This document shows positions 1-64,000 of a stretch of 64,000 bases of DNA, one piece after another. Position 1 is the first letter of the stretch, and every line of letters starts with the position of its first letter. The stretch spans positions 124,001 through 188,000 of the forward strand of contig NZ_AUJU01000005.1 of NCBI RefSeq assembly GCF_000424385.1, read 5' to 3'. A model generated the notes under the pieces. That model was not told the DNA's origin, searched no databases, and saw only the letters and a program-made list of their open reading frames with translations. The stretch is from Butyrivibrio sp. LC3010. Its GTDB lineage: Bacteria; Bacillota; Clostridia; Lachnospirales; Lachnospiraceae. A program made the position numbers and the translations under genes.

Positions 1-2
1 AG

Positions 3-308
3 AGCGCATTTACAACTGCAGAGTATCTGATAAATCCCAATGTTGCTACCAAAACAGATTTTGTAGGTTATTACAATATGCTGGTTTCACAGGTTGCAAA
101 CTCAGGGGAGGTATATAAAGGTATTCAGTCAAATCAGGAACTGACAGTAACAGCAGTATCAAATGCAAGAGAACAGATAATTGGTGTATCCAGTGATGAA
201 GAGCTGGAATTCATGATCGAGTTCCAAAATGCATTTAACGCTTCCAGCAGATACATCAACGTGGTAAGTGAGATGCTGGAGCATGTGGTAACTGCTCTTG
301 GTTCTTGA
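3..308 (+). CDS. flgK: flagellar hook-associated protein 1 (FlgK), C-terminal part
   Basis: This reading frame is already open at the left edge, so only about 101 C-terminal residues are visible. FlgK forms the first junction between the flagellar hook and the filament. The visible end has the FlgK C-terminal helix pattern, with EFMIEFQNAFNASSRYINVV followed by a short hydrophobic tail, equivalent to the end of the next gene (EASALVQFEHSYTLNSKMI). An internal ATG at 78 is not the real start, because the frame continues upstream with residues such as EYLINPNV that fit the same domain. The gene lies 47 bases before a complete second flgK, so the locus has two tandem copies. The product of the copy off the left edge cannot be judged further. 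Confidence 0.8.
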   Translation, partial: SAFTTAEYLINPNVATKTDFVGYYNMLVSQVANSGEVYKGIQSNQELTVTAVSNAREQIIGVSSDEELEFMIEFQNAFNASSRYINVVSEMLEHVVTALGS

Positions 309-355
309 TCAGCAATTTCATGAACGGATTTACTTTAGAAAGAAAGGAATAACAT

Positions 356-2212
356 ATGCCTTCAACATTTTTTGGATTAAACATAGCGGCGTCAGGACTC
401 AGGGCAGCAAATGCAGCGCTGAACACAACTGCAAATAATATCGCAAATGCCAATACTGAAGATTACAGTCGTCAGAAGGTAAATCAGCAGGCATCGGATG
501 CGCTGAGACTTTTTACAAGTTATGGATGCGCGGGTGCAGGTGTTGATACCCTTTCAATCGAGAGAGTGCGAGATGAGTTCTATGACGTGAAATACAGAAC
601 CAATGAAACACTTCTTGGGCGCGTATCCCAGAGAAATTACTTTAACCAGTTGACCCAGGAGTATTTCAAAGATGAGGGAACAACCGGATTCTCAAGCCTG
701 TTTTCAAAAATGCAGTCAGCTCTTCAGGATGTTATGAAGGCCTCAGGAACAACGGAGTCAAAGGCAACCTTCGTCTCATCAATGTCCCAGATAACGGACT
801 ATTTTAATTACATGTCAGAATCGCTAAAGCAGCTTCAAAATGACATAAATCAGGAAATCAAAATGGACTGTGACAAGGTCAATTCCTACGCACAGCAGAT
901 CTGCTCACTTAACGAACAGATAAACATAATAGAGATGCAGGGTTCAAGGGCAAATGAACTTAGAGACCAGAGAGACGGACTTCTTGATAAGCTTTCCAAG
1001 ATTGTAAATATCGATGTTAAAGAAACAAAAGTAGTTGATGCAAGCAATCCGGAAAGGGAGACAGGTGCCACAAGACTTATCGTAAATATTGCAGGAAAGC
1101 AGCAGCTCCTTGACAGCTATTCCTACAGACGACTTATCTGCGTAGCAAGAGATGCAGATGAAAATGTAAATCAAAGTGACATTGTAGGATTATATGATAT
1201 AAAGTGGGCTCCTTCAGATTTTAAAGATGGCGATGACTCTAGCAGACTTGACGTATTTAATCTTGATAACAAGTTGATCGGCGGAGAGCTTCAGGGCCTT
1301 ATCGATATGCGTGACGGAAATAACAGTTTTTACTTTAACGGAGTAGTCCAGAATTCTGAAAAAAATAAATATACCGGCACTACAAAAGTTACCATAAAAG
1401 TAGATGATCCGCTTTTGAAGGACATGAACAAATGCACACTTCCACCCACAGGAAAACTGGAAGTTGCAAATAAAATCTACTCCTATGACGAGTGGCAGTA
1501 TGACGGAGGAGATACCTATACATTTACATTGACAGCAGAGAGTACAGCCTCCACAACGCCGCCATCAGAGAGGACAGCCAAAGCGGGAGCAGACTTTGAA
1601 TACCAGGGAATCCCTTACTACATGCAGCAGATGAATGAATGGGTCAGAAAGTTTTCAAGCAGGGTAAATGAGATAATGTCCAAGGGTTTTACTGCAGATT
1701 CACTTGAAGGACAATACATTTTTTCAGGAACCAATAGTATGGATTCCAGCTCACAGTATTCATATCCGCAGCTGACGACACTTTCCAATAATAAAGGCTA
1801 TTACAATATTACAGCAGGTAATTTCATCGTAACAAGAGAACTCAGGGCAAACGCAGATCTTTTGGCAACCAAGATGGATGTAACGGAAGGTGAGTCAGAA
1901 TATAGAAATATAGAATTACTGAATGAATTTCTTACCAAAGAAGATATATTCAGAGGCGCCACAAGCGGAGAATTCCTGGACAAGGTACTTGGAGATGTGG
2001 CACTTAACGCAAGCAATGCTGAGACACTTGAACAGACCTACACAGCCCTTGAGAAAACAATCGGCAACCAGAGACTTTCAGTAATGGGTGTTGATGAAGA
2101 CGAAGAAGCATCTGCACTTGTTCAGTTTGAGCACAGTTACACACTTAACTCCAAGATGATCAACACACTATCTCAGGTTTATAACAGACTGATACTTGAG
2201 ACCGGAGTATAA
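356..2212 (+). CDS. flgK: flagellar hook-associated protein 1 (FlgK), complete copy
   Basis: This 618-residue protein has the FlgK N-terminal signature (FFGLNIAASGLRAANAALN, then NNIANANTEDYSRQ) and the C-terminal coiled region ending SALVQFEHSYTLNSKMINTL. FlgK is exported through the flagellar type III apparatus and sits at the hook-filament junction with FlgL. Its length is in the normal FlgK range of about 450-650. A purine-rich ribosome site (AGAAAGGAAT) lies just upstream of the ATG. It is the second of two adjacent FlgK copies and is followed after 14 bases by flgL, so the three are probably co-transcribed. Whether the two FlgK copies are redundant or belong to different filaments cannot be told from sequence. 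Confidence 0.93.
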   Translation: MPSTFFGLNIAASGLRAANAALNTTANNIANANTEDYSRQKVNQQASDALRLFTSYGCAGAGVDTLSIERVRDEFYDVKYRTNETLLGRVSQRNYFNQLTQEYFKDEGTTGFSSLFSKMQSALQDVMKASGTTESKATFVSSMSQITDYFNYMSESLKQLQNDINQEIKMDCDKVNSYAQQICSLNEQINIIEMQGSRANELRDQRDGLLDKLSKIVNIDVKETKVVDASNPERETGATRLIVNIAGKQQLLDSYSYRRLICVARDADENVNQSDIVGLYDIKWAPSDFKDGDDSSRLDVFNLDNKLIGGELQGLIDMRDGNNSFYFNGVVQNSEKNKYTGTTKVTIKVDDPLLKDMNKCTLPPTGKLEVANKIYSYDEWQYDGGDTYTFTLTAESTASTTPPSERTAKAGADFEYQGIPYYMQQMNEWVRKFSSRVNEIMSKGFTADSLEGQYIFSGTNSMDSSSQYSYPQLTTLSNNKGYYNITAGNFIVTRELRANADLLATKMDVTEGESEYRNIELLNEFLTKEDIFRGATSGEFLDKVLGDVALNASNAETLEQTYTALEKTIGNQRLSVMGVDEDEEASALVQFEHSYTLNSKMINTLSQVYNRLILETGV

Positions 2213-2226
2213 AGAGAGGATTTACC

Positions 2227-4416
2227 ATGAGAATTACCAACAAAATCATGAACAACAACTCACTCTATAATATCAACAACAATAAGGTTGTTGAGGATGA
2301 GGTTAACACTCAGATGGCCACCGGAAAAAAGATAGCAAGACCTTCTGATGATCCGGTTATAGCGATCAGAGCCCTCAGACTTCGTTCAACTGTATCACAG
2401 CTCGAACAGTATTATGACAAAAATGCGAAGGATGCAAAGAGCTGGATGGATGTTACAGAGGATGCACTCTCAACTATAACGGATGTGCTTACGGATGCGA
2501 TAATGCAGGCTAACAGAGGTGCAAACAAGGATCTTACGATGGCAGATCTGAATACCATAGTTACTCAGCTTGATGCACTTTCTAAAGAGTATTACTCCAC
2601 AGGTAATGTGGACTATGCTGGTCGTTATGTTTTCACAGGATTCCGCACAGATACAGCATTATCCTATGACAAATCTACGACAGAGAACTTTACAGATATA
2701 AATGACGAATTCAATGCGGCAGATGTATCCAGGTCCTTCAGAACACTTAACATGCATTACCTTGATGCAGGAAATATTCTCAATGTCAGCGGAGGCGGTT
2801 TCATAAATGAAACAAAGGAAGTTGATATAAGGCAGGTTGATATCGGAAGAATCAGACTATCCTATGACAACCTTGATTATAGTGAAGGGGATGGAAAGCA
2901 CTCAGAGCTTAAGTTCAGGGAAAATCTGAACAAAGAAGCAACTGCATCGATTACCGATACAGGACTTACATATTTTGATATGACCTTTGTGAATTCGGAA
3001 GGTATTGAGCAAAAGGCCTACATTCCGCTTTCAAATGTATATTCAGTTACTGTTGGCAACTACACATATTCTGCTGAAAGAGCAAGCGCAACAGATCCTG
3101 AAAGAGGATATATAATAAGCGTTACAGATCTCACAACCTATGATCTGTACCAGTTTGAAGTAAGTAAGGACGGAGTTTTAACTGACTCTGATGGAGACGG
3201 AAACCTGGATGTTCCGACCGGAATAAAAAGTGCAATTGTATCCACGCATACTACCAGCGTTTCATCCATAGATTTTGCAGATGGAGAGAACACCGAGACT
3301 ACAGTACCACTCCTTGGACCGGTTGGGCAGGAATACACCATCGAAACTCATAATGGTTTCATAGCAACTGTCAATGGTGACGGAACATTTACCCTGGAAA
3401 AGGAAACGGATTATGATGAATATGATAATCCTACAAAGACTGTTATCAAAGTTACTGAAAATGGTAGTATTCACACTTCCTACAAGGAAACTTCGATAGA
3501 GATTGATTCATCACGTATCCTTTATTCAACATCCACTGAAGACGAGATTGATGCAGCTTATAAACAGTTAAATGGCGACTATGCTCCAAGAAGGGCTGAC
3601 TTCAACACAGGTAATCCCGTTACTGATGAAGAAAATTATGAAAAAGCATATGAGGAATATCTTAAGACCTACAACAACATAGTATTCTTAAATGCAAAGA
3701 CTGGCGAGGTTCTTTTGAACAATTATTTGACAGAAAAGCTGGCTGCACTTCCATTCATCATAAATGCCAATACTACAGATGTTGTTTATGACAAGAAGGA
3801 ATGGCAGACAGGAGATATAAGACCTCAGAATCTGTTCGCATGTGTGGACAAAGATGGAGTTATCTACAACGGAGGAAATGCTCCTCATGAAATTCAGTAT
3901 GATGTAGGATATTCACAGAAAATTACTATAAATACCAGTGCAACATCAGTTTTCACGACAACTGTAAAACGAGATGTTTTCGATCTTGATCAGTTAGCAG
4001 CTAAGCTTAATAACGTAGATACAACCATGAAGACACTAAAGGATAAGCTCGCTACACTTACGGATGAAAAGGAAAAGAGAGTAGTTCAGAATGAAATAGA
4101 TGCATGCAAAAAGGCTTATGACTATTTAAGACAGAATATTCAGGAAGAGTTTGAACATAAGATTACAAGTATGCAGGTTGCTCTGGATAAAGCAAATGTA
4201 GCAGTTACTGATAATGGTACAAGAAGTAAGAGACTTGAGCTCATCAACTCCAGACTTCAGGACCAGAATACAACATTTAAGACATTACAATCTGACAATG
4301 AGGATGCGGATCTTGCTGAGACAGCTACGAATCTTGCCACTGCGCAGCTGACTTATCAGGCAGCGCTTATGGCAACAGGTAAAATAGGAAAAGATACACT
4401 TATGAACTACATCTGA
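2227..4416 (+). CDS. flgL: flagellar hook-associated protein 3 (FlgL), long form
   Basis: FlgL is the second hook-filament junction protein. The N-terminus (MRITNKIMNNNSLYNINNN, then ATGKKIARPSDDPV) and the C-terminus (DLAETATNLATAQLTYQAAL) are the flagellin-like helices of FlgL. At 729 residues it is much longer than typical FlgL (about 300-500). The extra length is a variable central region of roughly residues 150-600, rich in Thr, Asp and Gly, followed by a predicted coiled stretch near residues 590-660. The expanded middle would be exposed on the junction ring. The ATG follows an AGAGAGGA ribosome site 14 bases after flgK. Confidence 0.92.
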   Translation: MRITNKIMNNNSLYNINNNKVVEDEVNTQMATGKKIARPSDDPVIAIRALRLRSTVSQLEQYYDKNAKDAKSWMDVTEDALSTITDVLTDAIMQANRGANKDLTMADLNTIVTQLDALSKEYYSTGNVDYAGRYVFTGFRTDTALSYDKSTTENFTDINDEFNAADVSRSFRTLNMHYLDAGNILNVSGGGFINETKEVDIRQVDIGRIRLSYDNLDYSEGDGKHSELKFRENLNKEATASITDTGLTYFDMTFVNSEGIEQKAYIPLSNVYSVTVGNYTYSAERASATDPERGYIISVTDLTTYDLYQFEVSKDGVLTDSDGDGNLDVPTGIKSAIVSTHTTSVSSIDFADGENTETTVPLLGPVGQEYTIETHNGFIATVNGDGTFTLEKETDYDEYDNPTKTVIKVTENGSIHTSYKETSIEIDSSRILYSTSTEDEIDAAYKQLNGDYAPRRADFNTGNPVTDEENYEKAYEEYLKTYNNIVFLNAKTGEVLLNNYLTEKLAALPFIINANTTDVVYDKKEWQTGDIRPQNLFACVDKDGVIYNGGNAPHEIQYDVGYSQKITINTSATSVFTTTVKRDVFDLDQLAAKLNNVDTTMKTLKDKLATLTDEKEKRVVQNEIDACKKAYDYLRQNIQEEFEHKITSMQVALDKANVAVTDNGTRSKRLELINSRLQDQNTTFKTLQSDNEDADLAETATNLATAQLTYQAALMATGKIGKDTLMNYI

Positions 4417-4422
4417 TATAGT

Positions 4423-4469
4423 TATTACTCTGGCCGCTAAATATCATCAAGATACTGTCTAGAGTAATA
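4423..4469 (+). terminator. possible weak terminator after flgL
   Basis: A perfect 9-bp inverted repeat pairs TATTACTCT (4423-4431) with AGAGTAATA (4461-4469) around a 29-base loop and is followed by a short T-rich stretch. The stem is AT-rich and the loop long, so it may be a weak terminator or only an mRNA structure between flgL and fliW. Confidence 0.35.
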
Positions 4470-4578
4470 TATTTTACCTTGCTAAATATCGTTAGTTTTT
4501 ATACAATCATTAATAAGAGAAAGTTCGATGAAATGCTTAAACAGCATTTTACATATTTTCATATGGAGGGGCACCAGA

Positions 4579-5040
4579 ATGAAATTAAAAACCAGAATTT
4601 TCGGAGAAATTGAGATTGAAGACAGCAAGATCATAGAGTTTCCGAAGGGCATAATTGGTTTTCCGGACATGACTCAGTTTGCACTGATGCATGATAAGGA
4701 CAAGGATACCAACAACATCAGATGGTTGCAATCACTTGATGATCCGGTATTTGCAATGCCGGTTATGGATCCTCTTTATGTTAAACCGGATTTCAATCCG
4801 GTGGTTCAGGAAGATAGCATTAAGGATATCCTGCCTCTGGATGATGAGGATCTTTTGATTCTTGTAACAGTAACTGTTCCGCAGGATATTACCAAGATGA
4901 CAGTTAACCTTAAGGGACCTATCATTATTAATTCGGGTAACTGCAAGGCATGCCAGATCATTATCGACGATGATGATTATCCTGTTAAGTACCCTATTTA
5001 TGACTATCTTCAGAAACAGAAGGAAGCAGCTTCAGAATAA
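4579..5040 (+). CDS. fliW: flagellar assembly factor FliW (copy 1)
   Basis: FliW binds flagellin in the cytoplasm and also binds CsrA. When free flagellin falls, FliW is released to inhibit CsrA and flagellin translation resumes. The 153-residue product starts [17 protein letters not shown] and contains the family's [10 protein letters not shown] motif and the [11 protein letters not shown] end. The ATG at 4579 is chosen over an upstream in-frame one at 4528 because it has a TGGAGGGGC ribosome site and aligns with the second FliW in this window. The gene sits directly upstream of csrA, the classic fliW-csrA arrangement. Confidence 0.93.
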
Positions 5041-5099
5041 TATCACATCAAAAACTTCTGTTGGGAGTTCGGTATAAAAAAGGAGAGGAAGGAAGAGCT

Positions 5100-5321
5100 A
5101 TGTTAGCATTATCCAGAAAAAAGAATGAATCTATTATCATTAATAATGATATAGAGATCACAATTTTAGATATCAGGGGTGACCAGGTAAAGGTCGGAAT
5201 TGCGGCGCCGAAAGAGGTGCCTATCTATAGAAAAGAAGTTTATCTGCAGATTCAGGAGGAGAACAAAGCGGCGACAAATACCGATGGTATTTCTGCACTG
5301 GCTGATCTGCTTAAGAAGTAA
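5100..5321 (+). CDS. csrA: translational regulator CsrA
   Basis: CsrA is a small RNA-binding dimer that blocks translation by binding GGA motifs in leaders; in Bacillus it represses flagellin. The 73-residue product begins [20 protein letters not shown] and has the family core [19 protein letters not shown], including the conserved Arg near the end of that strand. An in-frame ATG at 5061 would add 13 atypical residues; the ATG at 5100 has a good AGGAGAGGAAGGA ribosome site and gives the standard length. The C-terminal tail after about residue 55 is slightly longer than in E. coli CsrA, as is usual in Firmicutes. Confidence 0.95.
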
Positions 5322-5328
5322 AGTACGA

Positions 5329-5367
5329 GGGAGTTGTTACACAGTTGGGGGTAACAGCTCCCTTTTT
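5329..5367 (+). terminator. intrinsic terminator after csrA
   Basis: A 12-bp near-perfect stem, GGGAGTTGTTAC (5329-5340) with GTAACAGCTCCC (5351-5362), is followed by TTTTT. It ends the flgK-flgL-fliW-csrA transcript. Confidence 0.88.
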
Positions 5368-5413
5368 CTATATTAACAGACTATTAATATTCTATAAAAT
5401 TACTATAAGATGC

Positions 5414-5440
5414 TAAAGGTTTGACATCTTCATCCGATAT
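5414..5440 (+). promoter_or_regulatory. sigma-28 (SigD/FliA type) promoter of flaG
   Basis: TAAA at 5414-5417, a 15-base spacer and TCCGATAT at 5433-5440 match the SigD consensus TAAA-N15-GCCGATAT. The same -10 octamer and spacing recur at 10589 and 12411 upstream of flagellin-type genes. Confidence 0.85.
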
Positions 5441-5527
5441 AATGGATATAGGAAACTATAAGTATGACCTTTTATGACGGTTCTTAGTTAGTTCAGAGCT
5501 GAATATACAGAGGATACTTATAATAGT

Positions 5528-5564
5528 GCGGAAAAGGATAGCCGCTGTAATATACACAAGGAGG
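5528..5564 (+). promoter_or_regulatory. candidate CsrA-binding leader of flaG
   Basis: The flaG leader carries GCGG (5528-5531) and CCGC (5542-5545) enclosing a loop with AAGGAT, followed by the AAGGAGG ribosome site at 5558-5564. A GGA-bearing hairpin close to a GGA-bearing Shine-Dalgarno is the pattern CsrA binds in flagellin leaders. The 4-bp stem is weaker than in the flagellin 1 leader. Confidence 0.5.
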
Positions 5565-5572
5565 TGAGAGAG

Positions 5573-6061
5573 ATGGCTATGGATGCAGTAAGTAATGTAG
5601 GCGCATTGAGCAAAACTCAAATTCCTGAAGTTCAGAAAGCAGAACGTGTAGTTAACTTTCCTGAAGGTGGAGCAGGACAGAATCAGGAGAAACCTGATTT
5701 TTCATTGAATACTCCCCAGCATACAGCTCAGGCAGCACAGGCAGCACAGGTAGCACAGGTAGCAGCCGCAGAGCAGCAGGAAAACAAAAACAGTAACGTT
5801 CCGACTCGTCAGGAAATAACAGAAGAACAGATTGATGCTGAGAACAAGCGAATCAAGAACGCGATCAGCGAGATGAACAAAAAGCTTATCAGCAACTCAG
5901 AGGCAGTCTTCGGTATTCATGAGGATACGAACCGTATCACCATAAAAATCGTGGATAAGACAACCAGAGAGACAATAAAAGAGCTGCCACCGGAGAAGAC
6001 GCTGGATATGATCGCAAAAGCTTGGGAACTTGCAGGACTTATGGTCGACGAAAGAGGCTAA
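5573..6061 (+). CDS. flaG: FlaG family flagellar protein
   Basis: FlaG proteins are small flagellar proteins encoded beside fliD and thought to affect filament length or capping. The 162-residue product has a low-complexity Ala/Gln-rich N-terminal half (runs of AQAAQ near residues 50-62) and a conserved C-terminal domain, with NRITIKIVDKTTRETIKELP and then a helix ending GLMVDERG. A GTG at 5564 overlaps the ribosome site, so the ATG at 5573, eight bases after AAGGAGG, is the better start. It has its own sigma-28 promoter and begins the flaG-fliD-fliS-flgN group. Confidence 0.88.
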   Translation: MAMDAVSNVGALSKTQIPEVQKAERVVNFPEGGAGQNQEKPDFSLNTPQHTAQAAQAAQVAQVAAAEQQENKNSNVPTRQEITEEQIDAENKRIKNAISEMNKKLISNSEAVFGIHEDTNRITIKIVDKTTRETIKELPPEKTLDMIAKAWELAGLMVDERG

Positions 6062-6179
6062 AAAGGTTCTTTTGAAAGCAGTTTTAGAACGTGCAAGGGG
6101 CATTCTGCGCTTTTTTTCAAGCTGGTTCTGGCGAATGTAGAGAGTGCAGTATTTTATATACCCGGGAAAGGAGCACCAT

Positions 6180-7781
6180 ATGACCATGAGAATAACCGGA
6201 CTCGCTTCCGGGCTCGATACAGAGAGTATCATTACCGAGCTTACGAAGGTAGAGTCAAAAAAGGTTGATAAAATAAAAAGTGATCAAAAAAAGCATGATA
6301 TGAAGCTTGATAAGTGGAAGGAACTCAACAAGAAGGTTGTGGATTTCTACAATAAGACACTGAGCAACATGCGATTTGATTCAAATTATATTAAAAAGAC
6401 AACAGAAACTTCCAACGATGATGCTGTATCAGTTACTACCAGTGGTACAGCTATGAATAGCGTCCAAAAACTCTCTGTTGATAAGCTTGCCAGCAGTGCC
6501 TATATGACAGGAAGCAAGCTTGCTTCGAAGTTGGCAGATGGAAAGGTAAATCAGACGACTACACTGGATAATATCGTAGGATATGGCGCCGGTGGAACCG
6601 TAGCTGATGAAGTTAAGAATAAGCTTACCATTAAGTTTGGTCCCAAACCCGCAGAGGGAGCAGAAGATACAAGGGAAGCAGTAACTGTTGAGATTAAAGG
6701 TACAGAGACTATAGCTGATGCAATTGCGAGGCTTAAAGATGTAAGGTCAAAAGACGGTTACGGAATTAGTGCAAGTTTTGATGCTGTTCAGGGACGTACA
6801 TATATGGCGGCTACTACTTCCGGGGCCGATGCCGGTTTTGAAATTGATCTTGAGGCTTCTGATAAAAATGTAGTTGCCGCGCTAGGAATTAATACATCTG
6901 ATGGCGCCATTTATAATGCAGGAGAAGATGCAAAGATAACACTTAATGGTGTAGAATATACTTCTTCCAGCAATACATTTGATATAAATGGATTATCAAT
7001 AACTGCAAAACAGACAGCTTCAGATATATCTCTTACAACAAAGACTGATACCAGTGGTATTTATGACATGGTCAAGGGATTCCTTAAGGAATACAACGAT
7101 CTGGTTGGTGAGATGTTTACCCTTTATAACGCTGATGCAGCCAAGGAGTACGATATTCTTACCAAAGAAGAGAAGGACTCCATGACTGAGGATGAGATAG
7201 AGGAGTGGAATAAAAAAATTGAAGATGGCCTTCTGTCAAAGGATCAGACAATTTTCAGAGTCATGAATGAAATGAAGAATATCATGATGCATTCCTATGA
7301 CTGGGGAGAAAAGGATATTAACAAAGAAACCGGTGAAGAAGTTGAAGTAAAGACTTCATTCTGGTCATTCCATATCGCTACACCCGGATATTTTGCCGCT
7401 GAAGAAGCTGACAGAATGAAGTGGCATATTTATGGGGATGAAGATGACGATAAATATTCCAGTGAAGAAGATAAACTTAAGGCAAAAATTGAGAAGGATC
7501 CGGAGCTTGTAAGTAAGTTTTTCAAAACGATATCCTCTGAAATGTACTCTAAGTTGGGTGATCTTATGAAGTCAACAGAGTTTTCAAGTGCTTATACACT
7601 TTATGAAGATAAGCAGATGAAAAAGCAGGTTGATAATTATAAGAAACAGCTCAAAGAGGCTCAGGATAAGCTGGGGCAGACCGAAGATAAATACTATGAT
7701 AAGTTTGCCCAAATGGAAAAAGCAATGACTAAGCTTAATGAACAGACTAACTCTCTTTCCGGTATGCTTGGAACAGGCTGA
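6180..7781 (+). CDS. fliD: flagellar filament cap protein FliD (HAP2)
   Basis: FliD forms the cap at the filament tip under which flagellin folds. The N-terminus (MRITGLASGLDTESIITEL) is the canonical FliD motif, and the C-terminal ~70 residues form the expected coiled coil with an end rich in Lys, Gln and Asp. At 533 residues it is of ordinary length. An upstream in-frame ATG at 6144 is rejected because the ATG at 6180 follows GGAAAGGAG and gives the conserved N-terminus. FliD lies between flaG and fliS, as in many Firmicutes. Confidence 0.95.
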   Translation: MTMRITGLASGLDTESIITELTKVESKKVDKIKSDQKKHDMKLDKWKELNKKVVDFYNKTLSNMRFDSNYIKKTTETSNDDAVSVTTSGTAMNSVQKLSVDKLASSAYMTGSKLASKLADGKVNQTTTLDNIVGYGAGGTVADEVKNKLTIKFGPKPAEGAEDTREAVTVEIKGTETIADAIARLKDVRSKDGYGISASFDAVQGRTYMAATTSGADAGFEIDLEASDKNVVAALGINTSDGAIYNAGEDAKITLNGVEYTSSSNTFDINGLSITAKQTASDISLTTKTDTSGIYDMVKGFLKEYNDLVGEMFTLYNADAAKEYDILTKEEKDSMTEDEIEEWNKKIEDGLLSKDQTIFRVMNEMKNIMMHSYDWGEKDINKETGEEVEVKTSFWSFHIATPGYFAAEEADRMKWHIYGDEDDDKYSSEEDKLKAKIEKDPELVSKFFKTISSEMYSKLGDLMKSTEFSSAYTLYEDKQMKKQVDNYKKQLKEAQDKLGQTEDKYYDKFAQMEKAMTKLNEQTNSLSGMLGTG

Positions 7782-7803
7782 TGAGAACATAGCTGAATAA
7801 CGA

Positions 7804-7826
7804 CTTCCCCCATGTTTAGGGGGAAG
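7804..7826 (+). promoter_or_regulatory. hairpin in the fliD-fliS gap
   Basis: CTTCCCCC (7804-7811) and GGGGGAAG (7819-7826) form a perfect 8-bp stem with a 7-base loop. No T-run follows, so it is more likely an mRNA stability or processing element than a terminator. Confidence 0.5.
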
Positions 7827-7894
7827 AGACTAGAGGGTCAGCGCGGCTGACATATAAGGGGATAACGACAAGATAAAACATGGAGGTGAATTCT

Positions 7895-8326
7895 ATGCCG
7901 GTAGCGAGAAATCCTTACGCTAAGCAAATGAATCAGTATCAGAATACTAAAATCCAGCAGGCAAAGCCCGAGGAACTTACTCTGATGCTTTATGAGGGCG
8001 CCATAAAATTCTGCAATATTGCAATTATGGGGCTTGAAAATAATGATGAGAAAAAATTTACAACATACCTGTTAAAGGTTGAAAATATAATAGATTATCT
8101 CAATAACACACTTGATATGAAGTATCCGGTTGCCAAAGATTTTGAGAATGTATATAACTACCTTATGAAAAGGCTTGTTGAAGCGGATCTTCATAGAGAA
8201 GAAGCAATGGATATCATGAATGAAGTGAATAAACACATTCACACTATGCGTGACACATGGGTGGATGCAATCAAAATAGCAAAAGGACAAATGCCTGCTC
8301 CTAAGCCGGTTCCGGCAGGAGCATAA
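7895..8326 (+). CDS. fliS: flagellin export chaperone FliS
   Basis: FliS binds the C-terminal helix of flagellin and delivers it to the export gate. The 143-residue product has the FliS pattern: a Tyr-rich N-terminus (NPYAKQMNQYQNTKIQQAKP), ELTLMLYEGAIKFCNIA, and a helical C-terminal half. The ATG at 7880 lies inside the ribosome site (TGGAGGTGA), so the ATG at 7895 is chosen. With the large flagellins encoded nearby it is probably their chaperone. The Pro-rich end (PAPKPVP) is a common tail. Confidence 0.94.
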   Translation: MPVARNPYAKQMNQYQNTKIQQAKPEELTLMLYEGAIKFCNIAIMGLENNDEKKFTTYLLKVENIIDYLNNTLDMKYPVAKDFENVYNYLMKRLVEADLHREEAMDIMNEVNKHIHTMRDTWVDAIKIAKGQMPAPKPVPAGA

Positions 8327-8419
8327 GAGGCTTTGAATTAAGAATATTACAATTGTCAGATAAACTGACGGATGAGGATTACTGGGGATTGATTATTTGA
8401 AGAAAGTGGGGAAGACAAA

Positions 8420-8899
8420 GTGACAGAGTCATATCTGGACATGATGGAAGAGAGCCTTAGAGAAAAGATTAAGGTGCTACAAGAAGTAGCTACTGAAAAT
8501 GAGGCTCAGAAGGAAATACTGGAAAGTACAGTAGCATTTGATGAAGCAGGATTTGATGAAGCAATTAGTCGCAAAGGCGAACTGATAAGGCGGATTGAGA
8601 ATCTAAATGACGGATTTGAAAGCTTGTACGAACGTGTAAAAGCTGAACTTCAGGATAATAAAGATAAATATAAAGAAAAAATAGAAGTCTTTCAGGATCT
8701 TATAAGGCAAATAACTGATTTGTCCAACTCAATAGAAGCTGGTGAAAAGCGCAACAGAGCTCTGGCAAAAAACTATTTCAGTTCTTCGAAAGGGCAGATA
8801 AATCAAAGCCGAAGATCCTCACAGGCAGCACTTGATTATTATCTTACAATGAACAAATCCAAGATTACACCGCCTCAGTTCTATGATACGAAGAACTAG
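8420..8899 (+). CDS. FlgN-like flagellar export chaperone
   Basis: This 159-residue, almost entirely helical, Glu/Lys-rich protein has the size and charge pattern of FlgN, the chaperone for FlgK and FlgL. The C-terminal third (NRALAKNYFSSSKGQINQ, then ALDYYLTMN) resembles the FlgN tail. It starts with GTG at 8420 after a GGGGAAG site. Position after fliS and downstream of flgK/flgL fits the role, but similarity by eye is weak, so the assignment rests on context and size. Confidence 0.6.
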   Translation: MTESYLDMMEESLREKIKVLQEVATENEAQKEILESTVAFDEAGFDEAISRKGELIRRIENLNDGFESLYERVKAELQDNKDKYKEKIEVFQDLIRQITDLSNSIEAGEKRNRALAKNYFSSSKGQINQSRRSSQAALDYYLTMNKSKITPPQFYDTKN

Positions 8900-8907
8900 G
8901 TGATAAT

Positions 8908-9906
8908 GTGAATGAATTTCCAATTGTAAAGGAATATGAAAATAGAATAGTTGAGATACTTTTAAGTGAAGATATCACAGAGTGCTTCGATGAGATGTTA
9001 CAGATCGGAGCGAGGATAATCAGCGGAGCGCTCTCTCCGGAGGGTAAGAGAGAGCTTGCTGAACGTATCAGAAAAAGTATCTATTTTCTTCCTATGGAAG
9101 ATACACCGGATATGCTGCGTCACGTAGCATATCTTCATTTAATGGTGCGCCTTACTGAGAGTAAGGAATTCTACACAGAATTTCTATCTTATGTTGACGG
9201 GATGCGCATTGACGAACGATATAGATTTTTCTTATTAATGCAGGCAAGATATTTGTCATATCAAAAGCCTTACATCATTACGTTTGAATCAGAAAGATTA
9301 TTCCACAAGATTTATAAGAGAAGTAAAAAATATTATGAGGATACACTTGGAGGTGGTGGGAATTTCTTAAAACTCACCAGTAGAAACTGTGGACAAACAG
9401 TTATTTTAACCCAGCAGTATCTGACAGACACACATAGAGAAACACATATTACAAATCTCATAGCTCAGGAGATTATGGTAAGTATGTGCCAAAATACTTT
9501 TATAATTAATACTAATGATCTGTTGCCGGTCACAAATGTAGTGCCACTCTTTGGAATAGAGGGGCATAATTCAATGCAATACCTTGCAAATGCCAATAAC
9601 GTTTTTGTAAGAGGGTTAGCGGTGCCTTATTTTCAATGTGATGACAAAATGCCATCACCAGATGAACTTAGGGTAATTATCAGCACTTTACGAGAGCTTA
9701 GGCCGGAATATATTATAAGCTGTGGGGATCATTCAATTACGGCGTCACTTGCTGCAAAGATTGTTCCTGTAATTCCTGGATATCAGATAGCTCCTGATGA
9801 TAATCCACAGCATATCAGAGAGAATCTTCTTAATTATAGAAGGATGATAGAAGAAAAGAGATTTTGGCAAATACGTTTTAAAGTTAGCGAAAATATGATA
9901 AACTGA
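8908..9906 (+). CDS. conserved-looking protein of unknown function in flagellar operon
   Basis: This 332-residue protein is not recognised. The first ~130 residues are helical and charged. From about residue 190 the sequence alternates strands and helices (TFIINTNDLLPV, then RPEYIISCGDHSITASLAAK), which resembles one half of a GT-B type Rossmann fold. No catalytic motif can be named and no signal peptide or membrane segment is visible. It starts with GTG at 8908 after AGGTGAT, eight bases beyond the flgN-like gene, and precedes fliW copy 2. Context suggests a flagellar accessory role, possibly in glycosylation or filament assembly; that is inference. Confidence 0.55.
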   Translation: MNEFPIVKEYENRIVEILLSEDITECFDEMLQIGARIISGALSPEGKRELAERIRKSIYFLPMEDTPDMLRHVAYLHLMVRLTESKEFYTEFLSYVDGMRIDERYRFFLLMQARYLSYQKPYIITFESERLFHKIYKRSKKYYEDTLGGGGNFLKLTSRNCGQTVILTQQYLTDTHRETHITNLIAQEIMVSMCQNTFIINTNDLLPVTNVVPLFGIEGHNSMQYLANANNVFVRGLAVPYFQCDDKMPSPDELRVIISTLRELRPEYIISCGDHSITASLAAKIVPVIPGYQIAPDDNPQHIRENLLNYRRMIEEKRFWQIRFKVSENMIN

Positions 9907-9972
9907 TAAGAGAAAAACTAAAAGTTTTTATTAGGCAGAAATTTAAACGTATGAGTATGAGGAGGGAGAGAA

Positions 9973-10434
9973 ATGAAAGTCAGTACCAGGATCTTTGGCG
10001 AAGTAGATATCGAGGATAAGAAAATCATAACAATGCCTTTTGGTCTGGTTGGTTTTCCTGATCTTCAGAAATTTGCACTTATCCATGACAGCAAAAAGCC
10101 TGTAGGTGCATTGTGGTATTTACAGTCAATGGATGATCCTGATATAGCACTTCCGGTTATTGATCCTTTGACGATTAAACCGGATTATAATCCTCAAATT
10201 GAAGAGGCAGATGTAGAACTCCTTGAGCCACTTACTGAAGAGAATTTACTTCTTCTGGTTACAATTACTGTTCCTGAAGATATAACCAACATGACTGCGA
10301 ATCTCAATGCACCAATTCTTATTAATTCAGATACAGGTAAGGGAGCGCAGATAGAGATTGTATGGGGAAAAGAGGAATATGTAACAAAATATCCTATATA
10401 TAAATATTTGAAGAGCAAAAAAGAAGAAAAATAG
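9973..10434 (+). CDS. fliW: flagellar assembly factor FliW (copy 2)
   Basis: This is a second, diverged FliW of 153 residues. It begins MKVSTRIFGEVDIEDKKI and keeps MPFGLVGFPDLQKFALIHDS and the TKYPIYKYL end seen in copy 1. A strong GGAGGGAG site precedes the ATG. It lies immediately before the flagellin 1 transcription unit, whereas copy 1 lies before csrA. Two FliW proteins could separate flagellin binding from CsrA binding, or serve different flagellins. Confidence 0.92.
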   Translation: MKVSTRIFGEVDIEDKKIITMPFGLVGFPDLQKFALIHDSKKPVGALWYLQSMDDPDIALPVIDPLTIKPDYNPQIEEADVELLEPLTEENLLLLVTITVPEDITNMTANLNAPILINSDTGKGAQIEIVWGKEEYVTKYPIYKYLKSKKEEK

Positions 10435-10454
10435 AAATTAGCTAATTATTTATA

Positions 10455-10507
10455 AAACCATCAAAATGATTGTAAAATCGCTTCACGCACCATCATTTTG
10501 ATGGTTT
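10455..10507 (+). terminator. intrinsic terminator after fliW copy 2
   Basis: A 16-bp perfect stem pairs AAACCATCAAAATGAT (10455-10470) with ATCATTTTGATGGTTT (10492-10507). The following sequence is T-rich (TTT, then TATTTT a few bases on). It separates fliW from the flagellin 1 promoter. Confidence 0.75.
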
Positions 10508-10588
10508 GACTATTTTACGAAAACGATAAAATTGAGTAGGACTTAATATTATTTTATAAATAATTTATATTTTTTTTGAAAATAGGGG

Positions 10589-10615
10589 TTAACTTTATGA
10601 TAGTCCGTCCGATAT
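10589..10615 (+). promoter_or_regulatory. sigma-28 promoter of flagellin 1
   Basis: TTAA at 10589-10592, a 15-base spacer and TCCGATAT at 10608-10615 match the SigD consensus. It leaves an untranslated leader of about 190 bases before the flagellin start. The rest of the 10435-10808 gap holds the fliW terminator and this leader. Confidence 0.87.
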
Positions 10616-10766
10616 AATGTATGTAAGAACACAAAATGCATTAATTATGTGGCACGGAACACAGAAAGATGCATTAGTGGATATAGTAGGATAGACATTG
10701 AGAAGTAGCCTAGGAACCTGCTCAGATGTATATCCGAATCTGAAACACAATTCAATATTTTAACTA

Positions 10767-10802
10767 CGGCAAAAGGATTTGCCGCGTACACAAACAAGGA
10801 GG
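10767..10802 (+). promoter_or_regulatory. CsrA-type leader site of flagellin 1
   Basis: CGGCAAA (10767-10773) and TTTGCCG (10778-10784) form a perfect 7-bp hairpin presenting AGGA (10774-10777) in its loop. The Shine-Dalgarno AGGAGG follows at 10797-10802. An ANGGA loop plus a second GGA overlapping the ribosome site is the known architecture of CsrA repression of Bacillus hag. Direct binding is inferred. Confidence 0.72.
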
Positions 10803-10808
10803 TACATT

Positions 10809-12326
10809 ATGGTAGTACAACACAACGTCACAGCGATGAACGCTAACAGAAATCTTGGAGTAACAACTGGTTCACAGTCAAGATCAGCTGAGAAACTCTC
10901 ATCAGGTTATCAGATTAACCGTGCGGCAGATGATGCAGCAGGTCTTTCAATTTCCGAAAAGATGAGAAAGCAGATCAGAGGTCTGGATCGTGCTTCAACG
11001 AACGCTAATGACGGTGTTAGTTCTGTACAGACAGCAGAAGGTGCACTCACAGAAGTACACGACATGCTGCAGAGAATGAATGAACTTGCAGTTCAGGCAG
11101 CTAACGGAACAAACAGCGCAAACGATCGTACATCCATCCAGAACGAAATTGATCAGCTGACAACTGAGATTGATCGTGTTGCTGAGACAACAAAGTTCAA
11201 TGAGACATACTTGCTTAAAGGCCAGACCGGATACAAGAATAAGTACATGGCAGCACATGATGCTGGTCTTCAGGGAACACTTGCTGACAATCTTAAAGGC
11301 GGCGGTGCAGCTACATTCACAACTGACATCAAGACAGATACTGATAAGACTATCGCAGGAAAAGATTATCATATTTATGATAAGTCTACTGATACAATTA
11401 GCGTAATTCAGGGTAAGATTGAGAAAAACTTTAACACAGCAAAAGCGGCAAATACTGATGGCACTATTGCAGAAGATAAGATAGCTAGCGTTACCATAAA
11501 CGGTGCTACATATGTAACAGGAGCAGCTTCACAGGATAGTTCCAAGACAGTATTTAAGCTTGGTGAAGAAGAATTTACACTTGATGAAATAAAGGCTAAG
11601 GTTGTTGATGGAGCAAAAGTAGGTGTAGGTAAGGATACAGCTGGTACAAGAACTGCAGTAGATAAGAGCATCGATAAAAATATCGAGATAAGTACAGCAG
11701 TTAGCAAGATAACATCTGCGCTTACTCAGGCTAATAAGATTGGTGTTGATGCATCTAATAGCAACACAGGAGCTAAGGATCAGAGCAAGGTTAAGGTTAA
11801 AGTTTCTGCAGGAGAAGCAGATGCTGCTGATAAGACTATCGATAAAGATGATAAATCTACTTATGTAAATGGTTCTTATACCTTCTCTATTTCCAAAGGT
11901 ACTGCACAGGTAGCTAAGGATCTTGGTCTTCAGCTTCATGTTGGTGCTGATGCAGATATGACCAACAAGATTACTGTTGGCGTAGAAGCAATGACAGCAA
12001 AGAACCTTGGAATCCAGAACCTGAATGTTGTGGATAACACAGGTACAGCTGCAACATATGCAATCGATGCGATTGAAGATGCTATTAAGACAGTATCTGC
12101 TCAGAGATCTGCACTCGGTGCTGTTCAGAACCGATTAGAGCACACAATTAAGAACCTGGATAACGTTGTTGAGAATACCACAGCAGCTGAGTCCCGTATC
12201 CGTGATACAGACATGGCTGATGAGATGGTTACTTACAGCAAGAATAACATTCTTGCACAGGCTGGTCAGTCTATGCTTGCACAGGCTAATCAGAGTAACC
12301 AGGGTGTTCTTTCACTCCTCGGCTAA
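10809..12326 (+). CDS. flagellin 1, large, with hypervariable insert
   Basis: This 505-residue flagellin has the conserved D0/D1 ends: VVQHNVTAMNANRNLG, GYQINRAADDAAGLSISEKM and the C-terminal RIRDTDMADEMVTYSKNNIL. Between about residues 140 and 400 lies a variable Asp/Lys/Ala-rich region that would form the surface-exposed domains. Minimal Firmicute flagellins have about 270 residues, so the insert is large. The ATG at 10809, eight bases from AGGAGG, is preferred over an in-frame codon at 10779 that falls in the leader hairpin. It has its own sigma-28 promoter and terminator, so it is probably monocistronic. Confidence 0.95.
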   Translation: MVVQHNVTAMNANRNLGVTTGSQSRSAEKLSSGYQINRAADDAAGLSISEKMRKQIRGLDRASTNANDGVSSVQTAEGALTEVHDMLQRMNELAVQAANGTNSANDRTSIQNEIDQLTTEIDRVAETTKFNETYLLKGQTGYKNKYMAAHDAGLQGTLADNLKGGGAATFTTDIKTDTDKTIAGKDYHIYDKSTDTISVIQGKIEKNFNTAKAANTDGTIAEDKIASVTINGATYVTGAASQDSSKTVFKLGEEEFTLDEIKAKVVDGAKVGVGKDTAGTRTAVDKSIDKNIEISTAVSKITSALTQANKIGVDASNSNTGAKDQSKVKVKVSAGEADAADKTIDKDDKSTYVNGSYTFSISKGTAQVAKDLGLQLHVGADADMTNKITVGVEAMTAKNLGIQNLNVVDNTGTAATYAIDAIEDAIKTVSAQRSALGAVQNRLEHTIKNLDNVVENTTAAESRIRDTDMADEMVTYSKNNILAQAGQSMLAQANQSNQGVLSLLG

Positions 12327-12371
12327 TCCAGTTAGCGAATTACTAAAGTACATTAAGTACACCATAAAGAG

Positions 12372-12399
12372 GGCTCTCCCGAAAGGGGGAGCCTTCTTT
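12372..12399 (+). terminator. intrinsic terminator after flagellin 1
   Basis: GGCTCTCCC pairs with GGGGGAGCC across a GAAA loop, with one T-G pair, and is followed by TTCTTT. It separates flagellin 1 from the flagellinolysin promoter. Confidence 0.8.
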
Positions 12400-12410
12400 G
12401 TGTGGAAGGG

Positions 12411-12437
12411 TAATTTATTTCAATATTTGTCCGATAT
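12411..12437 (+). promoter_or_regulatory. sigma-28 promoter of flagellinolysin gene
   Basis: TAAT at 12411-12414, a 15-base spacer and TCCGATAT at 12430-12437 match the other sigma-28 promoters here. The leader is only about 50 bases and shows no AGGA hairpin, unlike the leaders of flaG, flagellin 1 and flagellin 2. Confidence 0.82.
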
Positions 12438-12493
12438 CATATATGAAACCAATCAAGCACTAATATGTTTTATTAAACAGGTAGGATTCATAT

Positions 12494-14413
12494 ATGGTTA
12501 TTCAGCATAATTTACAGGCATTAAATTCTAATATTCAGGTTGGAATCTCAACTAGTGGACGGGCAAGGTCTGCTGAAAAATTAGCCTCCGGATACCAAAT
12601 TAATCGTGCGGCAGACGATGCTGCAGGTCTTAGTATTTCTGAAAAAATGAGACGCCAGATGCGAGGACTTGGTCGCGCTGTAAATAACGGCAGGGATGGG
12701 ATTTCCTTTGTCCAAATAGCAGATGGAGCGCTTACTGAATTACATGAGATGCTTCAGCGCGGGAATGAACTGGCAGTGCAGGCAGCGAACGGAACTAATA
12801 CTCCTGAGGACAGGCGTGCAATCAACAATGAAATCGTCCAGCTAAAAAATGAAATTGATGCCATCACTTCCAAAACGAAATTTAACGAGCTGAATGTATT
12901 TCTAAAGGAAGGGCCGGAGCCTCCGAAAGTGCAGGATGTACCTACATCTCCGGATATACCTGATGAAATAAAGAATCCGCTGGTAGATGTAGCTGAAAAA
13001 ATTTCTGAGGAATACTATCCCAATGCCATAGAGCAGATAATAAACGGAATAGGATCTGTGGGAAGTAAACTAAGAGAGCTGGCTTCAACTGAGGGCACAA
13101 GCCAGTTTGATACAGCCCTTATAGTGAACTATTTAGATGGCCCCGGCAATACGCTTGCTCAGATGGGGGCATCATTTGTAATGCCCGGGCAAGGTTTTGA
13201 ATCAAATTCACTATCTATGAAAGTTGATAGTGATGATTATCCTTCGATTAACGTAAGTGAGCAGGAGCTTGGAAAACTTGAATCCACTATAGCTCACGAG
13301 ACAATGCATGCAGTTATGGATGTTGTATTTCCCAGAAGAATGGCTACGGAAGGTGGAGCAGAGGATTTTCCGGAATGGTTTATTGAAGGGGCAGCCCAGC
13401 TTGCAGGAGGTGGTTTTGCGGCAGGTTGGAATAGTCCGCTTCAAAGCATCGCAAGTCAGCTTTCAAGTGAAAGTGACAACAGAGGTGATAGTGTTATAAC
13501 TGAATACTTAAGTCAGGGCGGAGAATTCACTGTGGATAAAAGTCCTTATGGACACGGATATCTTGCTGCAGCTTATGCCAGCTATCTGGCAGCAGACGGA
13601 AATGATGTGACAATGAATAATCTAAGAAATGGATCAAGTAATCTGTTTCAGAAATTTTTAGATGGAGATAGAGGCGGAAGAAATGATTCTTTTACTGATG
13701 TAATAAAAACAGCAACAGGTTTGACAGAACAGCAGCTAAAAGATGCGATCAATAGTGGAAGTAACGTTTCACCGGGAAATGGAAAATATAGCCCGGTAGA
13801 ATTCATCAGAAGACTCGCATATAACAGCCTGGGTGGGGTGGGTTCTTTTGTTGCCGATAAACTAAATACAGGTGGAACTCAGGTACTCGGATCTACGGCT
13901 ATTAAAGATGAACAGCCATTTAAAATTACAAGTCAGTCTATCAAGTATGTAGAGATTTCGGAAGAAATACCTGAAGAATTGGCAAAGGAAATAGAAGAAA
14001 AAGGTCAGGAGTATACTGTTGACCTTCACCTGGGAGCTGATGCGGATCTTGTTAATAAAGTTAATATTATGAGATATGACATGAGTACCAAGGCGCTTCT
14101 TTTGGAAGATACAAATGTTCTCACGTCAGAGAGAGCAACCTCTGCTATTGATGACTTCGGTAATGCTATTCTGACAGTCAGTGCTGTCAGAAGCTACTTT
14201 GGCGCTATACAAAACAGACTTGAGCACACAATGCTCAATCTTGGGAGTACAGTAGAGAATACAACAGGTGCAGAATCCCGTATAAGGGATACGGATATGG
14301 CTTCTGAGATGGTGAAACAGTCTATGTACAATATTCTTTCTCAGGCGGGGCAAGCCATGCTTGCACAGGCAAATCAGACTCCTCAGGGAGTAATGGCACT
14401 CTTGCAGAATTGA
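12494..14413 (+). CDS. flagellinolysin: flagellin with zinc-metallopeptidase insert
   Basis: The first ~140 residues (VIQHNLQALNSNIQVGIST, INRAADDAAGLSISEKM) and the last ~110 (AVRSYFGAIQNRLEHTMLN, RIRDTDMASEMVKQSMYNIL) are flagellin D0/D1. The 639-residue protein carries between them a domain with a zinc-binding HExxH motif, HETMH at residues 268-272, and a downstream Glu in WFIEG (E298), the gluzincin layout. Flagellinolysins, described in diverse phyla, assemble into the filament and make it proteolytically active; this matches that family by architecture. Substrate cannot be read from sequence. The ATG at 12494 follows a modest AGGTAGGA site. It has its own sigma-28 promoter and lies between two ordinary flagellin genes. 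Confidence 0.9.
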   Translation: MVIQHNLQALNSNIQVGISTSGRARSAEKLASGYQINRAADDAAGLSISEKMRRQMRGLGRAVNNGRDGISFVQIADGALTELHEMLQRGNELAVQAANGTNTPEDRRAINNEIVQLKNEIDAITSKTKFNELNVFLKEGPEPPKVQDVPTSPDIPDEIKNPLVDVAEKISEEYYPNAIEQIINGIGSVGSKLRELASTEGTSQFDTALIVNYLDGPGNTLAQMGASFVMPGQGFESNSLSMKVDSDDYPSINVSEQELGKLESTIAHETMHAVMDVVFPRRMATEGGAEDFPEWFIEGAAQLAGGGFAAGWNSPLQSIASQLSSESDNRGDSVITEYLSQGGEFTVDKSPYGHGYLAAAYASYLAADGNDVTMNNLRNGSSNLFQKFLDGDRGGRNDSFTDVIKTATGLTEQQLKDAINSGSNVSPGNGKYSPVEFIRRLAYNSLGGVGSFVADKLNTGGTQVLGSTAIKDEQPFKITSQSIKYVEISEEIPEELAKEIEEKGQEYTVDLHLGADADLVNKVNIMRYDMSTKALLLEDTNVLTSERATSAIDDFGNAILTVSAVRSYFGAIQNRLEHTMLNLGSTVENTTGAESRIRDTDMASEMVKQSMYNILSQAGQAMLAQANQTPQGVMALLQN

Positions 14414-14528
14414 TGAGCCCTTTTCAAGTGAATGAAGTGCATGATATAATTTTCTGTATATTAAGTAAGTAGTGTGACTATTGTGGCAGATAAGAATTCA
14501 GTACCTGAAATATGATGAGTGGGGATTT

Positions 14529-14831
14529 ATGGAGAGCATAAAGGATTTAGGACGTCAGGTGATAAAAAATAATGATAAAGCTGCAGACACCATTTATCAA
14601 CGAAAGCCAGGCAGTGCGGAGATGGTAGCGCCGGTAATGAAGCAGCTTGTAATGTTCACAGAGCTTCTTGTTCAAAGTGGCAAAGTTGATGCGAGTAATA
14701 TGGAAAGATTTCAAAAGTGGCAGACAGATTTTGGAAGGCTTGCAGCTGCAAATGAAGCAGGTGATCTGATACTTGCAGCGGATATAATACATCATGATCT
14801 GAATAAGCAGATAGAGGAATGGATAAAATAA
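14529..14831 (+). CDS. small helical protein between flagellinolysin and Maf
   Basis: This 100-residue product (MESIKDLGRQVIKNNDKAAD onward) is not recognised. It appears entirely helical, with a middle section VMKQLVMFTELLVQSGKVD and a C-terminus typical of small flagellar chaperone-like proteins. An in-frame upstream ATG at 14481 has no ribosome site; the ATG at 14529 follows GTGGGG. It ends 19 bases before the Maf gene and is probably translated with it. A chaperone or export role is possible but unproven. Confidence 0.6.
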   Translation: MESIKDLGRQVIKNNDKAADTIYQRKPGSAEMVAPVMKQLVMFTELLVQSGKVDASNMERFQKWQTDFGRLAAANEAGDLILAADIIHHDLNKQIEEWIK

Positions 14832-14850
14832 GGGGGATTTTAATATTCTT

Positions 14851-16689
14851 ATGGGTGGGGATATGATTCAAAAGAGCGAAGAAATAAGAGAAAAAAACTT
14901 CCGGGAATTTGAGAAACGATATGGGTTCAGACCACAGATTGATACTAACGAGGATAATTATTATAGGATGGAACTCGCTAAAAATGGCGACCCCATCCTT
15001 TTTATTAAGGGCGCAGGACTAAATGGTGCTGATCTCAGGATGAATAGTGAATATGATCCTGTCTATGAGTCTAAACGCTGGGTAGAGAGATTTGAGTTTA
15101 TTAACAGGATGACTATTGTTCTTTTGATGGGATTTGGAGTGGGGTATAGTCTCGGCGCGCTTGTTAAGAAGCTGCGACCGGACACGAAGTTCTACGTCTA
15201 TGAACCTCAGGAAAGTGTTTTTTCATATGTATGTGGGTGTGTTGATATTACTGATTTTATTAATCATCCAAGGATATTTATGTATGTAAGTAAAGAACAG
15301 CAGGGGCTTTATGTAAATGATGTCATGATGAACATGATTACATACAGCTCTGAGACAGAGAAGATATATTCACCTTATTATGCTGAAAACAAGGAATTTG
15401 AGGAATGCTGCGCTGCTCTTACAACTATAATGAATGCTCAGAGTAATTACCAGCAAAATCGGGGAAGAATTAGCTTAAAATGCAGACTTTATGCCTGGAA
15501 CCATATGCGAAATGCCTCTCTTTTAAAAGATCTTCGTGCGGTTATTCCGGAAGGTATGCCAGCAGTTATAGTATCTGCGGGACCTTCGCTAAATAAAAAT
15601 GTAGATGTACTTAAAAGAATTAAAGGACACGCATTAATTATAAGTAGTGACAGGGCAATCAATGTATTAGATGATCATGGGATTGAGCCGGATATGGTTG
15701 TAACTGCTGAGCCGGTAAAAGATCCTGCTTTTCTTAAATATAAGGTAGCAGAGAAGATTCCGCTGCTTTGTTCTATGCAGGCTAATAGTGAATCACAGAA
15801 ATTGTTTAAGGGCAGATGTATCTATTTTCATACATTCAGATATGAGCATGCGTTGTTTGGAGACAGGGTTGAAGCTGATTTTCAGGGACTGGACCTTGGC
15901 GGTAATGTATCAGGTGCCTGCTTTGTAGCCTGTGAGAGGCTGGGCATAAAAACCATTATCCTGATAGGACAGGATATGGCATATCTTGATGGTAAACATC
16001 ATGCCGATAAATCAGATTCCGGTGGTGATGATGCGAGAAATCTTGAGACAATTGAAATTCCCGGAGCCCTTGGGGGAACAGTTAAGTCATGTGCTATGTG
16101 GAGAGAGTTCAGAGACTTTTTTGAGAGGAGAATAAAGCTGAATCCGACTCTAAGAGTTATCGATGCTACTGAAGGTGGGGCGCTTATCCATGGTTCTGAG
16201 GTGATGACGCTATCAGCGGTTGCGGATAAACTTGAAGAAAACACTTATGATATTACTAATGCAGTAAGGAATCTTCCAAAGGCACAGACAGATGAAGAGT
16301 ATGAAGATACCGTGGTTAAACTTCAAAAGTGGTGCGATGATCTGGATATGATTGCCCGTAATTCCGAGGAGATAGCCACAATATGTAATCAGTTATTAAA
16401 TGTTTGTAAGTATCAGGATATAAGTGATAAAAAGAATAATAATAAGATTAACAAGCTTGACAATCTTAGAGATGAAATATACAAAACCGTCATAAACAGC
16501 TTGATGGAGGATTTGTGGGTTGAAGATTTATATTCAATTCCCGGTTATCAGTTTATGATAAGAAATAATGAGGAGGCGATTCCTGTTTTTGAAGATGCAA
16601 AAAAGTATTATGCTCATCTTCCGGAGGACTGTAAGAGTTTGAAGGAAGCGATTTTGGAGGCTATAGAGGAAGGAAAATCAAATGAGTAA
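14851..16689 (+). CDS. Maf/DUF115 motility accessory factor, flagellin glycosyltransferase
   Basis: Maf proteins transfer nonulosonic acids or related sugars to flagellin in the cytoplasm before export. The 612-residue protein shows the DUF115 core: LLMGFGVGYSLGALVKKL near residue 92, AVIVSAGPSLNKNVDVLKRI near 235, IISSDRAINVLDDHGIEPD and ILIGQDMAYLDGKHH. The flanking N-terminal region and helical C-terminus fit Maf architecture and length. It starts at ATG 14851 after a GGGGG site; ATG 14863 is possible. Its place between flagellinolysin and flagellin 2 says the flagellins here are probably glycosylated. No nonulosonic acid synthesis genes are seen in the window. Confidence 0.88.
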   Translation: MGGDMIQKSEEIREKNFREFEKRYGFRPQIDTNEDNYYRMELAKNGDPILFIKGAGLNGADLRMNSEYDPVYESKRWVERFEFINRMTIVLLMGFGVGYSLGALVKKLRPDTKFYVYEPQESVFSYVCGCVDITDFINHPRIFMYVSKEQQGLYVNDVMMNMITYSSETEKIYSPYYAENKEFEECCAALTTIMNAQSNYQQNRGRISLKCRLYAWNHMRNASLLKDLRAVIPEGMPAVIVSAGPSLNKNVDVLKRIKGHALIISSDRAINVLDDHGIEPDMVVTAEPVKDPAFLKYKVAEKIPLLCSMQANSESQKLFKGRCIYFHTFRYEHALFGDRVEADFQGLDLGGNVSGACFVACERLGIKTIILIGQDMAYLDGKHHADKSDSGGDDARNLETIEIPGALGGTVKSCAMWREFRDFFERRIKLNPTLRVIDATEGGALIHGSEVMTLSAVADKLEENTYDITNAVRNLPKAQTDEEYEDTVVKLQKWCDDLDMIARNSEEIATICNQLLNVCKYQDISDKKNNNKINKLDNLRDEIYKTVINSLMEDLWVEDLYSIPGYQFMIRNNEEAIPVFEDAKKYYAHLPEDCKSLKEAILEAIEEGKSNE

Positions 16690-16764
16690 AGGTACTTCAT
16701 AGGTAATTCTCATGATTGTATATTGAAAATAATTCATTTTTTGAAATAAATCTTAAATTCAAAC

Positions 16765-16807
16765 AAAGTCTGAAAACCCAGGTAAATACTGCGCTTTCGG
16801 ACTTTTT
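16765..16807 (+). terminator. intrinsic terminator after maf
   Basis: AAAGTCTGAAA (16765-16775) pairs with TTTCGGACTTT (16795-16805) with one T-G pair, followed by further Ts. It closes the flagellinolysin-maf unit. The rest of the 16690-17047 gap holds the flagellin 2 promoter and leader. Confidence 0.75.
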
Positions 16808-16863
16808 AATTTGCCGGCAATTCAATTTTGAAACAAAATATCAAAAAAATTTCAAAAATGGGG

Positions 16864-16890
16864 TTAAGTAATCGGAAAACCGAACGATAT
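16864..16890 (+). promoter_or_regulatory. sigma-28 promoter of flagellin 2
   Basis: TTAA at 16864-16867, a 15-base spacer and AACGATAT at 16883-16890 match the sigma-28 pattern with two changes in the first bases of the -10 element. A leader of about 150 bases follows. Confidence 0.75.
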
Positions 16891-16914
16891 ATAGAGTGTA
16901 AAAACAAATACAAA

Positions 16915-17041
16915 CATCGTCAAGGATGATCGATGTGGGAGCGCACTCAACTTAATAAGAAACTTTTTAATTTGAATTTTTTTATCAAGCAGGCAGTCTC
17001 TGACTATACGGATTATAGGATGAACTGCACCCACATGGAGG
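16915..17041 (+). promoter_or_regulatory. CsrA-type leader of flagellin 2
   Basis: CATCGTCA (16915-16922) pairs with TGA-T-CGATG (16927-16935), with one bulged T, and presents AGGA (16923-16926) in the loop. A second ANGGA (ATGGA) overlaps the Shine-Dalgarno ATGGAGG at 17035-17041. This repeats the arrangement in the flagellin 1 leader with a different stem sequence, which argues that the loop is under selection. Confidence 0.68.
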
Positions 17042-17047
17042 TATAAT

Positions 17048-18529
17048 ATGGTTATCCAGCATAATTTGACGGCGATGAATTCTAATAGAATGCTTGGCAT
17101 TACAACAAGTGGTCAGGCAAAATCTTCTGAAAAACTTTCCTCAGGTTATAAAATAAATAGAGCAGCAGACGATGCAGCAGGACTTTCAATTTCTGAAAAA
17201 ATGAGAAAACAGATGAGAGGTCTTGACAGAGCATCAACAAACGCAGATGACGGTATCAGTTCAGTACAGACAGCAGAAGGTGCACTTACAGAAGTACACG
17301 ATATGCTTCAGAGAATGAATGAACTGGCAGTACAGGCAGCAAACGGAACAAATAGTGAGTCAGATCGTAAGTCTATACAGGATGAGATCAGACAGCTCAC
17401 AACAGAAATTGACCGTGTTGCAGAGACAACGAAATTTAATGAGACCTATCTGCTTAAGGGTGGAAATGGTTATTTTGAAAAATATATGGTAGCACATGAT
17501 GCAGGCCTTAATGGTGTTCTGGCAGATGCGGGAACCTACGGAACCTTTACGATGGATATCAAAAATGATACCAATGTTAAGATTGCCGGAAAAGAGTACC
17601 ACATATACAAGGATGATGATAAGGTAAGTAAAATTCAAGACGAAATATGGGAAATGTTTTCTGCAGCAGGTTCAAAGGGTGCTAAGGGGTTATCAGATAA
17701 GGACAAGAAAGTAGTTATTGATGGTACTGAGTATGAGATCAAGCCAAGTTCGTCAAATGCGAGCATTAATATTTTCAAGTTTGGTGAAGAAGAGTTTACT
17801 GTAGAAGAAATCAAACAGAAGGTTGTCGATGGATCCAAGGTAAGTGTAAAGGGTGGTGATACCAGAACAGCAGCACTTGAGACTCTTGATAAGAATATAC
17901 ATATAAGTACGGCAGTTACTAAAGTAAAGAATGCACTTTTACAGGCAAACAGAGTTGGCGTAGATTCAAAGAACATGAATAAAGTTAGCGTTAATATTAA
18001 CGGTTCAAAATCTATAGATGAGGAGACTAAAAAAGAGATAACAATTACAAATGGTACTGCTGGTGTTAGTGGAACATATGTATTCAGCATCACAAAGGGT
18101 ACCGCTCAGGTAGCAAAAGACCTTGGTCTTAGCCTCCACGTAGGATCAGATGCAGACATGACTAACAAGATAAGTGTAAATATTCAGACCATGACAGCTG
18201 CTCATCTGGGCATCCAGAATCTTACAGTAGAAGACAGCACCGGAATTGCAGCAACATATGCAATCGATGCTATTGAAGATGCTATTAAGCAGGTATCTGC
18301 TCAGAGATCAGAACTAGGTGCTATTCAGAACAGACTTGAGCACACAATCAAGAACCTGGATAACGTAGTTGAGAACACAACAGCAGCTGAGTCCAGAATT
18401 CGTGACACAAATATGGCAGACGAGATGGTTACCTACAGCAAGAACAACATCCTCGCACAGGCAGGACAGTCAATGCTGGCTCAGGCAAACCAGAGCACAC
18501 AGGGTGTTATGTCACTCCTTCAGGGTTAA
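17048..18529 (+). CDS. flagellin 2, large, paralog of flagellin 1
   Basis: This 493-residue flagellin is a close paralog of flagellin 1. It has the same ends (NRMLGITTSGQAKSSEKLSS; RIRDTNMADEMVTYSKNNIL) and a similar variable middle containing GKEYHIYKDDDKVSKIQDEI and a shared ISKGTAQVAKDLGL/ITKGTAQVAKDLGL segment. Two large flagellins plus a protease flagellin suggest a composite filament. The ATG follows GGAGG by six bases. It is flanked by its own promoter and terminator. Confidence 0.95.
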   Translation: MVIQHNLTAMNSNRMLGITTSGQAKSSEKLSSGYKINRAADDAAGLSISEKMRKQMRGLDRASTNADDGISSVQTAEGALTEVHDMLQRMNELAVQAANGTNSESDRKSIQDEIRQLTTEIDRVAETTKFNETYLLKGGNGYFEKYMVAHDAGLNGVLADAGTYGTFTMDIKNDTNVKIAGKEYHIYKDDDKVSKIQDEIWEMFSAAGSKGAKGLSDKDKKVVIDGTEYEIKPSSSNASINIFKFGEEEFTVEEIKQKVVDGSKVSVKGGDTRTAALETLDKNIHISTAVTKVKNALLQANRVGVDSKNMNKVSVNINGSKSIDEETKKEITITNGTAGVSGTYVFSITKGTAQVAKDLGLSLHVGSDADMTNKISVNIQTMTAAHLGIQNLTVEDSTGIAATYAIDAIEDAIKQVSAQRSELGAIQNRLEHTIKNLDNVVENTTAAESRIRDTNMADEMVTYSKNNILAQAGQSMLAQANQSTQGVMSLLQG

Positions 18530-18643
18530 ACTAAGAAAAGCTGGTGAGGTTCTTTCGAAACTGATTCGAAGGTATTTTGCAGAACTTGATCAGAGTAACT
18601 CTCTAATAATGAAACAAAATTAATCAAAATCAATTATGCTGGG

Positions 18644-18671
18644 GCGCTCTCCATGATGGAGGGCGCTTCTT
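18644..18671 (+). terminator. intrinsic terminator after flagellin 2
   Basis: GCGCTCTCC (18644-18652) pairs with GGAGGGCGC (18658-18666), one T-G pair, and is followed by TTCTT. It ends the flagellar region. Confidence 0.8.
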
Positions 18672-18809
18672 ATATATTTTGGAACAAAGTTTACCAATAA
18701 TTAAGAGCTTTTTTAGAATGGCTCAATAAACACAAAATCAGGAAGTGTTAAACTTATATATAAGAGTGGGAATATGTGCATTTTATTAAATGTAAGGTGG
18801 GTAACAAGT

Positions 18810-21800
18810 ATGGATAAAATGGTGAAAATTAAAAATAAAATAATTAGCTTTGCTCTGACTATATTAATGACTGTGGGACTATTTGCAGATATAGTTCCTG
18901 GGATGGTGATTACTGCTGAGGCAAAGACAAATTTTAATATACTTTTGTGGTCGCCTTATAAATGTACAACTAGTGGGAACGGAACTGATGAATGGATTGC
19001 GTCAATCAAGGATTGTTGCCAGCAAGCACAAGGGATTAGTATAAATTTACAGGAAAAGGTTAATAACACAGTGCTGACGACTAGTGATTTGGCTGGAGTA
19101 GATTTAGTTTTTATTTTGCCTGCCAATGGTCAAATTAGTTCGCTTTTAGGGGAACAGAATGTTAATGTTCAGCATCTTCAGCGTTTTGTAAACGTTGGAG
19201 GAAGGATAATAATGAATGGTGAGCATCCAAATTTCTCCAGTTCATTTAATAGAGCATTAAGCGATCTGGCAAGCGAACTTGGTGGAAACTTTAGTATTGG
19301 AACAGAAGCTAAGGATTTAAGTAGTGAAACTGTTATGACATTAAATACTGCTGAAAAGCCGTCCTTGACACAAGGTTGTGAAAATATTAGACCTAATGCA
19401 TTTGCAGATATTGCCTCCACAAACACTAAAAGTGCAATATGGGTCATGAAGGATAAAGATGATAAGGTCTTTGCTATGGATCAGGCGGTTGGTAAGGGGT
19501 ATATTACAGCTATTTCTGATATAAATTGGATTTCTTCGCCAACAGGTGATGCTAAAACGGCAGCAACACAGTTTCTTACAAATTTGCTTGTGGATTCTTC
19601 GCAAAATATGGAAGAGGTTAGTAAACCCACCATTACAGGACCTCAGGATCTGGAATGGGAAGAGGGAGACAATACGCAGCGTACACTATCGGTGACTGCC
19701 TCTGCTTCTAATGGAGGAACATTATCCTATCAATGGTACAAAGGAACATCTGCAGACTTTACGCCGGGAAGTACAAATATCATTAACGGGGCAACAGGTG
19801 CAAGTTATACAATTCCAAGCCCTGAATCTATGGAGGTTGGAAACTACTACTATAAGTGCATAGTAACGAGTACAGTGGGAACATCAAATGCATCTCGGAC
19901 AAGTGATGCAGCTACAGTGACAGTAAAAGAGCGTCCTGTCGAAGAGCCTGTCATAACAGGACCAGGGAACCTGGAATGGTTTGAAGGTGATCCTTCTAAT
20001 CGCAAGCTTTCAGTCACTGTAACAGGAACAAATCTTGGAGACTTAACTTATCAGTGGCATAGGGGAACATCTGCAGATTTTAAACCTTCAGATACAAATA
20101 AGATAAATGGAGAAACAGCAAAGGATTATACAATCCCAAGCCCCGAGACCATGAATGTGGGTACTTATTATTACAAGTGTGTAGTTACAAGTACGAAGGG
20201 AACAACAAAGGTGTCTGCAACGAGTAATGCAGCTACTGTAACTGTAAAAGCAGTCCAGCCGGATCCGCCAATAGAGCCCAAGAAGCCTGTAATTATGGGG
20301 CCTCAGAATCTTGAATGGTATGAGGGAGATGGTACATCACGAACTTTGTCAGTCACTGCTGCTGCGGAGGATGGTGGTATTCTTACTTATCAATGGTATG
20401 AAGGGTATACTTCGGACTTTGAACCTGGATACGAGAATATAATAAGTGGAGCGACAGGTTCCGACTACTTCATACCGGCTCCCGGAACAATGGCGATAGG
20501 GAACTATTACTACAAGTGTGTTGTAACAAATACAATAGAATCTGCAAGTGCGTATTCTGTAAGTAATGTAGCAACAATTACGGTTAAGCCACTTCTGCCG
20601 GGGCAACCGGTTATAAGCGGACCACAGAATCTGGAGTGGTACGAAGGAGATAATATGCAGCGCAGGCTCATGGTAACAGCCAGGGCAGATAATGTCGGAA
20701 CAATGACTTACCAGTGGTATAAAGGCTCTTCTGCAGATTTTGTTCCGGGAAATTCAAGCATCATAGAAAAAGCAACCAGAGCTGCCTATAGCATACCAAA
20801 TCCCGGAAAGATGTCTGCCGGTTCATACTATTACAAGTGCGTAGTAACGAATACGAGAGGTGGAGAAAAGGCCACTTCTATAAGTAAAGCAGCAACAGTT
20901 ACGGTAAAAACTGTAGAAACTGTCACACCTGAACCCCAATATGATTCCGGTGCAATGGAAGTTGATGTGGAAAAAAGGGAGAATACGCCTGACGTTGCTG
21001 TACGTGGACTTACGGAGGAAATCGCCTGGGCAGTAGCGACTGATGAAGAAAAGAATGAGATCAGCAAAGGTACTAATGGAAAGTTGTGGCTTGAGATTAC
21101 GAATATTGATAATTCTGTAAGTGCTGACGACAGGCAGAAAGTTGAGCAGGAGGGCAAAGTGCTAAATGATGCTACGGTTGGAATGTATCTTGATTTTTCT
21201 ATGTACTTCCAACTGGGCAAGGGCTATAAGAGGAAGATCAGTGAGCTTAACGGGAAAAGTATAAAGGCAACCGTGACAGTTCCTGCAAATCTGCTTACAA
21301 CAGAAAAGAAGAGAACCTATTATCTGGTAAGCGTGCATAACGGAGTGTTAAGGATTCATGGAAGCTCAATCTCTGATAAGATAAATGCCACAATCTATGA
21401 CTTTTCAACATATGCCATCATATATTCGGATGAGGATGAACCAGTTCTGCAGGCGAATATCAAAATTGAACAGACCCATGATAAGATCATAGTCAGATGG
21501 GATAAGATTCGTGATGTGGGAAAAGTTGACCTGTTCTTGCAATACTGTGGAAAAAAATACTCTAAAAAGCCTACAAAAACCACAAAGAGCAGGAAAGTTA
21601 CAATTACTACTATTAAAGGCAAAAAGATCAATCAGACCAAGAATTACAAAATGTATCTGGTAGCATATGATAGCAGTGGCAAACGAATAGGAAAGACATT
21701 AAGCTGTCACTTTGCGGGAAAGTTTAATAAGTATACCAATCCTAAAAAGCTAAAACTCTCTACAAAACAACTTACTGTATCAGTAGGGCAGAGTGCCAGG

Positions 21801-22010
21801 ATAAAGGGTTCGATAAAATACGAGGATCCTAAAAAGAAGGCTCTATCAACAAAGCACGCTCCAAGGTATCGCTATGTATCGGATGTACCTGAGATAGCAG
21901 CGGTTGACAAAAATGGCAATATCACTGGACTTAGTCCTGGAACCTGCGATGTGTATGTATGTTGCCAGAATGGTATGTCAAAATTTGTTAGTGTGACGGT
22001 TACAGAATAA
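18810..22010 (+). CDS. secreted multi-domain Ig-like protein (copy 1)
   Basis: This 1066-residue protein has a signal peptide (charged KIKNK, hydrophobic FALTILMTVGLFADIV, likely cleavage after AEA). Next come a ~240-residue domain resembling a glutamine-amidotransferase-like fold (VNVGGRIIMNGEH), four ~100-residue Ig-like repeats starting near residues 277, 384, 497 and 604 (each with GP..LEW.EGD, YQWY or YQWH, and YYYKC), and a C-terminal part ending in a bacterial Ig-like (Big2-type) domain (EIAAVDKNGNITGLSPGTCD). No LPXTG motif or S-layer domain is visible, so attachment is unclear. The ATG at 18810 gives a clean signal peptide. Function is unknown; a cell-surface adhesin or glycan-binding role is inferred. 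Confidence 0.82.
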   Translation: MDKMVKIKNKIISFALTILMTVGLFADIVPGMVITAEAKTNFNILLWSPYKCTTSGNGTDEWIASIKDCCQQAQGISINLQEKVNNTVLTTSDLAGVDLVFILPANGQISSLLGEQNVNVQHLQRFVNVGGRIIMNGEHPNFSSSFNRALSDLASELGGNFSIGTEAKDLSSETVMTLNTAEKPSLTQGCENIRPNAFADIASTNTKSAIWVMKDKDDKVFAMDQAVGKGYITAISDINWISSPTGDAKTAATQFLTNLLVDSSQNMEEVSKPTITGPQDLEWEEGDNTQRTLSVTASASNGGTLSYQWYKGTSADFTPGSTNIINGATGASYTIPSPESMEVGNYYYKCIVTSTVGTSNASRTSDAATVTVKERPVEEPVITGPGNLEWFEGDPSNRKLSVTVTGTNLGDLTYQWHRGTSADFKPSDTNKINGETAKDYTIPSPETMNVGTYYYKCVVTSTKGTTKVSATSNAATVTVKAVQPDPPIEPKKPVIMGPQNLEWYEGDGTSRTLSVTAAAEDGGILTYQWYEGYTSDFEPGYENIISGATGSDYFIPAPGTMAIGNYYYKCVVTNTIESASAYSVSNVATITVKPLLPGQPVISGPQNLEWYEGDNMQRRLMVTARADNVGTMTYQWYKGSSADFVPGNSSIIEKATRAAYSIPNPGKMSAGSYYYKCVVTNTRGGEKATSISKAATVTVKTVETVTPEPQYDSGAMEVDVEKRENTPDVAVRGLTEEIAWAVATDEEKNEISKGTNGKLWLEITNIDNSVSADDRQKVEQEGKVLNDATVGMYLDFSMYFQLGKGYKRKISELNGKSIKATVTVPANLLTTEKKRTYYLVSVHNGVLRIHGSSISDKINATIYDFSTYAIIYSDEDEPVLQANIKIEQTHDKIIVRWDKIRDVGKVDLFLQYCGKKYSKKPTKTTKSRKVTITTIKGKKINQTKNYKMYLVAYDSSGKRIGKTLSCHFAGKFNKYTNPKKLKLSTKQLTVSVGQSARIKGSIKYEDPKKKALSTKHAPRYRYVSDVPEIAAVDKNGNITGLSPGTCDVYVCCQNGMSKFVSVTVTE

Positions 22011-22027
22011 TTTTGCGAGGAATCAGT

Positions 22028-25000
22028 ATGGGCAAAGTTGCATTTATTAAAAATCGGGTAATAAGCTTTGTTCTTGTATTAGTGTTCACTGTGGGTATAT
22101 TTTCAGATATTATTCCAGGGACTGTGCTTCCTGCTTCCGCCAAAACGGATTATAAAGTTCTATTGTGGGCACCTTCTGAGTGTAGTAATACTTCTGCATG
22201 GATTGACTCTATTACGAACCTGTTTAAGTCTGTTTCCGGAGCAAATGTGACCGTTGATGTCAGGAAGAATGCTAGTGTTTTGTCCGAAAGTGTGTTAAAT
22301 GGTGCGGACATGGTCTATATTTTGCCGTCTACTGTAACCTCGGATATTTCTCTTTTGGGTACTAATAATGCTAATGTTAATCCTCTTAAGAACTTTGTAA
22401 ATTCGGGCGGAAGAATTGTGATGAATGGAGAATATGCCGGGGGAACTTCCAAGTTTAATGGGGCATTGAATACACTTGCTGCTGCACTGGGAGGGGGTTT
22501 TGAAATTAGTAAAAACCCTGGTCAGGATAGTTCGGAAAATGAATTAAGTTTTAACGATGCAGCAAGACCGGAATTAACAAAAGGGTGTAAAGGTATATAT
22601 CCTGTAAAATATGCACATATAGAGTCTACCAATACAATTGCAAATAGTGCGGTATGGCTCATGAGGGATAAAAATGGAAAAGTCTTGGCAGTGGATCAGT
22701 CAGTAGGGAACGGACATATTACAGCAATATCTGATGTCAATTGGTTTGATATTGGTAGTTCTTTAGATGGAGATCAGGAAAGAAAAGCCAAGGCCATCGA
22801 TGCAGCAAAGAATTTCCTTAGTAATTTGCTCGTAGAATACTCACAGAATATTGAAACCGCAATTAAGCCCTCTATTACAGGACCGCAAAATCTGGAATGG
22901 GTACAGGGAGATAAAACGAAACGGACACTCTCAGTTACGGCAGCGGCAGATAGTATAGGAACACTGTCTTATCAATGGTATAGAGGATCCTCTGCTGCGT
23001 TTACTCCGGGAAGTACAAATGTTATCAGTGGAGTGAATGGTGCAAGTTATTCTATTCCAAACCCTGAATCTATGCAGGCAGGAATCTACTACTATAAAGT
23101 TGTAGTGTCAAATGCAACGACTCTGGGAAGTGCTTCGGCAACAAGTAATGCAGCAACGGTGACCGTAAAACAACAAAATCCTGTTAAGCCTGCTATTACG
23201 GGGCCACAAAACCTGGAATGGGATGTGGGAGATAAAACGCAGCGTATTCTCTCGGTTACTGCTACGTCATCTGATGGCGGGAATTTAACTTATCAATGGT
23301 ATAGGGGAGCTTCGGTAGATTTTACACCTTCAGATGCGAATAAGATAAATGGAGAAACTGCCAAAGATTATACTATCCCAAGTCCCGGGAATATGGCAGT
23401 GGGCACTTATTATTATAAGTGTGTAGTGACAAATACAAAGGGGGCGTCAGTTGAATCTGCAATAAGTAATGCGGCTATAGTGACAGTAAAGCCGGTCCAG
23501 TCGGAACCTGATCCGGAGCCAACTCCTGATCCGGAGCCAACTCCTAATCCGGAGCCAACTCCTAATCCGGAGCCAACTCCTGATCCTCAAGTAGAGCCTA
23601 AGGCTCCGGTAATTGCCGGGCCTCAGAATCTTGAATGGTATGAGGGAGACGGGACGCTTCGAAAACTAACTGTAAGTGCAGCGACTGAGGATGCGGGAAA
23701 ACTTTCTTACCAATGGTATGAAGGGAACACTCCGGGATTTGAGCCGGGAAATGAGAGTATTATCATCGGCGCAACCGGTTCAGAGTATTTTATACCGGTT
23801 CCTGCTACCATGGCGATAGGTAAATATTATTACAAGTGCGTAGTGACAAATACATTAGAATCGAAAAGTGTTCATTCTGCAAGCAGTGTAGCAACTGTGA
23901 CAGTAAAGCCGCTAAAGCCGGGAAAACCTACTATAAATGGGCCCCAGAACCTTGAATGGTATGAAGGGGACAATATGCAGCGAAGGCTCATGGTAACAGC
24001 TCGGGCAGAAAATGTCGGTCTCATGACTTATCAGTGGTATAAAGGCACATCACCGGATTTTGTACCGGGAGATTCAAACATTATAGCAAAAGCAACAAGA
24101 GCAGACTATAGTATTCCAAGTCCCGGAAAGATGTCTGCAGGCCTATATTATTACAAATGCGTAGTAACAAATTCGAGAGGCGAAGAATCTGCATCTGCCA
24201 TAAGCTCTGCGGCAATTGTGACTGTTAAATCTATATCAACTATAGAACCTTTGCCTGTTTCCGATCAGGGGACAATGAATGTTGATATAGAACGCAAGGA
24301 AAATACACCTGATGTAGCAGTTCGCGGCCTGACGGAGGAAGTTGCCTGGGCGGTAGCGACTGATGAAGAAAAGAATGAGATAGGTAAAGGCGCTGATGGA
24401 AAGCTGTGGCTTGAAATCACAAATATTGATAACTCCGTAACTGCTGATGACAGACAGAAAGTTGAGCAGGAAGCCAAGATATTAAATGATGCCACAGTTG
24501 GAATGTATCTTGATTTTTCTATGTTTTTCCAACTCGGCAACGGCTATAAGAGAAAAATCAGCTCGCTAAACGGAAAAAATATAAAAGCGACAGTTACAGT
24601 TCCTGCACATTTACTCACCACAGAAAAGAAGAGAACTTTTTATCTTGTAAGCATACATAACGGAATATTAAGAATTCATGGAAGCTCACTATCAGACAAG
24701 ATAAACGCAACAATCTATGATTTTTCAACTTATGCAATCATATATGCAGATGAGGATGAGCCTGTCTTTGAAGCGAACATAAAAATAGAGCAGACCAATA
24801 ATAAGATCATAGTCAAATGGGATAAGATACGTGATGTGGGAAAAGTTGATCTGTTTTTGCAATATTGTGGAAAAAAATACTCCAAAAAGCCTACAAAGAC
24901 CACAAAGAGCAGGAAAGTTGCAATTACTACTCTCAAAGGCAAAAAAATCAATCAGACCAGGAATTACAAGATGTATCTGGTAGCATACGATAGCAGTGGT

Positions 25001-25330
25001 AAACGCATAGGTAAAACCTTAAGTTGTCATTTTGCAGGAAAGCTTAATAAGTATACCAATCCTAAAAAGCTGAAACTTTCTACGAAACAGCTTAAGGTAG
25101 CTGTAGGACAAAGTGCAAGGATTAAGGCATCAATAAAATATGAGGATCCCAAAAAGAAGGCTCTGTCAACAAAACATGCTCCGAGATACCGTTATGTATC
25201 AGATGTACCAGAGATAGCAGCAGTTGACAAAAAAGGTAATATCACAGGACTCAGTCCAGGGACTTGCGATGTGTATGTATGCTGTCAGAATGGCATGTCA
25301 AAACATGTATCTGTGACGGTTACGGAGTAA
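22028..25330 (+). CDS. secreted multi-domain Ig-like protein (copy 2)
   Basis: This 1100-residue protein is a tandem paralog of the preceding gene, with the same order: signal peptide (FVLVLVFTVGIFSDII, cleavage near ASA), amidotransferase-like domain, four Ig-like repeats and a Big2-type end. The last ~400 residues are nearly identical to copy 1, while the N-terminal domain and first repeats differ more. A Pro-rich linker of repeated PEPTPD/PEPTPN units separates repeats 2 and 3. The ATG at 22028 follows GAGGAA. It starts 17 bases after copy 1 ends, so the two are probably one operon. Confidence 0.82.
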   Translation: MGKVAFIKNRVISFVLVLVFTVGIFSDIIPGTVLPASAKTDYKVLLWAPSECSNTSAWIDSITNLFKSVSGANVTVDVRKNASVLSESVLNGADMVYILPSTVTSDISLLGTNNANVNPLKNFVNSGGRIVMNGEYAGGTSKFNGALNTLAAALGGGFEISKNPGQDSSENELSFNDAARPELTKGCKGIYPVKYAHIESTNTIANSAVWLMRDKNGKVLAVDQSVGNGHITAISDVNWFDIGSSLDGDQERKAKAIDAAKNFLSNLLVEYSQNIETAIKPSITGPQNLEWVQGDKTKRTLSVTAAADSIGTLSYQWYRGSSAAFTPGSTNVISGVNGASYSIPNPESMQAGIYYYKVVVSNATTLGSASATSNAATVTVKQQNPVKPAITGPQNLEWDVGDKTQRILSVTATSSDGGNLTYQWYRGASVDFTPSDANKINGETAKDYTIPSPGNMAVGTYYYKCVVTNTKGASVESAISNAAIVTVKPVQSEPDPEPTPDPEPTPNPEPTPNPEPTPDPQVEPKAPVIAGPQNLEWYEGDGTLRKLTVSAATEDAGKLSYQWYEGNTPGFEPGNESIIIGATGSEYFIPVPATMAIGKYYYKCVVTNTLESKSVHSASSVATVTVKPLKPGKPTINGPQNLEWYEGDNMQRRLMVTARAENVGLMTYQWYKGTSPDFVPGDSNIIAKATRADYSIPSPGKMSAGLYYYKCVVTNSRGEESASAISSAAIVTVKSISTIEPLPVSDQGTMNVDIERKENTPDVAVRGLTEEVAWAVATDEEKNEIGKGADGKLWLEITNIDNSVTADDRQKVEQEAKILNDATVGMYLDFSMFFQLGNGYKRKISSLNGKNIKATVTVPAHLLTTEKKRTFYLVSIHNGILRIHGSSLSDKINATIYDFSTYAIIYADEDEPVFEANIKIEQTNNKIIVKWDKIRDVGKVDLFLQYCGKKYSKKPTKTTKSRKVAITTLKGKKINQTRNYKMYLVAYDSSGKRIGKTLSCHFAGKLNKYTNPKKLKLSTKQLKVAVGQSARIKASIKYEDPKKKALSTKHAPRYRYVSDVPEIAAVDKKGNITGLSPGTCDVYVCCQNGMSKHVSVTVTE
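23513..23584 (+). repeat. four 18-bp tandem repeats coding for a Pro-rich linker
   Basis: The unit CCGGAGCCAACTCCTGAT, or a variant with AAT at the end, occurs four times in a row inside Ig-like copy 2. It encodes PEPTPD/PEPTPN. Such in-frame repeats can change copy number and so linker length. Copy 1 lacks them. Confidence 0.85.
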
Positions 25331-25353
25331 AGAAGGTGAGATAAGACTATGGA

Positions 25354-25375
25354 GCGCAGCGTAAGCTGCGCTTTT
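25354..25375 (+). terminator. intrinsic terminator, GCGCAGC hairpin (copy 1 of 3)
   Basis: GCGCAGC and GCTGCGC form a perfect 7-bp stem around GTAA, followed by TTTT. The same stem with other 4-base loops recurs at 33490 and 35053. Here it ends the Ig-like gene pair. Confidence 0.82.
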
Positions 25376-25424
25376 AGTATGGTTATAAATCATAAGGACA
25401 ATCTGCACAAGTATTAAGCGATGC

Positions 25425-25454
25425 TTGAAATGAATATCGCTGTGGCGATATAAT
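25425..25454 (+). promoter_or_regulatory. vegetative promoter with overlapping palindrome before DUF3990 gene
   Basis: TTGAAA (25425-25430), an 18-base spacer and TATAAT (25449-25454) form a sigma-A type promoter. The perfect inverted repeat ATATCGC-TGTG-GCGATAT (25434-25451) lies between and over the -10. That is a likely operator for the helix-turn-helix protein encoded by the second gene of the pair. Confidence 0.62.
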
Positions 25455-25477
25455 ACTGCTAAAGGAGAAAGTATATT

Positions 25478-26155
25478 ATGAAAGAGACAATTTACCATGG
25501 ATCAGATCATATAATTGAAATGCCGGAGTATGGACTTGGTAGTATGAAAAATGATTATGGCAGAGGATTCTACTGTACAAGAAGCCTTGAACTGGCTAAG
25601 GAATGGGCTTGTGGCAGGGGGAACAGTGGGTATGCTAATGAATATGAGTTAGAGATGGATGGACTAAAAATTCTTAACTTAAATGAAGAACCTTATAACA
25701 TTCTTAACTGGCTGGCAGTTCTGACCAAGCATAGAACATATTGGCAAAACAGTAGTATTTCTGCGGATGCAAAGAATTATTTACAGGATAATTTCTATGT
25801 AGATTTGTCTGAGGCAGATGTTGTCATAGGCTATAGGGCAGATGATTCATATTTTACTTTTGCACAGGATTTTGTGGCAGGTGCTATTTCCTTGGAAAAA
25901 TTAAAACGGGCTATGCATCTTGGAGAACTTGGCGAACAAATTGTACTAATAAGTAAGAAGGCATTTGAAAATATAAAATATATTGGTAGTCATGAGGCAG
26001 ATGTTGATATTTACTACAATCAGAAAATGGAAAGGGACGGCAGAGCCAGAAAAGAATATCGTGAGGAAAAACGTTCTGCTTCTGAAATAAGTGAACTATA
26101 TATGTTGGATATTATGAGAGAGGGCATGCAAAATGGAGATCCACGCTTACGATGA
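25478..26155 (+). CDS. DUF3990-like protein, candidate ADP-ribosyltransferase-fold toxin
   Basis: This 225-residue protein begins ETIYHGSDHII, followed by DYGRGFYCTRSLELAKEWA. The YHGS motif followed by a Gly-rich Phe-Tyr-Cys-Thr segment is the pattern of DUF3990, a family thought to have an ADP-ribosyltransferase-like fold. It starts at an ATG after AAAGGAG and overlaps the next gene by 23 bases. A two-gene overlap with a helix-turn-helix partner is typical of toxin-antitoxin modules. Toxic activity is inferred and not shown by sequence. Confidence 0.68.
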   Translation: MKETIYHGSDHIIEMPEYGLGSMKNDYGRGFYCTRSLELAKEWACGRGNSGYANEYELEMDGLKILNLNEEPYNILNWLAVLTKHRTYWQNSSISADAKNYLQDNFYVDLSEADVVIGYRADDSYFTFAQDFVAGAISLEKLKRAMHLGELGEQIVLISKKAFENIKYIGSHEADVDIYYNQKMERDGRARKEYREEKRSASEISELYMLDIMREGMQNGDPRLR

Positions 26156-26771
26156 AATGTATATCGAATCTGCACAGAACATAATGGGGCATATGTTTGA
26201 TTTTGCAATTAATGAAGTTGGTATAGATTCGGATAAATATGCCGGTATGTTTGCAATTTCACCAATTGCCATCCAGATGGAAAAGGGAAATCCTACCTAT
26301 GTAGCCGGGAAAACCGGCCCTGAGATAGTCAGATTGGTTTTAGAAACTGCAGGTTATAATGTACCTATACCGCAGGATAAAATGTATATTGATAGAAGCC
26401 CTGAGTATTGGGGAGGATGGGTACTTTCCTACTATCAGTGGGTTAGAGATTTGCATTTTTCCTATATTTTGAAGGCTGTGCATTTTTCTGAATTATTGAG
26501 AATGTATCCTGTTTTTCATGAAATGGATATTATGAAGTTTGTTGAAGAGCTAGATTATAAACTGCAAACATATTATCCTGATACTGCACTGAAACGTTAT
26601 AGAACCAGACTGGGAATATCACAAAAAGAATTATCGATTAAATCCGGAGTATCATTAAGACAGATTCAACTTTTTGAGCAAAGACAAAGAGATATAAGGA
26701 AAAGCCAGGCAGAAACTGTTTTGCAACTTAGTAAGGCTTTAGGCTGTGATATGAAGGATTTGATAATGTGA
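26133..26771 (+). CDS. DUF3791-type/helix-turn-helix partner of the DUF3990 gene
   Basis: The 212-residue protein has an N-terminal helical region (DEMYIESAQNIMGHMFDFAI), a middle domain around residues 50-140 (GKTGPEIVRLVLETAGYNVP; YQWVRDLHFSYILKAV) and a C-terminal Xre-type helix-turn-helix (YRTRLGISQKELSIKSGVSL; RQIQLFEQRQRDI) at about residues 150-200. The DNA-binding end suits an autoregulatory antitoxin, and the palindrome over the promoter at 25434 is a likely target. Translation is probably coupled because the genes overlap. Confidence 0.65.
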   Translation: MEIHAYDEMYIESAQNIMGHMFDFAINEVGIDSDKYAGMFAISPIAIQMEKGNPTYVAGKTGPEIVRLVLETAGYNVPIPQDKMYIDRSPEYWGGWVLSYYQWVRDLHFSYILKAVHFSELLRMYPVFHEMDIMKFVEELDYKLQTYYPDTALKRYRTRLGISQKELSIKSGVSLRQIQLFEQRQRDIRKSQAETVLQLSKALGCDMKDLIM

Positions 26772-26781
26772 AAGGGATTTG

Positions 26782-26820
26782 TCTGAGGCAGAGTATGGTA
26801 ATGAAGATGGCCGAGGCTGT
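26782..26820 (+). pseudogene. short duplicated fragment of the hipT gene
   Basis: This stretch nearly repeats 27872-27911 inside the hipT coding region (both contain GAGGCAGAG and ATGGTAATGAAGATGGCCGA). Two bases are missing, so the frame is broken. It is likely a relic of a partial duplication or recombination upstream of the intact module. Confidence 0.6.
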
Positions 26821-26902
26821 TGTAATAATCAACAGTTGTGCCAAGTATTAGAGCCATGTTTTTGAGTACAGAATATGATGGAACAGTATCCCCAAGAAAA
26901 AA

Positions 26903-27001
26903 TATACCCCAAAGGGTATAAAATAATGCAAAATATCAATATTACACCCTATAAGGTATAAAATAACTAGTATGAGTTGAAATTATACCTTATAGGGTGT
27001 A
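26903..27001 (+). promoter_or_regulatory. triple palindromic operator of the hip module
   Basis: Three related sites precede hipB. Site 1 is TATACCC-CAAA-GGGTATA (26903-26920), a perfect palindrome. Sites 2 (26943-26960) and 3 (26984-27001) are TACACCCTATAAGGTATA and its exact reverse complement. HipB-family repressors bind palindromes with a TATCC/GGATA-like core, so these are probable autoregulatory operators. A TTGAAA at 26977 could be the -35 box, putting site 3 between it and a poor -10 near 27000. Confidence 0.7.
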
Positions 27002-27011
27002 AATTTATATT

Positions 27012-27224
27012 ATGAATAAAATAGCAGAATATATAAAAACAGAACGAAAAAAGGCAGGTTTAACTCAGGAAGAATTTGCACTACGTGCAGGTCTTGGGCT
27101 TAGATTTGTGCGTGAACTTGAACAGGGAAAAGAGACCGTACGCATGGACAAAGTTAACCAGGCACTCACCATGTTTGGAATGGAAGCAGTCCCAGGGGAA
27201 TTATCGCGCGATATAGATGTTTGA
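27012..27224 (+). CDS. hipB: HipB-like Xre-family antitoxin/repressor
   Basis: This 70-residue protein is a single Xre-type helix-turn-helix (IKTERKKAGLTQEEFALRAG, LGLRFVRELEQGKETV) with the short C-terminal strand seen in HipB. It is encoded next to hipS and hipT and behind palindromic operators. In hipBST modules HipB represses the operon and strengthens inhibition. The ATG is 10 bases after the last operator. Confidence 0.85.
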   Translation: MNKIAEYIKTERKKAGLTQEEFALRAGLGLRFVRELEQGKETVRMDKVNQALTMFGMEAVPGELSRDIDV

Positions 27225-27250
27225 TTAAAAATATTTACAGGTGAAAAATT

Positions 27251-27571
27251 ATGAGTAGAATAGGCAAGGTTTATGTTCAGGGAATTCCGGTGGGAGAAAT
27301 ATCCGAAGAGGATGATGGTTACTTGTTCAAATACTATGAGTCATATTTACAAAATGAAGGAGCATTAGCCGTAAGCTTGACACTACCTTTGCAAAGTGAA
27401 GAGTATAAATCAAATGTCTTATTCCCTTTTTTTGATGGGCTCATACCAGAGGGGTGGCTTTTAAATGTTGTAGAGCGGAATTGGAAGGTAGACAGTAAGG
27501 ATAGATTTGGGTTAATGCTTGCATCGTGCCGTGATTGTATAGGAGATGTCTGTGTGGAGGCTGTTGAATGA
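27251..27571 (+). CDS. hipS: HipS-like protein (HipA N-terminal subdomain as separate antitoxin)
   Basis: This 106-residue protein matches the N-terminal subdomain of HipA kinases: KVYVQGIPVGEISEEDDGYL, then VSLTLPLQ and FFDGLIPEGWLLNVV. In the tripartite HipBST system this domain is a separate antitoxin that inhibits the kinase. It lies 26 bases after hipB and overlaps hipT by 4 bases. The length equals that of the split-off domain. Confidence 0.82.
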   Translation: MSRIGKVYVQGIPVGEISEEDDGYLFKYYESYLQNEGALAVSLTLPLQSEEYKSNVLFPFFDGLIPEGWLLNVVERNWKVDSKDRFGLMLASCRDCIGDVCVEAVE

Positions 27572-28512
27572 GATGTTTATGCTGTAATAAGGAAATAAAT
27601 GTTGCAGATGTGGAGTCGGTAAGAATAGGATGGCATAAGAAATGTGTCAAAAAATTCTTTGGTACAGAACATCTTCCGGAATTGGATATTGATGATGAAA
27701 CATTTGAGAAAATGGCAGATGCAGCTGTAAATAAAGGGCTTACTATTCCCGGAGTCCAGAAGAAACTATCTGTTCATTTAAGCAGAGATGCCGGAGTATC
27801 CAAACTGACTATAATAGATTATCCAGCAGGATATATCATTAAACCACAATCTGCGATTTATAAGTATCTGCCCGAGGCAGAGTTCATGGTAATGAAGATG
27901 GCCGAGGCTATAGGTATAAAAACAGTACCTTGCGCACTTATCAAGACAGATGGCAGTTACACCTATATTACTAAAAGAGTTGACAGAAATAAGAGCAAAA
28001 TGCTGGCTATGGAGGACTTTTGCCAACTTTCCGAAAGAATGACAAGTGACAAATATAGAGGCTCCTATGAAAACTGCGGAAAAGTTATAAAAAAATATTC
28101 ACAAAATATTGGAATTGATTTGGCAGAGCTATATTATAGGCTCTTGTTTTGTTTTGTGACCGGTAATTCCGATATGCATTTGAAGAATTTTTCACTTATC
28201 GAAAATGCTCCTGGAAATAGAATATATGGTTTATCACCTGCATATGATTTATTACCAGTGAACCTACTTCTTCCGGAAGATCTGGATCAAATGGCATTGT
28301 CATTAAATGGTAAAAAAAGAAATATCAGGAAAAAGGACTGGATGATACTTGCTGACAATTTTGGACTTACGGAAAGAGTGGCAACAAACTTGATCGGTAA
28401 AATCAAGGGTGCAAAAGATGTAATCATTAATGAGATAGGATTCTCATATTTACCGGAAAAAATGAAGGAAGATATGATAAAAATTGTAGAAGCTAGAATG
28501 GCAGTGATTTAG
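27568..28512 (+). CDS. hipT: HipT-like serine/threonine kinase toxin
   Basis: The 314-residue protein has the HipA kinase core: Gly-rich loop LTIPGVQKKL (58-67), ATP-site KP in YIIKPQS, catalytic GNSDMHLKN (199-207, Asp202) and AYD (225-227). E. coli HipT phosphorylates tryptophanyl-tRNA synthetase and arrests growth; that target is an inference here. A Cys-rich N-terminus (MRCLCCNKEI, then GWHKKC) may bind zinc, a common extension in this subgroup. The G-loop pair is T-I, where HipT has S-I-S type residues. It starts within hipS and completes the module. Confidence 0.85.
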   Translation: MRCLCCNKEINVADVESVRIGWHKKCVKKFFGTEHLPELDIDDETFEKMADAAVNKGLTIPGVQKKLSVHLSRDAGVSKLTIIDYPAGYIIKPQSAIYKYLPEAEFMVMKMAEAIGIKTVPCALIKTDGSYTYITKRVDRNKSKMLAMEDFCQLSERMTSDKYRGSYENCGKVIKKYSQNIGIDLAELYYRLLFCFVTGNSDMHLKNFSLIENAPGNRIYGLSPAYDLLPVNLLLPEDLDQMALSLNGKKRNIRKKDWMILADNFGLTERVATNLIGKIKGAKDVIINEIGFSYLPEKMKEDMIKIVEARMAVI

Positions 28513-28606
28513 AATTAGGCTGTGATGTGATGAAAAACGAAAAGTTGATATACAATTTCGGTCAGCGTATTGAATTTGTACATGACTTTAAAAATTTCCA
28601 TATAAT

Positions 28607-28637
28607 TTCAAGAATTTTGTGAAAACTATGGTATAAT
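28607..28637 (+). promoter_or_regulatory. extended -10 promoter of the glycan cluster
   Basis: TATAAT at 28632-28637 is preceded by TG at 28629-28630, an extended -10 element; a weak -35 (TTCAAG, 28607-28612) lies 19 bases upstream. The transcript would have a leader of about 210 bases containing a terminator. The 28513-28852 gap holds this promoter and leader and no convincing gene. Confidence 0.65.
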
Positions 28638-28765
28638 ATTATTATATTTTTCAAAGCTTGCACCGTGACAACTTCAAATTTGATTTTTGCTTTACAGGAT
28701 TGCTTAGATGTAATATTGCAAAGGAAAAAGAACAACAGTCAGAAACAAATTAATAGAATTATTAA

Positions 28766-28813
28766 CCACCGTAAAGCAGAGATGAAATATGAAGCTGCTA
28801 TGCGGTGGTTTTT
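28766..28813 (+). terminator. leader terminator upstream of the glycan operon
   Basis: CCACCG...AGCAG (28766-28779) pairs with CTGCT...CGGTGG (to 28808) with a small internal loop, followed by TTTTTATATT. It lies between the promoter and the first gene, so most transcripts would stop here unless antiterminated. The LoaP gene two genes on is the likely antiterminator. Confidence 0.7.
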
Positions 28814-28852
28814 ATATTATGGTATGTTAGCGTTTTCGATTGAGGGGAGAAA

Positions 28853-29851
28853 ATGATACGAATTGGCATAATCGGTACCGGAAGAATTGCCGGTAGAGCC
28901 GTTAATGAAATAAAAGAGGTTGAAGACCTCTGTCTTTTTTCTGTATTTAATCCCGATAAAGAACACGCAGAAGAATTTGCAAAAAAATATAATATTGATC
29001 ACGCATATTCTGATATAGATGACTTCCTTGAAAGTGTTGATGCGATTTACATTGCTTCGCCGCACGGAACACATTATGAATATGCTAGAAAAGCACTGAC
29101 AAAGAAAAAGCACGTGCTCTGTGAAAAACCAATGGTACTAAGCGGCAGTGAAGTCAGAAATCTTTATGAAATAGCTGAAAGTAACAACATTATTTTGATG
29201 GAAGCCATAAAAACAGCTTATTGTCCCGGATTTCAGAAACTTGAAGAGGTAGTAAAAAGTAGTGCTATCGGCAGCGTAATTGACGTAGAAGCAGCATTTA
29301 CAAGACTTACAGATGGAAATGTAAGAGAACTTACTGACATAACAAATGGTGGGGCGTTCACAGAATTTGGCAGTTATACTATGCTTCCGATATTTAGATT
29401 TCTAGGCACAGACTATAGGCAGGTGTTTTATCATTCAATTCCTGTTAAGCATAGCGAGGGTGTGGACGGCTACACAAAAGCTATATTTAAATATGAAAAT
29501 AAATTCGCCACGGCAAAGACAGGACTAACAGTTAAAAGTGAAGGTCAGCTTCTGATATCTGGAACACTAGGATATATACTTGTTCCTTCTCCCTGGTGGC
29601 TTACAAGATATTTTGAAGTACGCCATGAAGACCCGAAACAAATTGAGAAGTATGAATGTGAATTTGAAGGGGATGGCTTAAGATACGAATTTAAGGAATT
29701 TTGTAAAAGAATTAGTCATGACACAGGAGAGATACCGAAAGGCGTAGAACATAATAACTGTCACAAGGATATAGAAGAACTACTTAATCGAGAGAAGTGC
29801 GAGGCAGTAGCACGGGCAGAAGTCTTTGAAAAAATGCTGAAGGACAGATGA
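28853..29851 (+). CDS. Gfo/Idh/MocA family oxidoreductase
   Basis: This 332-residue NAD(P)-dependent oxidoreductase has the N-terminal Rossmann loop (RIGIIGTGRIAGRA), the EKP motif (HVLCEKPMVLSG) typical of the family, and the C-terminal alpha/beta domain (NGGAFTEFGSYTMLPIFRF). It is a paralog of the C-terminal half of the fusion protein encoded at 30777-32129; both share YIASP, EFGSYTMLPIF or EYGSYTMLPIF, and SPWWL. A role in making or interconverting a sugar or polyol precursor for the downstream cluster is inferred. It starts 40 bases past the leader terminator. Confidence 0.82.
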   Translation: MIRIGIIGTGRIAGRAVNEIKEVEDLCLFSVFNPDKEHAEEFAKKYNIDHAYSDIDDFLESVDAIYIASPHGTHYEYARKALTKKKHVLCEKPMVLSGSEVRNLYEIAESNNIILMEAIKTAYCPGFQKLEEVVKSSAIGSVIDVEAAFTRLTDGNVRELTDITNGGAFTEFGSYTMLPIFRFLGTDYRQVFYHSIPVKHSEGVDGYTKAIFKYENKFATAKTGLTVKSEGQLLISGTLGYILVPSPWWLTRYFEVRHEDPKQIEKYECEFEGDGLRYEFKEFCKRISHDTGEIPKGVEHNNCHKDIEELLNREKCEAVARAEVFEKMLKDR

Positions 29852-29860
29852 GGAACATAA

Positions 29861-30649
29861 ATGGCAGACACCTGGTACGTGGTTCAGGTCAAGAGCGGTG
29901 ATGAACACGAGCTTAGACTACTAATAGAAAACCGAAGCGGCAATGATCTGAAAGGGAAATGTTTTGTGCCACTTTATGAAGAAGTAAGAAGAAGTGGTGG
30001 TAAGTGTAACATATATTTCAGGCGACTTTTTCCGGGATATATATTTGTTGAAAGTGATAATCCACAGAACATATTTGAGAATTTAAAGAAGGTCCCAGAA
30101 TTCACCAAACTTCTTGGAACCGTGGAAGATGATGGTACTAAGTTATTCATACCAATTGGGGATAAGGATAGAGAATTCCTTCAGACACTTTTTACGGATG
30201 GAATGATGCATGTTAGCTATGTTCATATGGCTAAAAATGGAAGAATAGATAAAATTGTGGGGCCTTTGGCAAATTACAAAGATCATATAACAAAATTGGA
30301 AATGCGACATAGAATGGCCGTAGTTGAAGCAGAAATGTTCGGAAAAAAGAGAAAAGTACGATTTGGCTTATGGACAGATGATGATCCTGCTCTTCCGCAA
30401 TTGCAAAGGCAGTTAGATATATTCGACAACGATGAAAACAATAAAGGAGATGTGCTTACAGGAACTGTAGCTATAGATATCGGAATCCACGTTGGCGATA
30501 AAGTCGTCGATGAAACCGGAATATATGGTGAACAGATTTTTACAGTAGAAAAAGTAAATGCGAAGCACAGAACCGTGATTTCTTCATTTGAAATGTATGG
30601 GACTACCGCAAGAATAGAGCTTAGAGCAGATGATGTCAAAGTAATATAA
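29861..30649 (+). CDS. loaP: LoaP-type NusG paralog (processive antiterminator)
   Basis: The 262-residue protein has a NusG-N-terminal domain (DTWYVVQVKSGDEHELR; YFRRLFPGYIFVES) and a C-terminal KOW-type domain (VGDKVVDETGIYGEQIFTVE). Specialised NusG paralogs of this kind in Firmicutes, named LoaP, antiterminate long polysaccharide or natural-product operons. The usual NusG is about 180 residues; the extra ~80 between the domains include a charged segment. It lies second in the operon after a leader terminator, so it may also control its own expression. Confidence 0.85.
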   Translation: MADTWYVVQVKSGDEHELRLLIENRSGNDLKGKCFVPLYEEVRRSGGKCNIYFRRLFPGYIFVESDNPQNIFENLKKVPEFTKLLGTVEDDGTKLFIPIGDKDREFLQTLFTDGMMHVSYVHMAKNGRIDKIVGPLANYKDHITKLEMRHRMAVVEAEMFGKKRKVRFGLWTDDDPALPQLQRQLDIFDNDENNKGDVLTGTVAIDIGIHVGDKVVDETGIYGEQIFTVEKVNAKHRTVISSFEMYGTTARIELRADDVKVI

Positions 30650-30659
30650 CTCAAAATAT

Positions 30660-30686
30660 TATAAAAATCTAAAGATGGTCCGATAT
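30660..30686 (+). promoter_or_regulatory. possible sigma-28-like promoter before the fusion gene
   Basis: TCCGATAT at 30679-30686 is identical to the -10 octamer of three flagellar promoters here. TATA lies 15 bases upstream and TAAA 13 bases upstream, so the -35 is imperfect. A leader of about 90 bases with a 6-bp stem (30705/30735) follows. If real, it would tie part of the glycan cluster to flagellar gene control. Confidence 0.42.
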
Positions 30687-30776
30687 ATATAAGAAGTAAT
30701 AAGTATTCTTGTGGATAAAGCAGTGAAAACTCATAAGAATCAGTAGTAACTGTGATATAGGGTAGAGGGCACGCCA

Positions 30777-32129
30777 ATGAAAAAGGTCATAACCTACGGT
30801 TCATTTGATTTATTTCATGAAGGACATTATAGGATTCTCGAACGTGCTAAGGCACTTGGAGATTATCTTATTGTGGGTGTGACCACAGAACATTTTGACA
30901 GGCAAAGAGGGAAACTTAATCTGGTTGACTCAATAATGACCAGAATAGAAAATGTGCGGCATACAGGCTTTGCAGATGAAATCATAGTTGAAGATCATGT
31001 GGGGCAAAAGGTAGAGGACGTACAGAAGTATGGAATTGATACCTTTGTGCTTGGGTCTGACTGGGAAGGGAAATTTGATTACCTGAAAAAATACTGCAAT
31101 GTGGTCTATCTTGAGAGAACCCCCAATATATCATCTACTTTTTTAAGACATGACAGAATGAGGTTGATCAAGCTGGGAATAGTAGGTACAGGTAGAATTG
31201 CCATAAGATTCATAGATGAAACCAAATATGTATCAGGTGTGGAGGCAGTAGCGGCATACAATCCGGATGAGATAAGTCTTAGCAATTTTGCAGTTAACTA
31301 TCCGGTTCTTACTTTTTCAGATTATTTTGATGAATTTTTAAATGAAATAGATGCAGTTTATATAGCGTCTCCTAACGAGACCCATGCAGATTATGTCAGG
31401 AAGGCTATATTAGCAGACAAACATGTACTATGCGAGAAGCCAATGACCTTCACCTATGATGAAGCAGTAGAGATGTATGGACTTGCACATGATCACGGTG
31501 TAGTCCTGATGGAAGGAATAAGGGCAGCGTATCTTCCTGGATTTCAGCAGCTCCTTACAGTAGCTACAAACGGGAGCATAGGAGATATTTGTGATATAGA
31601 TGCATGTTTCACAAGAATTGGTGGGAAAAACACTCGAGAAATGTCAGATGTAAAATATGGCGGAGCGTTTATGGAATATGGAAGTTATACAATGCTTCCA
31701 ATATTTAAACTATTTGGCACAGAATACGAGGACATAAGGATAGATTCCATTCTTGGTGAAGGCGGAATTGACAGATTCACGCGAGTACAGTTTTTATATA
31801 AAGATCGAATGGCTACATCAAAAACAGGAGCCGGAGTAAAGTCTGAAGGACAACTTGTAATATCAGGGACAGAAGGATACATAATTGCTCAATCTCCCTG
31901 GTGGCTCATTCAGAGCTTTGACGTGAGATACGAGGATCCCGATAAGGTAGATCACTACGATTCACCATTTATCGGTGGCAGCGGTTTTAGATATGAGATC
32001 GCGGAATTCCTTGGCAAAATCAATAAGACAAGTGGCACGGATTATAAACTAACATCCCAGGAATCAATAGCTATGGCTAAAGTCGTAGAAAAATTCATGG
32101 GAATTCGAAGGCAACAGCAAGGCTGGTAG
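30777..32129 (+). CDS. cytidylyltransferase/Gfo-Idh oxidoreductase fusion
   Basis: Residues 1 to about 128 form a TagD-like nucleotidyltransferase (ITYGSFDLFHEGHYRILERA with HEGH in the HxGH position; LGSDWEGKFDYLKKY; ISSTFLRHD). Residues ~130-450 form a Gfo/Idh oxidoreductase (LGIVGTGRIAIRFIDE; HVLCEKPMTFTYDEA) closely related to the protein at 28853. A reductase joined to a CDP-activating enzyme recalls ribulose-5-phosphate reductase/CDP-ribitol synthetases, but those use a different reductase fold. It likely makes and activates one polyol-phosphate-type precursor; the substrate is unknown. It follows loaP by 127 bases. Confidence 0.85.
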   Translation: MKKVITYGSFDLFHEGHYRILERAKALGDYLIVGVTTEHFDRQRGKLNLVDSIMTRIENVRHTGFADEIIVEDHVGQKVEDVQKYGIDTFVLGSDWEGKFDYLKKYCNVVYLERTPNISSTFLRHDRMRLIKLGIVGTGRIAIRFIDETKYVSGVEAVAAYNPDEISLSNFAVNYPVLTFSDYFDEFLNEIDAVYIASPNETHADYVRKAILADKHVLCEKPMTFTYDEAVEMYGLAHDHGVVLMEGIRAAYLPGFQQLLTVATNGSIGDICDIDACFTRIGGKNTREMSDVKYGGAFMEYGSYTMLPIFKLFGTEYEDIRIDSILGEGGIDRFTRVQFLYKDRMATSKTGAGVKSEGQLVISGTEGYIIAQSPWWLIQSFDVRYEDPDKVDHYDSPFIGGSGFRYEIAEFLGKINKTSGTDYKLTSQESIAMAKVVEKFMGIRRQQQGW

Positions 32130-32231
32130 GTATTTTTAAAGAAATAAAGCAGGCAGCAGGGCTTGAAGATAGGTATTTTTAGATGTAATGCAGGCAGTCA
32201 GCTGTTAGATATTTTTATGAAGCATTGTAGG
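32127..32231 (+). repeat. three imperfect direct repeats after the fusion gene
   Basis: TAGGTATTTTT...GCAGGCAG occurs at 32127-32156 and 32170-32197, and a decayed copy TAGATATTTTT...TGTAGG at 32206-32231. The rest of the gap 32130-32571 has no gene I can support; its base composition and broken frames suggest remnant DNA. Confidence 0.5.
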
Positions 32232-32571
32232 TATCAGGGCGGTTATACTGACGGTGCCAAAGATGCGGACATATTGAGGGGAAGGTAGTTACATCAAGAG
32301 ATTGGTGTGATGTGGCGAAGCTCGGTCAAAATGCGCAATCAAAATACAACTTGACAATAGCAAAGTTAAAAGATAATATGATTACTGTTCAAATGCCATA
32401 AAGGTATCCGGGCAAATCGCTCAAATAGTTCCATGAATACTACTAATTATCAGGGATTGTTGTATGAAGTTTTGTTCTGCTGATTGCTTATTATAGTAAT
32501 TAGTAAATCTGATTAATTCTTCGTCCTTTATGGATATTTGAAATGGTAGTCATAAAGGAGGATAATTATGT

Positions 32572-33438
32572 ATGACAGAAGACACTATTGTAACTATTAA
32601 CAGGGAACACAAGGACAGACTCTTTAACTTTATCTTTGGAACAGAGGCTAATCGAAAATGGACATTGCAACTGTATAACGCTGTTAACGGTTCAGACTAT
32701 GAGGATGAGACACAGATAGCATTCAATACACTTCAGAATTACTTATATGTAAGTATGAAAAATGACACATCGTTTGTCATAGCAGGAAGTATGAATTTGT
32801 ATGAACATCAATCTACATATAATCCCAATATGCCATTAAGGATGTTAAGATATTTAAGTAGTCTGTATTCAAAATATATTGCTGATAATTCGCTGGATAT
32901 TTTTGGAGAAACAATAATACAGTTACCGGTACCAAAACTTGTGGTATTCTATAATGGAGATAGAGAAGTAGATGATGAGACAACACTTCGATTAAGTGAT
33001 AGTTTTTTACCTGAGCAGAAAGGTAGATCTGACATTGAAGTTAAGGTGAGGATGCTTAATATAAATAGCGGGCACAACGATAAGATATTTCAGGTCTGCA
33101 AACCACTTAGTGAATATTCGTGGCTCATTGACAGAATAAAAAAAACTAAGAACCTGGAAGGCATAGAAAACGCTGTGACTAAAGCTATAGACCAGATGCC
33201 AAATGATTTTGAAATTAAAAGATTTCTCACCAGTTTTAAACAGGAGGTTATTGATATGATGCTTGCAGAAGAACAGGAAATCAATGCACTTGAACTAATA
33301 GCTAAGGCGAATGAGAAAAAAGGTAAAATAATTGCCAGGTATGAGGATGGCATGTCGATAGCAGAGATTGCTAATAGAATGAACATTTCTACAAAATTTG
33401 TAGAGAATATGTTAACTGAAGCAGGTTTACTTAAATGA
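32572..33438 (+). CDS. Rpn-family putative nuclease/transposase-like protein
   Basis: This 288-residue protein has the Rpn/PD-(D/E)XK layout: a helical N-terminus (DRLFNFIFGTEANRKWTLQL), a core with GSMNLYEHQSTYNPNMPLRM and PVPKLVVFYNG, and a C-terminal helix-turn-helix-like segment (ARYEDGMSIAEIANRMNIST). Rpn proteins are recombination-promoting or defence-related nucleases often scattered in many copies in Lachnospiraceae. An ATG at 32568 is out of frame and yields only ten codons; the ATG at 32572 is nine bases from AAAGGAGG. It interrupts the glycan gene order. Confidence 0.75.
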   Translation: MTEDTIVTINREHKDRLFNFIFGTEANRKWTLQLYNAVNGSDYEDETQIAFNTLQNYLYVSMKNDTSFVIAGSMNLYEHQSTYNPNMPLRMLRYLSSLYSKYIADNSLDIFGETIIQLPVPKLVVFYNGDREVDDETTLRLSDSFLPEQKGRSDIEVKVRMLNINSGHNDKIFQVCKPLSEYSWLIDRIKKTKNLEGIENAVTKAIDQMPNDFEIKRFLTSFKQEVIDMMLAEEQEINALELIAKANEKKGKIIARYEDGMSIAEIANRMNISTKFVENMLTEAGLLK

Positions 33439-33488
33439 TTTTAGGTTCAAAGGTAATGGTATAAGAAATAATAGAATAAGACAAATTA

Positions 33489-33511
33489 AGCGCAGCGTAG
33501 GCTGCGCTTTT
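33489..33511 (+). terminator. intrinsic terminator, GCGCAGC hairpin (copy 2 of 3)
   Basis: AGCGCAGC-GTAG-GCTGCGC followed by TTTT ends the Rpn gene. The stem is identical to those at 25354 and 35052. Confidence 0.82.
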
Positions 33512-33531
33512 ATAATACAAAAAATGATGAC

Positions 33532-33604
33532 TTTTTGTGGGCAAAAGCGGAAATCGCCCACAAAAATCCTGCCTTCGGCAGGACACGCCCCTCGCTTCGC
33601 GAGG
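33532..33604 (+). other. run of three adjacent hairpins, possible structured RNA or repeat
   Basis: Three inverted repeats lie end to end: TTTTTGTGGGC/GCCCACAAAAA (33532-33566), TCCTGCC-TTC-GGCAGGA (33567-33583) and CCTCGC-TTC-GCGAGG (33590-33604). They occupy the gap 33439-33802, which holds no gene. They could be a small non-coding RNA, a transcript end or a dispersed palindromic repeat. Confidence 0.5.
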
Positions 33605-33802
33605 ACCTGGTCCAATACGATTCCCGTTTTTCTGAGGAAAACAGGAATCTATACATTATTAAGAATTTATAGGTATATCTTCGAATGAACAAAACAAGAG
33701 GAGAACTATCAAGTTAACTAAACTGAATTGAACATTCTACTAACTATGTTTATAATATTACTTTAGATGTAATAACATTAAAAGGAAGGCAGATTATACC
33801 TA

Positions 33803-35014
33803 ATGGGAATGTACCTGGATCCAGGAAGTGAGAGCTTTGTAAAAGCTATCAAATCTGATATATACATAGATAAAACCGGATTACTTGATATATTGAATTC
33901 GAATATTGGAAAAGAGAAGTGCTTTTTCGCAGTTAGCCGTCCGAGCAGATTTGGCAAATCCATGGCGGCAGGAATGATGGATGCTTATTACAGCCTTGGT
34001 TGCAATTCCAGGGAATTGTTTCAGAGCCTGGAAATCAGTAAGAAAGAAAACTTCGGAATATTTTTAAACAAATATCATGTTCTTCATATAGACATGTCTA
34101 CTTTCCTGAATGACGCAAAAGAGGGTGAAAATCCTGTCGACAACATGAACGATACTGTGCTGAATGAATTTAAGGAGGAACATTCAGATATAATAGATGA
34201 GACGATTACTACTGTTCCTAAAGCTATTGAAAAAGTTTGGAAGAAAGATGGAATAGGATTCATCATTATCATTGATGAATGGGACTGCATTATTCGCGAT
34301 GCAAAAGATGATAATAAACTGATAGAGTATTATCTTAAATATCTTCGTGGATTTTTTAAAACCGAGGAGGCTAAAAAGTGTGTTGCATTAGGCTATATTA
34401 CAGGTATATTGCCTATAAAAAAATATGATGGTGAATCTGCGATGAACAATTTTAGCGAATATACAATGATTTCGCCCAAAAATCTGGCGCCATACTTTGG
34501 ATTTACAAGAAAGGAAATAGAGCCATACCTGGAAAAGTATGATATGGAATTAGAAAAAATAGAGAAATGGTACGACGGGTATGAAATGGAAACGCTTAAT
34601 GCGGACAGAACCAGATCCTATGTTCATATGTACAATCCAAATTCTATAGTAGATGCTATTACTTTTAACAAAGTCGAGTCCTATTGGAAAAATACTGCGG
34701 GATTTAGACAACTAAATGATTACATTGGGTTAAATAAAGACGGACTTAAAGAAGCAGTCATTCATATGCTTTCGGGGGAAAAGATTCAGGTTGATGTCAG
34801 TACATTCCAAAATGATCTGACCAGTTTTTCATCAAAGGATGATGTTTTGACGGCCTTGATTCATATGGGGTATTTAGGATTTGATTCCAGGACAAATGAA
34901 ACTTATATTCCTAATGAAGAAGTCAGGGAGGTATTTAGCAGTGCAATAAAGGTAGGAAAATGGGAGGAAATCGCGGAGGCACTCAGAAACTCAGAAGAAC
35001 TACTGGAAGCATGA
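33803..35014 (+). CDS. AAA-ATPase-like protein, C-terminal nuclease domain missing
   Basis: The 403-residue protein matches the AAA-ATPase-like/DUF1703 family: P-loop RPSRFGKS (46-53), Walker B IIIIDEWD (~153-160), GYITGILPI and YDGY (KWYDGYEM). Family members usually run to 520-600 residues, with a C-terminal PD-(D/E)XK nuclease-like domain. This one stops after YIPNEEVREVFSSAIK, where that domain should begin, so it looks truncated. The frame is clean up to the stop at 35012, followed by a terminator. The family is common in genomes rich in accessory DNA; its function is poorly known. Confidence 0.75.
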   Translation: MGMYLDPGSESFVKAIKSDIYIDKTGLLDILNSNIGKEKCFFAVSRPSRFGKSMAAGMMDAYYSLGCNSRELFQSLEISKKENFGIFLNKYHVLHIDMSTFLNDAKEGENPVDNMNDTVLNEFKEEHSDIIDETITTVPKAIEKVWKKDGIGFIIIIDEWDCIIRDAKDDNKLIEYYLKYLRGFFKTEEAKKCVALGYITGILPIKKYDGESAMNNFSEYTMISPKNLAPYFGFTRKEIEPYLEKYDMELEKIEKWYDGYEMETLNADRTRSYVHMYNPNSIVDAITFNKVESYWKNTAGFRQLNDYIGLNKDGLKEAVIHMLSGEKIQVDVSTFQNDLTSFSSKDDVLTALIHMGYLGFDSRTNETYIPNEEVREVFSSAIKVGKWEEIAEALRNSEELLEA

Positions 35015-35051
35015 ACATAAGTCATAATAGAGTGTCGATAATAGATAGTTA

Positions 35052-35074
35052 AGCGCAGCGATAGCTGCGCTTTT
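35052..35074 (+). terminator. intrinsic terminator, GCGCAGC hairpin (copy 3 of 3)
   Basis: AGCGCAGC-GATA-GCTGCGC followed by TTTTA ends the AAA-ATPase gene. tagD begins 25 bases later with no obvious promoter, so readthrough or LoaP antitermination may be needed for downstream expression. Confidence 0.82.
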
Positions 35075-35099
35075 ATAATACATAAAAACAGGAGAAATA

Positions 35100-35525
35100 G
35101 TGTACAAACTAGGCTATACGCAAGGCGTATATGATATGTTCCACATAGGACATTTACACATTATAAATAACGCAGCAAAGAGGTGCGAGAAGCTTATAGT
35201 TGGTGTTAATTCCGACAGTCTTGTTCAGCAGTACAAGAACAAGATAACAGTTATTTCGCAGGAAGACAGAGCTGAGATCATCAGAAATCTCAGAAGTGTT
35301 AATGAATGTGTAATTGTCGACACACTGGATAAAGTTCAGCTATATGAGAAATATCATTTCGACGCTGTATTTATCGGTGATGACTGGAAGGGCGATGAAA
35401 GGTGGATACAGACTGAGAAAGACTTAAAGCCATACGGGGTAGATGTTATATACCTTCCGCATACGCCGAATATATCCAGTACGCTTCTTAGGGTAGAAAT
35501 TCCCAGACGAGTTGACGATATATAA
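35100..35525 (+). CDS. tagD: glycerol-3-phosphate cytidylyltransferase (TagD-like)
   Basis: TagD makes CDP-glycerol from CTP and glycerol-3-phosphate for teichoic-acid type polymers. The 141-residue protein has the HxGH motif (FHIGH, 15-18 for HIGH), the RxxxI-type loop and the ISST motif (NISSTLLR). The length is normal. It starts with GTG at 35100 after GGAGAAA. It is adjacent to a glycerophosphotransferase-like gene, the natural consumer of CDP-glycerol. It resembles the N-terminal domain of the fusion at 30777, so the locus encodes two such enzymes. Confidence 0.88.
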   Translation: MYKLGYTQGVYDMFHIGHLHIINNAAKRCEKLIVGVNSDSLVQQYKNKITVISQEDRAEIIRNLRSVNECVIVDTLDKVQLYEKYHFDAVFIGDDWKGDERWIQTEKDLKPYGVDVIYLPHTPNISSTLLRVEIPRRVDDI

Positions 35526-35538
35526 TAATCTAAAATAT

Positions 35539-36741
35539 ATGAAAAGTAGTGATGATAAATATATACAGATGAGAAAAAGAAAAGCAGGCACATTAAGCTT
35601 GCTTTTTCGAATAATGTGGCTTTTGCCTGTCAAGAAGAACAGGGTGGTTTTTTCTTCCTACGAAGGAGATGGTGGCTTTTGCTGCAATCCAAGATATATA
35701 GCTGAAGAATTGCATAGAAGAAGGCCTGATCTAGAGATAGTATGGCTTCTTCATGATACTACAAAAGAATTTCCTGAGTATGTCAAGAAAGTAGAAGATA
35801 GTACTTTAAATACCGTGTATTACCTGGCAACAGCCAGAATCTGGATCGACAATTACAGAAAACCTTATGGAACACTTAAACGTAAGGACCAGCTATATAT
35901 TCAAACCTGGCATGCAACAATTGGATTTAAGGCGGTCGGTCTATACAGAGGAGATGCATTTCCTACAATAGCGCGGATGGTCAGTGAATGGGATTCTAAT
36001 TTGGCTGATTACTTTCTGACTAATTCACAGTATTGTGATGATGTATATCCTAAAAAGCTTCTTTACAGCGGACCAACGTTAAGGGTGGGATCACCTAGAA
36101 TTGATCCAATGATTAACAATAAAGATGAATTATATAAAGCTATAAGAGAAAAGCTCGGTCTTGATATCAGCTGTAAATTATTACTATTTGCTCCAACCTT
36201 TCGGGGAGGTAATCAGCAAGGGAAAAAGCAGGTAATAGCTGAGACTCCACAAATAGACTTTGACAGATTGATAAAAACTTTAACGGACAAATACAACTGT
36301 GAATGGAAGGTGCTGCTAAGACTTCATCCACAATTGTCTGCAAAATTGGACAAAATGCCTCTCCTATCAGAGGATGAGAGATTGATAGATGTAAGTCAAA
36401 TGCCTGATATTAGCGAAATAATGGGCGGATGTGACATGGTGATAACAGACTATAGCAGCTGCGCATTCGATGCAGCTTTTGCTGGAATTCCGGTATTACT
36501 TTTCGCGGATGATGTACAGGAATATGTTAAAAATCGTGGTCAGTTTATGTGGAAAAGAGAGGAACTGCCATTTGATATAGCGGAAGATAATGACTTATTA
36601 AATAAGAATGCAGAATTATTTAATGAAAACAGATATAGAGAAAATGTAGAGTCCTTTATGCATAAATATTGTGTTGTTGAGGAAGGGCATGCAAGTGAGA
36701 GAGTGGTGGACGTGATACTGGATAATTATGCTGAGGAATGA
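35539..36741 (+). CDS. CDP-glycerol:glycerophosphotransferase (TagB/TagF family)
   Basis: This family transfers glycerol-phosphate from CDP-glycerol onto a glycan or teichoic acid acceptor. The protein (~400 residues) shows the family's motifs: QTWHATIGFKAVG, FAPTFRGG, LLRLHPQL, and MVITDYSSCAFDAAF followed by GIPVLLF. An Arg/Lys-rich hydrophobic stretch near the start (LSLLFRIMWLLPVKKNR) may associate with the membrane. The start is uncertain: ATG 35539 has no good ribosome site, and TTG 35512 or ATG 35569 are alternatives. In Clostridioides difficile type A flagellin glycan a TagF-like protein acts with a nucleotidyltransferase, so a non-teichoic role is possible. Confidence 0.83.
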   Translation: MKSSDDKYIQMRKRKAGTLSLLFRIMWLLPVKKNRVVFSSYEGDGGFCCNPRYIAEELHRRRPDLEIVWLLHDTTKEFPEYVKKVEDSTLNTVYYLATARIWIDNYRKPYGTLKRKDQLYIQTWHATIGFKAVGLYRGDAFPTIARMVSEWDSNLADYFLTNSQYCDDVYPKKLLYSGPTLRVGSPRIDPMINNKDELYKAIREKLGLDISCKLLLFAPTFRGGNQQGKKQVIAETPQIDFDRLIKTLTDKYNCEWKVLLRLHPQLSAKLDKMPLLSEDERLIDVSQMPDISEIMGGCDMVITDYSSCAFDAAFAGIPVLLFADDVQEYVKNRGQFMWKREELPFDIAEDNDLLNKNAELFNENRYRENVESFMHKYCVVEEGHASERVVDVILDNYAEE

Positions 36742-36782
36742 TATCTGAGGAAGAGTAACTAGAAGGTGATGATTTAAGAATT

Positions 36783-38291
36783 ATGCAGACAAATGTATTA
36801 CATTGGCTAGACAATACTGCAAAAAGATATCCAAATGAAATGGCTATCATAGACGAAAATTACAGCATGACATGGAGTCAATATAGAAAAAAGAGTCTCG
36901 GGATAGCAAAAGCGATAATTGAAATGAATTATGGGCCAAAGAGACCGATTGTTGTTTATTTAGATAAAAGCGCAGCTGTTTTAGTTTCTTTTATGGGGAC
37001 TGCATATAGCGGGAACTTTTATTCGCCAATTGACACGACAATGCCAAAGGCAAGAGTAGAAAAAATACTTGAAATACTAGAACCTGGGTTAATAATTACT
37101 TCGAGAAATCTTTTTTCTGCCATTAAAAAATTGGACTACAAGGGAGAAATAATAGTCTATGAAGATATTAGATGTGTAGATGATTTTGGAGATGTGCTTG
37201 AAATACAAGAACATATTTTGGATACAGACCTTTTATACGTTTTATTTACATCAGGATCCACTGGAGTGCCTAAAGGAGTATGTATATCTCATGGAAGTGT
37301 AATTGATTATATTGACTGGGTGGTAGATACGTTTTCAATTTCATTTGATGATTCTTTCGGAAATCAAGCGCCTTTTTATTTTGACAATTCTATTTTGGAT
37401 ATATACTCATCTATGAAATCAGGTGCGGCGCTGTATCTTATTCCTAGGAAACTATTCTCACAACCTGTCCCATTGTTAAACTATTTGAAGGAAAAAGAAA
37501 TAAGTACTATTTTTTGGGTTCCTTCTGCTTTGATAGTAATATCAAAACTGAAAGCGCTTCGCAATGTGGATTTAACAGGAACGTTAAAAAGAATACTATT
37601 TTGTGGTGAGGTTATGCCAAATAAGCAGCTGAATATTTGGCGAAAGTTTTTACCGAATGTTTTGTATGCTAATTTGTATGGACCTACTGAAATCACGGAT
37701 GCATGTACCTATTATATAGTAGACAGAGACTTTAGGGATGATGAACCGCTTCCTATTGGAAAACCAATGCGAAATACGGAAATAATGGTGTTGGATGAAG
37801 AAAACAAACTAATTTCAGATGAAGGAAAACCAGGAGAATTATGTGTTAGAGGTAGTTGTCTTTCTAAAGGTTATTACAATAATAAAGAGAAAACAGATTC
37901 TGCTTTTGTCCAAAATCCGATAAATGATTCTTATCCTGAAAAAATATATCGTACTGGTGATATAGTTCAGTATAACGAAAAGCACGAGTTGGTCTATATG
38001 TCTAGAAAAGATTATCAAATTAAGCATATGGGTCACCGTATTGAACTGGGAGAGATTGAAACAGCAGTTTCTTCTTTGGAGGGAGTATCACAATGCTGCT
38101 GCCTTTATGATGAACAGCGTTGTAGAATCACGCTATTTATTGACAAAGAGATACCTAAAGAAGAGATTAATCAAATGCTTATGAATTTGATTCCTGCATA
38201 TATGTTTCCTGGTAAAGTGATAGTGATGAGAGATATGCCAATGAATGCGAATGGAAAAATAGATAGGGTTCGTTTAAAGGAATTGTTGTGA
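36783..38291 (+). CDS. amino acid adenylation protein (DltA/NRPS A-domain type)
   Basis: This 502-residue ANL-superfamily enzyme would activate an amino acid as an aminoacyl-AMP and load it onto a carrier protein. Core motifs are LFTSGSTGVPKG (154-165), NLYGPTEITDA, YRTGDIV, HRIELGEIE and the C-terminal NGKIDR with the catalytic Lys. The Asp in FYFDNS (Asp201) fits binding of an alpha-amino group. A carrier protein is encoded at 39908. It overlaps the formyltransferase gene by 4 bases, so coupled translation is likely. DltA itself is possible, but no dltB or dltD is nearby. Confidence 0.85.
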   Translation: MQTNVLHWLDNTAKRYPNEMAIIDENYSMTWSQYRKKSLGIAKAIIEMNYGPKRPIVVYLDKSAAVLVSFMGTAYSGNFYSPIDTTMPKARVEKILEILEPGLIITSRNLFSAIKKLDYKGEIIVYEDIRCVDDFGDVLEIQEHILDTDLLYVLFTSGSTGVPKGVCISHGSVIDYIDWVVDTFSISFDDSFGNQAPFYFDNSILDIYSSMKSGAALYLIPRKLFSQPVPLLNYLKEKEISTIFWVPSALIVISKLKALRNVDLTGTLKRILFCGEVMPNKQLNIWRKFLPNVLYANLYGPTEITDACTYYIVDRDFRDDEPLPIGKPMRNTEIMVLDEENKLISDEGKPGELCVRGSCLSKGYYNNKEKTDSAFVQNPINDSYPEKIYRTGDIVQYNEKHELVYMSRKDYQIKHMGHRIELGEIETAVSSLEGVSQCCCLYDEQRCRITLFIDKEIPKEEINQMLMNLIPAYMFPGKVIVMRDMPMNANGKIDRVRLKELL

Positions 38292-39157
38292 ATTATACAT
38301 CATTTAAGAAAGTTATTGTGATTGGCTCTTGGAACGTGGCAGAGGGAGTCTTGCGAATAGTTGAAAGAAAGAAAAAGGATTATCTGTATGACATCTTATA
38401 CATTGATAATGGCGATGCTTTATATAGTCCAGCCGGAAGATTTGCTGATAAAGTTGGCATTGCTCATATAAGGGAGACTGAACACGATAATCTTACGAAA
38501 TTCTTTTCTTCTATTACTGAGAAATCATTGATAATAAGTGTTGGGAATTACTATTTGTTTCCGAAGGAAATTGTAGAAAAAGAACATATTGTCATTATAA
38601 ATTTTCATAATGCTATTTTGCCTAATTATCCAGGGAGAAATGCTGCTACGTGGGCTATTTATATGGGAGAAAAAACCACAGGTATTACGTGGCATTACGT
38701 ATCCAGTGGAATAGACGATGGCGCTATTATAAATCAAGAGTTCTGCCAAATTGATGGAGATGAAAAGGCGTATCAGCTAGTGAGTGATCAGATGAAGATC
38801 TCCATATGTGGATTTGAGAAGTGTATTGATTTAGTTTTACTTGAAAAAGCAAAAGTTACTAATCAGGACATAGAATCTAGTAGAAAAATTTATTATTCCG
38901 ATGAGATACCACAAAATGGATTGTTTTCGATTCATGATAATCCAGATAAAATTTATAGATTGTTAAGGTCCATTGATTATGGCAAAGCTTCAGTATTTCC
39001 TCCAGCAAAATTTATAATAGATGGAAAACTGAGAGAAGTGATTCGTTATCGCATTTGCCAAGAAGATGCAAAAGCCAATAATGTCATATCGCTGAAATTT
39101 GGGAATGGTAAGTACTTATTGATACGATATAAAAATTCTGAGGAGGAATCATATTGA
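38288..39157 (+). CDS. formyltransferase family protein
   Basis: This 289-residue protein resembles 10-formyltetrahydrofolate-dependent formyltransferases. It has NFHNAILPNYPG with Asn105 and His107 and GIDDGAI with Asp144, the Asn-His-Asp catalytic triad of Fmt and sugar formyltransferases. The C-terminal part (after ~200) is short and resembles the sugar-enzyme subgroup more than tRNA Fmt. It could formylate an amino sugar or the amino acid activated by the preceding gene. It starts at GTG 38288 and overlaps the methyltransferase gene. Confidence 0.78.
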   Translation: MNYTSFKKVIVIGSWNVAEGVLRIVERKKKDYLYDILYIDNGDALYSPAGRFADKVGIAHIRETEHDNLTKFFSSITEKSLIISVGNYYLFPKEIVEKEHIVIINFHNAILPNYPGRNAATWAIYMGEKTTGITWHYVSSGIDDGAIINQEFCQIDGDEKAYQLVSDQMKISICGFEKCIDLVLLEKAKVTNQDIESSRKIYYSDEIPQNGLFSIHDNPDKIYRLLRSIDYGKASVFPPAKFIIDGKLREVIRYRICQEDAKANNVISLKFGNGKYLLIRYKNSEEESY

Positions 39158-39896
39158 CTGGACAGTTGAAAGGATTACGAAATCCAAGATTGTGGGATTA
39201 TATTGCAGTGAAATCTACTGATAGTATCTCTAGGGGTGGGTGGTACTCAAGTTTTGGAGGTAAACCTTTTTCTTCAGAGGAAATGGAACAATACGTCAGT
39301 AATACGAAGGATAAGCTCGTACCTTATCTATCACAAGAGAAAAAGGCCTTAGAGATTGGTGGTGCCTCCGGGTTAACGATGTTCGAAATAGCTCCTTTTG
39401 TAAAAGAGTATATTGGAACTGATATGGCTAAAGAAAACTTGCGAATTAATCAGGAGTACATTGAAAGTAATGGCATTTCAAATATTAAACTTATAAATTG
39501 TTCTGCTGATAAGTTAAAAGAAGCGGTACACCAAGAGATGGATATTATCATCATTAATAGTGTATGTCAGTATTTTCCAAGTATGGAGTATTTTGAAGAT
39601 GTGATAGAAAATTGTATTTCCATGATTGGCACGGGGGTATAGTTTATCTGGGCGATCTTTTAGATAGTCAAAAGCTTAGCGAGTTTATAGATGAACTTAA
39701 GCTTTTTAAGGCAAATAATCCAAATATTGATATGGTTAAAACTGATCGTTCAGATGAGTTATGGATTAGTAGAGACTACTTTGAGACAATAACAAAAAGA
39801 TTTGATCAAATACAGGATGTTTCTGTGAGTGATAAAGCTGGCGACATTGTTAATGAGCTTACTAAATATAGATATGATGTGATATTAAAGCTTTAA
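39154..39896 (+). pseudogene. SAM-dependent methyltransferase, frameshifted at a G run
   Basis: The first part (to 39642) has a class I methyltransferase motif (KALEIGGASGLTMFEIAP) and reads to ENCISMIGTG, then hits a stop. The second part continues at once in another frame with GIVYLGDLLDSQKLSEFIDE to 39896. One extra G in the run of five at 39633-39637 would join them into a ~247-residue protein. So the gene is either broken, a sequencing error, or switched by slippage. It starts with TTG at 39154 after AGGAGGAA. It may methylate the activated amino acid or a sugar. Confidence 0.75.
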
Positions 39897-39907
39897 GGAG
39901 AGCCAAA

Positions 39908-40144
39908 ATGGAAGAAAGGATATTAAAAGTTATTGATGGTATCAACGAGGAGATTAGGGATTATAAAGGGGATAATCTTTTTGAAGCAGGATTGCTTGAT
40001 TCTTTTCAAGTAATTGATCTTGTTAATGCTTTGGAAGAGGAGTTTGACATCGAGATAGATGCCAAATATGTCATTGAAGAAAACTTCAAAACAATAGAGG
40101 CTATTGTTTCTCTGATGCAACCACTTGATAAGTGGAGGACATAG
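39908..40144 (+). CDS. acyl/peptidyl carrier protein
   Basis: This 78-residue carrier protein has the 4'-phosphopantetheine site Ser32 in GLLDSFQVIDLV, followed by an acidic helix (EEEFDIEID). With the adenylation protein at 36783 it forms a minimal amino-acyl loading system, as DltA/DltC do for D-alanine. The amino acid could be moved onto a sugar, possibly after formylation or methylation by the two genes between. It begins 11 bases after the methyltransferase end. Confidence 0.88.
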   Translation: MEERILKVIDGINEEIRDYKGDNLFEAGLLDSFQVIDLVNALEEEFDIEIDAKYVIEENFKTIEAIVSLMQPLDKWRT

Positions 40145-40147
40145 CTA

Positions 40148-41116
40148 ATGGTAATAACCACTAATGACACTAGAAAATTTATCGAAGATTTTGAGTGCCC
40201 TCTTTATATATATGGAGCAGGAAGAATTGGATATAGAGTTGCGTGGTTTTTAATAAAATGTGGGATTGAAGTAAATGGTTTTTTGGATCGAAATATAGAG
40301 GTTGATTCAGAAAAAAAACGAAGTATTATGGTTGAGGAGATTTTGTTACCTATTGAATCACCAACGTTTCTGCAAACTCTGAATCAACATGTTCGTGTAA
40401 TTTCTGCAATAGCTGATCCAGAGAAAGTAATTAATTCTATTTTTGAACTATATTCTAATTCGGTCAACAGCTCAAATATTATCCTGCTCACTCCCTATAA
40501 TAATGATTTTATACATGGTGATAAGAGAATAGATTTCAATACGATGCTATCATATTTTAGAGCAAAGCTTGTACGAAAAGAATTACCTTCTATTCTTTCA
40601 AACAGTTGTAATGCTGGAATGATTTATAACATGTTAGGTGAAAGGGTGATATTTAAATCACCAACTATAAATACGCATATTGGACCAAAGGATTTTATTA
40701 AAATTTGTAAAGAACCACGAAAATATCTATCGAAAGACATTAGTTTTTCTCATTATGGATTATATAACGGGCAAAAGACAATAATTGGAAGGATCGATGA
40801 TGTATTTGTATATTTTCTTCATGGGGATGACGAGAATCAGGAATATCAAAGAGCTTTGAAAAGATGGAACAGACTAAGGAAAGCTGTTGATTATGACAAT
40901 TTAGCATTTGTTATGGAAGAGACTTATGAGAGAGAGCCCATTACATACAAAGAAGCAAAAGACTATTGTGAAATTAAAAATAAGCATCTTCTTTTACTAC
41001 GAACCCGAATGTTTGGGGAGTTAAATAATACTATTTGTATCAACCATAACAACTTTAGAGAAAGGGGGATTGTAGTAGAAGAGTGGTTTGATTTATTGGG
41101 GTGGATCAATGAATAA
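40148..41116 (+). CDS. DUF1919 protein with N-terminal Rossmann-like domain
   Basis: Residues ~17-110 form a Rossmann-like unit (PLYIYGAGRIGYRVAWFLI, then EVNGFLDRN). The rest matches DUF1919, a family from capsule and exopolysaccharide loci: SNSCNAGMIYNMLG, PTINTHIGPKDFIKIC and RALKRWNRLRKAVDYDNLAF. DUF1919 is of unknown activity. It is the first of 13 genes here with the same kind of Rossmann unit. It lies 3 bases after the carrier protein gene. Confidence 0.72.
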   Translation: MVITTNDTRKFIEDFECPLYIYGAGRIGYRVAWFLIKCGIEVNGFLDRNIEVDSEKKRSIMVEEILLPIESPTFLQTLNQHVRVISAIADPEKVINSIFELYSNSVNSSNIILLTPYNNDFIHGDKRIDFNTMLSYFRAKLVRKELPSILSNSCNAGMIYNMLGERVIFKSPTINTHIGPKDFIKICKEPRKYLSKDISFSHYGLYNGQKTIIGRIDDVFVYFLHGDDENQEYQRALKRWNRLRKAVDYDNLAFVMEETYEREPITYKEAKDYCEIKNKHLLLLRTRMFGELNNTICINHNNFRERGIVVEEWFDLLGWINE

Positions 41117-41296
41117 TATGATAAAATGTGTTGGCTTTTTACATGAACTAGAGCCAAGAGAATGTGTATATGGCTACGATGCGTGAATAGGCACATAATG
41201 TCAAGCTACTTTTGGGTCAATTCCAAGATTCTTGGTATCTAATATGAGCGAGATTTAGTTGACTTTGAGTTGAGAAAATATCTAAGGAAGAGTAAC
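41117..41296 (+). other. gap with small open frame, possible gene remnant
   Basis: This 180-base gap contains a 22-codon frame from ATG 41118 (MIKCVGFLHELEPRECVYGY...) that stops at 41186. It has no good ribosome site and may be the stub of a deleted glycan gene. Confidence 0.3.
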
Positions 41297-42304
41297 ATGG
41301 CAGAATATAAACAGTGGAGAAATGAAGATAGAACTTTTTTGAAGGATGTTATACCGTTGGATACTCCATACAATCTAAAGGTCGAGGTGTCTTCGCTGTG
41401 TAATGCCCGCTGTGTTTATTGTGCACATTCCAAGCCAAATCACGGTGTATATGAAGGAAACATGTCCTTGGAACTAATGGACAGAATCCTCTCAGACTCC
41501 AAAGAATTCCCACGTAAATATAAGGTGATGGAAATGTTCTCCTTTGGAGAATCCATGTGTAATCCAAACCTAGAACAGATGATTTCAATGGCAAAAGAAG
41601 CTGAAGTTGCTGATAAAATCAACTTCACTACGAATGGTCTTCTCATAAATAAAGAGAGAGCAGATAAACTGATTGCCTCAGGTGTTGACATAATCCGTAT
41701 TTCACTTCAGGGTCTTGATGCACCGGCTTATAAAAAGACTTGTGGGATCAAAGTAGACTTTGACCGTTTTGTAGATAATCTCAAGTATCTTTTTGATAAT
41801 CGTGGCAATATATCGGTACGAATGAAAATAGCTGATATAGCTATTGATGACGTTCCAGATGGCGAAAAGAAGTTTAATGAAATTTTTGGACCAATCGCTG
41901 ACAGCATTTTTATTGAGAAGATAATTCCTATGTATGCGGATATTGATTACAACACAATTGATGGCGAAATCTATGAAAAGGCCATCAATGGTCGAGAAAA
42001 TGTCAAGCAAAAAGAAATACATACAGTATGCAATCGACCATTCTATAGATTCAGAGTTGCAGCTGACGGCAAAGTAACAGCAGCGTGTTGTGACATTCCC
42101 AACGATTTCTATTTTGGAAATATTTATGAAGATTCACTTGTGAACATTTGGAATAGTGAAAAGAGAAAACAACTTCTAAGGATGCAACTGGAAGGCAAGC
42201 GGTTTATGCATCCTATTTGTAAGCAATGCACTATTCCGAATGATATTACTACAGAGGCGGATATACTGGATCCTTGGGCGAAAGAGTTGTTAAAAAAATT
42301 GTAA
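41297..42304 (+). CDS. radical SAM/SPASM protein (1 of 4)
   Basis: This 335-residue radical SAM enzyme has the cluster motif CNARCVYC (CX3CX2C at 35, 39 and 42) and a SPASM-type C-terminus (CNRPFYRFRVAADGKVTAAC; PICKQCTIP) that would bind further iron-sulfur clusters. The ATG at 41297 follows AAGGAAGAG; the upstream TTG at 41270 is less likely. Unlike the next three radical SAM proteins it has no N-terminal Rossmann unit. Substrate is unknown. Confidence 0.82.
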   Translation: MAEYKQWRNEDRTFLKDVIPLDTPYNLKVEVSSLCNARCVYCAHSKPNHGVYEGNMSLELMDRILSDSKEFPRKYKVMEMFSFGESMCNPNLEQMISMAKEAEVADKINFTTNGLLINKERADKLIASGVDIIRISLQGLDAPAYKKTCGIKVDFDRFVDNLKYLFDNRGNISVRMKIADIAIDDVPDGEKKFNEIFGPIADSIFIEKIIPMYADIDYNTIDGEIYEKAINGRENVKQKEIHTVCNRPFYRFRVAADGKVTAACCDIPNDFYFGNIYEDSLVNIWNSEKRKQLLRMQLEGKRFMHPICKQCTIPNDITTEADILDPWAKELLKKL

Positions 42305-42313
42305 GGGATTTAA

Positions 42314-44455
42314 GTGGAACAAGCATATAAACACGAAATAGAACAATTTAAAACAGCATTTTCCTGGTTAAAAGATAAACGCATAGTATTATATGGAATA
42401 GGGAGATATACAGCGACGATTTTATCTGAACTCAGTAACCAATTTGATTTTGTTGGTCTATTGGATAAAGATCCAGAGAATATTGGAAAAGAGATTAATG
42501 GCATAAAAGTTGTAGATTTGAAATATGCAGAGAAAAATGCGGACTTAATTATTATTAATACTCAGGAAATGTATTGGAATACAATTCTTAGGCGCATTTC
42601 AGGATCCCAAATTCCAATATACTTTAGGAGTGGTCAGCAAGCGATTAGCATAGACTCTTCAATTCGTGATGCTGACCCTTACTGGGAATTAGATGGTGAT
42701 GGTATATACCAAAAGGCATTAAACTATGATGTGGTTTCATTTGATATTTTTGATACTATCATAATGAGGAAGACACTTTTGCCTAAAGATGTTTTTTTAA
42801 TACTTGAGAAACGGGCGTATGAAGAAAAAGGTATTTATGGAGAAATTGCCAAGACGAGAACTGAGATAAATGCTATATGTATAAATGAGCTATTGAACTT
42901 TGACGAAATTTATGATTTGGTGCAAGAAAGGCTGAATTTATCTAACGACGATAAGGAATATCTAAAAAAACTTGAGATGTCTATTGAAAAAGATATTTCA
43001 ATACCTCGCCTTGCTATTGTTGAACTGGTAAATAGAATTGCAAAAGATAAAGATGTATTCCTGATTAGTGATATGTATTTGCCTATAGAATTTATTAAAG
43101 AATTATTGACGAATGCAGGAGTAGACTCTAATTTAAATATCTGGATTTCATGTGAAAAGAAGGCTACCAAGAAGCAAGGGGATTTGTGGGAACTATACAA
43201 AAAGACTCTTGGGAAGAAAAAGGCTTTGCATATTGGCGACAATGAACAAAGTGATGTTGCTATTCCCTCACAACTGGGTATTGATAGTATCCATATATTA
43301 AGTGCATTTCAACTTTGGGAAAAATCTACCATGTCAAGAGTACTATCAAAAATTTTGACAAAGGATGATTTTTGCGCTGGATTAATAGCTGCTAGGCTGT
43401 TTGAAAATCCATTTGCACTCAAGCAAAATAGCGGACATGTTGTGATTGGTGATAGCAAAACGCTTGGTTATGTATACTTTGGCTCTTTAATCTACGTTTT
43501 CTTGAAGTGGATCATGGATCAAACTAAAGAAAAAGGAGGCAGACCATTCTTTTTGGCAAGAGATGGTTATTGGCTAAAGAGAGACTATGACTACATGCAG
43601 AATCTGTATTCAAAGGGACTTGAGAAGGCAAACAATTCTTTATCATCAGATTATTTGGCAATTTCGAGACGAATTGTATTAGTTTCTGCGATAGATGAAC
43701 CGGATGGCTGGGAAAGATTAATTTCTTTTTCATTTATAGGTGATTTTAAATATTTTTGCAGAACAAGGTTGAGTTATGAACTTCCTGTCGATGATGAACA
43801 TGCACATGAAAATATAACAATGCCGATTGATTATAAAAAAGTTAATGGGTGGTTAGAATCTTATAAAAAAGATATAATAGCTGATCTTGAAAAACAGAAG
43901 AAAAGGTATATGAAATACTTAGAGAATAAAAAGTTATCTGAGCAGGATTTTGTTATTGATCTGTGGTTCAACGGTAATAATCAGCTATATCTTTCAAGGA
44001 CTATAAAGAAGCATTTGACAGGTCTTTATTTAGTTGCAAATTTAAGTCCTGAAAATAGTTGTGCTATTAATAATACTTTAATCCCATGTTTTCAAGAAGA
44101 AGATGATCCATTGGCACTAAAATCTTCTATACGTAAACAGGCTGCTTTTGTTGAATCTATCCTAACAGCGCCATATGGAATGATTTCATCTGTTAATGAT
44201 GATGGGGCGTATATATGTGAACCTAAAATGGAGAATCAAAAAAGGTGGGTAATCAGAGTAAACATCAACGAAGGTATAAAGTCCTTTTTTAGGGATTATA
44301 TCGATTTATGGGATGGAGAAATCACAACACAATTTGTGAATGATTTTTGGGATGAAATATGTGATAGAGGTATAGAACTTTCTGATAATCTGAAAAAGGA
44401 TTTTTTCTGCGACAATGTATTGGTGAAAAGACAGGAAACAAGTGTCTTTGAATAA
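42314..44455 (+). CDS. large HAD-superfamily protein with N-terminal Rossmann-like domain
   Basis: The 713-residue protein begins with the shared unit (RIVLYGIGRYTATILSEL; GLLDKDPENIGKEINGI). Residues ~138-350 are a HAD domain with DIFDT (144-148), LISDMYLP and HIGDNEQSDV. The remaining ~350 residues (RPFFLARDGYWLKRDYDYM; AISRRIVLVSA) are of the type found after HAD domains in polysaccharide clusters, and their activity is unknown. It starts with GTG 42314 after AAGGGA. Confidence 0.7.
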   Translation: MEQAYKHEIEQFKTAFSWLKDKRIVLYGIGRYTATILSELSNQFDFVGLLDKDPENIGKEINGIKVVDLKYAEKNADLIIINTQEMYWNTILRRISGSQIPIYFRSGQQAISIDSSIRDADPYWELDGDGIYQKALNYDVVSFDIFDTIIMRKTLLPKDVFLILEKRAYEEKGIYGEIAKTRTEINAICINELLNFDEIYDLVQERLNLSNDDKEYLKKLEMSIEKDISIPRLAIVELVNRIAKDKDVFLISDMYLPIEFIKELLTNAGVDSNLNIWISCEKKATKKQGDLWELYKKTLGKKKALHIGDNEQSDVAIPSQLGIDSIHILSAFQLWEKSTMSRVLSKILTKDDFCAGLIAARLFENPFALKQNSGHVVIGDSKTLGYVYFGSLIYVFLKWIMDQTKEKGGRPFFLARDGYWLKRDYDYMQNLYSKGLEKANNSLSSDYLAISRRIVLVSAIDEPDGWERLISFSFIGDFKYFCRTRLSYELPVDDEHAHENITMPIDYKKVNGWLESYKKDIIADLEKQKKRYMKYLENKKLSEQDFVIDLWFNGNNQLYLSRTIKKHLTGLYLVANLSPENSCAINNTLIPCFQEEDDPLALKSSIRKQAAFVESILTAPYGMISSVNDDGAYICEPKMENQKRWVIRVNINEGIKSFFRDYIDLWDGEITTQFVNDFWDEICDRGIELSDNLKKDFFCDNVLVKRQETSVFE

Positions 44456-44477
44456 CAATTAGGTATGATGAGATAAA

Positions 44478-45893
44478 ATGATAGATTTTTCATTGGAACG
44501 CAAGAAAATAAGGTTAGTTCTCTTTGGCGCTGGACTATATTTCAAAAATCGAGCAAAGTATTTATTCGAGAAAAATGAAATTGTTGCATTAGTTGATAAT
44601 GATAGGGAAAAAATAGGCACAGAATTCGCTGGTCATATTATAGCTGAACCGAGTTCAATTACAAAAACAGAATATGATTATGTTGTTGTAATGAGCATTC
44701 ATTATCAAAAAATAAAAGAACAATTAGTGACATACGGAGTTAGTGATTCCAAAATTATTCAATATAACAACTTTGCGGCAAAATATATGCGAAAAAGAAT
44801 TCATCATAATAGTACGAAAGACTGCGCCAGCTATCAGGGTTACAAAGTCTTATTGGCGTATACACAGATGAGTACTGGAGGAGCTGCTGAAGCAGTAAGA
44901 AATACTATTGATGTGTTATTAGAACTTAGAAACAATGTAGATTTAGCTGTTGATATTATTTCTAAACAGGAAGTAGAAATCTTTAATAAAAAGGGTGTAG
45001 ATGTTATAGAAACAACAGACATTTATTCTGACTTGGAAACAATGGATGATGAATGGTTAGATAAATATGATTTGGTCATAGTAAATTCTGTAGACTTGAT
45101 ATTGTTTGCAACTGAAATATGCAGTATAAAGAAGACTATTTTATGGATACATGATCCACCATCTAGAATTAACACGGTAAAAGAGAGCTATAATTTTAAA
45201 CCAGATTGGGAAGATAATTTAATTGTTTATGCTGTTAGTGATTTGGCAAAAAAAAGTTTTATAAATTTTTTTCCTACGGTAAAAAATGTGGGTATTTTAC
45301 ATTACGGCATACATGGCTATTCAATAAGTACTGGAAAAAAAGAGCGAAGGGAAAAACTTCATTTTGCAGTAATAGGTGCTTTTAGCTATATAAAAGGGCA
45401 GGATATTATGCTCGATGCAATAGATTTACTTCCTGAAGATGTACAAAAAAAAATAGAGGTTTGGTTTGTTGGCACTTGCGATTCTCAAAATCCACTGTTA
45501 AGTAGAATTAAGGCGAGTAATTGTGCAAGTTATAAAGGATACTTTGAAAAAGATGAGATGGGTGCACTTTATGAGAGTATAGATGTTGTGGTTTCTTCAT
45601 CAAGAGAAGACATGCTTCCGACAGTACTTGCTGAAGGAATGTCACACAAAAAAGTATGCATGACCTCTGATGCTACTGGTATAGCAACTTATATTGATGA
45701 TGGTATTAGCGGTTTAGTTTTTAAAAGTGAAGATTCATGCGGGCTTGCAAAAAAAATCGAATGGTGTATTGATCACAAGGATGAATTAAAAGTAATAGGA
45801 GAACGCGGAAGGATGATTTTTGAAAAATACTTATCTATTAAGGAACTTAAATTTAATATTAACAATATACTAAAACTTATGACGCTGTCATAG
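44478..45893 (+). CDS. GT4-type glycosyltransferase with N-terminal Rossmann-like domain
   Basis: The N-terminal ~100 residues form the shared unit (RLVLFGAGLYFKNRAKYLFE; VALVDNDREKIGTEFAG). The remaining ~350 are a GT-B glycosyltransferase of the GT4 type: TQMSTGGAAEAVRNTID, WIHDPPSR, AVIGAFSYIKGQDIMLDAID and SSSREDMLPTVLAEGMS. It would transfer a hexose or heptose from a nucleotide sugar; the donor cannot be named. Confidence 0.8.
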   Translation: MIDFSLERKKIRLVLFGAGLYFKNRAKYLFEKNEIVALVDNDREKIGTEFAGHIIAEPSSITKTEYDYVVVMSIHYQKIKEQLVTYGVSDSKIIQYNNFAAKYMRKRIHHNSTKDCASYQGYKVLLAYTQMSTGGAAEAVRNTIDVLLELRNNVDLAVDIISKQEVEIFNKKGVDVIETTDIYSDLETMDDEWLDKYDLVIVNSVDLILFATEICSIKKTILWIHDPPSRINTVKESYNFKPDWEDNLIVYAVSDLAKKSFINFFPTVKNVGILHYGIHGYSISTGKKERREKLHFAVIGAFSYIKGQDIMLDAIDLLPEDVQKKIEVWFVGTCDSQNPLLSRIKASNCASYKGYFEKDEMGALYESIDVVVSSSREDMLPTVLAEGMSHKKVCMTSDATGIATYIDDGISGLVFKSEDSCGLAKKIEWCIDHKDELKVIGERGRMIFEKYLSIKELKFNINNILKLMTLS

Positions 45894-45945
45894 ATGCAAC
45901 ATTAATAAAAAATATCCTATATACAGAGAATTTGAAAGTGAATTT

Positions 45946-47085
45946 ATGGAGAATGCGTTGAAAAAATATATTATATTTGGTGCTGGAGCGCTTGGAAACA
46001 GAGCAGTTGCTAAATTCGGAAGGGATAACATAAGCTTTTTTATCGATAATAACCCTGAGCTATGTGGGAAATACAAGGCAGGTATTGAAATAAAAGATAT
46101 TCATACTATTATTGATAGTCAAAATGATTCAACTATTGTTATAGCAAGTAGACATTGGCGGGCGATGGAAAAGCAGCTTAACGATTTAGGAATAGAAGAC
46201 TATGTGATTTATAGTCAGAATGCGTACTTTGATACTCCTGATATTATATACAATCCGTATTTAGATAGAAGGAATGATACCGATGGTGGCGCTAAAGTAT
46301 TGGAGATAAATTCTATCACTCAGGAATTATATAAAAATGGAGAAATTAGTTTTTTTAATCATATTGAAATTGAAACTGTAAATAGGTGTAATGGTATTTG
46401 CTCTTTTTGTCCAGTGAATGCAAGGATAGATTCTAGGAATTATTCCATAATGGATCCCAAATTATTTGAGAAGATTATTAATGAATTAGAAGAATATTCA
46501 TATTCAGGGCGCATCGCTTTATTTTCAAATAATGAGCCTCTCTTAGATGAAAGAATAATAGACTTTCACAAATATGCAAGAGAACACTTACCTAAGGCAA
46601 GAATGCACTTATGTACTAATGGGACTCTTTTAACTGTGGAAAAGTATAAATCGCTAATGAAGTATTTAGATGAATTAATCATTGATAACTACAATCAACA
46701 ATTGGAAATTATTCCTAGTGTAAAAAAAATTCTTGAGTATTGTAAAGGTAATTCTGATTTGGAATATCGTACGACAATAGTGTTAAGAAAAACAGAAGAA
46801 ATAATGACTAGTAGAGGTGGAGATGCGCCGAATGTAAAAAATATAGAAAAGTATCCAAATGCAAGTTGTATACTTCCTTTCACGCAGATGGTAGTAAGAC
46901 CAGATGGAAAAGTTTCGTTGTGCTGTAACGATGCGCTTGGAAAGATGACAATGGGTGATTTAAATACTGACTCATTGGAGAACATTTGGAATGGAGAGAA
47001 ATTTGAGCAGATAAGAAAAAAAATACTGGATGGAAGAAAGAACATTGAACGCTGCAAATATTGTGACACATTATACTTAATATAG
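45946..47085 (+). CDS. radical SAM/SPASM protein with N-terminal Rossmann-like domain (2 of 4)
   Basis: Residues ~8-95 are the shared unit (YIIFGAGALGNRAVAKFG; SFFIDNNPELCGKYKAG). Residues ~138-379 are radical SAM with CNGICSFC (148, 152, 155) and a SPASM-like tail (KVSLCCND; ERCKYCDT). Fusion to a nucleotide-sugar-enzyme-like fold suggests action on a sugar-linked substrate. The start has a weak ribosome site. Confidence 0.78.
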   Translation: MENALKKYIIFGAGALGNRAVAKFGRDNISFFIDNNPELCGKYKAGIEIKDIHTIIDSQNDSTIVIASRHWRAMEKQLNDLGIEDYVIYSQNAYFDTPDIIYNPYLDRRNDTDGGAKVLEINSITQELYKNGEISFFNHIEIETVNRCNGICSFCPVNARIDSRNYSIMDPKLFEKIINELEEYSYSGRIALFSNNEPLLDERIIDFHKYAREHLPKARMHLCTNGTLLTVEKYKSLMKYLDELIIDNYNQQLEIIPSVKKILEYCKGNSDLEYRTTIVLRKTEEIMTSRGGDAPNVKNIEKYPNASCILPFTQMVVRPDGKVSLCCNDALGKMTMGDLNTDSLENIWNGEKFEQIRKKILDGRKNIERCKYCDTLYLI

Positions 47086-47100
47086 GAAAGGATTTTTTAA

Positions 47101-48273
47101 TTGAAATCAATTAGTATTGATGATCTTAAAGCTAAGCATGTATATATTTATGGTGCCGGAACTTATGGCTCTATTACAAAAAAGATATTAAGCGAAAACA
47201 GCATAGATGTAGAAGGATTTATTGATTCAAATGCAACAATGATTAAAAGTTTTCAAGGCAAGTCAGTTATTCTTCCAGAACAAATACCTGAGATAATGGA
47301 TAGAGTTATTTTAGTTGCGAGTTTAAATCATATACAAGAAATGATGGATAAATTAAATAGCTTAAATGTAAAAGACTATTATTCGATTGATGAAGTTTTG
47401 GATGCAGGTAGTTATTCTGATTATTTCAACGAGTATGAAAAAGAAATTATTGAAAAAAAAGAACGATATAAAGCGAAGCTCAGTGGTTTAAATAGTTATA
47501 AAATAATAATATCTAACATAGATCTTGTAGTAACTGAGTATTGTAACCTAAGTTGTCATGGATGTGGGAGTCTTATGCCACTATATAAAAAACCAGAGCA
47601 TATATCTTTAGATGAGATAATGGTTCCATTTGATAGGTATTTGGATTCGATTGATGAATTATTGGAATTGAGAATACTGGGTGGAGAAACATTCCTTTAC
47701 CCAGACCTAGCAGCGCTTCTTAAACATGTAATAAATAGCGAAAAGATAAAAAAAATAATTATTTTTACCAATGCAACGATTATTCCAGAAGATGATGTAA
47801 TGGAACTGATTGCAAATGAAAAGGTGTCAATACATGTTGCTAATTATGGAAGAGTGAGTAAAGAGCTGGACAAATTAATTGCGGTATGCGATGAGAACAA
47901 TATTAGGTATTATGTACATGATTATCTAGAATGGAAAGATATGGGAAATCTCGACTTTAGAGATTACGATTCTAAAAAGCTTAGAGAGTTATTCATGAGC
48001 TGTGACAATAAAAATTGCTCTTCATTCTATAGAGGAAAAGTGTATGTATGTCCAAGAGCGGCACATGGAGAGAGACTAGGATATTTCAAAAACCGAGAGG
48101 ATGAGGTAATTGATTTCAACATTGAAAAGCCTATAGAAATGATTAGAAAAAAAATTAGAGATATGTCGAGAAAAAATTGTTATAGTGCCTGCAATTATTG
48201 TTCTGGCAATAATATATATAATAAAACTATTACTGCAGCTCAACAGATAAACAAGGAATTGACATGGAAATAA
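47101..48273 (+). CDS. radical SAM protein with N-terminal Rossmann-like domain (3 of 4)
   Basis: The 390-residue protein starts with TTG at 47101 after AGGAAAGGA. The N-terminal unit reads HVYIYGAGTYGSITKKIL, then GFIDSN. The cluster motif CNLSCHGC is at 148-155, and further Cys (CDNKNC; CYSACNYC) lie near the end. It overlaps the next gene by 10 bases. It resembles the next protein more than the two before. Confidence 0.78.
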   Translation: MKSISIDDLKAKHVYIYGAGTYGSITKKILSENSIDVEGFIDSNATMIKSFQGKSVILPEQIPEIMDRVILVASLNHIQEMMDKLNSLNVKDYYSIDEVLDAGSYSDYFNEYEKEIIEKKERYKAKLSGLNSYKIIISNIDLVVTEYCNLSCHGCGSLMPLYKKPEHISLDEIMVPFDRYLDSIDELLELRILGGETFLYPDLAALLKHVINSEKIKKIIIFTNATIIPEDDVMELIANEKVSIHVANYGRVSKELDKLIAVCDENNIRYYVHDYLEWKDMGNLDFRDYDSKKLRELFMSCDNKNCSSFYRGKVYVCPRAAHGERLGYFKNREDEVIDFNIEKPIEMIRKKIRDMSRKNCYSACNYCSGNNIYNKTITAAQQINKELTWK

Positions 48274-49355
48274 TAGTTTATGGAGCTGGATCAGTTGGAC
48301 AGCATTTAACTGAACGTTTAAATAATTATTATGCTCATTCCACGAGGATTTCAGCAATTTTAGACAAGAATAAAACTGTTACATTGAATGGAGACACGGT
48401 TACCGATATTAAAGAATGTGACAAAAGGTTGCCAATTGTAATAGCTATTGGATCTAGAAAAAAAGCTATGGAAGCTTTCCTTTTTTTGGAATTCAACGGA
48501 TTTAAGGACGTTTATTTATATATACGGAAGGATAATCCACCGTATGGAGAACTAGCGGATTTCCTTGGCAATGAATGCATAAAAATTGACAACTACGATT
48601 GTGATCTCATACCACATGTTGAGTTACATGCTATTGATAGCTGTAATCTTAATTGTCGTGGATGTGCGCATTTTTCACCTTTATATAATTCAGATGAGTT
48701 TGATTTTGGAGAAAGGATTAGAGATATAGAAATGCTTTCTCAGTTGAGTACGAATATTCTTTCTTTTTTTATTTTAGGAGGTGAACCATTCCTTAATCCC
48801 CAGTTGAAAGAGTATATAATTGCTGCAAGAAAGAGTTTTCAGAAGTCCGATATAGAAATAGTAACTAATGGTACTTTGCTTTTAGCATGCGATGAAGATA
48901 TATTGAATGCAGCTAGAGATAATCGTGTAGTGTTAGCGATTTCTATTTATGAAGCAACTAATAAGATTCTTGATAAAATCCTTCTTAGGCTCCAGAAGTC
49001 AAATGTTGAATATATTTTAAAATCATACGATATAAAGAATATCTTTAATAAACCGCTTGTACTAGATAATAATACATCCCTAAAAAAATACTGTATGTCA
49101 GATGGGTGCGTTAACATTGCAGATGGTAGAATCGCAAGATGTCCAACACTAATGTATGTAAGTGCACTAAATAGGAGATTTGGAACTAAATTTCCAAATA
49201 AAGGAATATACTTGATCAGCGATTTCAAGGATGCTGAATCATTAAATCGAGCTATGAGTGAGCAGGTTGAATTATGTGATTATTGTGTAGAATCTAAAAT
49301 ACTATGGTCACGATGTGATAATGAAATACAATTAAGCGACTTTGTTAGCTTTTAA
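48264..49355 (+). CDS. radical SAM protein with N-terminal Rossmann-like domain (4 of 4)
   Basis: The 363-residue protein has MEIIVYGAGSVGQHLTERL at its N-terminus, the cluster motif CNLNCRGC at 127-134, and ILGGEPFLN and C-terminal Cys (CDYC). It overlaps the previous radical SAM gene, which fits an obligate or at least co-translated pair. Substrate is unknown. Confidence 0.78.
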   Translation: MEIIVYGAGSVGQHLTERLNNYYAHSTRISAILDKNKTVTLNGDTVTDIKECDKRLPIVIAIGSRKKAMEAFLFLEFNGFKDVYLYIRKDNPPYGELADFLGNECIKIDNYDCDLIPHVELHAIDSCNLNCRGCAHFSPLYNSDEFDFGERIRDIEMLSQLSTNILSFFILGGEPFLNPQLKEYIIAARKSFQKSDIEIVTNGTLLLACDEDILNAARDNRVVLAISIYEATNKILDKILLRLQKSNVEYILKSYDIKNIFNKPLVLDNNTSLKKYCMSDGCVNIADGRIARCPTLMYVSALNRRFGTKFPNKGIYLISDFKDAESLNRAMSEQVELCDYCVESKILWSRCDNEIQLSDFVSF

Positions 49356-49398
49356 TGGCAATGTACAACTAGTTTATTGAAGAGAATAGGGACTAATC

Positions 49399-49779
49399 TT
49401 GCTAATAATATATGGAGCGGGAAAACAAGGGTTACGAATATTATATATACTTGAAGACTATGGTGTTAAAGTGGATGGCTTTCTGGATCGCGACAAAAGA
49501 AAAGTAGGGGAAACTATAGATTCAGTAACCTGTTTTTCTTTAGAATGCGAAAAAGTAAAGAACGAGAAGGAATTGAAAATCATTATTTCTCCCAAAAAAA
49601 ATAGTGGTATATATCGATTTTTGAAAACAATTTTTCCTAAAAGTAAAATCTTATATTGGGAAGACATAAAAGGTGATTATCCTTTGAAGATTTCGAAGGA
49701 AGTAGATTTAAATAAAATAAGAACCACATATTTTGATATTAGGAAAAAAATGTATGAGGATACTAGAAATAAACAATAG
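49399..49779 (+). CDS. free-standing Rossmann-like domain protein
   Basis: The 126-residue protein is only the shared unit (LIIYGAGKQGLRILYILEDY; VDGFLDRDKRKVGETIDSV) plus a short tail. It starts with TTG and overlaps the following glycosyltransferase gene by 26 bases, so it may act as a separate subunit of it. The start of the next gene lies within its last codons. Confidence 0.65.
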   Translation: MLIIYGAGKQGLRILYILEDYGVKVDGFLDRDKRKVGETIDSVTCFSLECEKVKNEKELKIIISPKKNSGIYRFLKTIFPKSKILYWEDIKGDYPLKISKEVDLNKIRTTYFDIRKKMYEDTRNKQ

Positions 49780-50941
49780 TGATCTTGTCGGGCGAGCATT
49801 TAATGGCTATGATCTACACTGTAAGTTGAACAAAACAGGACATGAAGCGTATATGTTAGTTGTAGACAAATACAGTAATGATGCTACAGTCGAAAGTATG
49901 GATATTTCATTATTTGAAAGAGAAAGAATACGATTTATTGAAGAGAAGCAGTGTTTAAATAATATTTATTATCCGTATGCAGCTTCACTAGTAAAGAATG
50001 AACATTACATCAATTCAGATATATTACACTACCATTTTACCTATCATCAGATGTTTTCATTATACGATTATCAAGAAATAATGGATGCCAGAGCTGTATG
50101 GACGATTCACGACTTATGGATGATTACTGGTAATTGTATAAATCCACCTAAAAGGTGCAAAAAATGGCAAACTCAATGCTTCAATTGTGATAATTATGAT
50201 AATGAGTATTTTCCGATGAAGGAAGATAACACTAAAACTATGTGGACTATAAAAAAAGAATGTTTGGGAAAAATTAATCCACATATCATTGTGGCTTCAG
50301 AATATATGAAGCGTTGCTTAAATAGTAGTCCAATTACAAAGCATTTTTCAAAAATACATATCATTCCTTTTGGTATAGATCTAGAACTATATCAAAAAAA
50401 GGAGAAAAAGAACTCAAAAGAAATAACCATAGGCTTTCGTGCAGAGGATGAGTATATAAAAGGATGTGACCTTCTTTATGATGCACTACGCAAGGTTTGT
50501 ACAACTAGTACTATAAAGCTAAGCTGCGTTGGCAATGGAAAAGTTCCTAATGATATAAAGAATAAATTTGAATTAACCGAACATGGATGGATGTTTAATA
50601 AAGAAGATATGGTATCGTTTTATAAGCGTTGTGACATATTTATAATACCGTCAAGGCAAGAGACGTTCTGTCTAATGGCGATAGAAGCGATGGCGGCTGG
50701 ATGTTTGGTTGTATGTTTCAAAGATACAATAGTTGAAGAAGTGAGTGGAGCACCACAGAATGCGATTGCTGTGGACTATGAAAATACGGACGCTCTAGCA
50801 GTACAAATTGAATATTTAGTTGATAATAAGAATTATAGAGAAGAAATTATAGGTAATAGCCGAAGTTTTATCAAGAGATACAACATTGAAAACTATGTAG
50901 AGGCACATATAGAACTATTTGAAAATGTGATAACTAATTAA
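49754..50941 (+). CDS. GT4-type glycosyltransferase
   Basis: This ~395-residue GT-B protein has LHYHFTYHQMFSLYDY, VWTIHDLWMITGNCINP and a C-terminal GT4 half (GFRAEDEYIKGCDLL; IPSRQETFCLMAIEAMAAG). The HDxWxxTGxC element and the Cys-rich loop (CKKWQTQCFNC) resemble WcaC-type transferases in capsule and colanic acid loci. ATG 49754 follows AGGA and gives the clean start MRILEIN. It has no Rossmann unit of its own. Confidence 0.82.
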   Translation: MRILEINNSDLVGRAFNGYDLHCKLNKTGHEAYMLVVDKYSNDATVESMDISLFERERIRFIEEKQCLNNIYYPYAASLVKNEHYINSDILHYHFTYHQMFSLYDYQEIMDARAVWTIHDLWMITGNCINPPKRCKKWQTQCFNCDNYDNEYFPMKEDNTKTMWTIKKECLGKINPHIIVASEYMKRCLNSSPITKHFSKIHIIPFGIDLELYQKKEKKNSKEITIGFRAEDEYIKGCDLLYDALRKVCTTSTIKLSCVGNGKVPNDIKNKFELTEHGWMFNKEDMVSFYKRCDIFIIPSRQETFCLMAIEAMAAGCLVVCFKDTIVEEVSGAPQNAIAVDYENTDALAVQIEYLVDNKNYREEIIGNSRSFIKRYNIENYVEAHIELFENVITN

Positions 50942-50977
50942 GTAAGATATTATGTAGTAGAGCATTTTAATAGTTGC

Positions 50978-51088
50978 ATGGAAATGGAACATAAAAATCT
51001 CGTAGAAGAAATGTTATCAAATTGGAATAAGTACTATGATTCTGTCGTTGCACCTAATGGAAGCATATGGCTTAGGAAGGTTAGATAA
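50978..51088 (+). other. 36-codon open frame, possible gene remnant
   Basis: The frame MEMEHKNLVEEMLSNWNKYY..., ending WLRKVR, lies between two glycosyltransferase genes. It has no convincing ribosome site and may be a remnant of a deleted glycosyltransferase or methyltransferase gene. The gap 50942-51147 otherwise shows nothing. Confidence 0.25.
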
Positions 51089-51147
51089 AAGAGGGATTAA
51101 CTCATTTTTAAAATGTACTAATTAGATGCTAACACTATATAGAAAGA

Positions 51148-52350
51148 ATGTGGAAGGATATGACTTATAAGCCTGAGGTTTCCATAATTATTCCCATTTT
51201 TAATGTGGAAAAATATCTTGATAAATGTATCTCAAGTATTGTAATGCAGACATGGGAAAATATAGAAATAATACTGGTAGACGATGGTTCTTCAGATGAA
51301 TGTGCTTCTATTTGTGATAAATATGAATGTGAAGATGCACGAATTAAGGTTATTCATAAGTCTAATGGTGGGCTTGTATCAGCGAGAAAAGCGGGTATGG
51401 TTATTGCCAAAGGAGACTATATAGTAAATGTTGACGGAGACGATTGGATCGAACCGAATATGGTAGAAAAGCTGTTGAAAAGAATTACGGAAGATCATTC
51501 AGATGTCGTACAATGTGGAATTCAATTTGAAGGAGATAGAAGCAAATTAATAAGATATGAGGATTTTGTTTATGATGTTAATGACTCTAATAGAAATGCT
51601 ATTCTGACTAAATGGATGCAGGATAGGAGTGGTTTTGATAGTCCTGTGTTTACAAAAATATTTGAAAAGAGTTTTTTTATAAAAATATATAGTCTTGTTC
51701 CAGATACCATAAGGAGGGCTGAAGACTTTGTCTCTTATATTGAAACAATAAGGTTTGCAAGACGCCTTTCTTCTATAAATGATATCCTCATACATTATAG
51801 AATAAGGGAGGATTCTTTGTCGCATGCAAGGAATGTAGGAGAGCAAATCGTAAGTGTGGATGAATCCATTAATCATATCTATAGAGTTGTGAAAAATAGT
51901 AATGAATTTAGAGAGTTTCCTGATAATGAACTAGAGAAGTGGGTAGTTAGGAATAAGCTTTCATCAATGTATGTACAGCAAAAAAAAGATGCAGCTACAA
52001 TACATAGATACAAGCTGAAAAAAATAGATAACTTGATAGATAAGAAGATAGTGTTATATGGCGCAGGTGCAGTAGGAAAAGATTTTTATTCGCAGATTGT
52101 CAAATATTCAGATATTAAACTTGTTGCATGGATTGATAAGCATTATGAGAAATATCGCTATGAATTTGCCAAAGTCTGCGCACCGGAATATATAAAAAGT
52201 AAAGATTTTGATTTGATTTTAATAGCAGTGATGGATCAAGCTGTTGCAAAACAAATAAAGAGCAGTTTAAAAGAGGATTACTCAGTTTCAGACGAAAAAA
52301 TCATATGGCAGAAACCCACTAGTTTATGGGATGATTTTTCTTCAGTATAG
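51148..52350 (+). CDS. GT2 glycosyltransferase with C-terminal Rossmann-like domain
   Basis: The N-terminal ~220 residues are a GT-A family 2 glycosyltransferase: VSIIIPIFNVEKYLDKCI, ILVDDGSSDECASIC, NGGLVSARKAG and the DxD-type VDGDDW. Residues ~300-395 are the shared unit (KIVLYGAGAVGKDFYSQI; LVAWIDKHYEKYRYEFA), here at the C-terminus. The start may be 51148 or 51160. The acceptor sugar is unknown. Confidence 0.83.
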   Translation: MWKDMTYKPEVSIIIPIFNVEKYLDKCISSIVMQTWENIEIILVDDGSSDECASICDKYECEDARIKVIHKSNGGLVSARKAGMVIAKGDYIVNVDGDDWIEPNMVEKLLKRITEDHSDVVQCGIQFEGDRSKLIRYEDFVYDVNDSNRNAILTKWMQDRSGFDSPVFTKIFEKSFFIKIYSLVPDTIRRAEDFVSYIETIRFARRLSSINDILIHYRIREDSLSHARNVGEQIVSVDESINHIYRVVKNSNEFREFPDNELEKWVVRNKLSSMYVQQKKDAATIHRYKLKKIDNLIDKKIVLYGAGAVGKDFYSQIVKYSDIKLVAWIDKHYEKYRYEFAKVCAPEYIKSKDFDLILIAVMDQAVAKQIKSSLKEDYSVSDEKIIWQKPTSLWDDFSSV

Positions 52351-52450
52351 AAATACAAAGAGTGTAATTTGTGTAATAAAAAGATAAATAACTGAAAATA
52401 TACTATAAATCAGTTTATTAGGCTACTAGCATGTGTTATGGAGGCTTTGG

Positions 52451-53857
52451 GTGAAGAGAGCATTCCCGGTACATAAAATTGAACAAAATTCTAAAGTAAT
52501 AATGTATGGTGCAGGTAAAAATGGAGAATACTTATTTTTGCAAAATCATAATCTTCAGTGGTGCCAGATTATTGATGTTTTAGATCAATCTCCTAAACCA
52601 GATTTTCCAGTCCATGTTAGTGATATTGATTACTCCTTTAATGATGTTGAATATGATTATGTATTAGTATCTGTAACAAATAATAAAATAAAAAAAGAAA
52701 TAATAGATTATTTAAAAGAAAAAGGAGTAGAAGAAAAAAAAATTGTAGCTGACTTAAATTGTTATTATCCTGAAGAATTTGGGGATAAGGTTTTTTTTAG
52801 AAACAAATATATAGAAAATCCTGAGAGGCCGTTAAAGATAGGTTTTCATCCAGGAGGAGTAATGGGGGATAATATTATTTCTTTGCGATTATATAAAGAA
52901 ATATCAAGAATTTCAGGAAAATGTATAATAGATGTATTTACAGTATTTAGAGAATTTCCAGAACATATTTTTAATGGACAAAAGAATCTTGGTCAGATAA
53001 TATATCAAAATCCAAGGAAATGTGACTTATCAGGTTACGACTTGGTTATACAGTCATACTATGAGCCGGCTATTATTTCGTGTAATATAGTTAGTCTTAG
53101 AATGAAATCAAAGTTATTAGCGGAAGCTGTAATGAAATTATTCATTTACCAGATTACAGATTTTTTTTATTGCTATCCTGCTGAGTATATGAATAGAATT
53201 CAACTGGAACGTTCCAGGCTTAAAGGACTTTCATGTTACACGCTACTAGGAGTAAGCGGAGCGTTTGATATCAATGATAATTCAATAGACTTTCCTCTTG
53301 ATATAAACTATGAGCATAATTACAGAATGCTAGGGCTTGGCACAAACTATGTAACATTTAACTATGGAGCAAGTGATACAACTGGAACGGGTAAGATACA
53401 GACTAAAGTATGGCCTTCAGATTATTATAAAACGCTCATACGAATGATAAAGCGTAAGTACCCCAATATTAGAATAATTCAGATTGGCTCAAAAGATGTT
53501 ACAGCAATAGAAGGCGCAGATGATTATTTATTTGGATTAGATCTTGAAATAATAAAGTTTGTACTAAAAAACTCAGTATGTCATTTTGACTGTGAGGGTG
53601 GTTTGGTACATATGGCTTCGCAGTTAGGAACAAAGTGTTTTGTTTTATTTGGTCCAACCCCGGAAGCTTTTTTTGGATATAAGGAAAATACAAATATTAC
53701 TTCAGATATCTGTCGGGAGTGTTTCGGTGTCATTCCAGATTGGTATACAAGGTGCTACAAGTATCCTGCACCGGTTTGTATGAAATCCATACATCCAGAA
53801 CGAGTTTTTGATGCATTTTCTAGATGGTATGGGAAAGAAAAAAATAGTCAAGGCTAA
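52451..53857 (+). CDS. GT9/heptosyltransferase-like protein with N-terminal Rossmann-like domain
   Basis: The N-terminal ~100 residues are the shared unit (KVIMYGAGKNGEYLFLQN). The remaining ~370 have the GT9 look of ADP-heptose transferases: FHPGGVMGDNIISLRLYKEI, FNYGASDTTG, and CHFDCEGGLVHMASQLGTK followed by CFVLFGPTP. GTG 52451 follows GGAGG by six bases; the upstream GTG 52433 is less likely. It abuts hldE, which fits an ADP-heptose donor. Confidence 0.75.
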   Translation: MKRAFPVHKIEQNSKVIMYGAGKNGEYLFLQNHNLQWCQIIDVLDQSPKPDFPVHVSDIDYSFNDVEYDYVLVSVTNNKIKKEIIDYLKEKGVEEKKIVADLNCYYPEEFGDKVFFRNKYIENPERPLKIGFHPGGVMGDNIISLRLYKEISRISGKCIIDVFTVFREFPEHIFNGQKNLGQIIYQNPRKCDLSGYDLVIQSYYEPAIISCNIVSLRMKSKLLAEAVMKLFIYQITDFFYCYPAEYMNRIQLERSRLKGLSCYTLLGVSGAFDINDNSIDFPLDINYEHNYRMLGLGTNYVTFNYGASDTTGTGKIQTKVWPSDYYKTLIRMIKRKYPNIRIIQIGSKDVTAIEGADDYLFGLDLEIIKFVLKNSVCHFDCEGGLVHMASQLGTKCFVLFGPTPEAFFGYKENTNITSDICRECFGVIPDWYTRCYKYPAPVCMKSIHPERVFDAFSRWYGKEKNSQG

Positions 53858-53882
53858 AAATGAGGGATATCTTCAGATACAT

Positions 53883-55277
53883 ATGAAAAATATATTAGTT
53901 ATTGGCGATGTTATGCTTGATATATATTGTGAAGGAAAAGTAAGCCGTATTTCGCCGGAAGCTCCAGTACCAGTATTCTTGAAAAGGGGAGAACATTCAG
54001 TTCCAGGAGGTGCTGCAAATGTAGCGGTGAATATTTCAGCAGCAGGACAGAATGCTTCTATTGTTTCGGTATGTGGTAGAGACGTGGCTGGCGAAAAACT
54101 TGATAAACAATTGAGAATGCATAATATAGATACATCTCTTATGTGTCAGTATTTAGATAGTACTATAACAAAGACAAGATTTATTGCTGATAATCATCAG
54201 CAACTTCTTAGAATGGATATAGAAAAAAAAGAGGAGTTATCTATTGATAAAGCAGATGAATTCATTTGCAAACTAAAAAAAGAGATATCACGTTTTGATG
54301 TAATTATTCTGTCTGACTATTTGAAAGGTTTACTTACGTTCTATTTTACACAACAGATTATTACTTTAGCGAAAGAAAACAATATTCCAGTTTTGGTAGA
54401 TGCTAAAGATCCTGACGTTAAGAAGTATGAAGGAGCATATTTAATAAAGCCAAATAAAAAAGAACTACATGAATTAACTGGAGAAACAGTGGATTCTATT
54501 GGACAAGTTGTGAATGCATCAAGGAAGCTTCTTAATAAATGCAAGTGCAAATATGTACTGACAACATGTGGTGCAGATGGTATGGTTATGGCCTCTTCAA
54601 AAAAGGAATGGATAATATCTTCTGTAGCTAAAGAAATATATGATGTTTCAGGTGCAGGGGATACTTCAATAGCATACTTGGCTGTTGGGATAGCTAATGG
54701 AATGGAAATATCTGATGCTGTAAGACTAGCAAATGAAGCTGCTGGCATTCAGGTTGGAAAGATGGGAACAGCACCAGTTTTTATTAGCGAAATAAGGTGT
54801 GATAAAAAGAGGCAAACGATATTCCAAGTAAATCAAATCCAAGAATTAAAAGAATGTATAAAGAATGGTAAAGTCGTATTTACAAATGGATGCTTTGATA
54901 TTCTTCATGTTGGTCATATTAGATACTTGGAGAAAGCATCAGAACTAGGGGATTATTTAATTGTCGGACTTAATAGTGATTCATCTATTAAACGTTTGAA
55001 AGGAAAGGACAGGCCAATAAATCCACAACAAGATCGTGCTGAAATGCTAAGTGCTTTAGGATTTGTTGATTATATTATTTTTTTTGATGATGATACACCA
55101 TACAATCTTATTGATGAATTGTGTCCTGATATTTTGGTCAAGGGTGGTGATTATAGAATAGAAGACATAGTAGGAGCTGATCTAGTTGAGGAAAGAGGTG
55201 GAGAGGTAGTTATAATACCATTTGTAGAGGGCTATTCTACTACTAATTTAATTGAAAAAATATCGGAGGGGAATTAG
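53883..55277 (+). CDS. hldE: bifunctional heptose-7-phosphate kinase/adenylyltransferase (HldE)
   Basis: HldE phosphorylates D-glycero-manno-heptose 7-phosphate and later adds AMP. The N-terminal PfkB domain (~1-310) has VPGGAANVAVNISAAGQ and catalytic SGAGDTSIAYLA. The C-terminal nucleotidyltransferase (~330-465) has FTNGCFDILHVGHIRYLEKA and LVKGGDY. An upstream in-frame ATG at 53808 would add 25 atypical residues inside the previous gene, so 53883 is used. It shares one base with hldD. The middle phosphatase step (GmhB) is not obviously encoded here. Confidence 0.93.
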   Translation: MKNILVIGDVMLDIYCEGKVSRISPEAPVPVFLKRGEHSVPGGAANVAVNISAAGQNASIVSVCGRDVAGEKLDKQLRMHNIDTSLMCQYLDSTITKTRFIADNHQQLLRMDIEKKEELSIDKADEFICKLKKEISRFDVIILSDYLKGLLTFYFTQQIITLAKENNIPVLVDAKDPDVKKYEGAYLIKPNKKELHELTGETVDSIGQVVNASRKLLNKCKCKYVLTTCGADGMVMASSKKEWIISSVAKEIYDVSGAGDTSIAYLAVGIANGMEISDAVRLANEAAGIQVGKMGTAPVFISEIRCDKKRQTIFQVNQIQELKECIKNGKVVFTNGCFDILHVGHIRYLEKASELGDYLIVGLNSDSSIKRLKGKDRPINPQQDRAEMLSALGFVDYIIFFDDDTPYNLIDELCPDILVKGGDYRIEDIVGADLVEERGGEVVIIPFVEGYSTTNLIEKISEGN

Positions 55278-56248
55278 TGAGTTATTTAGTTACGGGAGGT
55301 GCAGGCTTCATAGGGAGTAATGTAGTTGAAGCATTAAATCACAGAGGTATAGAAGATGTTATTATAGTAGATAATATTTCATCTACCGAAAAATGGAAAA
55401 ACATATGTGGGAAGAAATATACGACCTATATACATAAGAAGGATCTTTGGCGTAGGATTGATGAACTAAATAATATAGATGCGATAATTCATATGGGTGC
55501 ATGTTCTTCAACTACAGAAAGAGATTTTGATTATTTATGGAATAATAATTTTGAATATACTAAGTCATTATGGAATCTTTGCGCTGAGCGAAAGATTCCA
55601 TTTATTTATGCCAGTTCAGCTGCAACTTATGGTGATGGAAGAAATGGTTTTGATGATGAAACGGATATTGATTTTTTTAGACCATTAAATGGTTATGGAT
55701 ACTCAAAACAATTATTTGATTTGTGGGTTAAGTATCAAGCAAAAACTTTTCCAAGTCAGCATGTTGGATTAAAGTTTTTTAATGTATATGGACCTGGAGA
55801 GTATTTTAAAGGCTCTATGGCAAGTATGGCTTTTCATGGATATATTCAGGCTAAGCAAGATGGAGAGATTCGTCTATTTAAATCATACAATGATGAATAT
55901 GCAGATGGAGGACAGTTAAGGGATTTTGTTTATGTTAAGGATGTATGTGATGTGATTTTGTGGTTTTTGGATCATCCAGATAAAAGTGGACTTTTTAATG
56001 TTGGAACTGGAAAAGCAGATAGTTTTGAAAATCTCGCAAAGGCTGTATTTAAGGCAATAAATAAAACACCTAATATACGTTATATAGAAATGCCGGATTA
56101 TTTGAAAGGAAAATATCAATATTATACGCAGGCAAATATAAATAAACTCCGTAAACTAGGATGCAATATTGATTTCAAATCTGTTAATTATGGGGTGGAT
56201 GATTATATTAAGAATTATTTAGCAAAGGAAAGAATGCTAGTTGTCTGA
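55277..56248 (+). CDS. hldD: ADP-L-glycero-D-manno-heptose-6-epimerase (HldD)
   Basis: HldD converts ADP-D,D-heptose to ADP-L,D-heptose. The 323-residue SDR protein has the NAD loop GGAGFIGSN (7-15), SSAATYG and the catalytic YGYSK (Tyr-x-x-x-Lys type), and the HldD-specific MGACSSTTERDFDYLW and RDFVYVKDVCDV. The GTG start overlaps the hldE stop (TAGTG). In Gram-negative bacteria it feeds lipopolysaccharide; in this Firmicute it must feed another glycan. Confidence 0.93.
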   Translation: MSYLVTGGAGFIGSNVVEALNHRGIEDVIIVDNISSTEKWKNICGKKYTTYIHKKDLWRRIDELNNIDAIIHMGACSSTTERDFDYLWNNNFEYTKSLWNLCAERKIPFIYASSAATYGDGRNGFDDETDIDFFRPLNGYGYSKQLFDLWVKYQAKTFPSQHVGLKFFNVYGPGEYFKGSMASMAFHGYIQAKQDGEIRLFKSYNDEYADGGQLRDFVYVKDVCDVILWFLDHPDKSGLFNVGTGKADSFENLAKAVFKAINKTPNIRYIEMPDYLKGKYQYYTQANINKLRKLGCNIDFKSVNYGVDDYIKNYLAKERMLVV

Positions 56249-56324
56249 ATAGGGGAAAAATAGGAAAGTGCTGTTTGCAAAAAATAAATATTGACATATT
56301 AAATAAAAATCAGAGAGGGTTTAT

Positions 56325-57557
56325 ATGCAACAGAATATACTAGAGTCCATTTTTTCAAAGTACAAAAAAGTATATATTTTCGGAAAAGGAATAAAACAAC
56401 GTAGATTAGCAGATTTAGCTATCGAGCATGGATGTATTTTTTTAGGTTTTGTAGAATCAGATGAATATTATAAAGAGGAAAATGAAACAATACGGTTATC
56501 ACAAATGGCACAGTTTTTGAAAGCTGCTGATATTGGAGTAGTTGTGAGTATATCGAATATACACTATACCAATATCAAGAAACAGATTGCATTAAATGAT
56601 TTACCATATGGGAATTTTTATTTTATTTCAAATTCAGAAAGAAGAATTATATGGGGAGAGAGCGATAGGAAAGAATACTTTGAAAACTATTCTATTCAGA
56701 AAAGGCAATTTGATGAAGTAAATAGTGCTCGTAGAGATAATTGTATTAATGTTTTTTGCCATCAGCATATGGGAGATACATTTATCTTAATGGGATTAAA
56801 AAAGCTTATTGAAAAGAAATATGGAAGCCCAGTCCACTATATTTTAAAAAAAGGCCATGATTGTATAGCTGAGTTATGTGGTATAAAAGAATATTCAACC
56901 ATTGATTACTATGGTTTTTTGGCTGAAAACGAACAAATGGGACTGAATAAAAGAGAAATAGATCAAAAAAATGGTGGAATTATAGAGCAACTTTTTTCAA
57001 GGATACCATATCAGGGAATAGTTTCAGTTTCATCTTATGCACGGAGAAACAGGGAGTTTGCAAGTGAAACCGAGACTTTAGTTGATTTTAGGGCCGGATC
57101 ATTTGGTATTAATTGTAATAAATTAGAACCAAAGACGTATTTGATTGAACCTACCGAAAATCTAATAAAAATTGTTGATAGTTTAGGTGGATGGGACAAA
57201 ATTGTTCTTATAGCACCTGAGGCTAGGTCTAATCCACAGGTATCTCATGATTATTGGTCTATTATAGTAGATGGCTTGAGGAAGCAGGGATTGACAGTAG
57301 TATGCAATGCTATTGAAGAAGCGAATCAATTACCACAGACAAAAACGATAGATGTTTCTTTGAGGGATTTAATTGCTTTAGGGCAAAGATGCCATAGTAT
57401 TTATTCATCAAGGAGTGGACTATGTGATTGTTTGTCATCAAGAGGTAAGAGCCTACATGTATATTATCCTAAAGAAATAGAGGAAAAGTTCGACTATTAT
57501 TCAATTAACCATAATTTTTACTTAAATGAAGAAGTAGATGAAATTATATGTAGGTAG
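56325..57557 (+). CDS. GT9-like glycosyltransferase with N-terminal Rossmann-like domain
   Basis: The 410-residue protein has a variant of the shared unit (KVYIFGKGIKQRRLADLAI; GFVESDEYYKE) with GKG in place of GAG. It continues with a heptosyltransferase-like half (INVFCHQHMGDTFILMGLKK; CHSIYSSRSGLCDCLSSRGK). Position between hldD and gmhA supports use of ADP-heptose; the acceptor is unknown. It follows a 76-base AT-rich gap. Confidence 0.68.
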   Translation: MQQNILESIFSKYKKVYIFGKGIKQRRLADLAIEHGCIFLGFVESDEYYKEENETIRLSQMAQFLKAADIGVVVSISNIHYTNIKKQIALNDLPYGNFYFISNSERRIIWGESDRKEYFENYSIQKRQFDEVNSARRDNCINVFCHQHMGDTFILMGLKKLIEKKYGSPVHYILKKGHDCIAELCGIKEYSTIDYYGFLAENEQMGLNKREIDQKNGGIIEQLFSRIPYQGIVSVSSYARRNREFASETETLVDFRAGSFGINCNKLEPKTYLIEPTENLIKIVDSLGGWDKIVLIAPEARSNPQVSHDYWSIIVDGLRKQGLTVVCNAIEEANQLPQTKTIDVSLRDLIALGQRCHSIYSSRSGLCDCLSSRGKSLHVYYPKEIEEKFDYYSINHNFYLNEEVDEIICR

Positions 57558-57667
57558 GTATTTGCTTATATTTATATATTTTTTTTATTAGTTTCTTTAT
57601 TATTGGTAGATAAACGAGAAAGAACAAGTCATAAACGGTTATTAGTTCTTTGTTAAAGGAATACTAA

Positions 57668-58264
57668 ATGAATGATTTGGAACTCATACACAATCGAATT
57701 TTGGATAGTATAGGAATAAGACAGCAAATAATCTGTGATAAATGGCTTGCAGATAGTATTAGTCAAGCATCTTCCATGATTGTGGATAGTCTTAAATCTG
57801 GAGGGAGAATTATTATTTGTGGTAATGGAGGCTCCGCAGCAGATGCAATGCATTTTGCTGGTGAAATAGTAGGTCGTTTTCAGATGGAGCGAGATCCGTG
57901 GCCCGCTATTGCTTTAAATGGAGATGCTGTCGCTATGTCAGCTATTGCAAATGACTATAACTTTGAAGATGTCTTTGCTAGACAGGTTAAAGGACATGTA
58001 AAAAAAGGGGATGTATTTGTTGGCATAAGCACAAGTGGGAATTCTGAAAATGTTTATCGTGCAGTAAAGACAGCTAAGGAAAAAGAGGCTGGCACAATAG
58101 CGCTTCTTGGAAAAGATGGAGGAAAAATAAAGGGTGAAGCTAATTATGAAATTATTATTCCAAGTAACAATACAGCAAGAATTCAAGAGTGCCATATAAT
58201 GGTTATACATTTGATTTGTGAATTAGTAGAAAATAAAATGACGAATAATTTAAGTGAACAATGA
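57668..58264 (+). CDS. gmhA: sedoheptulose-7-phosphate isomerase (GmhA)
   Basis: GmhA converts sedoheptulose 7-phosphate to D-glycero-manno-heptose 7-phosphate, the first step to ADP-heptose. The 198-residue SIS-domain protein has CGNGGSAADAMHFAGEIVGR, NDYNFEDVFARQV and GISTSGNSENVY, and a C-terminal QECHIMVIHLIC with the expected His residues. It completes a gmhA-hldE-hldD set in one cluster. Confidence 0.93.
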   Translation: MNDLELIHNRILDSIGIRQQIICDKWLADSISQASSMIVDSLKSGGRIIICGNGGSAADAMHFAGEIVGRFQMERDPWPAIALNGDAVAMSAIANDYNFEDVFARQVKGHVKKGDVFVGISTSGNSENVYRAVKTAKEKEAGTIALLGKDGGKIKGEANYEIIIPSNNTARIQECHIMVIHLICELVENKMTNNLSEQ

Positions 58265-58277
58265 AAAGGGGGAAAAA

Positions 58278-59399
58278 ATGAGCAAACTGATGGAAGCCAT
58301 CTATGAGGATTCAAAGGAAATTGAATATTTAAAAGAAAAATTTATTACAAATCCGCTAGTGATTGTATGCTGTGGGGATGTTGGAACAGCAGCTGCTGTT
58401 TGGGCATTAAAAAAAGGAATAAAAATAGTAGGTGCGTGTGATGCATCTCCTGAGAAGCAAGGGAAAAGACTTATGGGGGTAGAAATTTCAAGTGTAGAAG
58501 ATATAGTACTGAAGTTTGGAAATAAAGTAAACTATTTAATAGCCACTTTACAAAGCGGATTGATTAGAGCTAAATACCGAGAACTTCATAGATTTGGAAT
58601 AGAAAATATAAATATTTATACGAGATACTTCATCGGACGTTGGGAATGGGGAGATGAACGTTTTGATTTTAATAAAGTAATCAATACACGTGCTTTTAAA
58701 GTTGCTCAAAAGGAAGATGAGTATAATGAGGTTATTGAACTGCTAGAGGATCAAACGTCTGTAGAAGTATATGGGAAAATGGTTAGTAGAATTTTTAATA
58801 ATAGTGTTTTTACAATTTCTGACAAATATATTTCTCATTTGGGGTATTTTAAGCATCCATTCTTTACATTTAATGAAGGTGAAGTTTATATAGATTGTGG
58901 GGTTATGGATGGAAACACGATAAAAGAATTTATAGAAATATGTCCAAATTATTCTCATATTTATGCAATAGAAGCAGACAAGATAAATTATCTTAGGTCT
59001 TTTTGGGTAACAGGAAAATATCGAGATATATCTTTGATAATGGCGGCCGTTGGAGAAAAGAATGAAATGATTTCATTTGAAACATTAGGATCTGGTATTT
59101 CAAAAGTGGCAGAAGAAGGTAGTGAAACAGTGCCATCTATCAGGGGAGATGATTTGAATATTGCTCCTACTATGATAAAGATGGATATAGAAGGAGCAGA
59201 ACTTGGAGCATTAAAGGGATTATCACATACAATTAAGCGATATAAACCCAAATTAGCCATCTGTATATATCATAGTTTTGAAGATTATTACACTATTCCA
59301 ATTTTTATTCATAATCTTGTTCCTGAGTATAAGTTATATGTCAGAAATGACAGTGATAATAATAACAATATGGAAACAGTTTTATATGCAACACTATAG
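58278..59399 (+). CDS. FkbM-family methyltransferase with N-terminal Rossmann-like domain
   Basis: Residues ~30-120 form the shared unit (IVCCGDVGTAAAVWALKKG; GACDASPEKQGKRLMGV). The C-terminal ~230 are an FkbM methyltransferase (VYIDCGVMDGNTIKEFIEI; MIKMDIEGAELGALKGL), likely O-methylating a sugar. ATG 58278 after AAAGGGGG is preferred over 58254. Its SAM-binding loop GVMDG departs slightly from the usual GANxG-like form. Confidence 0.78.
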   Translation: MSKLMEAIYEDSKEIEYLKEKFITNPLVIVCCGDVGTAAAVWALKKGIKIVGACDASPEKQGKRLMGVEISSVEDIVLKFGNKVNYLIATLQSGLIRAKYRELHRFGIENINIYTRYFIGRWEWGDERFDFNKVINTRAFKVAQKEDEYNEVIELLEDQTSVEVYGKMVSRIFNNSVFTISDKYISHLGYFKHPFFTFNEGEVYIDCGVMDGNTIKEFIEICPNYSHIYAIEADKINYLRSFWVTGKYRDISLIMAAVGEKNEMISFETLGSGISKVAEEGSETVPSIRGDDLNIAPTMIKMDIEGAELGALKGLSHTIKRYKPKLAICIYHSFEDYYTIPIFIHNLVPEYKLYVRNDSDNNNNMETVLYATL

Positions 59400-59481
59400 T
59401 TATTTATGTTATGACAGTTTTACGGAGTAGATTATATAAAGAAGAATAAGAATATGTTTGATTTCTTTAAGGAGACCAGTT

Positions 59482-61995
59482 ATGAATATTTCATCTAGGT
59501 GTATGGCTTGTGGCGCTTGTGAGAATATTTGTCCCCAAGATGCTATAAGAATGATTATTGATGATAACGGGTATTATAAACCGTTAATAGATGAAGAAAA
59601 ATGTATTAAGTGTGGAAAATGCTCAAAAGTTTGTCCTGAACAGAATCTTTTGGAAAATCATAATGAAGAAACACCTATGTGCTATGCTATTTGGGCAAGA
59701 AATGAAATAAGAAGAAAAAGCTCCTCTGGTGGAGCTTTTTCTATTTTGGCTGAGAAAATATTATCAATGGGGGGAAAAATTTATGGATGTGCCTTTGGTA
59801 GTGATTTTGTGCCTATACATATTGGCATTGATAATGTTGAAGATTTGGGTAAACTTCGTAAAAGTAAGTATGTACAAAGCTATGTCGGAAAGACCTATAG
59901 GGAGATAGAACAAGAGTTGAAGACAGGAAGAGTAGTACTGTTTTCCGGAATGCCTTGTCAGGTTGTGGCATTAAGGAATTACCTAAAATATGAGTATGAT
60001 AATTTATACACGGTTGATCTTGTTTGTAGTGGAAATAATCCTGTAGGGGTATGGAAAGGATACTTAAATGAGTTGGAAAAAAGCTATGGAAAGATATCTA
60101 AAATAGACTTCAGAGCAAAAAAATATGGATGGAGATGTGGTGATGTATTATACACTTTAGATAGTGGCAGAGAAATCGATAGTTATCGAGATCCATATAT
60201 GATTTCATTTTTAAGAGGAATGTTTAGGGAAGAAGCATGCGCTGATTGTAAATATGCTGGATTTCCAAGGGCAGCTGATATTACTATAGGAGATTTTTGG
60301 AATATTGAAAAGAAAGAGCGTGCATTAAATGATAATAAAGGAACTAGCCTTGTCATTACTAATTCTGGAAAAGGGAAAAACTTATTTGAGCAGGTAAAAG
60401 AAAAATTTTGTTTATGTAAAGAAGTAGATTTTGATTTTACAAAACATAGCAATATGTTTTATAGGAAACGTAGAACATACAATGAACAGGATACTTTTTT
60501 CACTTATTATAGGAATGGCTTGCCTATAAATGAATCAATTGATAGAGCGAATAAAAGAAAATATGATATTTGTGTATGTGGAGCTTGGGTAGCGAGAAAT
60601 TATGGCGCGCATTTAACACAATATGCACTATATCGTCATTTAACAGATTTGGGATATGATGTATTGATGGTGGATAGACGAAATATGCCAACGCTGTTTC
60701 GAAAAAATCCATATAAAGCTAGAGCAGCTGGAAAAAATTATTATGATCTGATTTCTATGAAGGAATTAAATGATATATGCGATATATTTATTGTAGGGTC
60801 AGATCAACTCTGGAGTTGGAGCGTATTTAATGATTCAGTCTATGTTTATACATTACCTTATGTGGATTCAGATAAGCTAAAAATCTCTTATGCTACTTCA
60901 TTTGGACGTAGAGATGCTACATTTTTGCCTGAAGAAAAGAGATATATGAAATATATGCTTGGAAGATTTCAAAAAATATCAGTCAGAGAAGATTTTGGAG
61001 TTGATATATGTAACAATCTATTTGATGTTGATGCTGAGCAGGTTTTGGATCCGGTTTTTCTTCCTTCAAAAAGTGTATATTATGACATGATAAAGTACTC
61101 CGAAAAGAATCTTCCTGAGAATTATATTTTTTGTTATATTATATGGCCAAATGATGAGCTAATTAAATTAATTAATGGGATTTCAGAGGAAAAAGGATGG
61201 GATGTTGTATTTGTTGGGGATATTGGAAGACTTGATATAGTAAATTGGACTGTAAAAACGGAGGATGATGTTTTTGTGGAGGATTGGTTGAAATTATTGC
61301 AAGGATGTAAACTTGTTATTTCAGATTCATTTCATGCTTATTGTTTTTCTGTTATATTCCAAAAAAATATACTGAGCATTTCAAAGGATCAAGCATGCTT
61401 GGATAGGATGTCCTCTTTAGCAAATATGTTGCATTTAGAAAAACCATTGACATACCCTGAATTAATGGGGTTATCTACTGAAGATGTGTTGAACTATGTT
61501 AACAGGGATTATGAGCATATAAATAATATACTTGATAAAGTGATTAGCGCATCTAAGAATTGGTTGATCGATGCAATTGGACAAAAAGTAAATAGTTCCT
61601 GTATTGATAGTTGGTATGATTCATTTGGGCTAGAATATATACAACAGAGAGCCTCTTTAATTAGGACATCTAAGATGTTTTTAGATGGAATAAAGAACAA
61701 TTATGATAGTATTGTTACTTTTGGTTTGGGAATGTGTTTTGATAATGAATTTAATAGGATTAGTAATTATATAAATATCGATTATGTATGTGATAATGAT
61801 AGTACTAAGTGGGGGAAACTCTTTTCTTCCCAAAAGAAAATATGTATTGCTCCGGAAAAGTTGAAAGAACTTAATAAGCCTTATGTAATCATAACAATGT
61901 GGAATCCTGAATTTATAGATAATGTAAAAAGGCAATTGGTGGAGTTGGGGATAACAGAATTTATTAGTATTGAAGATTTTATAGCTAATGTTTAG
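59482..61995 (+). CDS. ferredoxin/F420H2-dehydrogenase-type, pyruvyltransferase-like and Rossmann fusion
   Basis: The 837-residue protein joins three parts. Residues ~1-330 have two 4Fe-4S motifs (CMACGACENICP, CIKCGKCSKVCP) and a coenzyme F420 hydrogenase beta-subunit-like domain (SGMPCQVVALRNYL). Residues ~360-700 are a polysaccharide pyruvyltransferase (WcaK-like) domain (YGAHLTQYALYRHL, DQLWSW, ISDSFHAYCFSVIF). The last ~90 are the shared Rossmann-like unit (VTFGLGMCFDNEFNRI; IDYVCDNDSTKWG). ATG 59482 follows AAGGAGA. Such ferredoxin-pyruvyltransferase pairs occur in glycan loci; the redox role is unclear. Confidence 0.78.
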   Translation: MNISSRCMACGACENICPQDAIRMIIDDNGYYKPLIDEEKCIKCGKCSKVCPEQNLLENHNEETPMCYAIWARNEIRRKSSSGGAFSILAEKILSMGGKIYGCAFGSDFVPIHIGIDNVEDLGKLRKSKYVQSYVGKTYREIEQELKTGRVVLFSGMPCQVVALRNYLKYEYDNLYTVDLVCSGNNPVGVWKGYLNELEKSYGKISKIDFRAKKYGWRCGDVLYTLDSGREIDSYRDPYMISFLRGMFREEACADCKYAGFPRAADITIGDFWNIEKKERALNDNKGTSLVITNSGKGKNLFEQVKEKFCLCKEVDFDFTKHSNMFYRKRRTYNEQDTFFTYYRNGLPINESIDRANKRKYDICVCGAWVARNYGAHLTQYALYRHLTDLGYDVLMVDRRNMPTLFRKNPYKARAAGKNYYDLISMKELNDICDIFIVGSDQLWSWSVFNDSVYVYTLPYVDSDKLKISYATSFGRRDATFLPEEKRYMKYMLGRFQKISVREDFGVDICNNLFDVDAEQVLDPVFLPSKSVYYDMIKYSEKNLPENYIFCYIIWPNDELIKLINGISEEKGWDVVFVGDIGRLDIVNWTVKTEDDVFVEDWLKLLQGCKLVISDSFHAYCFSVIFQKNILSISKDQACLDRMSSLANMLHLEKPLTYPELMGLSTEDVLNYVNRDYEHINNILDKVISASKNWLIDAIGQKVNSSCIDSWYDSFGLEYIQQRASLIRTSKMFLDGIKNNYDSIVTFGLGMCFDNEFNRISNYINIDYVCDNDSTKWGKLFSSQKKICIAPEKLKELNKPYVIITMWNPEFIDNVKRQLVELGITEFISIEDFIANV

Positions 61996-62016
61996 CACAA
62001 ATTATAGGAAAAATCG

Positions 62017-64000
62017 ATGACAAATTCTAACAGACTTACATATAAAAAAGAATATTCGGTAGAAGAACTCCAAATAGGATTTGATTACTTTATTACTTGT
62101 ATGACAGATTATTCTATCTGTGATGAAGACAGAATTCTAATAATGTCGGATGAGAGCGAAAGTCTAAATTATTATGTTCTCCATTACCTGTGTAAAGTAC
62201 CTATAGCAGGTAGAGGGAGAATTTTTATTTTTGCGCCTCTAGATACGGAAAATTATATCAGAGAGAATGCCACTTCTTATTGTTTGTTTATTCCATGTGA
62301 AAGAGACATGATTGGTATATTATGCAGGCTTTATACTATTTGTTTGTACAAAGGCAGTGTTATGGTCAGTTCATTGACAATGGCATCCGATGTTGATATG
62401 GGTAAAATTATTGATGATTCAGAATTGGAAATCAGAGATATTGCTGCATTATCAGTTTTAAGACTTCGCAGAACCCCGCCTGAAGTAGAGATAAAAAAAT
62501 ATGATTTGGAAGATAAAACTCAATATTTTCATTATGCTAAGAAAAATGATGATTATTTTTATCAAACGGCTATTTATGGTAGAAAAGAAGAATATTACGA
62601 TATATGCGCTAGCATGATTTCTGGAAATGATCATATAAAAAAAGATGATAAATTAGTGATGTTTGGAGTTATGAAAACATCCTTGGAAATAAAAAAAAGG
62701 CTATATGAATATAATTTTGTAGCATTTATAGACAATGATATAAAGAAGCAAGGAACTATGGTGGAGGGACTGCCTGTTATAGCCCCTGAAAAAATTAAAG
62801 ATGAATATGGGGATGACATTAAGATAATAGTGTCTTCTAAATATTCAAGAGAAATGTGTTCACAACTTGAAAAAATAGGATATCGTGTTAATGAAAATAT
62901 TTTTTTAGCGTATGTCAAATCATGTGTGAAATATAAAAATGCTATATCATCAACTCCGGAGGAAATTTTTAGTGCCGGAGAGAAAGTATTCATAGATTTG
63001 AGAAACAAATTCCCAAATGAACTAATTATGTCTTTGCCATACTCTGGCACAGGTGATGCTTACTTAGCAGGAATGTACATGGAAGAAATGGTAAAAGAAC
63101 ATAATATCGATAAATTCGTAATAACCGTTACATCTAATTCCTGTAAAAAGGTACTAAAGTTATTTGGATTAGATTCATATATTCTTAATATGGATAATTC
63201 AAGAAAACTTCTTAATTATGCTAGAATTGTTGGATTTAAAAATGCTAATTATATCGTTTTGAATGATTGCATTGATCATGAAGATGTACTTCAGGTAAGG
63301 GGCTGTAGAGATATTGATTTGCATACCATGTTCCAGCGCTTTGTTTTTAGAACTAGTAAGAAAATTACAGTACCTAAGATTTCTAATAATAATTCAGATG
63401 AAATTTTTGTTAAGTATGGACTTAGAAAAGGTAGAACAGTTTTGTTGTCTCCATATGCGACGAGCGTTGCTAGTATAACTGATAATACTTGGTATCGGAT
63501 TGTCAAATGTTTGAAAAATAAAGGGTTTGATGTATGTACCAATATTGGAAGCGATAAAGAAGAGGCAATTCCTGGTACAGTAGGTGTTTTTTTGCCTTAT
63601 GATATTGTAATCGATTTTGTTAATAAGGCGGGTTTCTTTATTGGCTTAAGAAGTGGGCTTTGTGACATAGTTTCAACTTCCAGTGCATGGAAGTTTATTT
63701 TTTACCCCACTTGGAAGCGCGAAGTAGGTGATATAGGTAATCATCCATATAGATATTATAGCTTGAGAAGAATGGAATTCTCAAAAAAAAATCTCATAGA
63801 ATTGCAGTTTGATGAAGGTAATGATGCTTTTATCTCTAATGCTATAGATCGTAGACTTGATGAAATATTATCCGAAAGGAAACATAATGATATAGGCATT
63901 GTTATTTGCAATTATAATGGTGGAAACGACACAGTAAATTGTGTTAATCATATTTTGCAATCAGACTGTGATAATTATGATGTGATCGTAGTAGATAATG
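62017..64000 (+). CDS. multidomain glycosyltransferase, cut by window end
   Basis: The frame opens at ATG 62017, with AGGAAAA upstream, and is still open at the right edge, giving 661 visible residues. Residues ~1-200 are unrecognised. Residues ~213-305 are the shared unit (LVMFGVMKTSLEIKKRLYEY; FIDNDIKKQGTMVEG). Residues ~330-590 look GT9-like (LPYSGTGDAYLAGMYME; FFIGLRSGLCDIVSTS). From ~626 a GT2 domain begins (IGIVICNYNGGNDTVN, then VIVVDN). It would be a chain of transferases in one polypeptide. Confidence 0.7.
   Translation, partial: MTNSNRLTYKKEYSVEELQIGFDYFITCMTDYSICDEDRILIMSDESESLNYYVLHYLCKVPIAGRGRIFIFAPLDTENYIRENATSYCLFIPCERDMIGILCRLYTICLYKGSVMVSSLTMASDVDMGKIIDDSELEIRDIAALSVLRLRRTPPEVEIKKYDLEDKTQYFHYAKKNDDYFYQTAIYGRKEEYYDICASMISGNDHIKKDDKLVMFGVMKTSLEIKKRLYEYNFVAFIDNDIKKQGTMVEGLPVIAPEKIKDEYGDDIKIIVSSKYSREMCSQLEKIGYRVNENIFLAYVKSCVKYKNAISSTPEEIFSAGEKVFIDLRNKFPNELIMSLPYSGTGDAYLAGMYMEEMVKEHNIDKFVITVTSNSCKKVLKLFGLDSYILNMDNSRKLLNYARIVGFKNANYIVLNDCIDHEDVLQVRGCRDIDLHTMFQRFVFRTSKKITVPKISNNNSDEIFVKYGLRKGRTVLLSPYATSVASITDNTWYRIVKCLKNKGFDVCTNIGSDKEEAIPGTVGVFLPYDIVIDFVNKAGFFIGLRSGLCDIVSTSSAWKFIFYPTWKREVGDIGNHPYRYYSLRRMEFSKKNLIELQFDEGNDAFISNAIDRRLDEILSERKHNDIGIVICNYNGGNDTVNCVNHILQSDCDNYDVIVVDN

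Follow-up and report, generated by a model that had tools for sequence, protein, structure and literature searches.

The window analysed here is the whole 64,000-nt stretch of Butyrivibrio sp. LC3010 (NZ_AUJU01000005.1, positions 124,001 to 188,000, forward strand). It opens on a block of flagellar filament genes and ends in a run of glycan genes, in 13 of which we find a copy of one small Rossmann-like unit. The features are as follows, with positions counted in the window, genes named by their starts and unit scores in bits:

356..18529, + strand: upstream block of filament genes (FlgK, FlgL, two FliW-like, FlaG-like, FliD, FliS, three flagellin-type)
14851..16689, + strand: MptE-like/Maf-type protein, putative flagellin glycosyltransferase, without unit (MptE-like 1.2e-33; Maf_flag10_N below cut-off)
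40190..40498, + strand: unit in 40148, N-terminal; partner DUF1919 (Pfam); 15.7 bits
41270..42304, + strand: radical SAM/SPASM island gene without unit
42371..42643, + strand: unit in 42314, N-terminal; partner judged HAD-like from motifs alone; 36.0 bits
44502..44789, + strand: unit in 44478, N-terminal; partner GT4 (Pfam); 51.3 bits; structure predicted
45952..46230, + strand: unit in 45946, N-terminal; partner radical SAM/SPASM (Pfam); 48.6 bits
47128..47394, + strand: unit in 47101, N-terminal; partner radical SAM (Pfam); 51.3 bits
48264..48533, + strand: unit in 48264, N-terminal; partner radical SAM (Pfam); 18.4 bits
49399..49683, + strand: stand-alone unit; its gene (49399-49779) encodes 126 aa; 43.9 bits
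49733..50941, + strand: GT4 island gene without unit
52033..52323, + strand: unit in 51148, C-terminal; partner GT2 (Pfam); 31.9 bits
52481..52768, + strand: unit in 52433/52451, N-terminal; partner GT9-like, below cut-off; 13.5 bits
53808..58264, + strand: ADP-heptose-type donor genes without unit (HldE-like 53808, HldD-like 55277, GmhA-like 57668)
56355..56642, + strand: unit in 56325, N-terminal; weakest, 13.1 bits; structure predicted
58344..58628, + strand: unit in 58254/58278, N-terminal; partner FkbM methyltransferase (Pfam); 22.5 bits
61696..61992, + strand: unit in 59458/59482, C-terminal; partners FrhB and polysaccharide pyruvyl transferase; 38.3 bits
62641..62922, + strand: unit in 62017, internal; partner GT2 (Pfam); 51.2 bits

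In the flagellar block, FlgK, FliW, FlaG, FliD and FliS were named by sight, and FlgL and the flagellins by Pfam Flagellin_N. The HldE-, HldD- and GmhA-like names were inferred from Pfam domain content, and the unit-bearing gene 56325 sits among these donor genes.

Each protein was scored with a profile HMM built without that protein, and 3,400 shuffled sequences served as decoys. Four extra copies of the unit lie immediately beyond the window end, giving 17 units in 41 kb, and all 17 outscored 3,400 of 3,400 decoys. The top scores (51.3 bits) belonged to the units of 44478 and 47101, and three units were weak (40148, 15.7 bits; 52433, 13.5 bits; 56325, 13.1 bits). Across the 4.6-Mb genome the profile gave 20 matches at E<=0.01, 17 of them at C5:164-205 kb and three weaker look-alikes elsewhere. 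Other Rossmann proteins of the window provided a contrast: the epimerase ORF 55256/55277 reached only 2.6 bits, and the Gfo/Idh-type genes were absent from the unit-profile matches listed. These results confirm, as a first-pass annotation of this DNA had proposed, that the 13 segments are members of a single domain family and not of unrelated ones. The shared unit was present in all 13 genes that it named and at the places that it described, and the N-terminal, C-terminal, internal and stand-alone arrangements were all seen at the locus. Its count of 13 was true for the window but short of the locus total, four copies lying past the end, and three of its gene starts (52451, 58278 and 59482) fall inside ORFs for which a mechanical ORF call gives somewhat earlier starts (52433, 58254 and 59458).

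The catalytic partners proposed by the same annotation were largely borne out. DUF1919, GT4, three radical SAM enzymes, GT2, FkbM and PS_pyruv_trans all had Pfam matches, whereas the HAD label of 42314 found no match in Pfam, NCBIfam or PDB sequences and comes from motifs seen by eye only, and the GT9 match in 52433 fell just below the Pfam cut-off (20.3 versus 22 bits). Gene 62017 encodes 1065 aa and extends beyond the window; its middle part resembles 56325, in which no Pfam partner domain was found and which is GT9-like solely through this likeness. A fourth radical SAM gene of the island, 41270, does not carry the unit.

Among 197 units, 92 were C-terminal, 84 N-terminal, 7 internal and 14 alone, and in 120 of 196 cases the nearest unit was joined to another class of partner. 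Placed at either end of its partners, inside them or standing alone, the unit is one mobile Rossmann-like module of ~90 residues. The copies are very diverse, with 141 of 150 remaining at a 50% identity cut. The loop glycines were retained in most of them (G6 in 144/149, G8 in 129/148), the third Gly of GxGxxG in 77/149, and the acid ending strand 2 was present in 166/197 and missing in 31/197. Degenerate loops were found in 62017 (FGVM), in two LicD proteins (FGAADS) and in 58254 (CCGD). Gly and Asp at these positions serve the fold too, a point contrary to reading them as a ligand site.

The predicted structure of the 44478 unit was Rossmann-like (pLDDT 90), and its structural neighbours were, in order, residues 1-102 of 2G6T (Z 13.4, rmsd 2.1, 93 aligned; profile 7.4e-8), 3NKL, Rex and FkbM 2PY6. 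For the weakest unit, 56325, the other 16 units supplied the alignment, and the prediction gave a similar fold (pLDDT 82, pTM 0.72), which matched 3NKL, Rex, WbaP 8T53 and 2G6T at Z 9.1-9.3 (8T53, Z 9.2). The two predicted units share a fold, and the likeness to PglD-type N-terminal domains suggested earlier was upheld by weak matches to PglD_N in 9/17 units (Pfam) and to NeuD/PglB/VioB in 13/17 (NCBIfam). The first-pass annotation gave no family name for the domain, but it is not wholly unnamed, because PF22674 (C2185-like_N), the nearest curated family, matches 12/73 diverse units at E<=0.001 (best 2.2e-8). The window units stay below its 27-bit cut-off (best 25.3), as does the whole genome, while units of relatives probably pass it, judging from the E value of 2.2e-8. 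2G6T, from Clostridium acetobutylicum, which we take to be the structure that gave PF22674 its name, presumably carries DUF1919 like gene 40148; a PDB sequence search with 40148 returned nothing at E<=0.01.

Several other families are close to the unit. The PF13727-type domain, which occurs in large phosphoglycosyl transferases such as WbaP and in PglF-like dehydratases, presumably including 3NKL, resembles it by profile (3NKL 3e-10, WbaP 4.4e-5) and by fold, and is likewise an accessory domain of glycan enzymes, soluble and Rossmann-like. Within this type, uridine-nucleotide binding and a part in dimer formation have been measured for WbaP only (PMC10942596). In described PF13727 systems the domain stands beside a four-helix membrane bundle, whereas the units sit on many soluble enzyme families at one locus. 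PF13727 (CoA_binding_3) did not appear in the set of 24 families that the 17 units hit at E<=1 or in the seven that 73 units hit at 0.001, searches in which HMMER filters may drop weak matches. PglD_N (PF17836; PglD, VioB, PerB) matched 6/73 units at E<=0.001, with VioB at 2.5e-4 and PerB at Z 8.3; its cut-off was unreached by the window units with bits shown, and no window unit protein has an acetyltransferase partner. CoA_binding (PF02629) matched 3/73 diverse units at E<=0.001; the trimmed 42314 unit scored 22.8 against a 22.3-bit cut-off, the full protein 18.1, and the other units seen were below. The NAD(H)-binding domain of Rex is similar by sequence (5e-10) and fold (Z 9.5), but Rex has an N-terminal winged helix, whereas no DNA-binding family was found in the unit proteins of the window, and the third Gly of the Rex-type GxGxxG occurs in only the 77/149 units given above.

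We mapped the islands of 15 genomes (9 genera, 7 families). A FlgK-FlgL-FliD-flagellin(-Maf) block precedes the units, and 106/106 unit ORFs are co-directional with it. Maf-like genes occur in 8/15 mapped genomes, Butyrivibrio sp. LC3010 included, and were not seen in the other seven maps; 0/12 Maf-like genes in these maps carry a unit. The mapped islands are predicted to encode no polytopic membrane protein: none of 306 ORFs has at least four predicted TM segments, versus 46/172 in five further regions of the LC3010 genome picked for their glycosyltransferase genes, a comparison in which the islands were selected by presence of units and one stretch (C3b) was itself low (1/14). Among 43 GT2 matches genome-wide, only two overlap with unit proteins, both at the locus. 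Butyrivibrio is counted among the Gram-positives with flagellar O-glycosylation in PMC13317340, citing Kalmokoff 2000, and a paper cited there reports a flagellin glycan in another Butyrivibrio species than LC3010. The locus is almost certainly a flagellin-glycosylation island. The first-pass view that these enzymes serve one pathway stands, and what it missed is the flagellar setting, that is, the block upstream and the co-directional units.

Other families of the phylum show the same pattern of units on glycan enzymes. In 9/10 further phylum genomes with at least five matches, the cluster lay within ~45 kb of flagellin on the same contig, a linkage with a chance of 2e-11 to 3e-7 for p of 0.05-0.15. 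Linkage was not found in 3/6 additional phylum genomes chosen by eye, nor in genome G284, and in 7/18 examined Butyrivibrio genomes with at least five matches the clusters were on another contig than flagellin. In one genome (G005) the flagellin on the cluster contig sits downstream of the units, not upstream. In a reciprocal search, none of 71 named flagellin loci had a unit ORF inside a distance of 10 kb; the window's own gap is 21.6 kb.

In ten other genomes, the unit partners were glycosyltransferases, methyltransferases, radical SAM and pyruvyl enzymes. SDR, DegT or NTP-transferase domains occurred in 0/52 unit-bearing versus up to 36/127 unit-free island ORFs (Fisher 9e-7; SDR and DegT alone, 9e-5). 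Exceptions are a cytidylyltransferase protein with a unit at the locus itself (L004:5477-7690), five similar proteins in Butyrivibrio relatives and one protein with Citrate_ly_lig. Moreover, only 2/10 LicD-like ORFs in the maps carry the unit, and 13 GT2 ORFs of the islands are without it. The unit mostly avoids donor-making enzymes, with these exceptions, and sits on enzymes that by family would add sugars to a growing glycan or modify it.

Taken together, the sequences suggest that soluble flagellin-glycan assembly uses the unit as an accessory module shuffled among its enzymes, and the retained GxG/Asp site of the unit is suggestive of a shared nucleotide-type ligand. As the best explanation, held with somewhat less than even confidence, we propose that the module holds such a ligand, common to the island enzymes, in this site, and that glycan assembly would take place in the cytosol with no lipid carrier, either on flagellin itself or on a soluble precursor. 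Most likely the module would grip a nucleotide-linked sugar or glycan intermediate by its nucleotide end. In doing so it would tie enzymes of unrelated families to a single soluble intermediate, a task for which membrane pathways rely on a lipid. We favour a ligand because the GxG/Asp site is retained; Rex, VioB and WbaP are nucleotide-binding sequence relatives of the unit. PglD/VioB/PerB-type proteins would offer a precedent, as their N-domain holds a nucleotide next to an acetyltransferase domain. A common ligand is supported as a live option. Against the proposed explanation, we know of no citable precedent for nucleotide-linked oligosaccharide assembly. A further-reaching version, which we regard as doubtful, is a lipid-free assembly line in which the glycan would be built and decorated on a soluble nucleotide-linked intermediate held by the common module of the acceptor-side enzymes, whatever their catalytic class, a counterpart of undecaprenyl. 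An enzyme newly joined to the module would then be recruited to the pathway, which would explain the diversification of the islands.

The kinship with WbaP, evident in both sequence and structure, also bears on a rather unlikely alternative, in which the unit would be a nucleotide-sensing and pairing domain of the kind proposed for PF13727 in WbaP, binding released UMP, UDP or CMP, damping its enzyme and dimerising, and holding no substrate. According to PMC10942596, each of UMP, UDP and UTP raises the stability of the isolated WbaP domain, and UMP acts as an inhibitor of WbaP (IC50 4.1 uM); the retained GxG/Asp site would suit this role as well. However, the partners of the unit include methyltransferases, radical SAM and pyruvyl enzymes, families that set free neither NDP nor NMP, and most donor-making enzymes, the natural targets of feedback, are without the unit.

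It is unlikely that the units are docking domains that bind each other, flagellin, FliS or Maf to form an enzyme complex, with the nucleotide site merely part of the fold. Position-free fusion and stand-alone copies would suit a tether, a soluble pathway has no membrane to gather its enzymes, and modular docking has a precedent in FlmG of Caulobacter, a flagellin glycosyltransferase whose accessory TPR domain binds flagellins (PMC7591256, in part), although that module is on one enzyme and the Rossmann-like units are on many. Yet the loop glycines and the Asp are the most conserved positions, with no obvious outer patch as read from the columns of the alignment. A genome-specific docking surface is unsupported because units are no more alike within a genome (mean identity 0.2046) than between genomes (0.2044), a value that 34 of 300 permutations reach, and the Maf-like genes, expected to act on flagellin itself, are without a unit. 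Quite improbable is a passive module that aids folding, solubility or homodimers and was spread by recombination in a hypervariable hotspot island: units do shuffle among partners, and PMC13317340 describes flagellar glycosylation islands as hotspots of recombination, but the loop Gly and Asp are kept at very low identity and the unit is mostly missing from the enzymes that make sugar donors in these islands.

The islands mapped here, which adjoin flagellin, FliW, FliD and, in 8/15 maps, Maf-like genes, resemble the flagellar glycosylation islands of Clostridium (PMC13317340) and Geobacillus, where genes for sugar synthesis and transfer lie in or beside the flagellar locus. The word 'Rossmann' has no occurrence in the main text of PMC13317340, and likewise none in the Geobacillus island paper, and in the searchable literature we found no earlier recognition of the module as a mark of the flagellin-glycan pathway. 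If the proposed explanation is right, the module would provide a sequence tag for flagellin-glycan enzymes in Butyrivibrio and distant relatives, with which one profile picks the acceptor-side enzymes from a genome. It raises the testable question of how soluble multi-enzyme glycan pathways retain intermediates that no lipid carries. The role of the accessory domain is unsettled in WbaP, PglF, FkbM 2PY6 and 2G6T, so a ligand found here would inform those proteins as well.

The first-pass annotation had proposed that 13 segments of the glycan genes, here called units, belong to one family built on a ~90-residue Rossmann-like domain, and the profile test bore this out. In leave-one-out scoring every unit protein ranked above all 3,400 shuffled decoys, and the weakest three (56325, 52433 and 40148, named by their start in the window) scored 13-16 bits. 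Identity among 17 aligned units is low (13-31% to the first row), with the alignment centred on the GxG loop and the Asp after strand 2. When the 4.59 Mb genome was searched with the profile (E<=0.01), 20 places matched, 17 of them within positions 164193-204777 of contig NZ_AUJU01000005.1, of which the window covers 124001-188000. The decoy scores and this clustering together rule out a chance run of Rossmann motifs. An ordinary NAD oxidoreductase half is likewise ruled out, because the SDR and Gfo/Idh proteins encoded in the window barely match the unit profile (2.6 bits for the SDR; the Gfo/Idh proteins are absent from the matches). The three matches outside the locus have E values of 5.6e-8 to 3.3e-4 and lie in ORFs that, judged by size alone, resemble Rex and FlaA1/CapD proteins; one further borderline ORF in the upstream stretch of the same contig (E 0.01) looks by eye like an unrelated phosphodiesterase. 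Between 164 and 205 kb of the contig, 17 of the 31 ORFs of at least 100 aa carry a unit. Four of these units are found past the window's end, where they are carried by a cytidylyltransferase protein, by two LicD proteins and by a second FkbM protein. The two LicD-unit proteins (L004:17877-18959 and L004:8804-9814, on the piece downstream of the window) are close to each other; the second copy retains its unit although just the final part of the LicD profile matches it (28 bits), a pattern consistent with recurrent duplications within the island. Four short unit proteins, 165-170 aa in length and with a unit that spans roughly residues 71-160, are interspersed with other genes at L044:7732-12727, a piece of another genome (G007).

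Structure prediction, run on two units, pointed to a common fold as the annotation had expected. The predicted 44478 unit (pLDDT 90, pTM 0.81) has its strands and helices in Rossmann order, and its model matched residues 1-102 of 2G6T best among solved structures (Z 13.4, rmsd 2.1, 93 aligned), followed by 3NKL, succinyl-CoA synthetase alpha, Rex and the FkbM protein 2PY6 (Z 9.1-9.6), the last being a solved example with such a domain in the structure database. The model of the weakest unit, 56325 (pLDDT 82), had similar predicted neighbours, including WbaP 8T53. By sequence, the solved proteins nearest to a 73-unit profile were 3NKL (3e-10), Rex (5e-10), 2G6T (7e-8), WbaP (4e-5) and VioB (2.5e-4). 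The fold family is already known and is in part named in Pfam, and Pfam barely covers the unit: at E<=0.001, C2185-like_N (PF22674) matches 12 of 73 diverse units (best 2.2e-8), PglD_N six and CoA_binding three. No Pfam model for the unit exceeded its cut-off in the full-length unit proteins of the window, and PF22674 had no match above its cut-off across the genome; among the window units one trimmed copy, 42314, exceeds a cut-off, that of CoA_binding, by half a bit. NCBIfam matches were far under their cut-offs for the one member displayed. In the open-licence literature, at the level of titles and abstract starts, we found no description of one module common to the enzymes of a flagellin-glycan pathway.

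The window begins with FlgK, FlgL, FliW, FlaG, FliD, FliS, flagellins and an MptE-like/Maf-type protein, and the glycan genes come next on the same strand. Other features of the window are as follows.

12494-14413: a flagellin-type gene with a protease insert, beside ordinary flagellins; its product scores 277 bits with NCBIfam 'flagellinolysin' (cut-off 205).
28853-32129: two Gfo/Idh-type oxidoreductases that precede the glycan genes, one fused behind a cytidylyltransferase-like domain (labels by sight).
29861: a NusG-like protein that adjoins the Gfo/Idh-type genes (label by sight).
36783-39157: an AMP-binding adenylation enzyme and a formyltransferase, which suggest that the glycan may be decorated with amino-acyl or formyl groups.

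Unit genes also come after the filament block in 14 other mapped genomes. Across the 15 maps (nine genera, seven families), 106 of 106 unit ORFs share the strand of the filament block, the 14 additional maps having been taken from linked genomes, in which cluster and flagellin are on one contig, and whose strands were already known when they were picked. In G005, a linked but unmapped genome, flagellin lies at the downstream end of the units. Linkage was counted in 16 genomes picked by eye among the matches listed for a phylum sample of 299: all 10 non-Butyrivibrio genomes with at least five unit matches (12 had as many, two of them Butyrivibrio), four with three or four and two with two, while 12 genomes with three matches were left out. 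The cluster lies within about 45 kb of flagellin in nine of the first 10 and is linked in three of the six with fewer matches. Butyrivibrio itself had 19 genomes with at least five matches among those listed; leaving out G011, 11 of 18 have cluster and flagellin on one contig within about 70 kb, and G034, with four matches, is also linked. The reciprocal test, on 71 named flagellin loci with flanks of up to 10 kb, which is shorter than the window's own unit-flagellin distance, found no unit ORF. Presence of a flagellin was dropped as evidence, since 235 of the 299 genomes have one, and position, strand and order were used instead. Flagellar O-glycosylation is recorded for Butyrivibrio in PMC13317340.

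Which enzymes carry the unit was compared in ten non-Butyrivibrio genomes, covering 52 of 84 unit-bearing and 127 of 169 unit-free island ORFs (8 ORFs at piece borders were lost). The 52 unit-bearing ORFs include GT2 (21), GT4 (6), radical SAM (6), pyruvyl transferase (2), GT56 (2) and methyltransferases (FkbM 3, and others), and none is an SDR, DegT or NTP-transferase. Among the 127 island ORFs that lack a unit there are 15 SDR, 11 DegT and 9-10 NTP-transferase matches, besides 13 GT2 and 4 radical SAM; this donor-type contrast was assessed by Fisher test (9e-7), with a total of up to 36 that counts the three kinds of match as separate proteins. Across all maps no unit was found in 16 HldE/HldD-SDR/GmhA-like ORFs or in 12 Maf-like ORFs, and by crude labels the unit-bearing share was 28/40 for GT2, 5/7 for GT4, 8/13 for radical SAM, 6/7 for FkbM and 2/10 for LicD. 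The donor-type exceptions come from Butyrivibrio and comprise this locus's own cytidylyltransferase protein, five like it in relatives and one Citrate_ly_lig protein. Whole-protein tallies in Butyrivibrio relatives added Gly_transf_sug, Caps_synth, DUF4422, polysaccharide deacetylase, TupA ATP-grasp and WbsX as partners.

Among 197 units from 26 genomes we counted 63 partner classes, defined by single linkage that may lump families, and 14 stand-alone proteins; the unit is C-terminal in 92, N-terminal in 84 and internal in 7. For 120 of 196 units the closest relative is joined to a different partner class, and for 76 to the same class; in one genome (G243) two adjacent genes carry closely related units (75 bits), one N-terminal and one C-terminal. 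Because closest relatives so often have different partners, the module seems, from these sequence comparisons, to have moved from enzyme to enzyme. There was no sign of genome-specific co-evolution of units.

In 150 non-redundant units the loop glycines are retained in 144/149 (first), 129/148 (second) and 77/149 (third), and strand 2 ends in an acid in 166 of 197 units. These positions are the predicted nucleotide site of the fold. The related domain of WbaP binds uridine nucleotides and supplies most of the dimer contact, according to PMC10942596. The explanation that the unit holds a ligand at this putative site is, taken as a whole, a tentative one whose chance we place slightly short of even, and docking, sensing and a passive role are its rivals. 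Recognition of a free donor, or simple feedback, accounts for less than a shared intermediate or a complex would, since units occur on methyltransferases, radical SAM enzymes and pyruvyl transferases while most enzymes that make donors lack them. A second flavour of unit, in which the acid is replaced (31/197, mostly by V then S or T), occurs on L043, L044, L053, L054 and other DNA pieces. Its ligand may differ from that of the acidic flavour; Asp-type and other units did not differ by genome (chi-square p 0.41).

The unit is not a general glycosyltransferase feature in this genome, as 41 of 43 GT2 and 17 of 19 GT4 matches lie outside the locus and none of these overlaps a unit. None of 306 island ORFs has four or more membrane segments predicted by hydropathy window, compared with 46 of 172 ORFs (19 with at least eight) in five other stretches of the genome picked for their glycosyltransferase genes, one small stretch of which has 1 of 14. 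Taken together, these results indicate that the unit accompanies a soluble pathway in this genome. A soluble pathway would be expected if the sugar were added to flagellin in the cytosol, and in Aeromonas, by the title of PMC4065374, Maf-dependent glycosylation of flagellin comes before its export.
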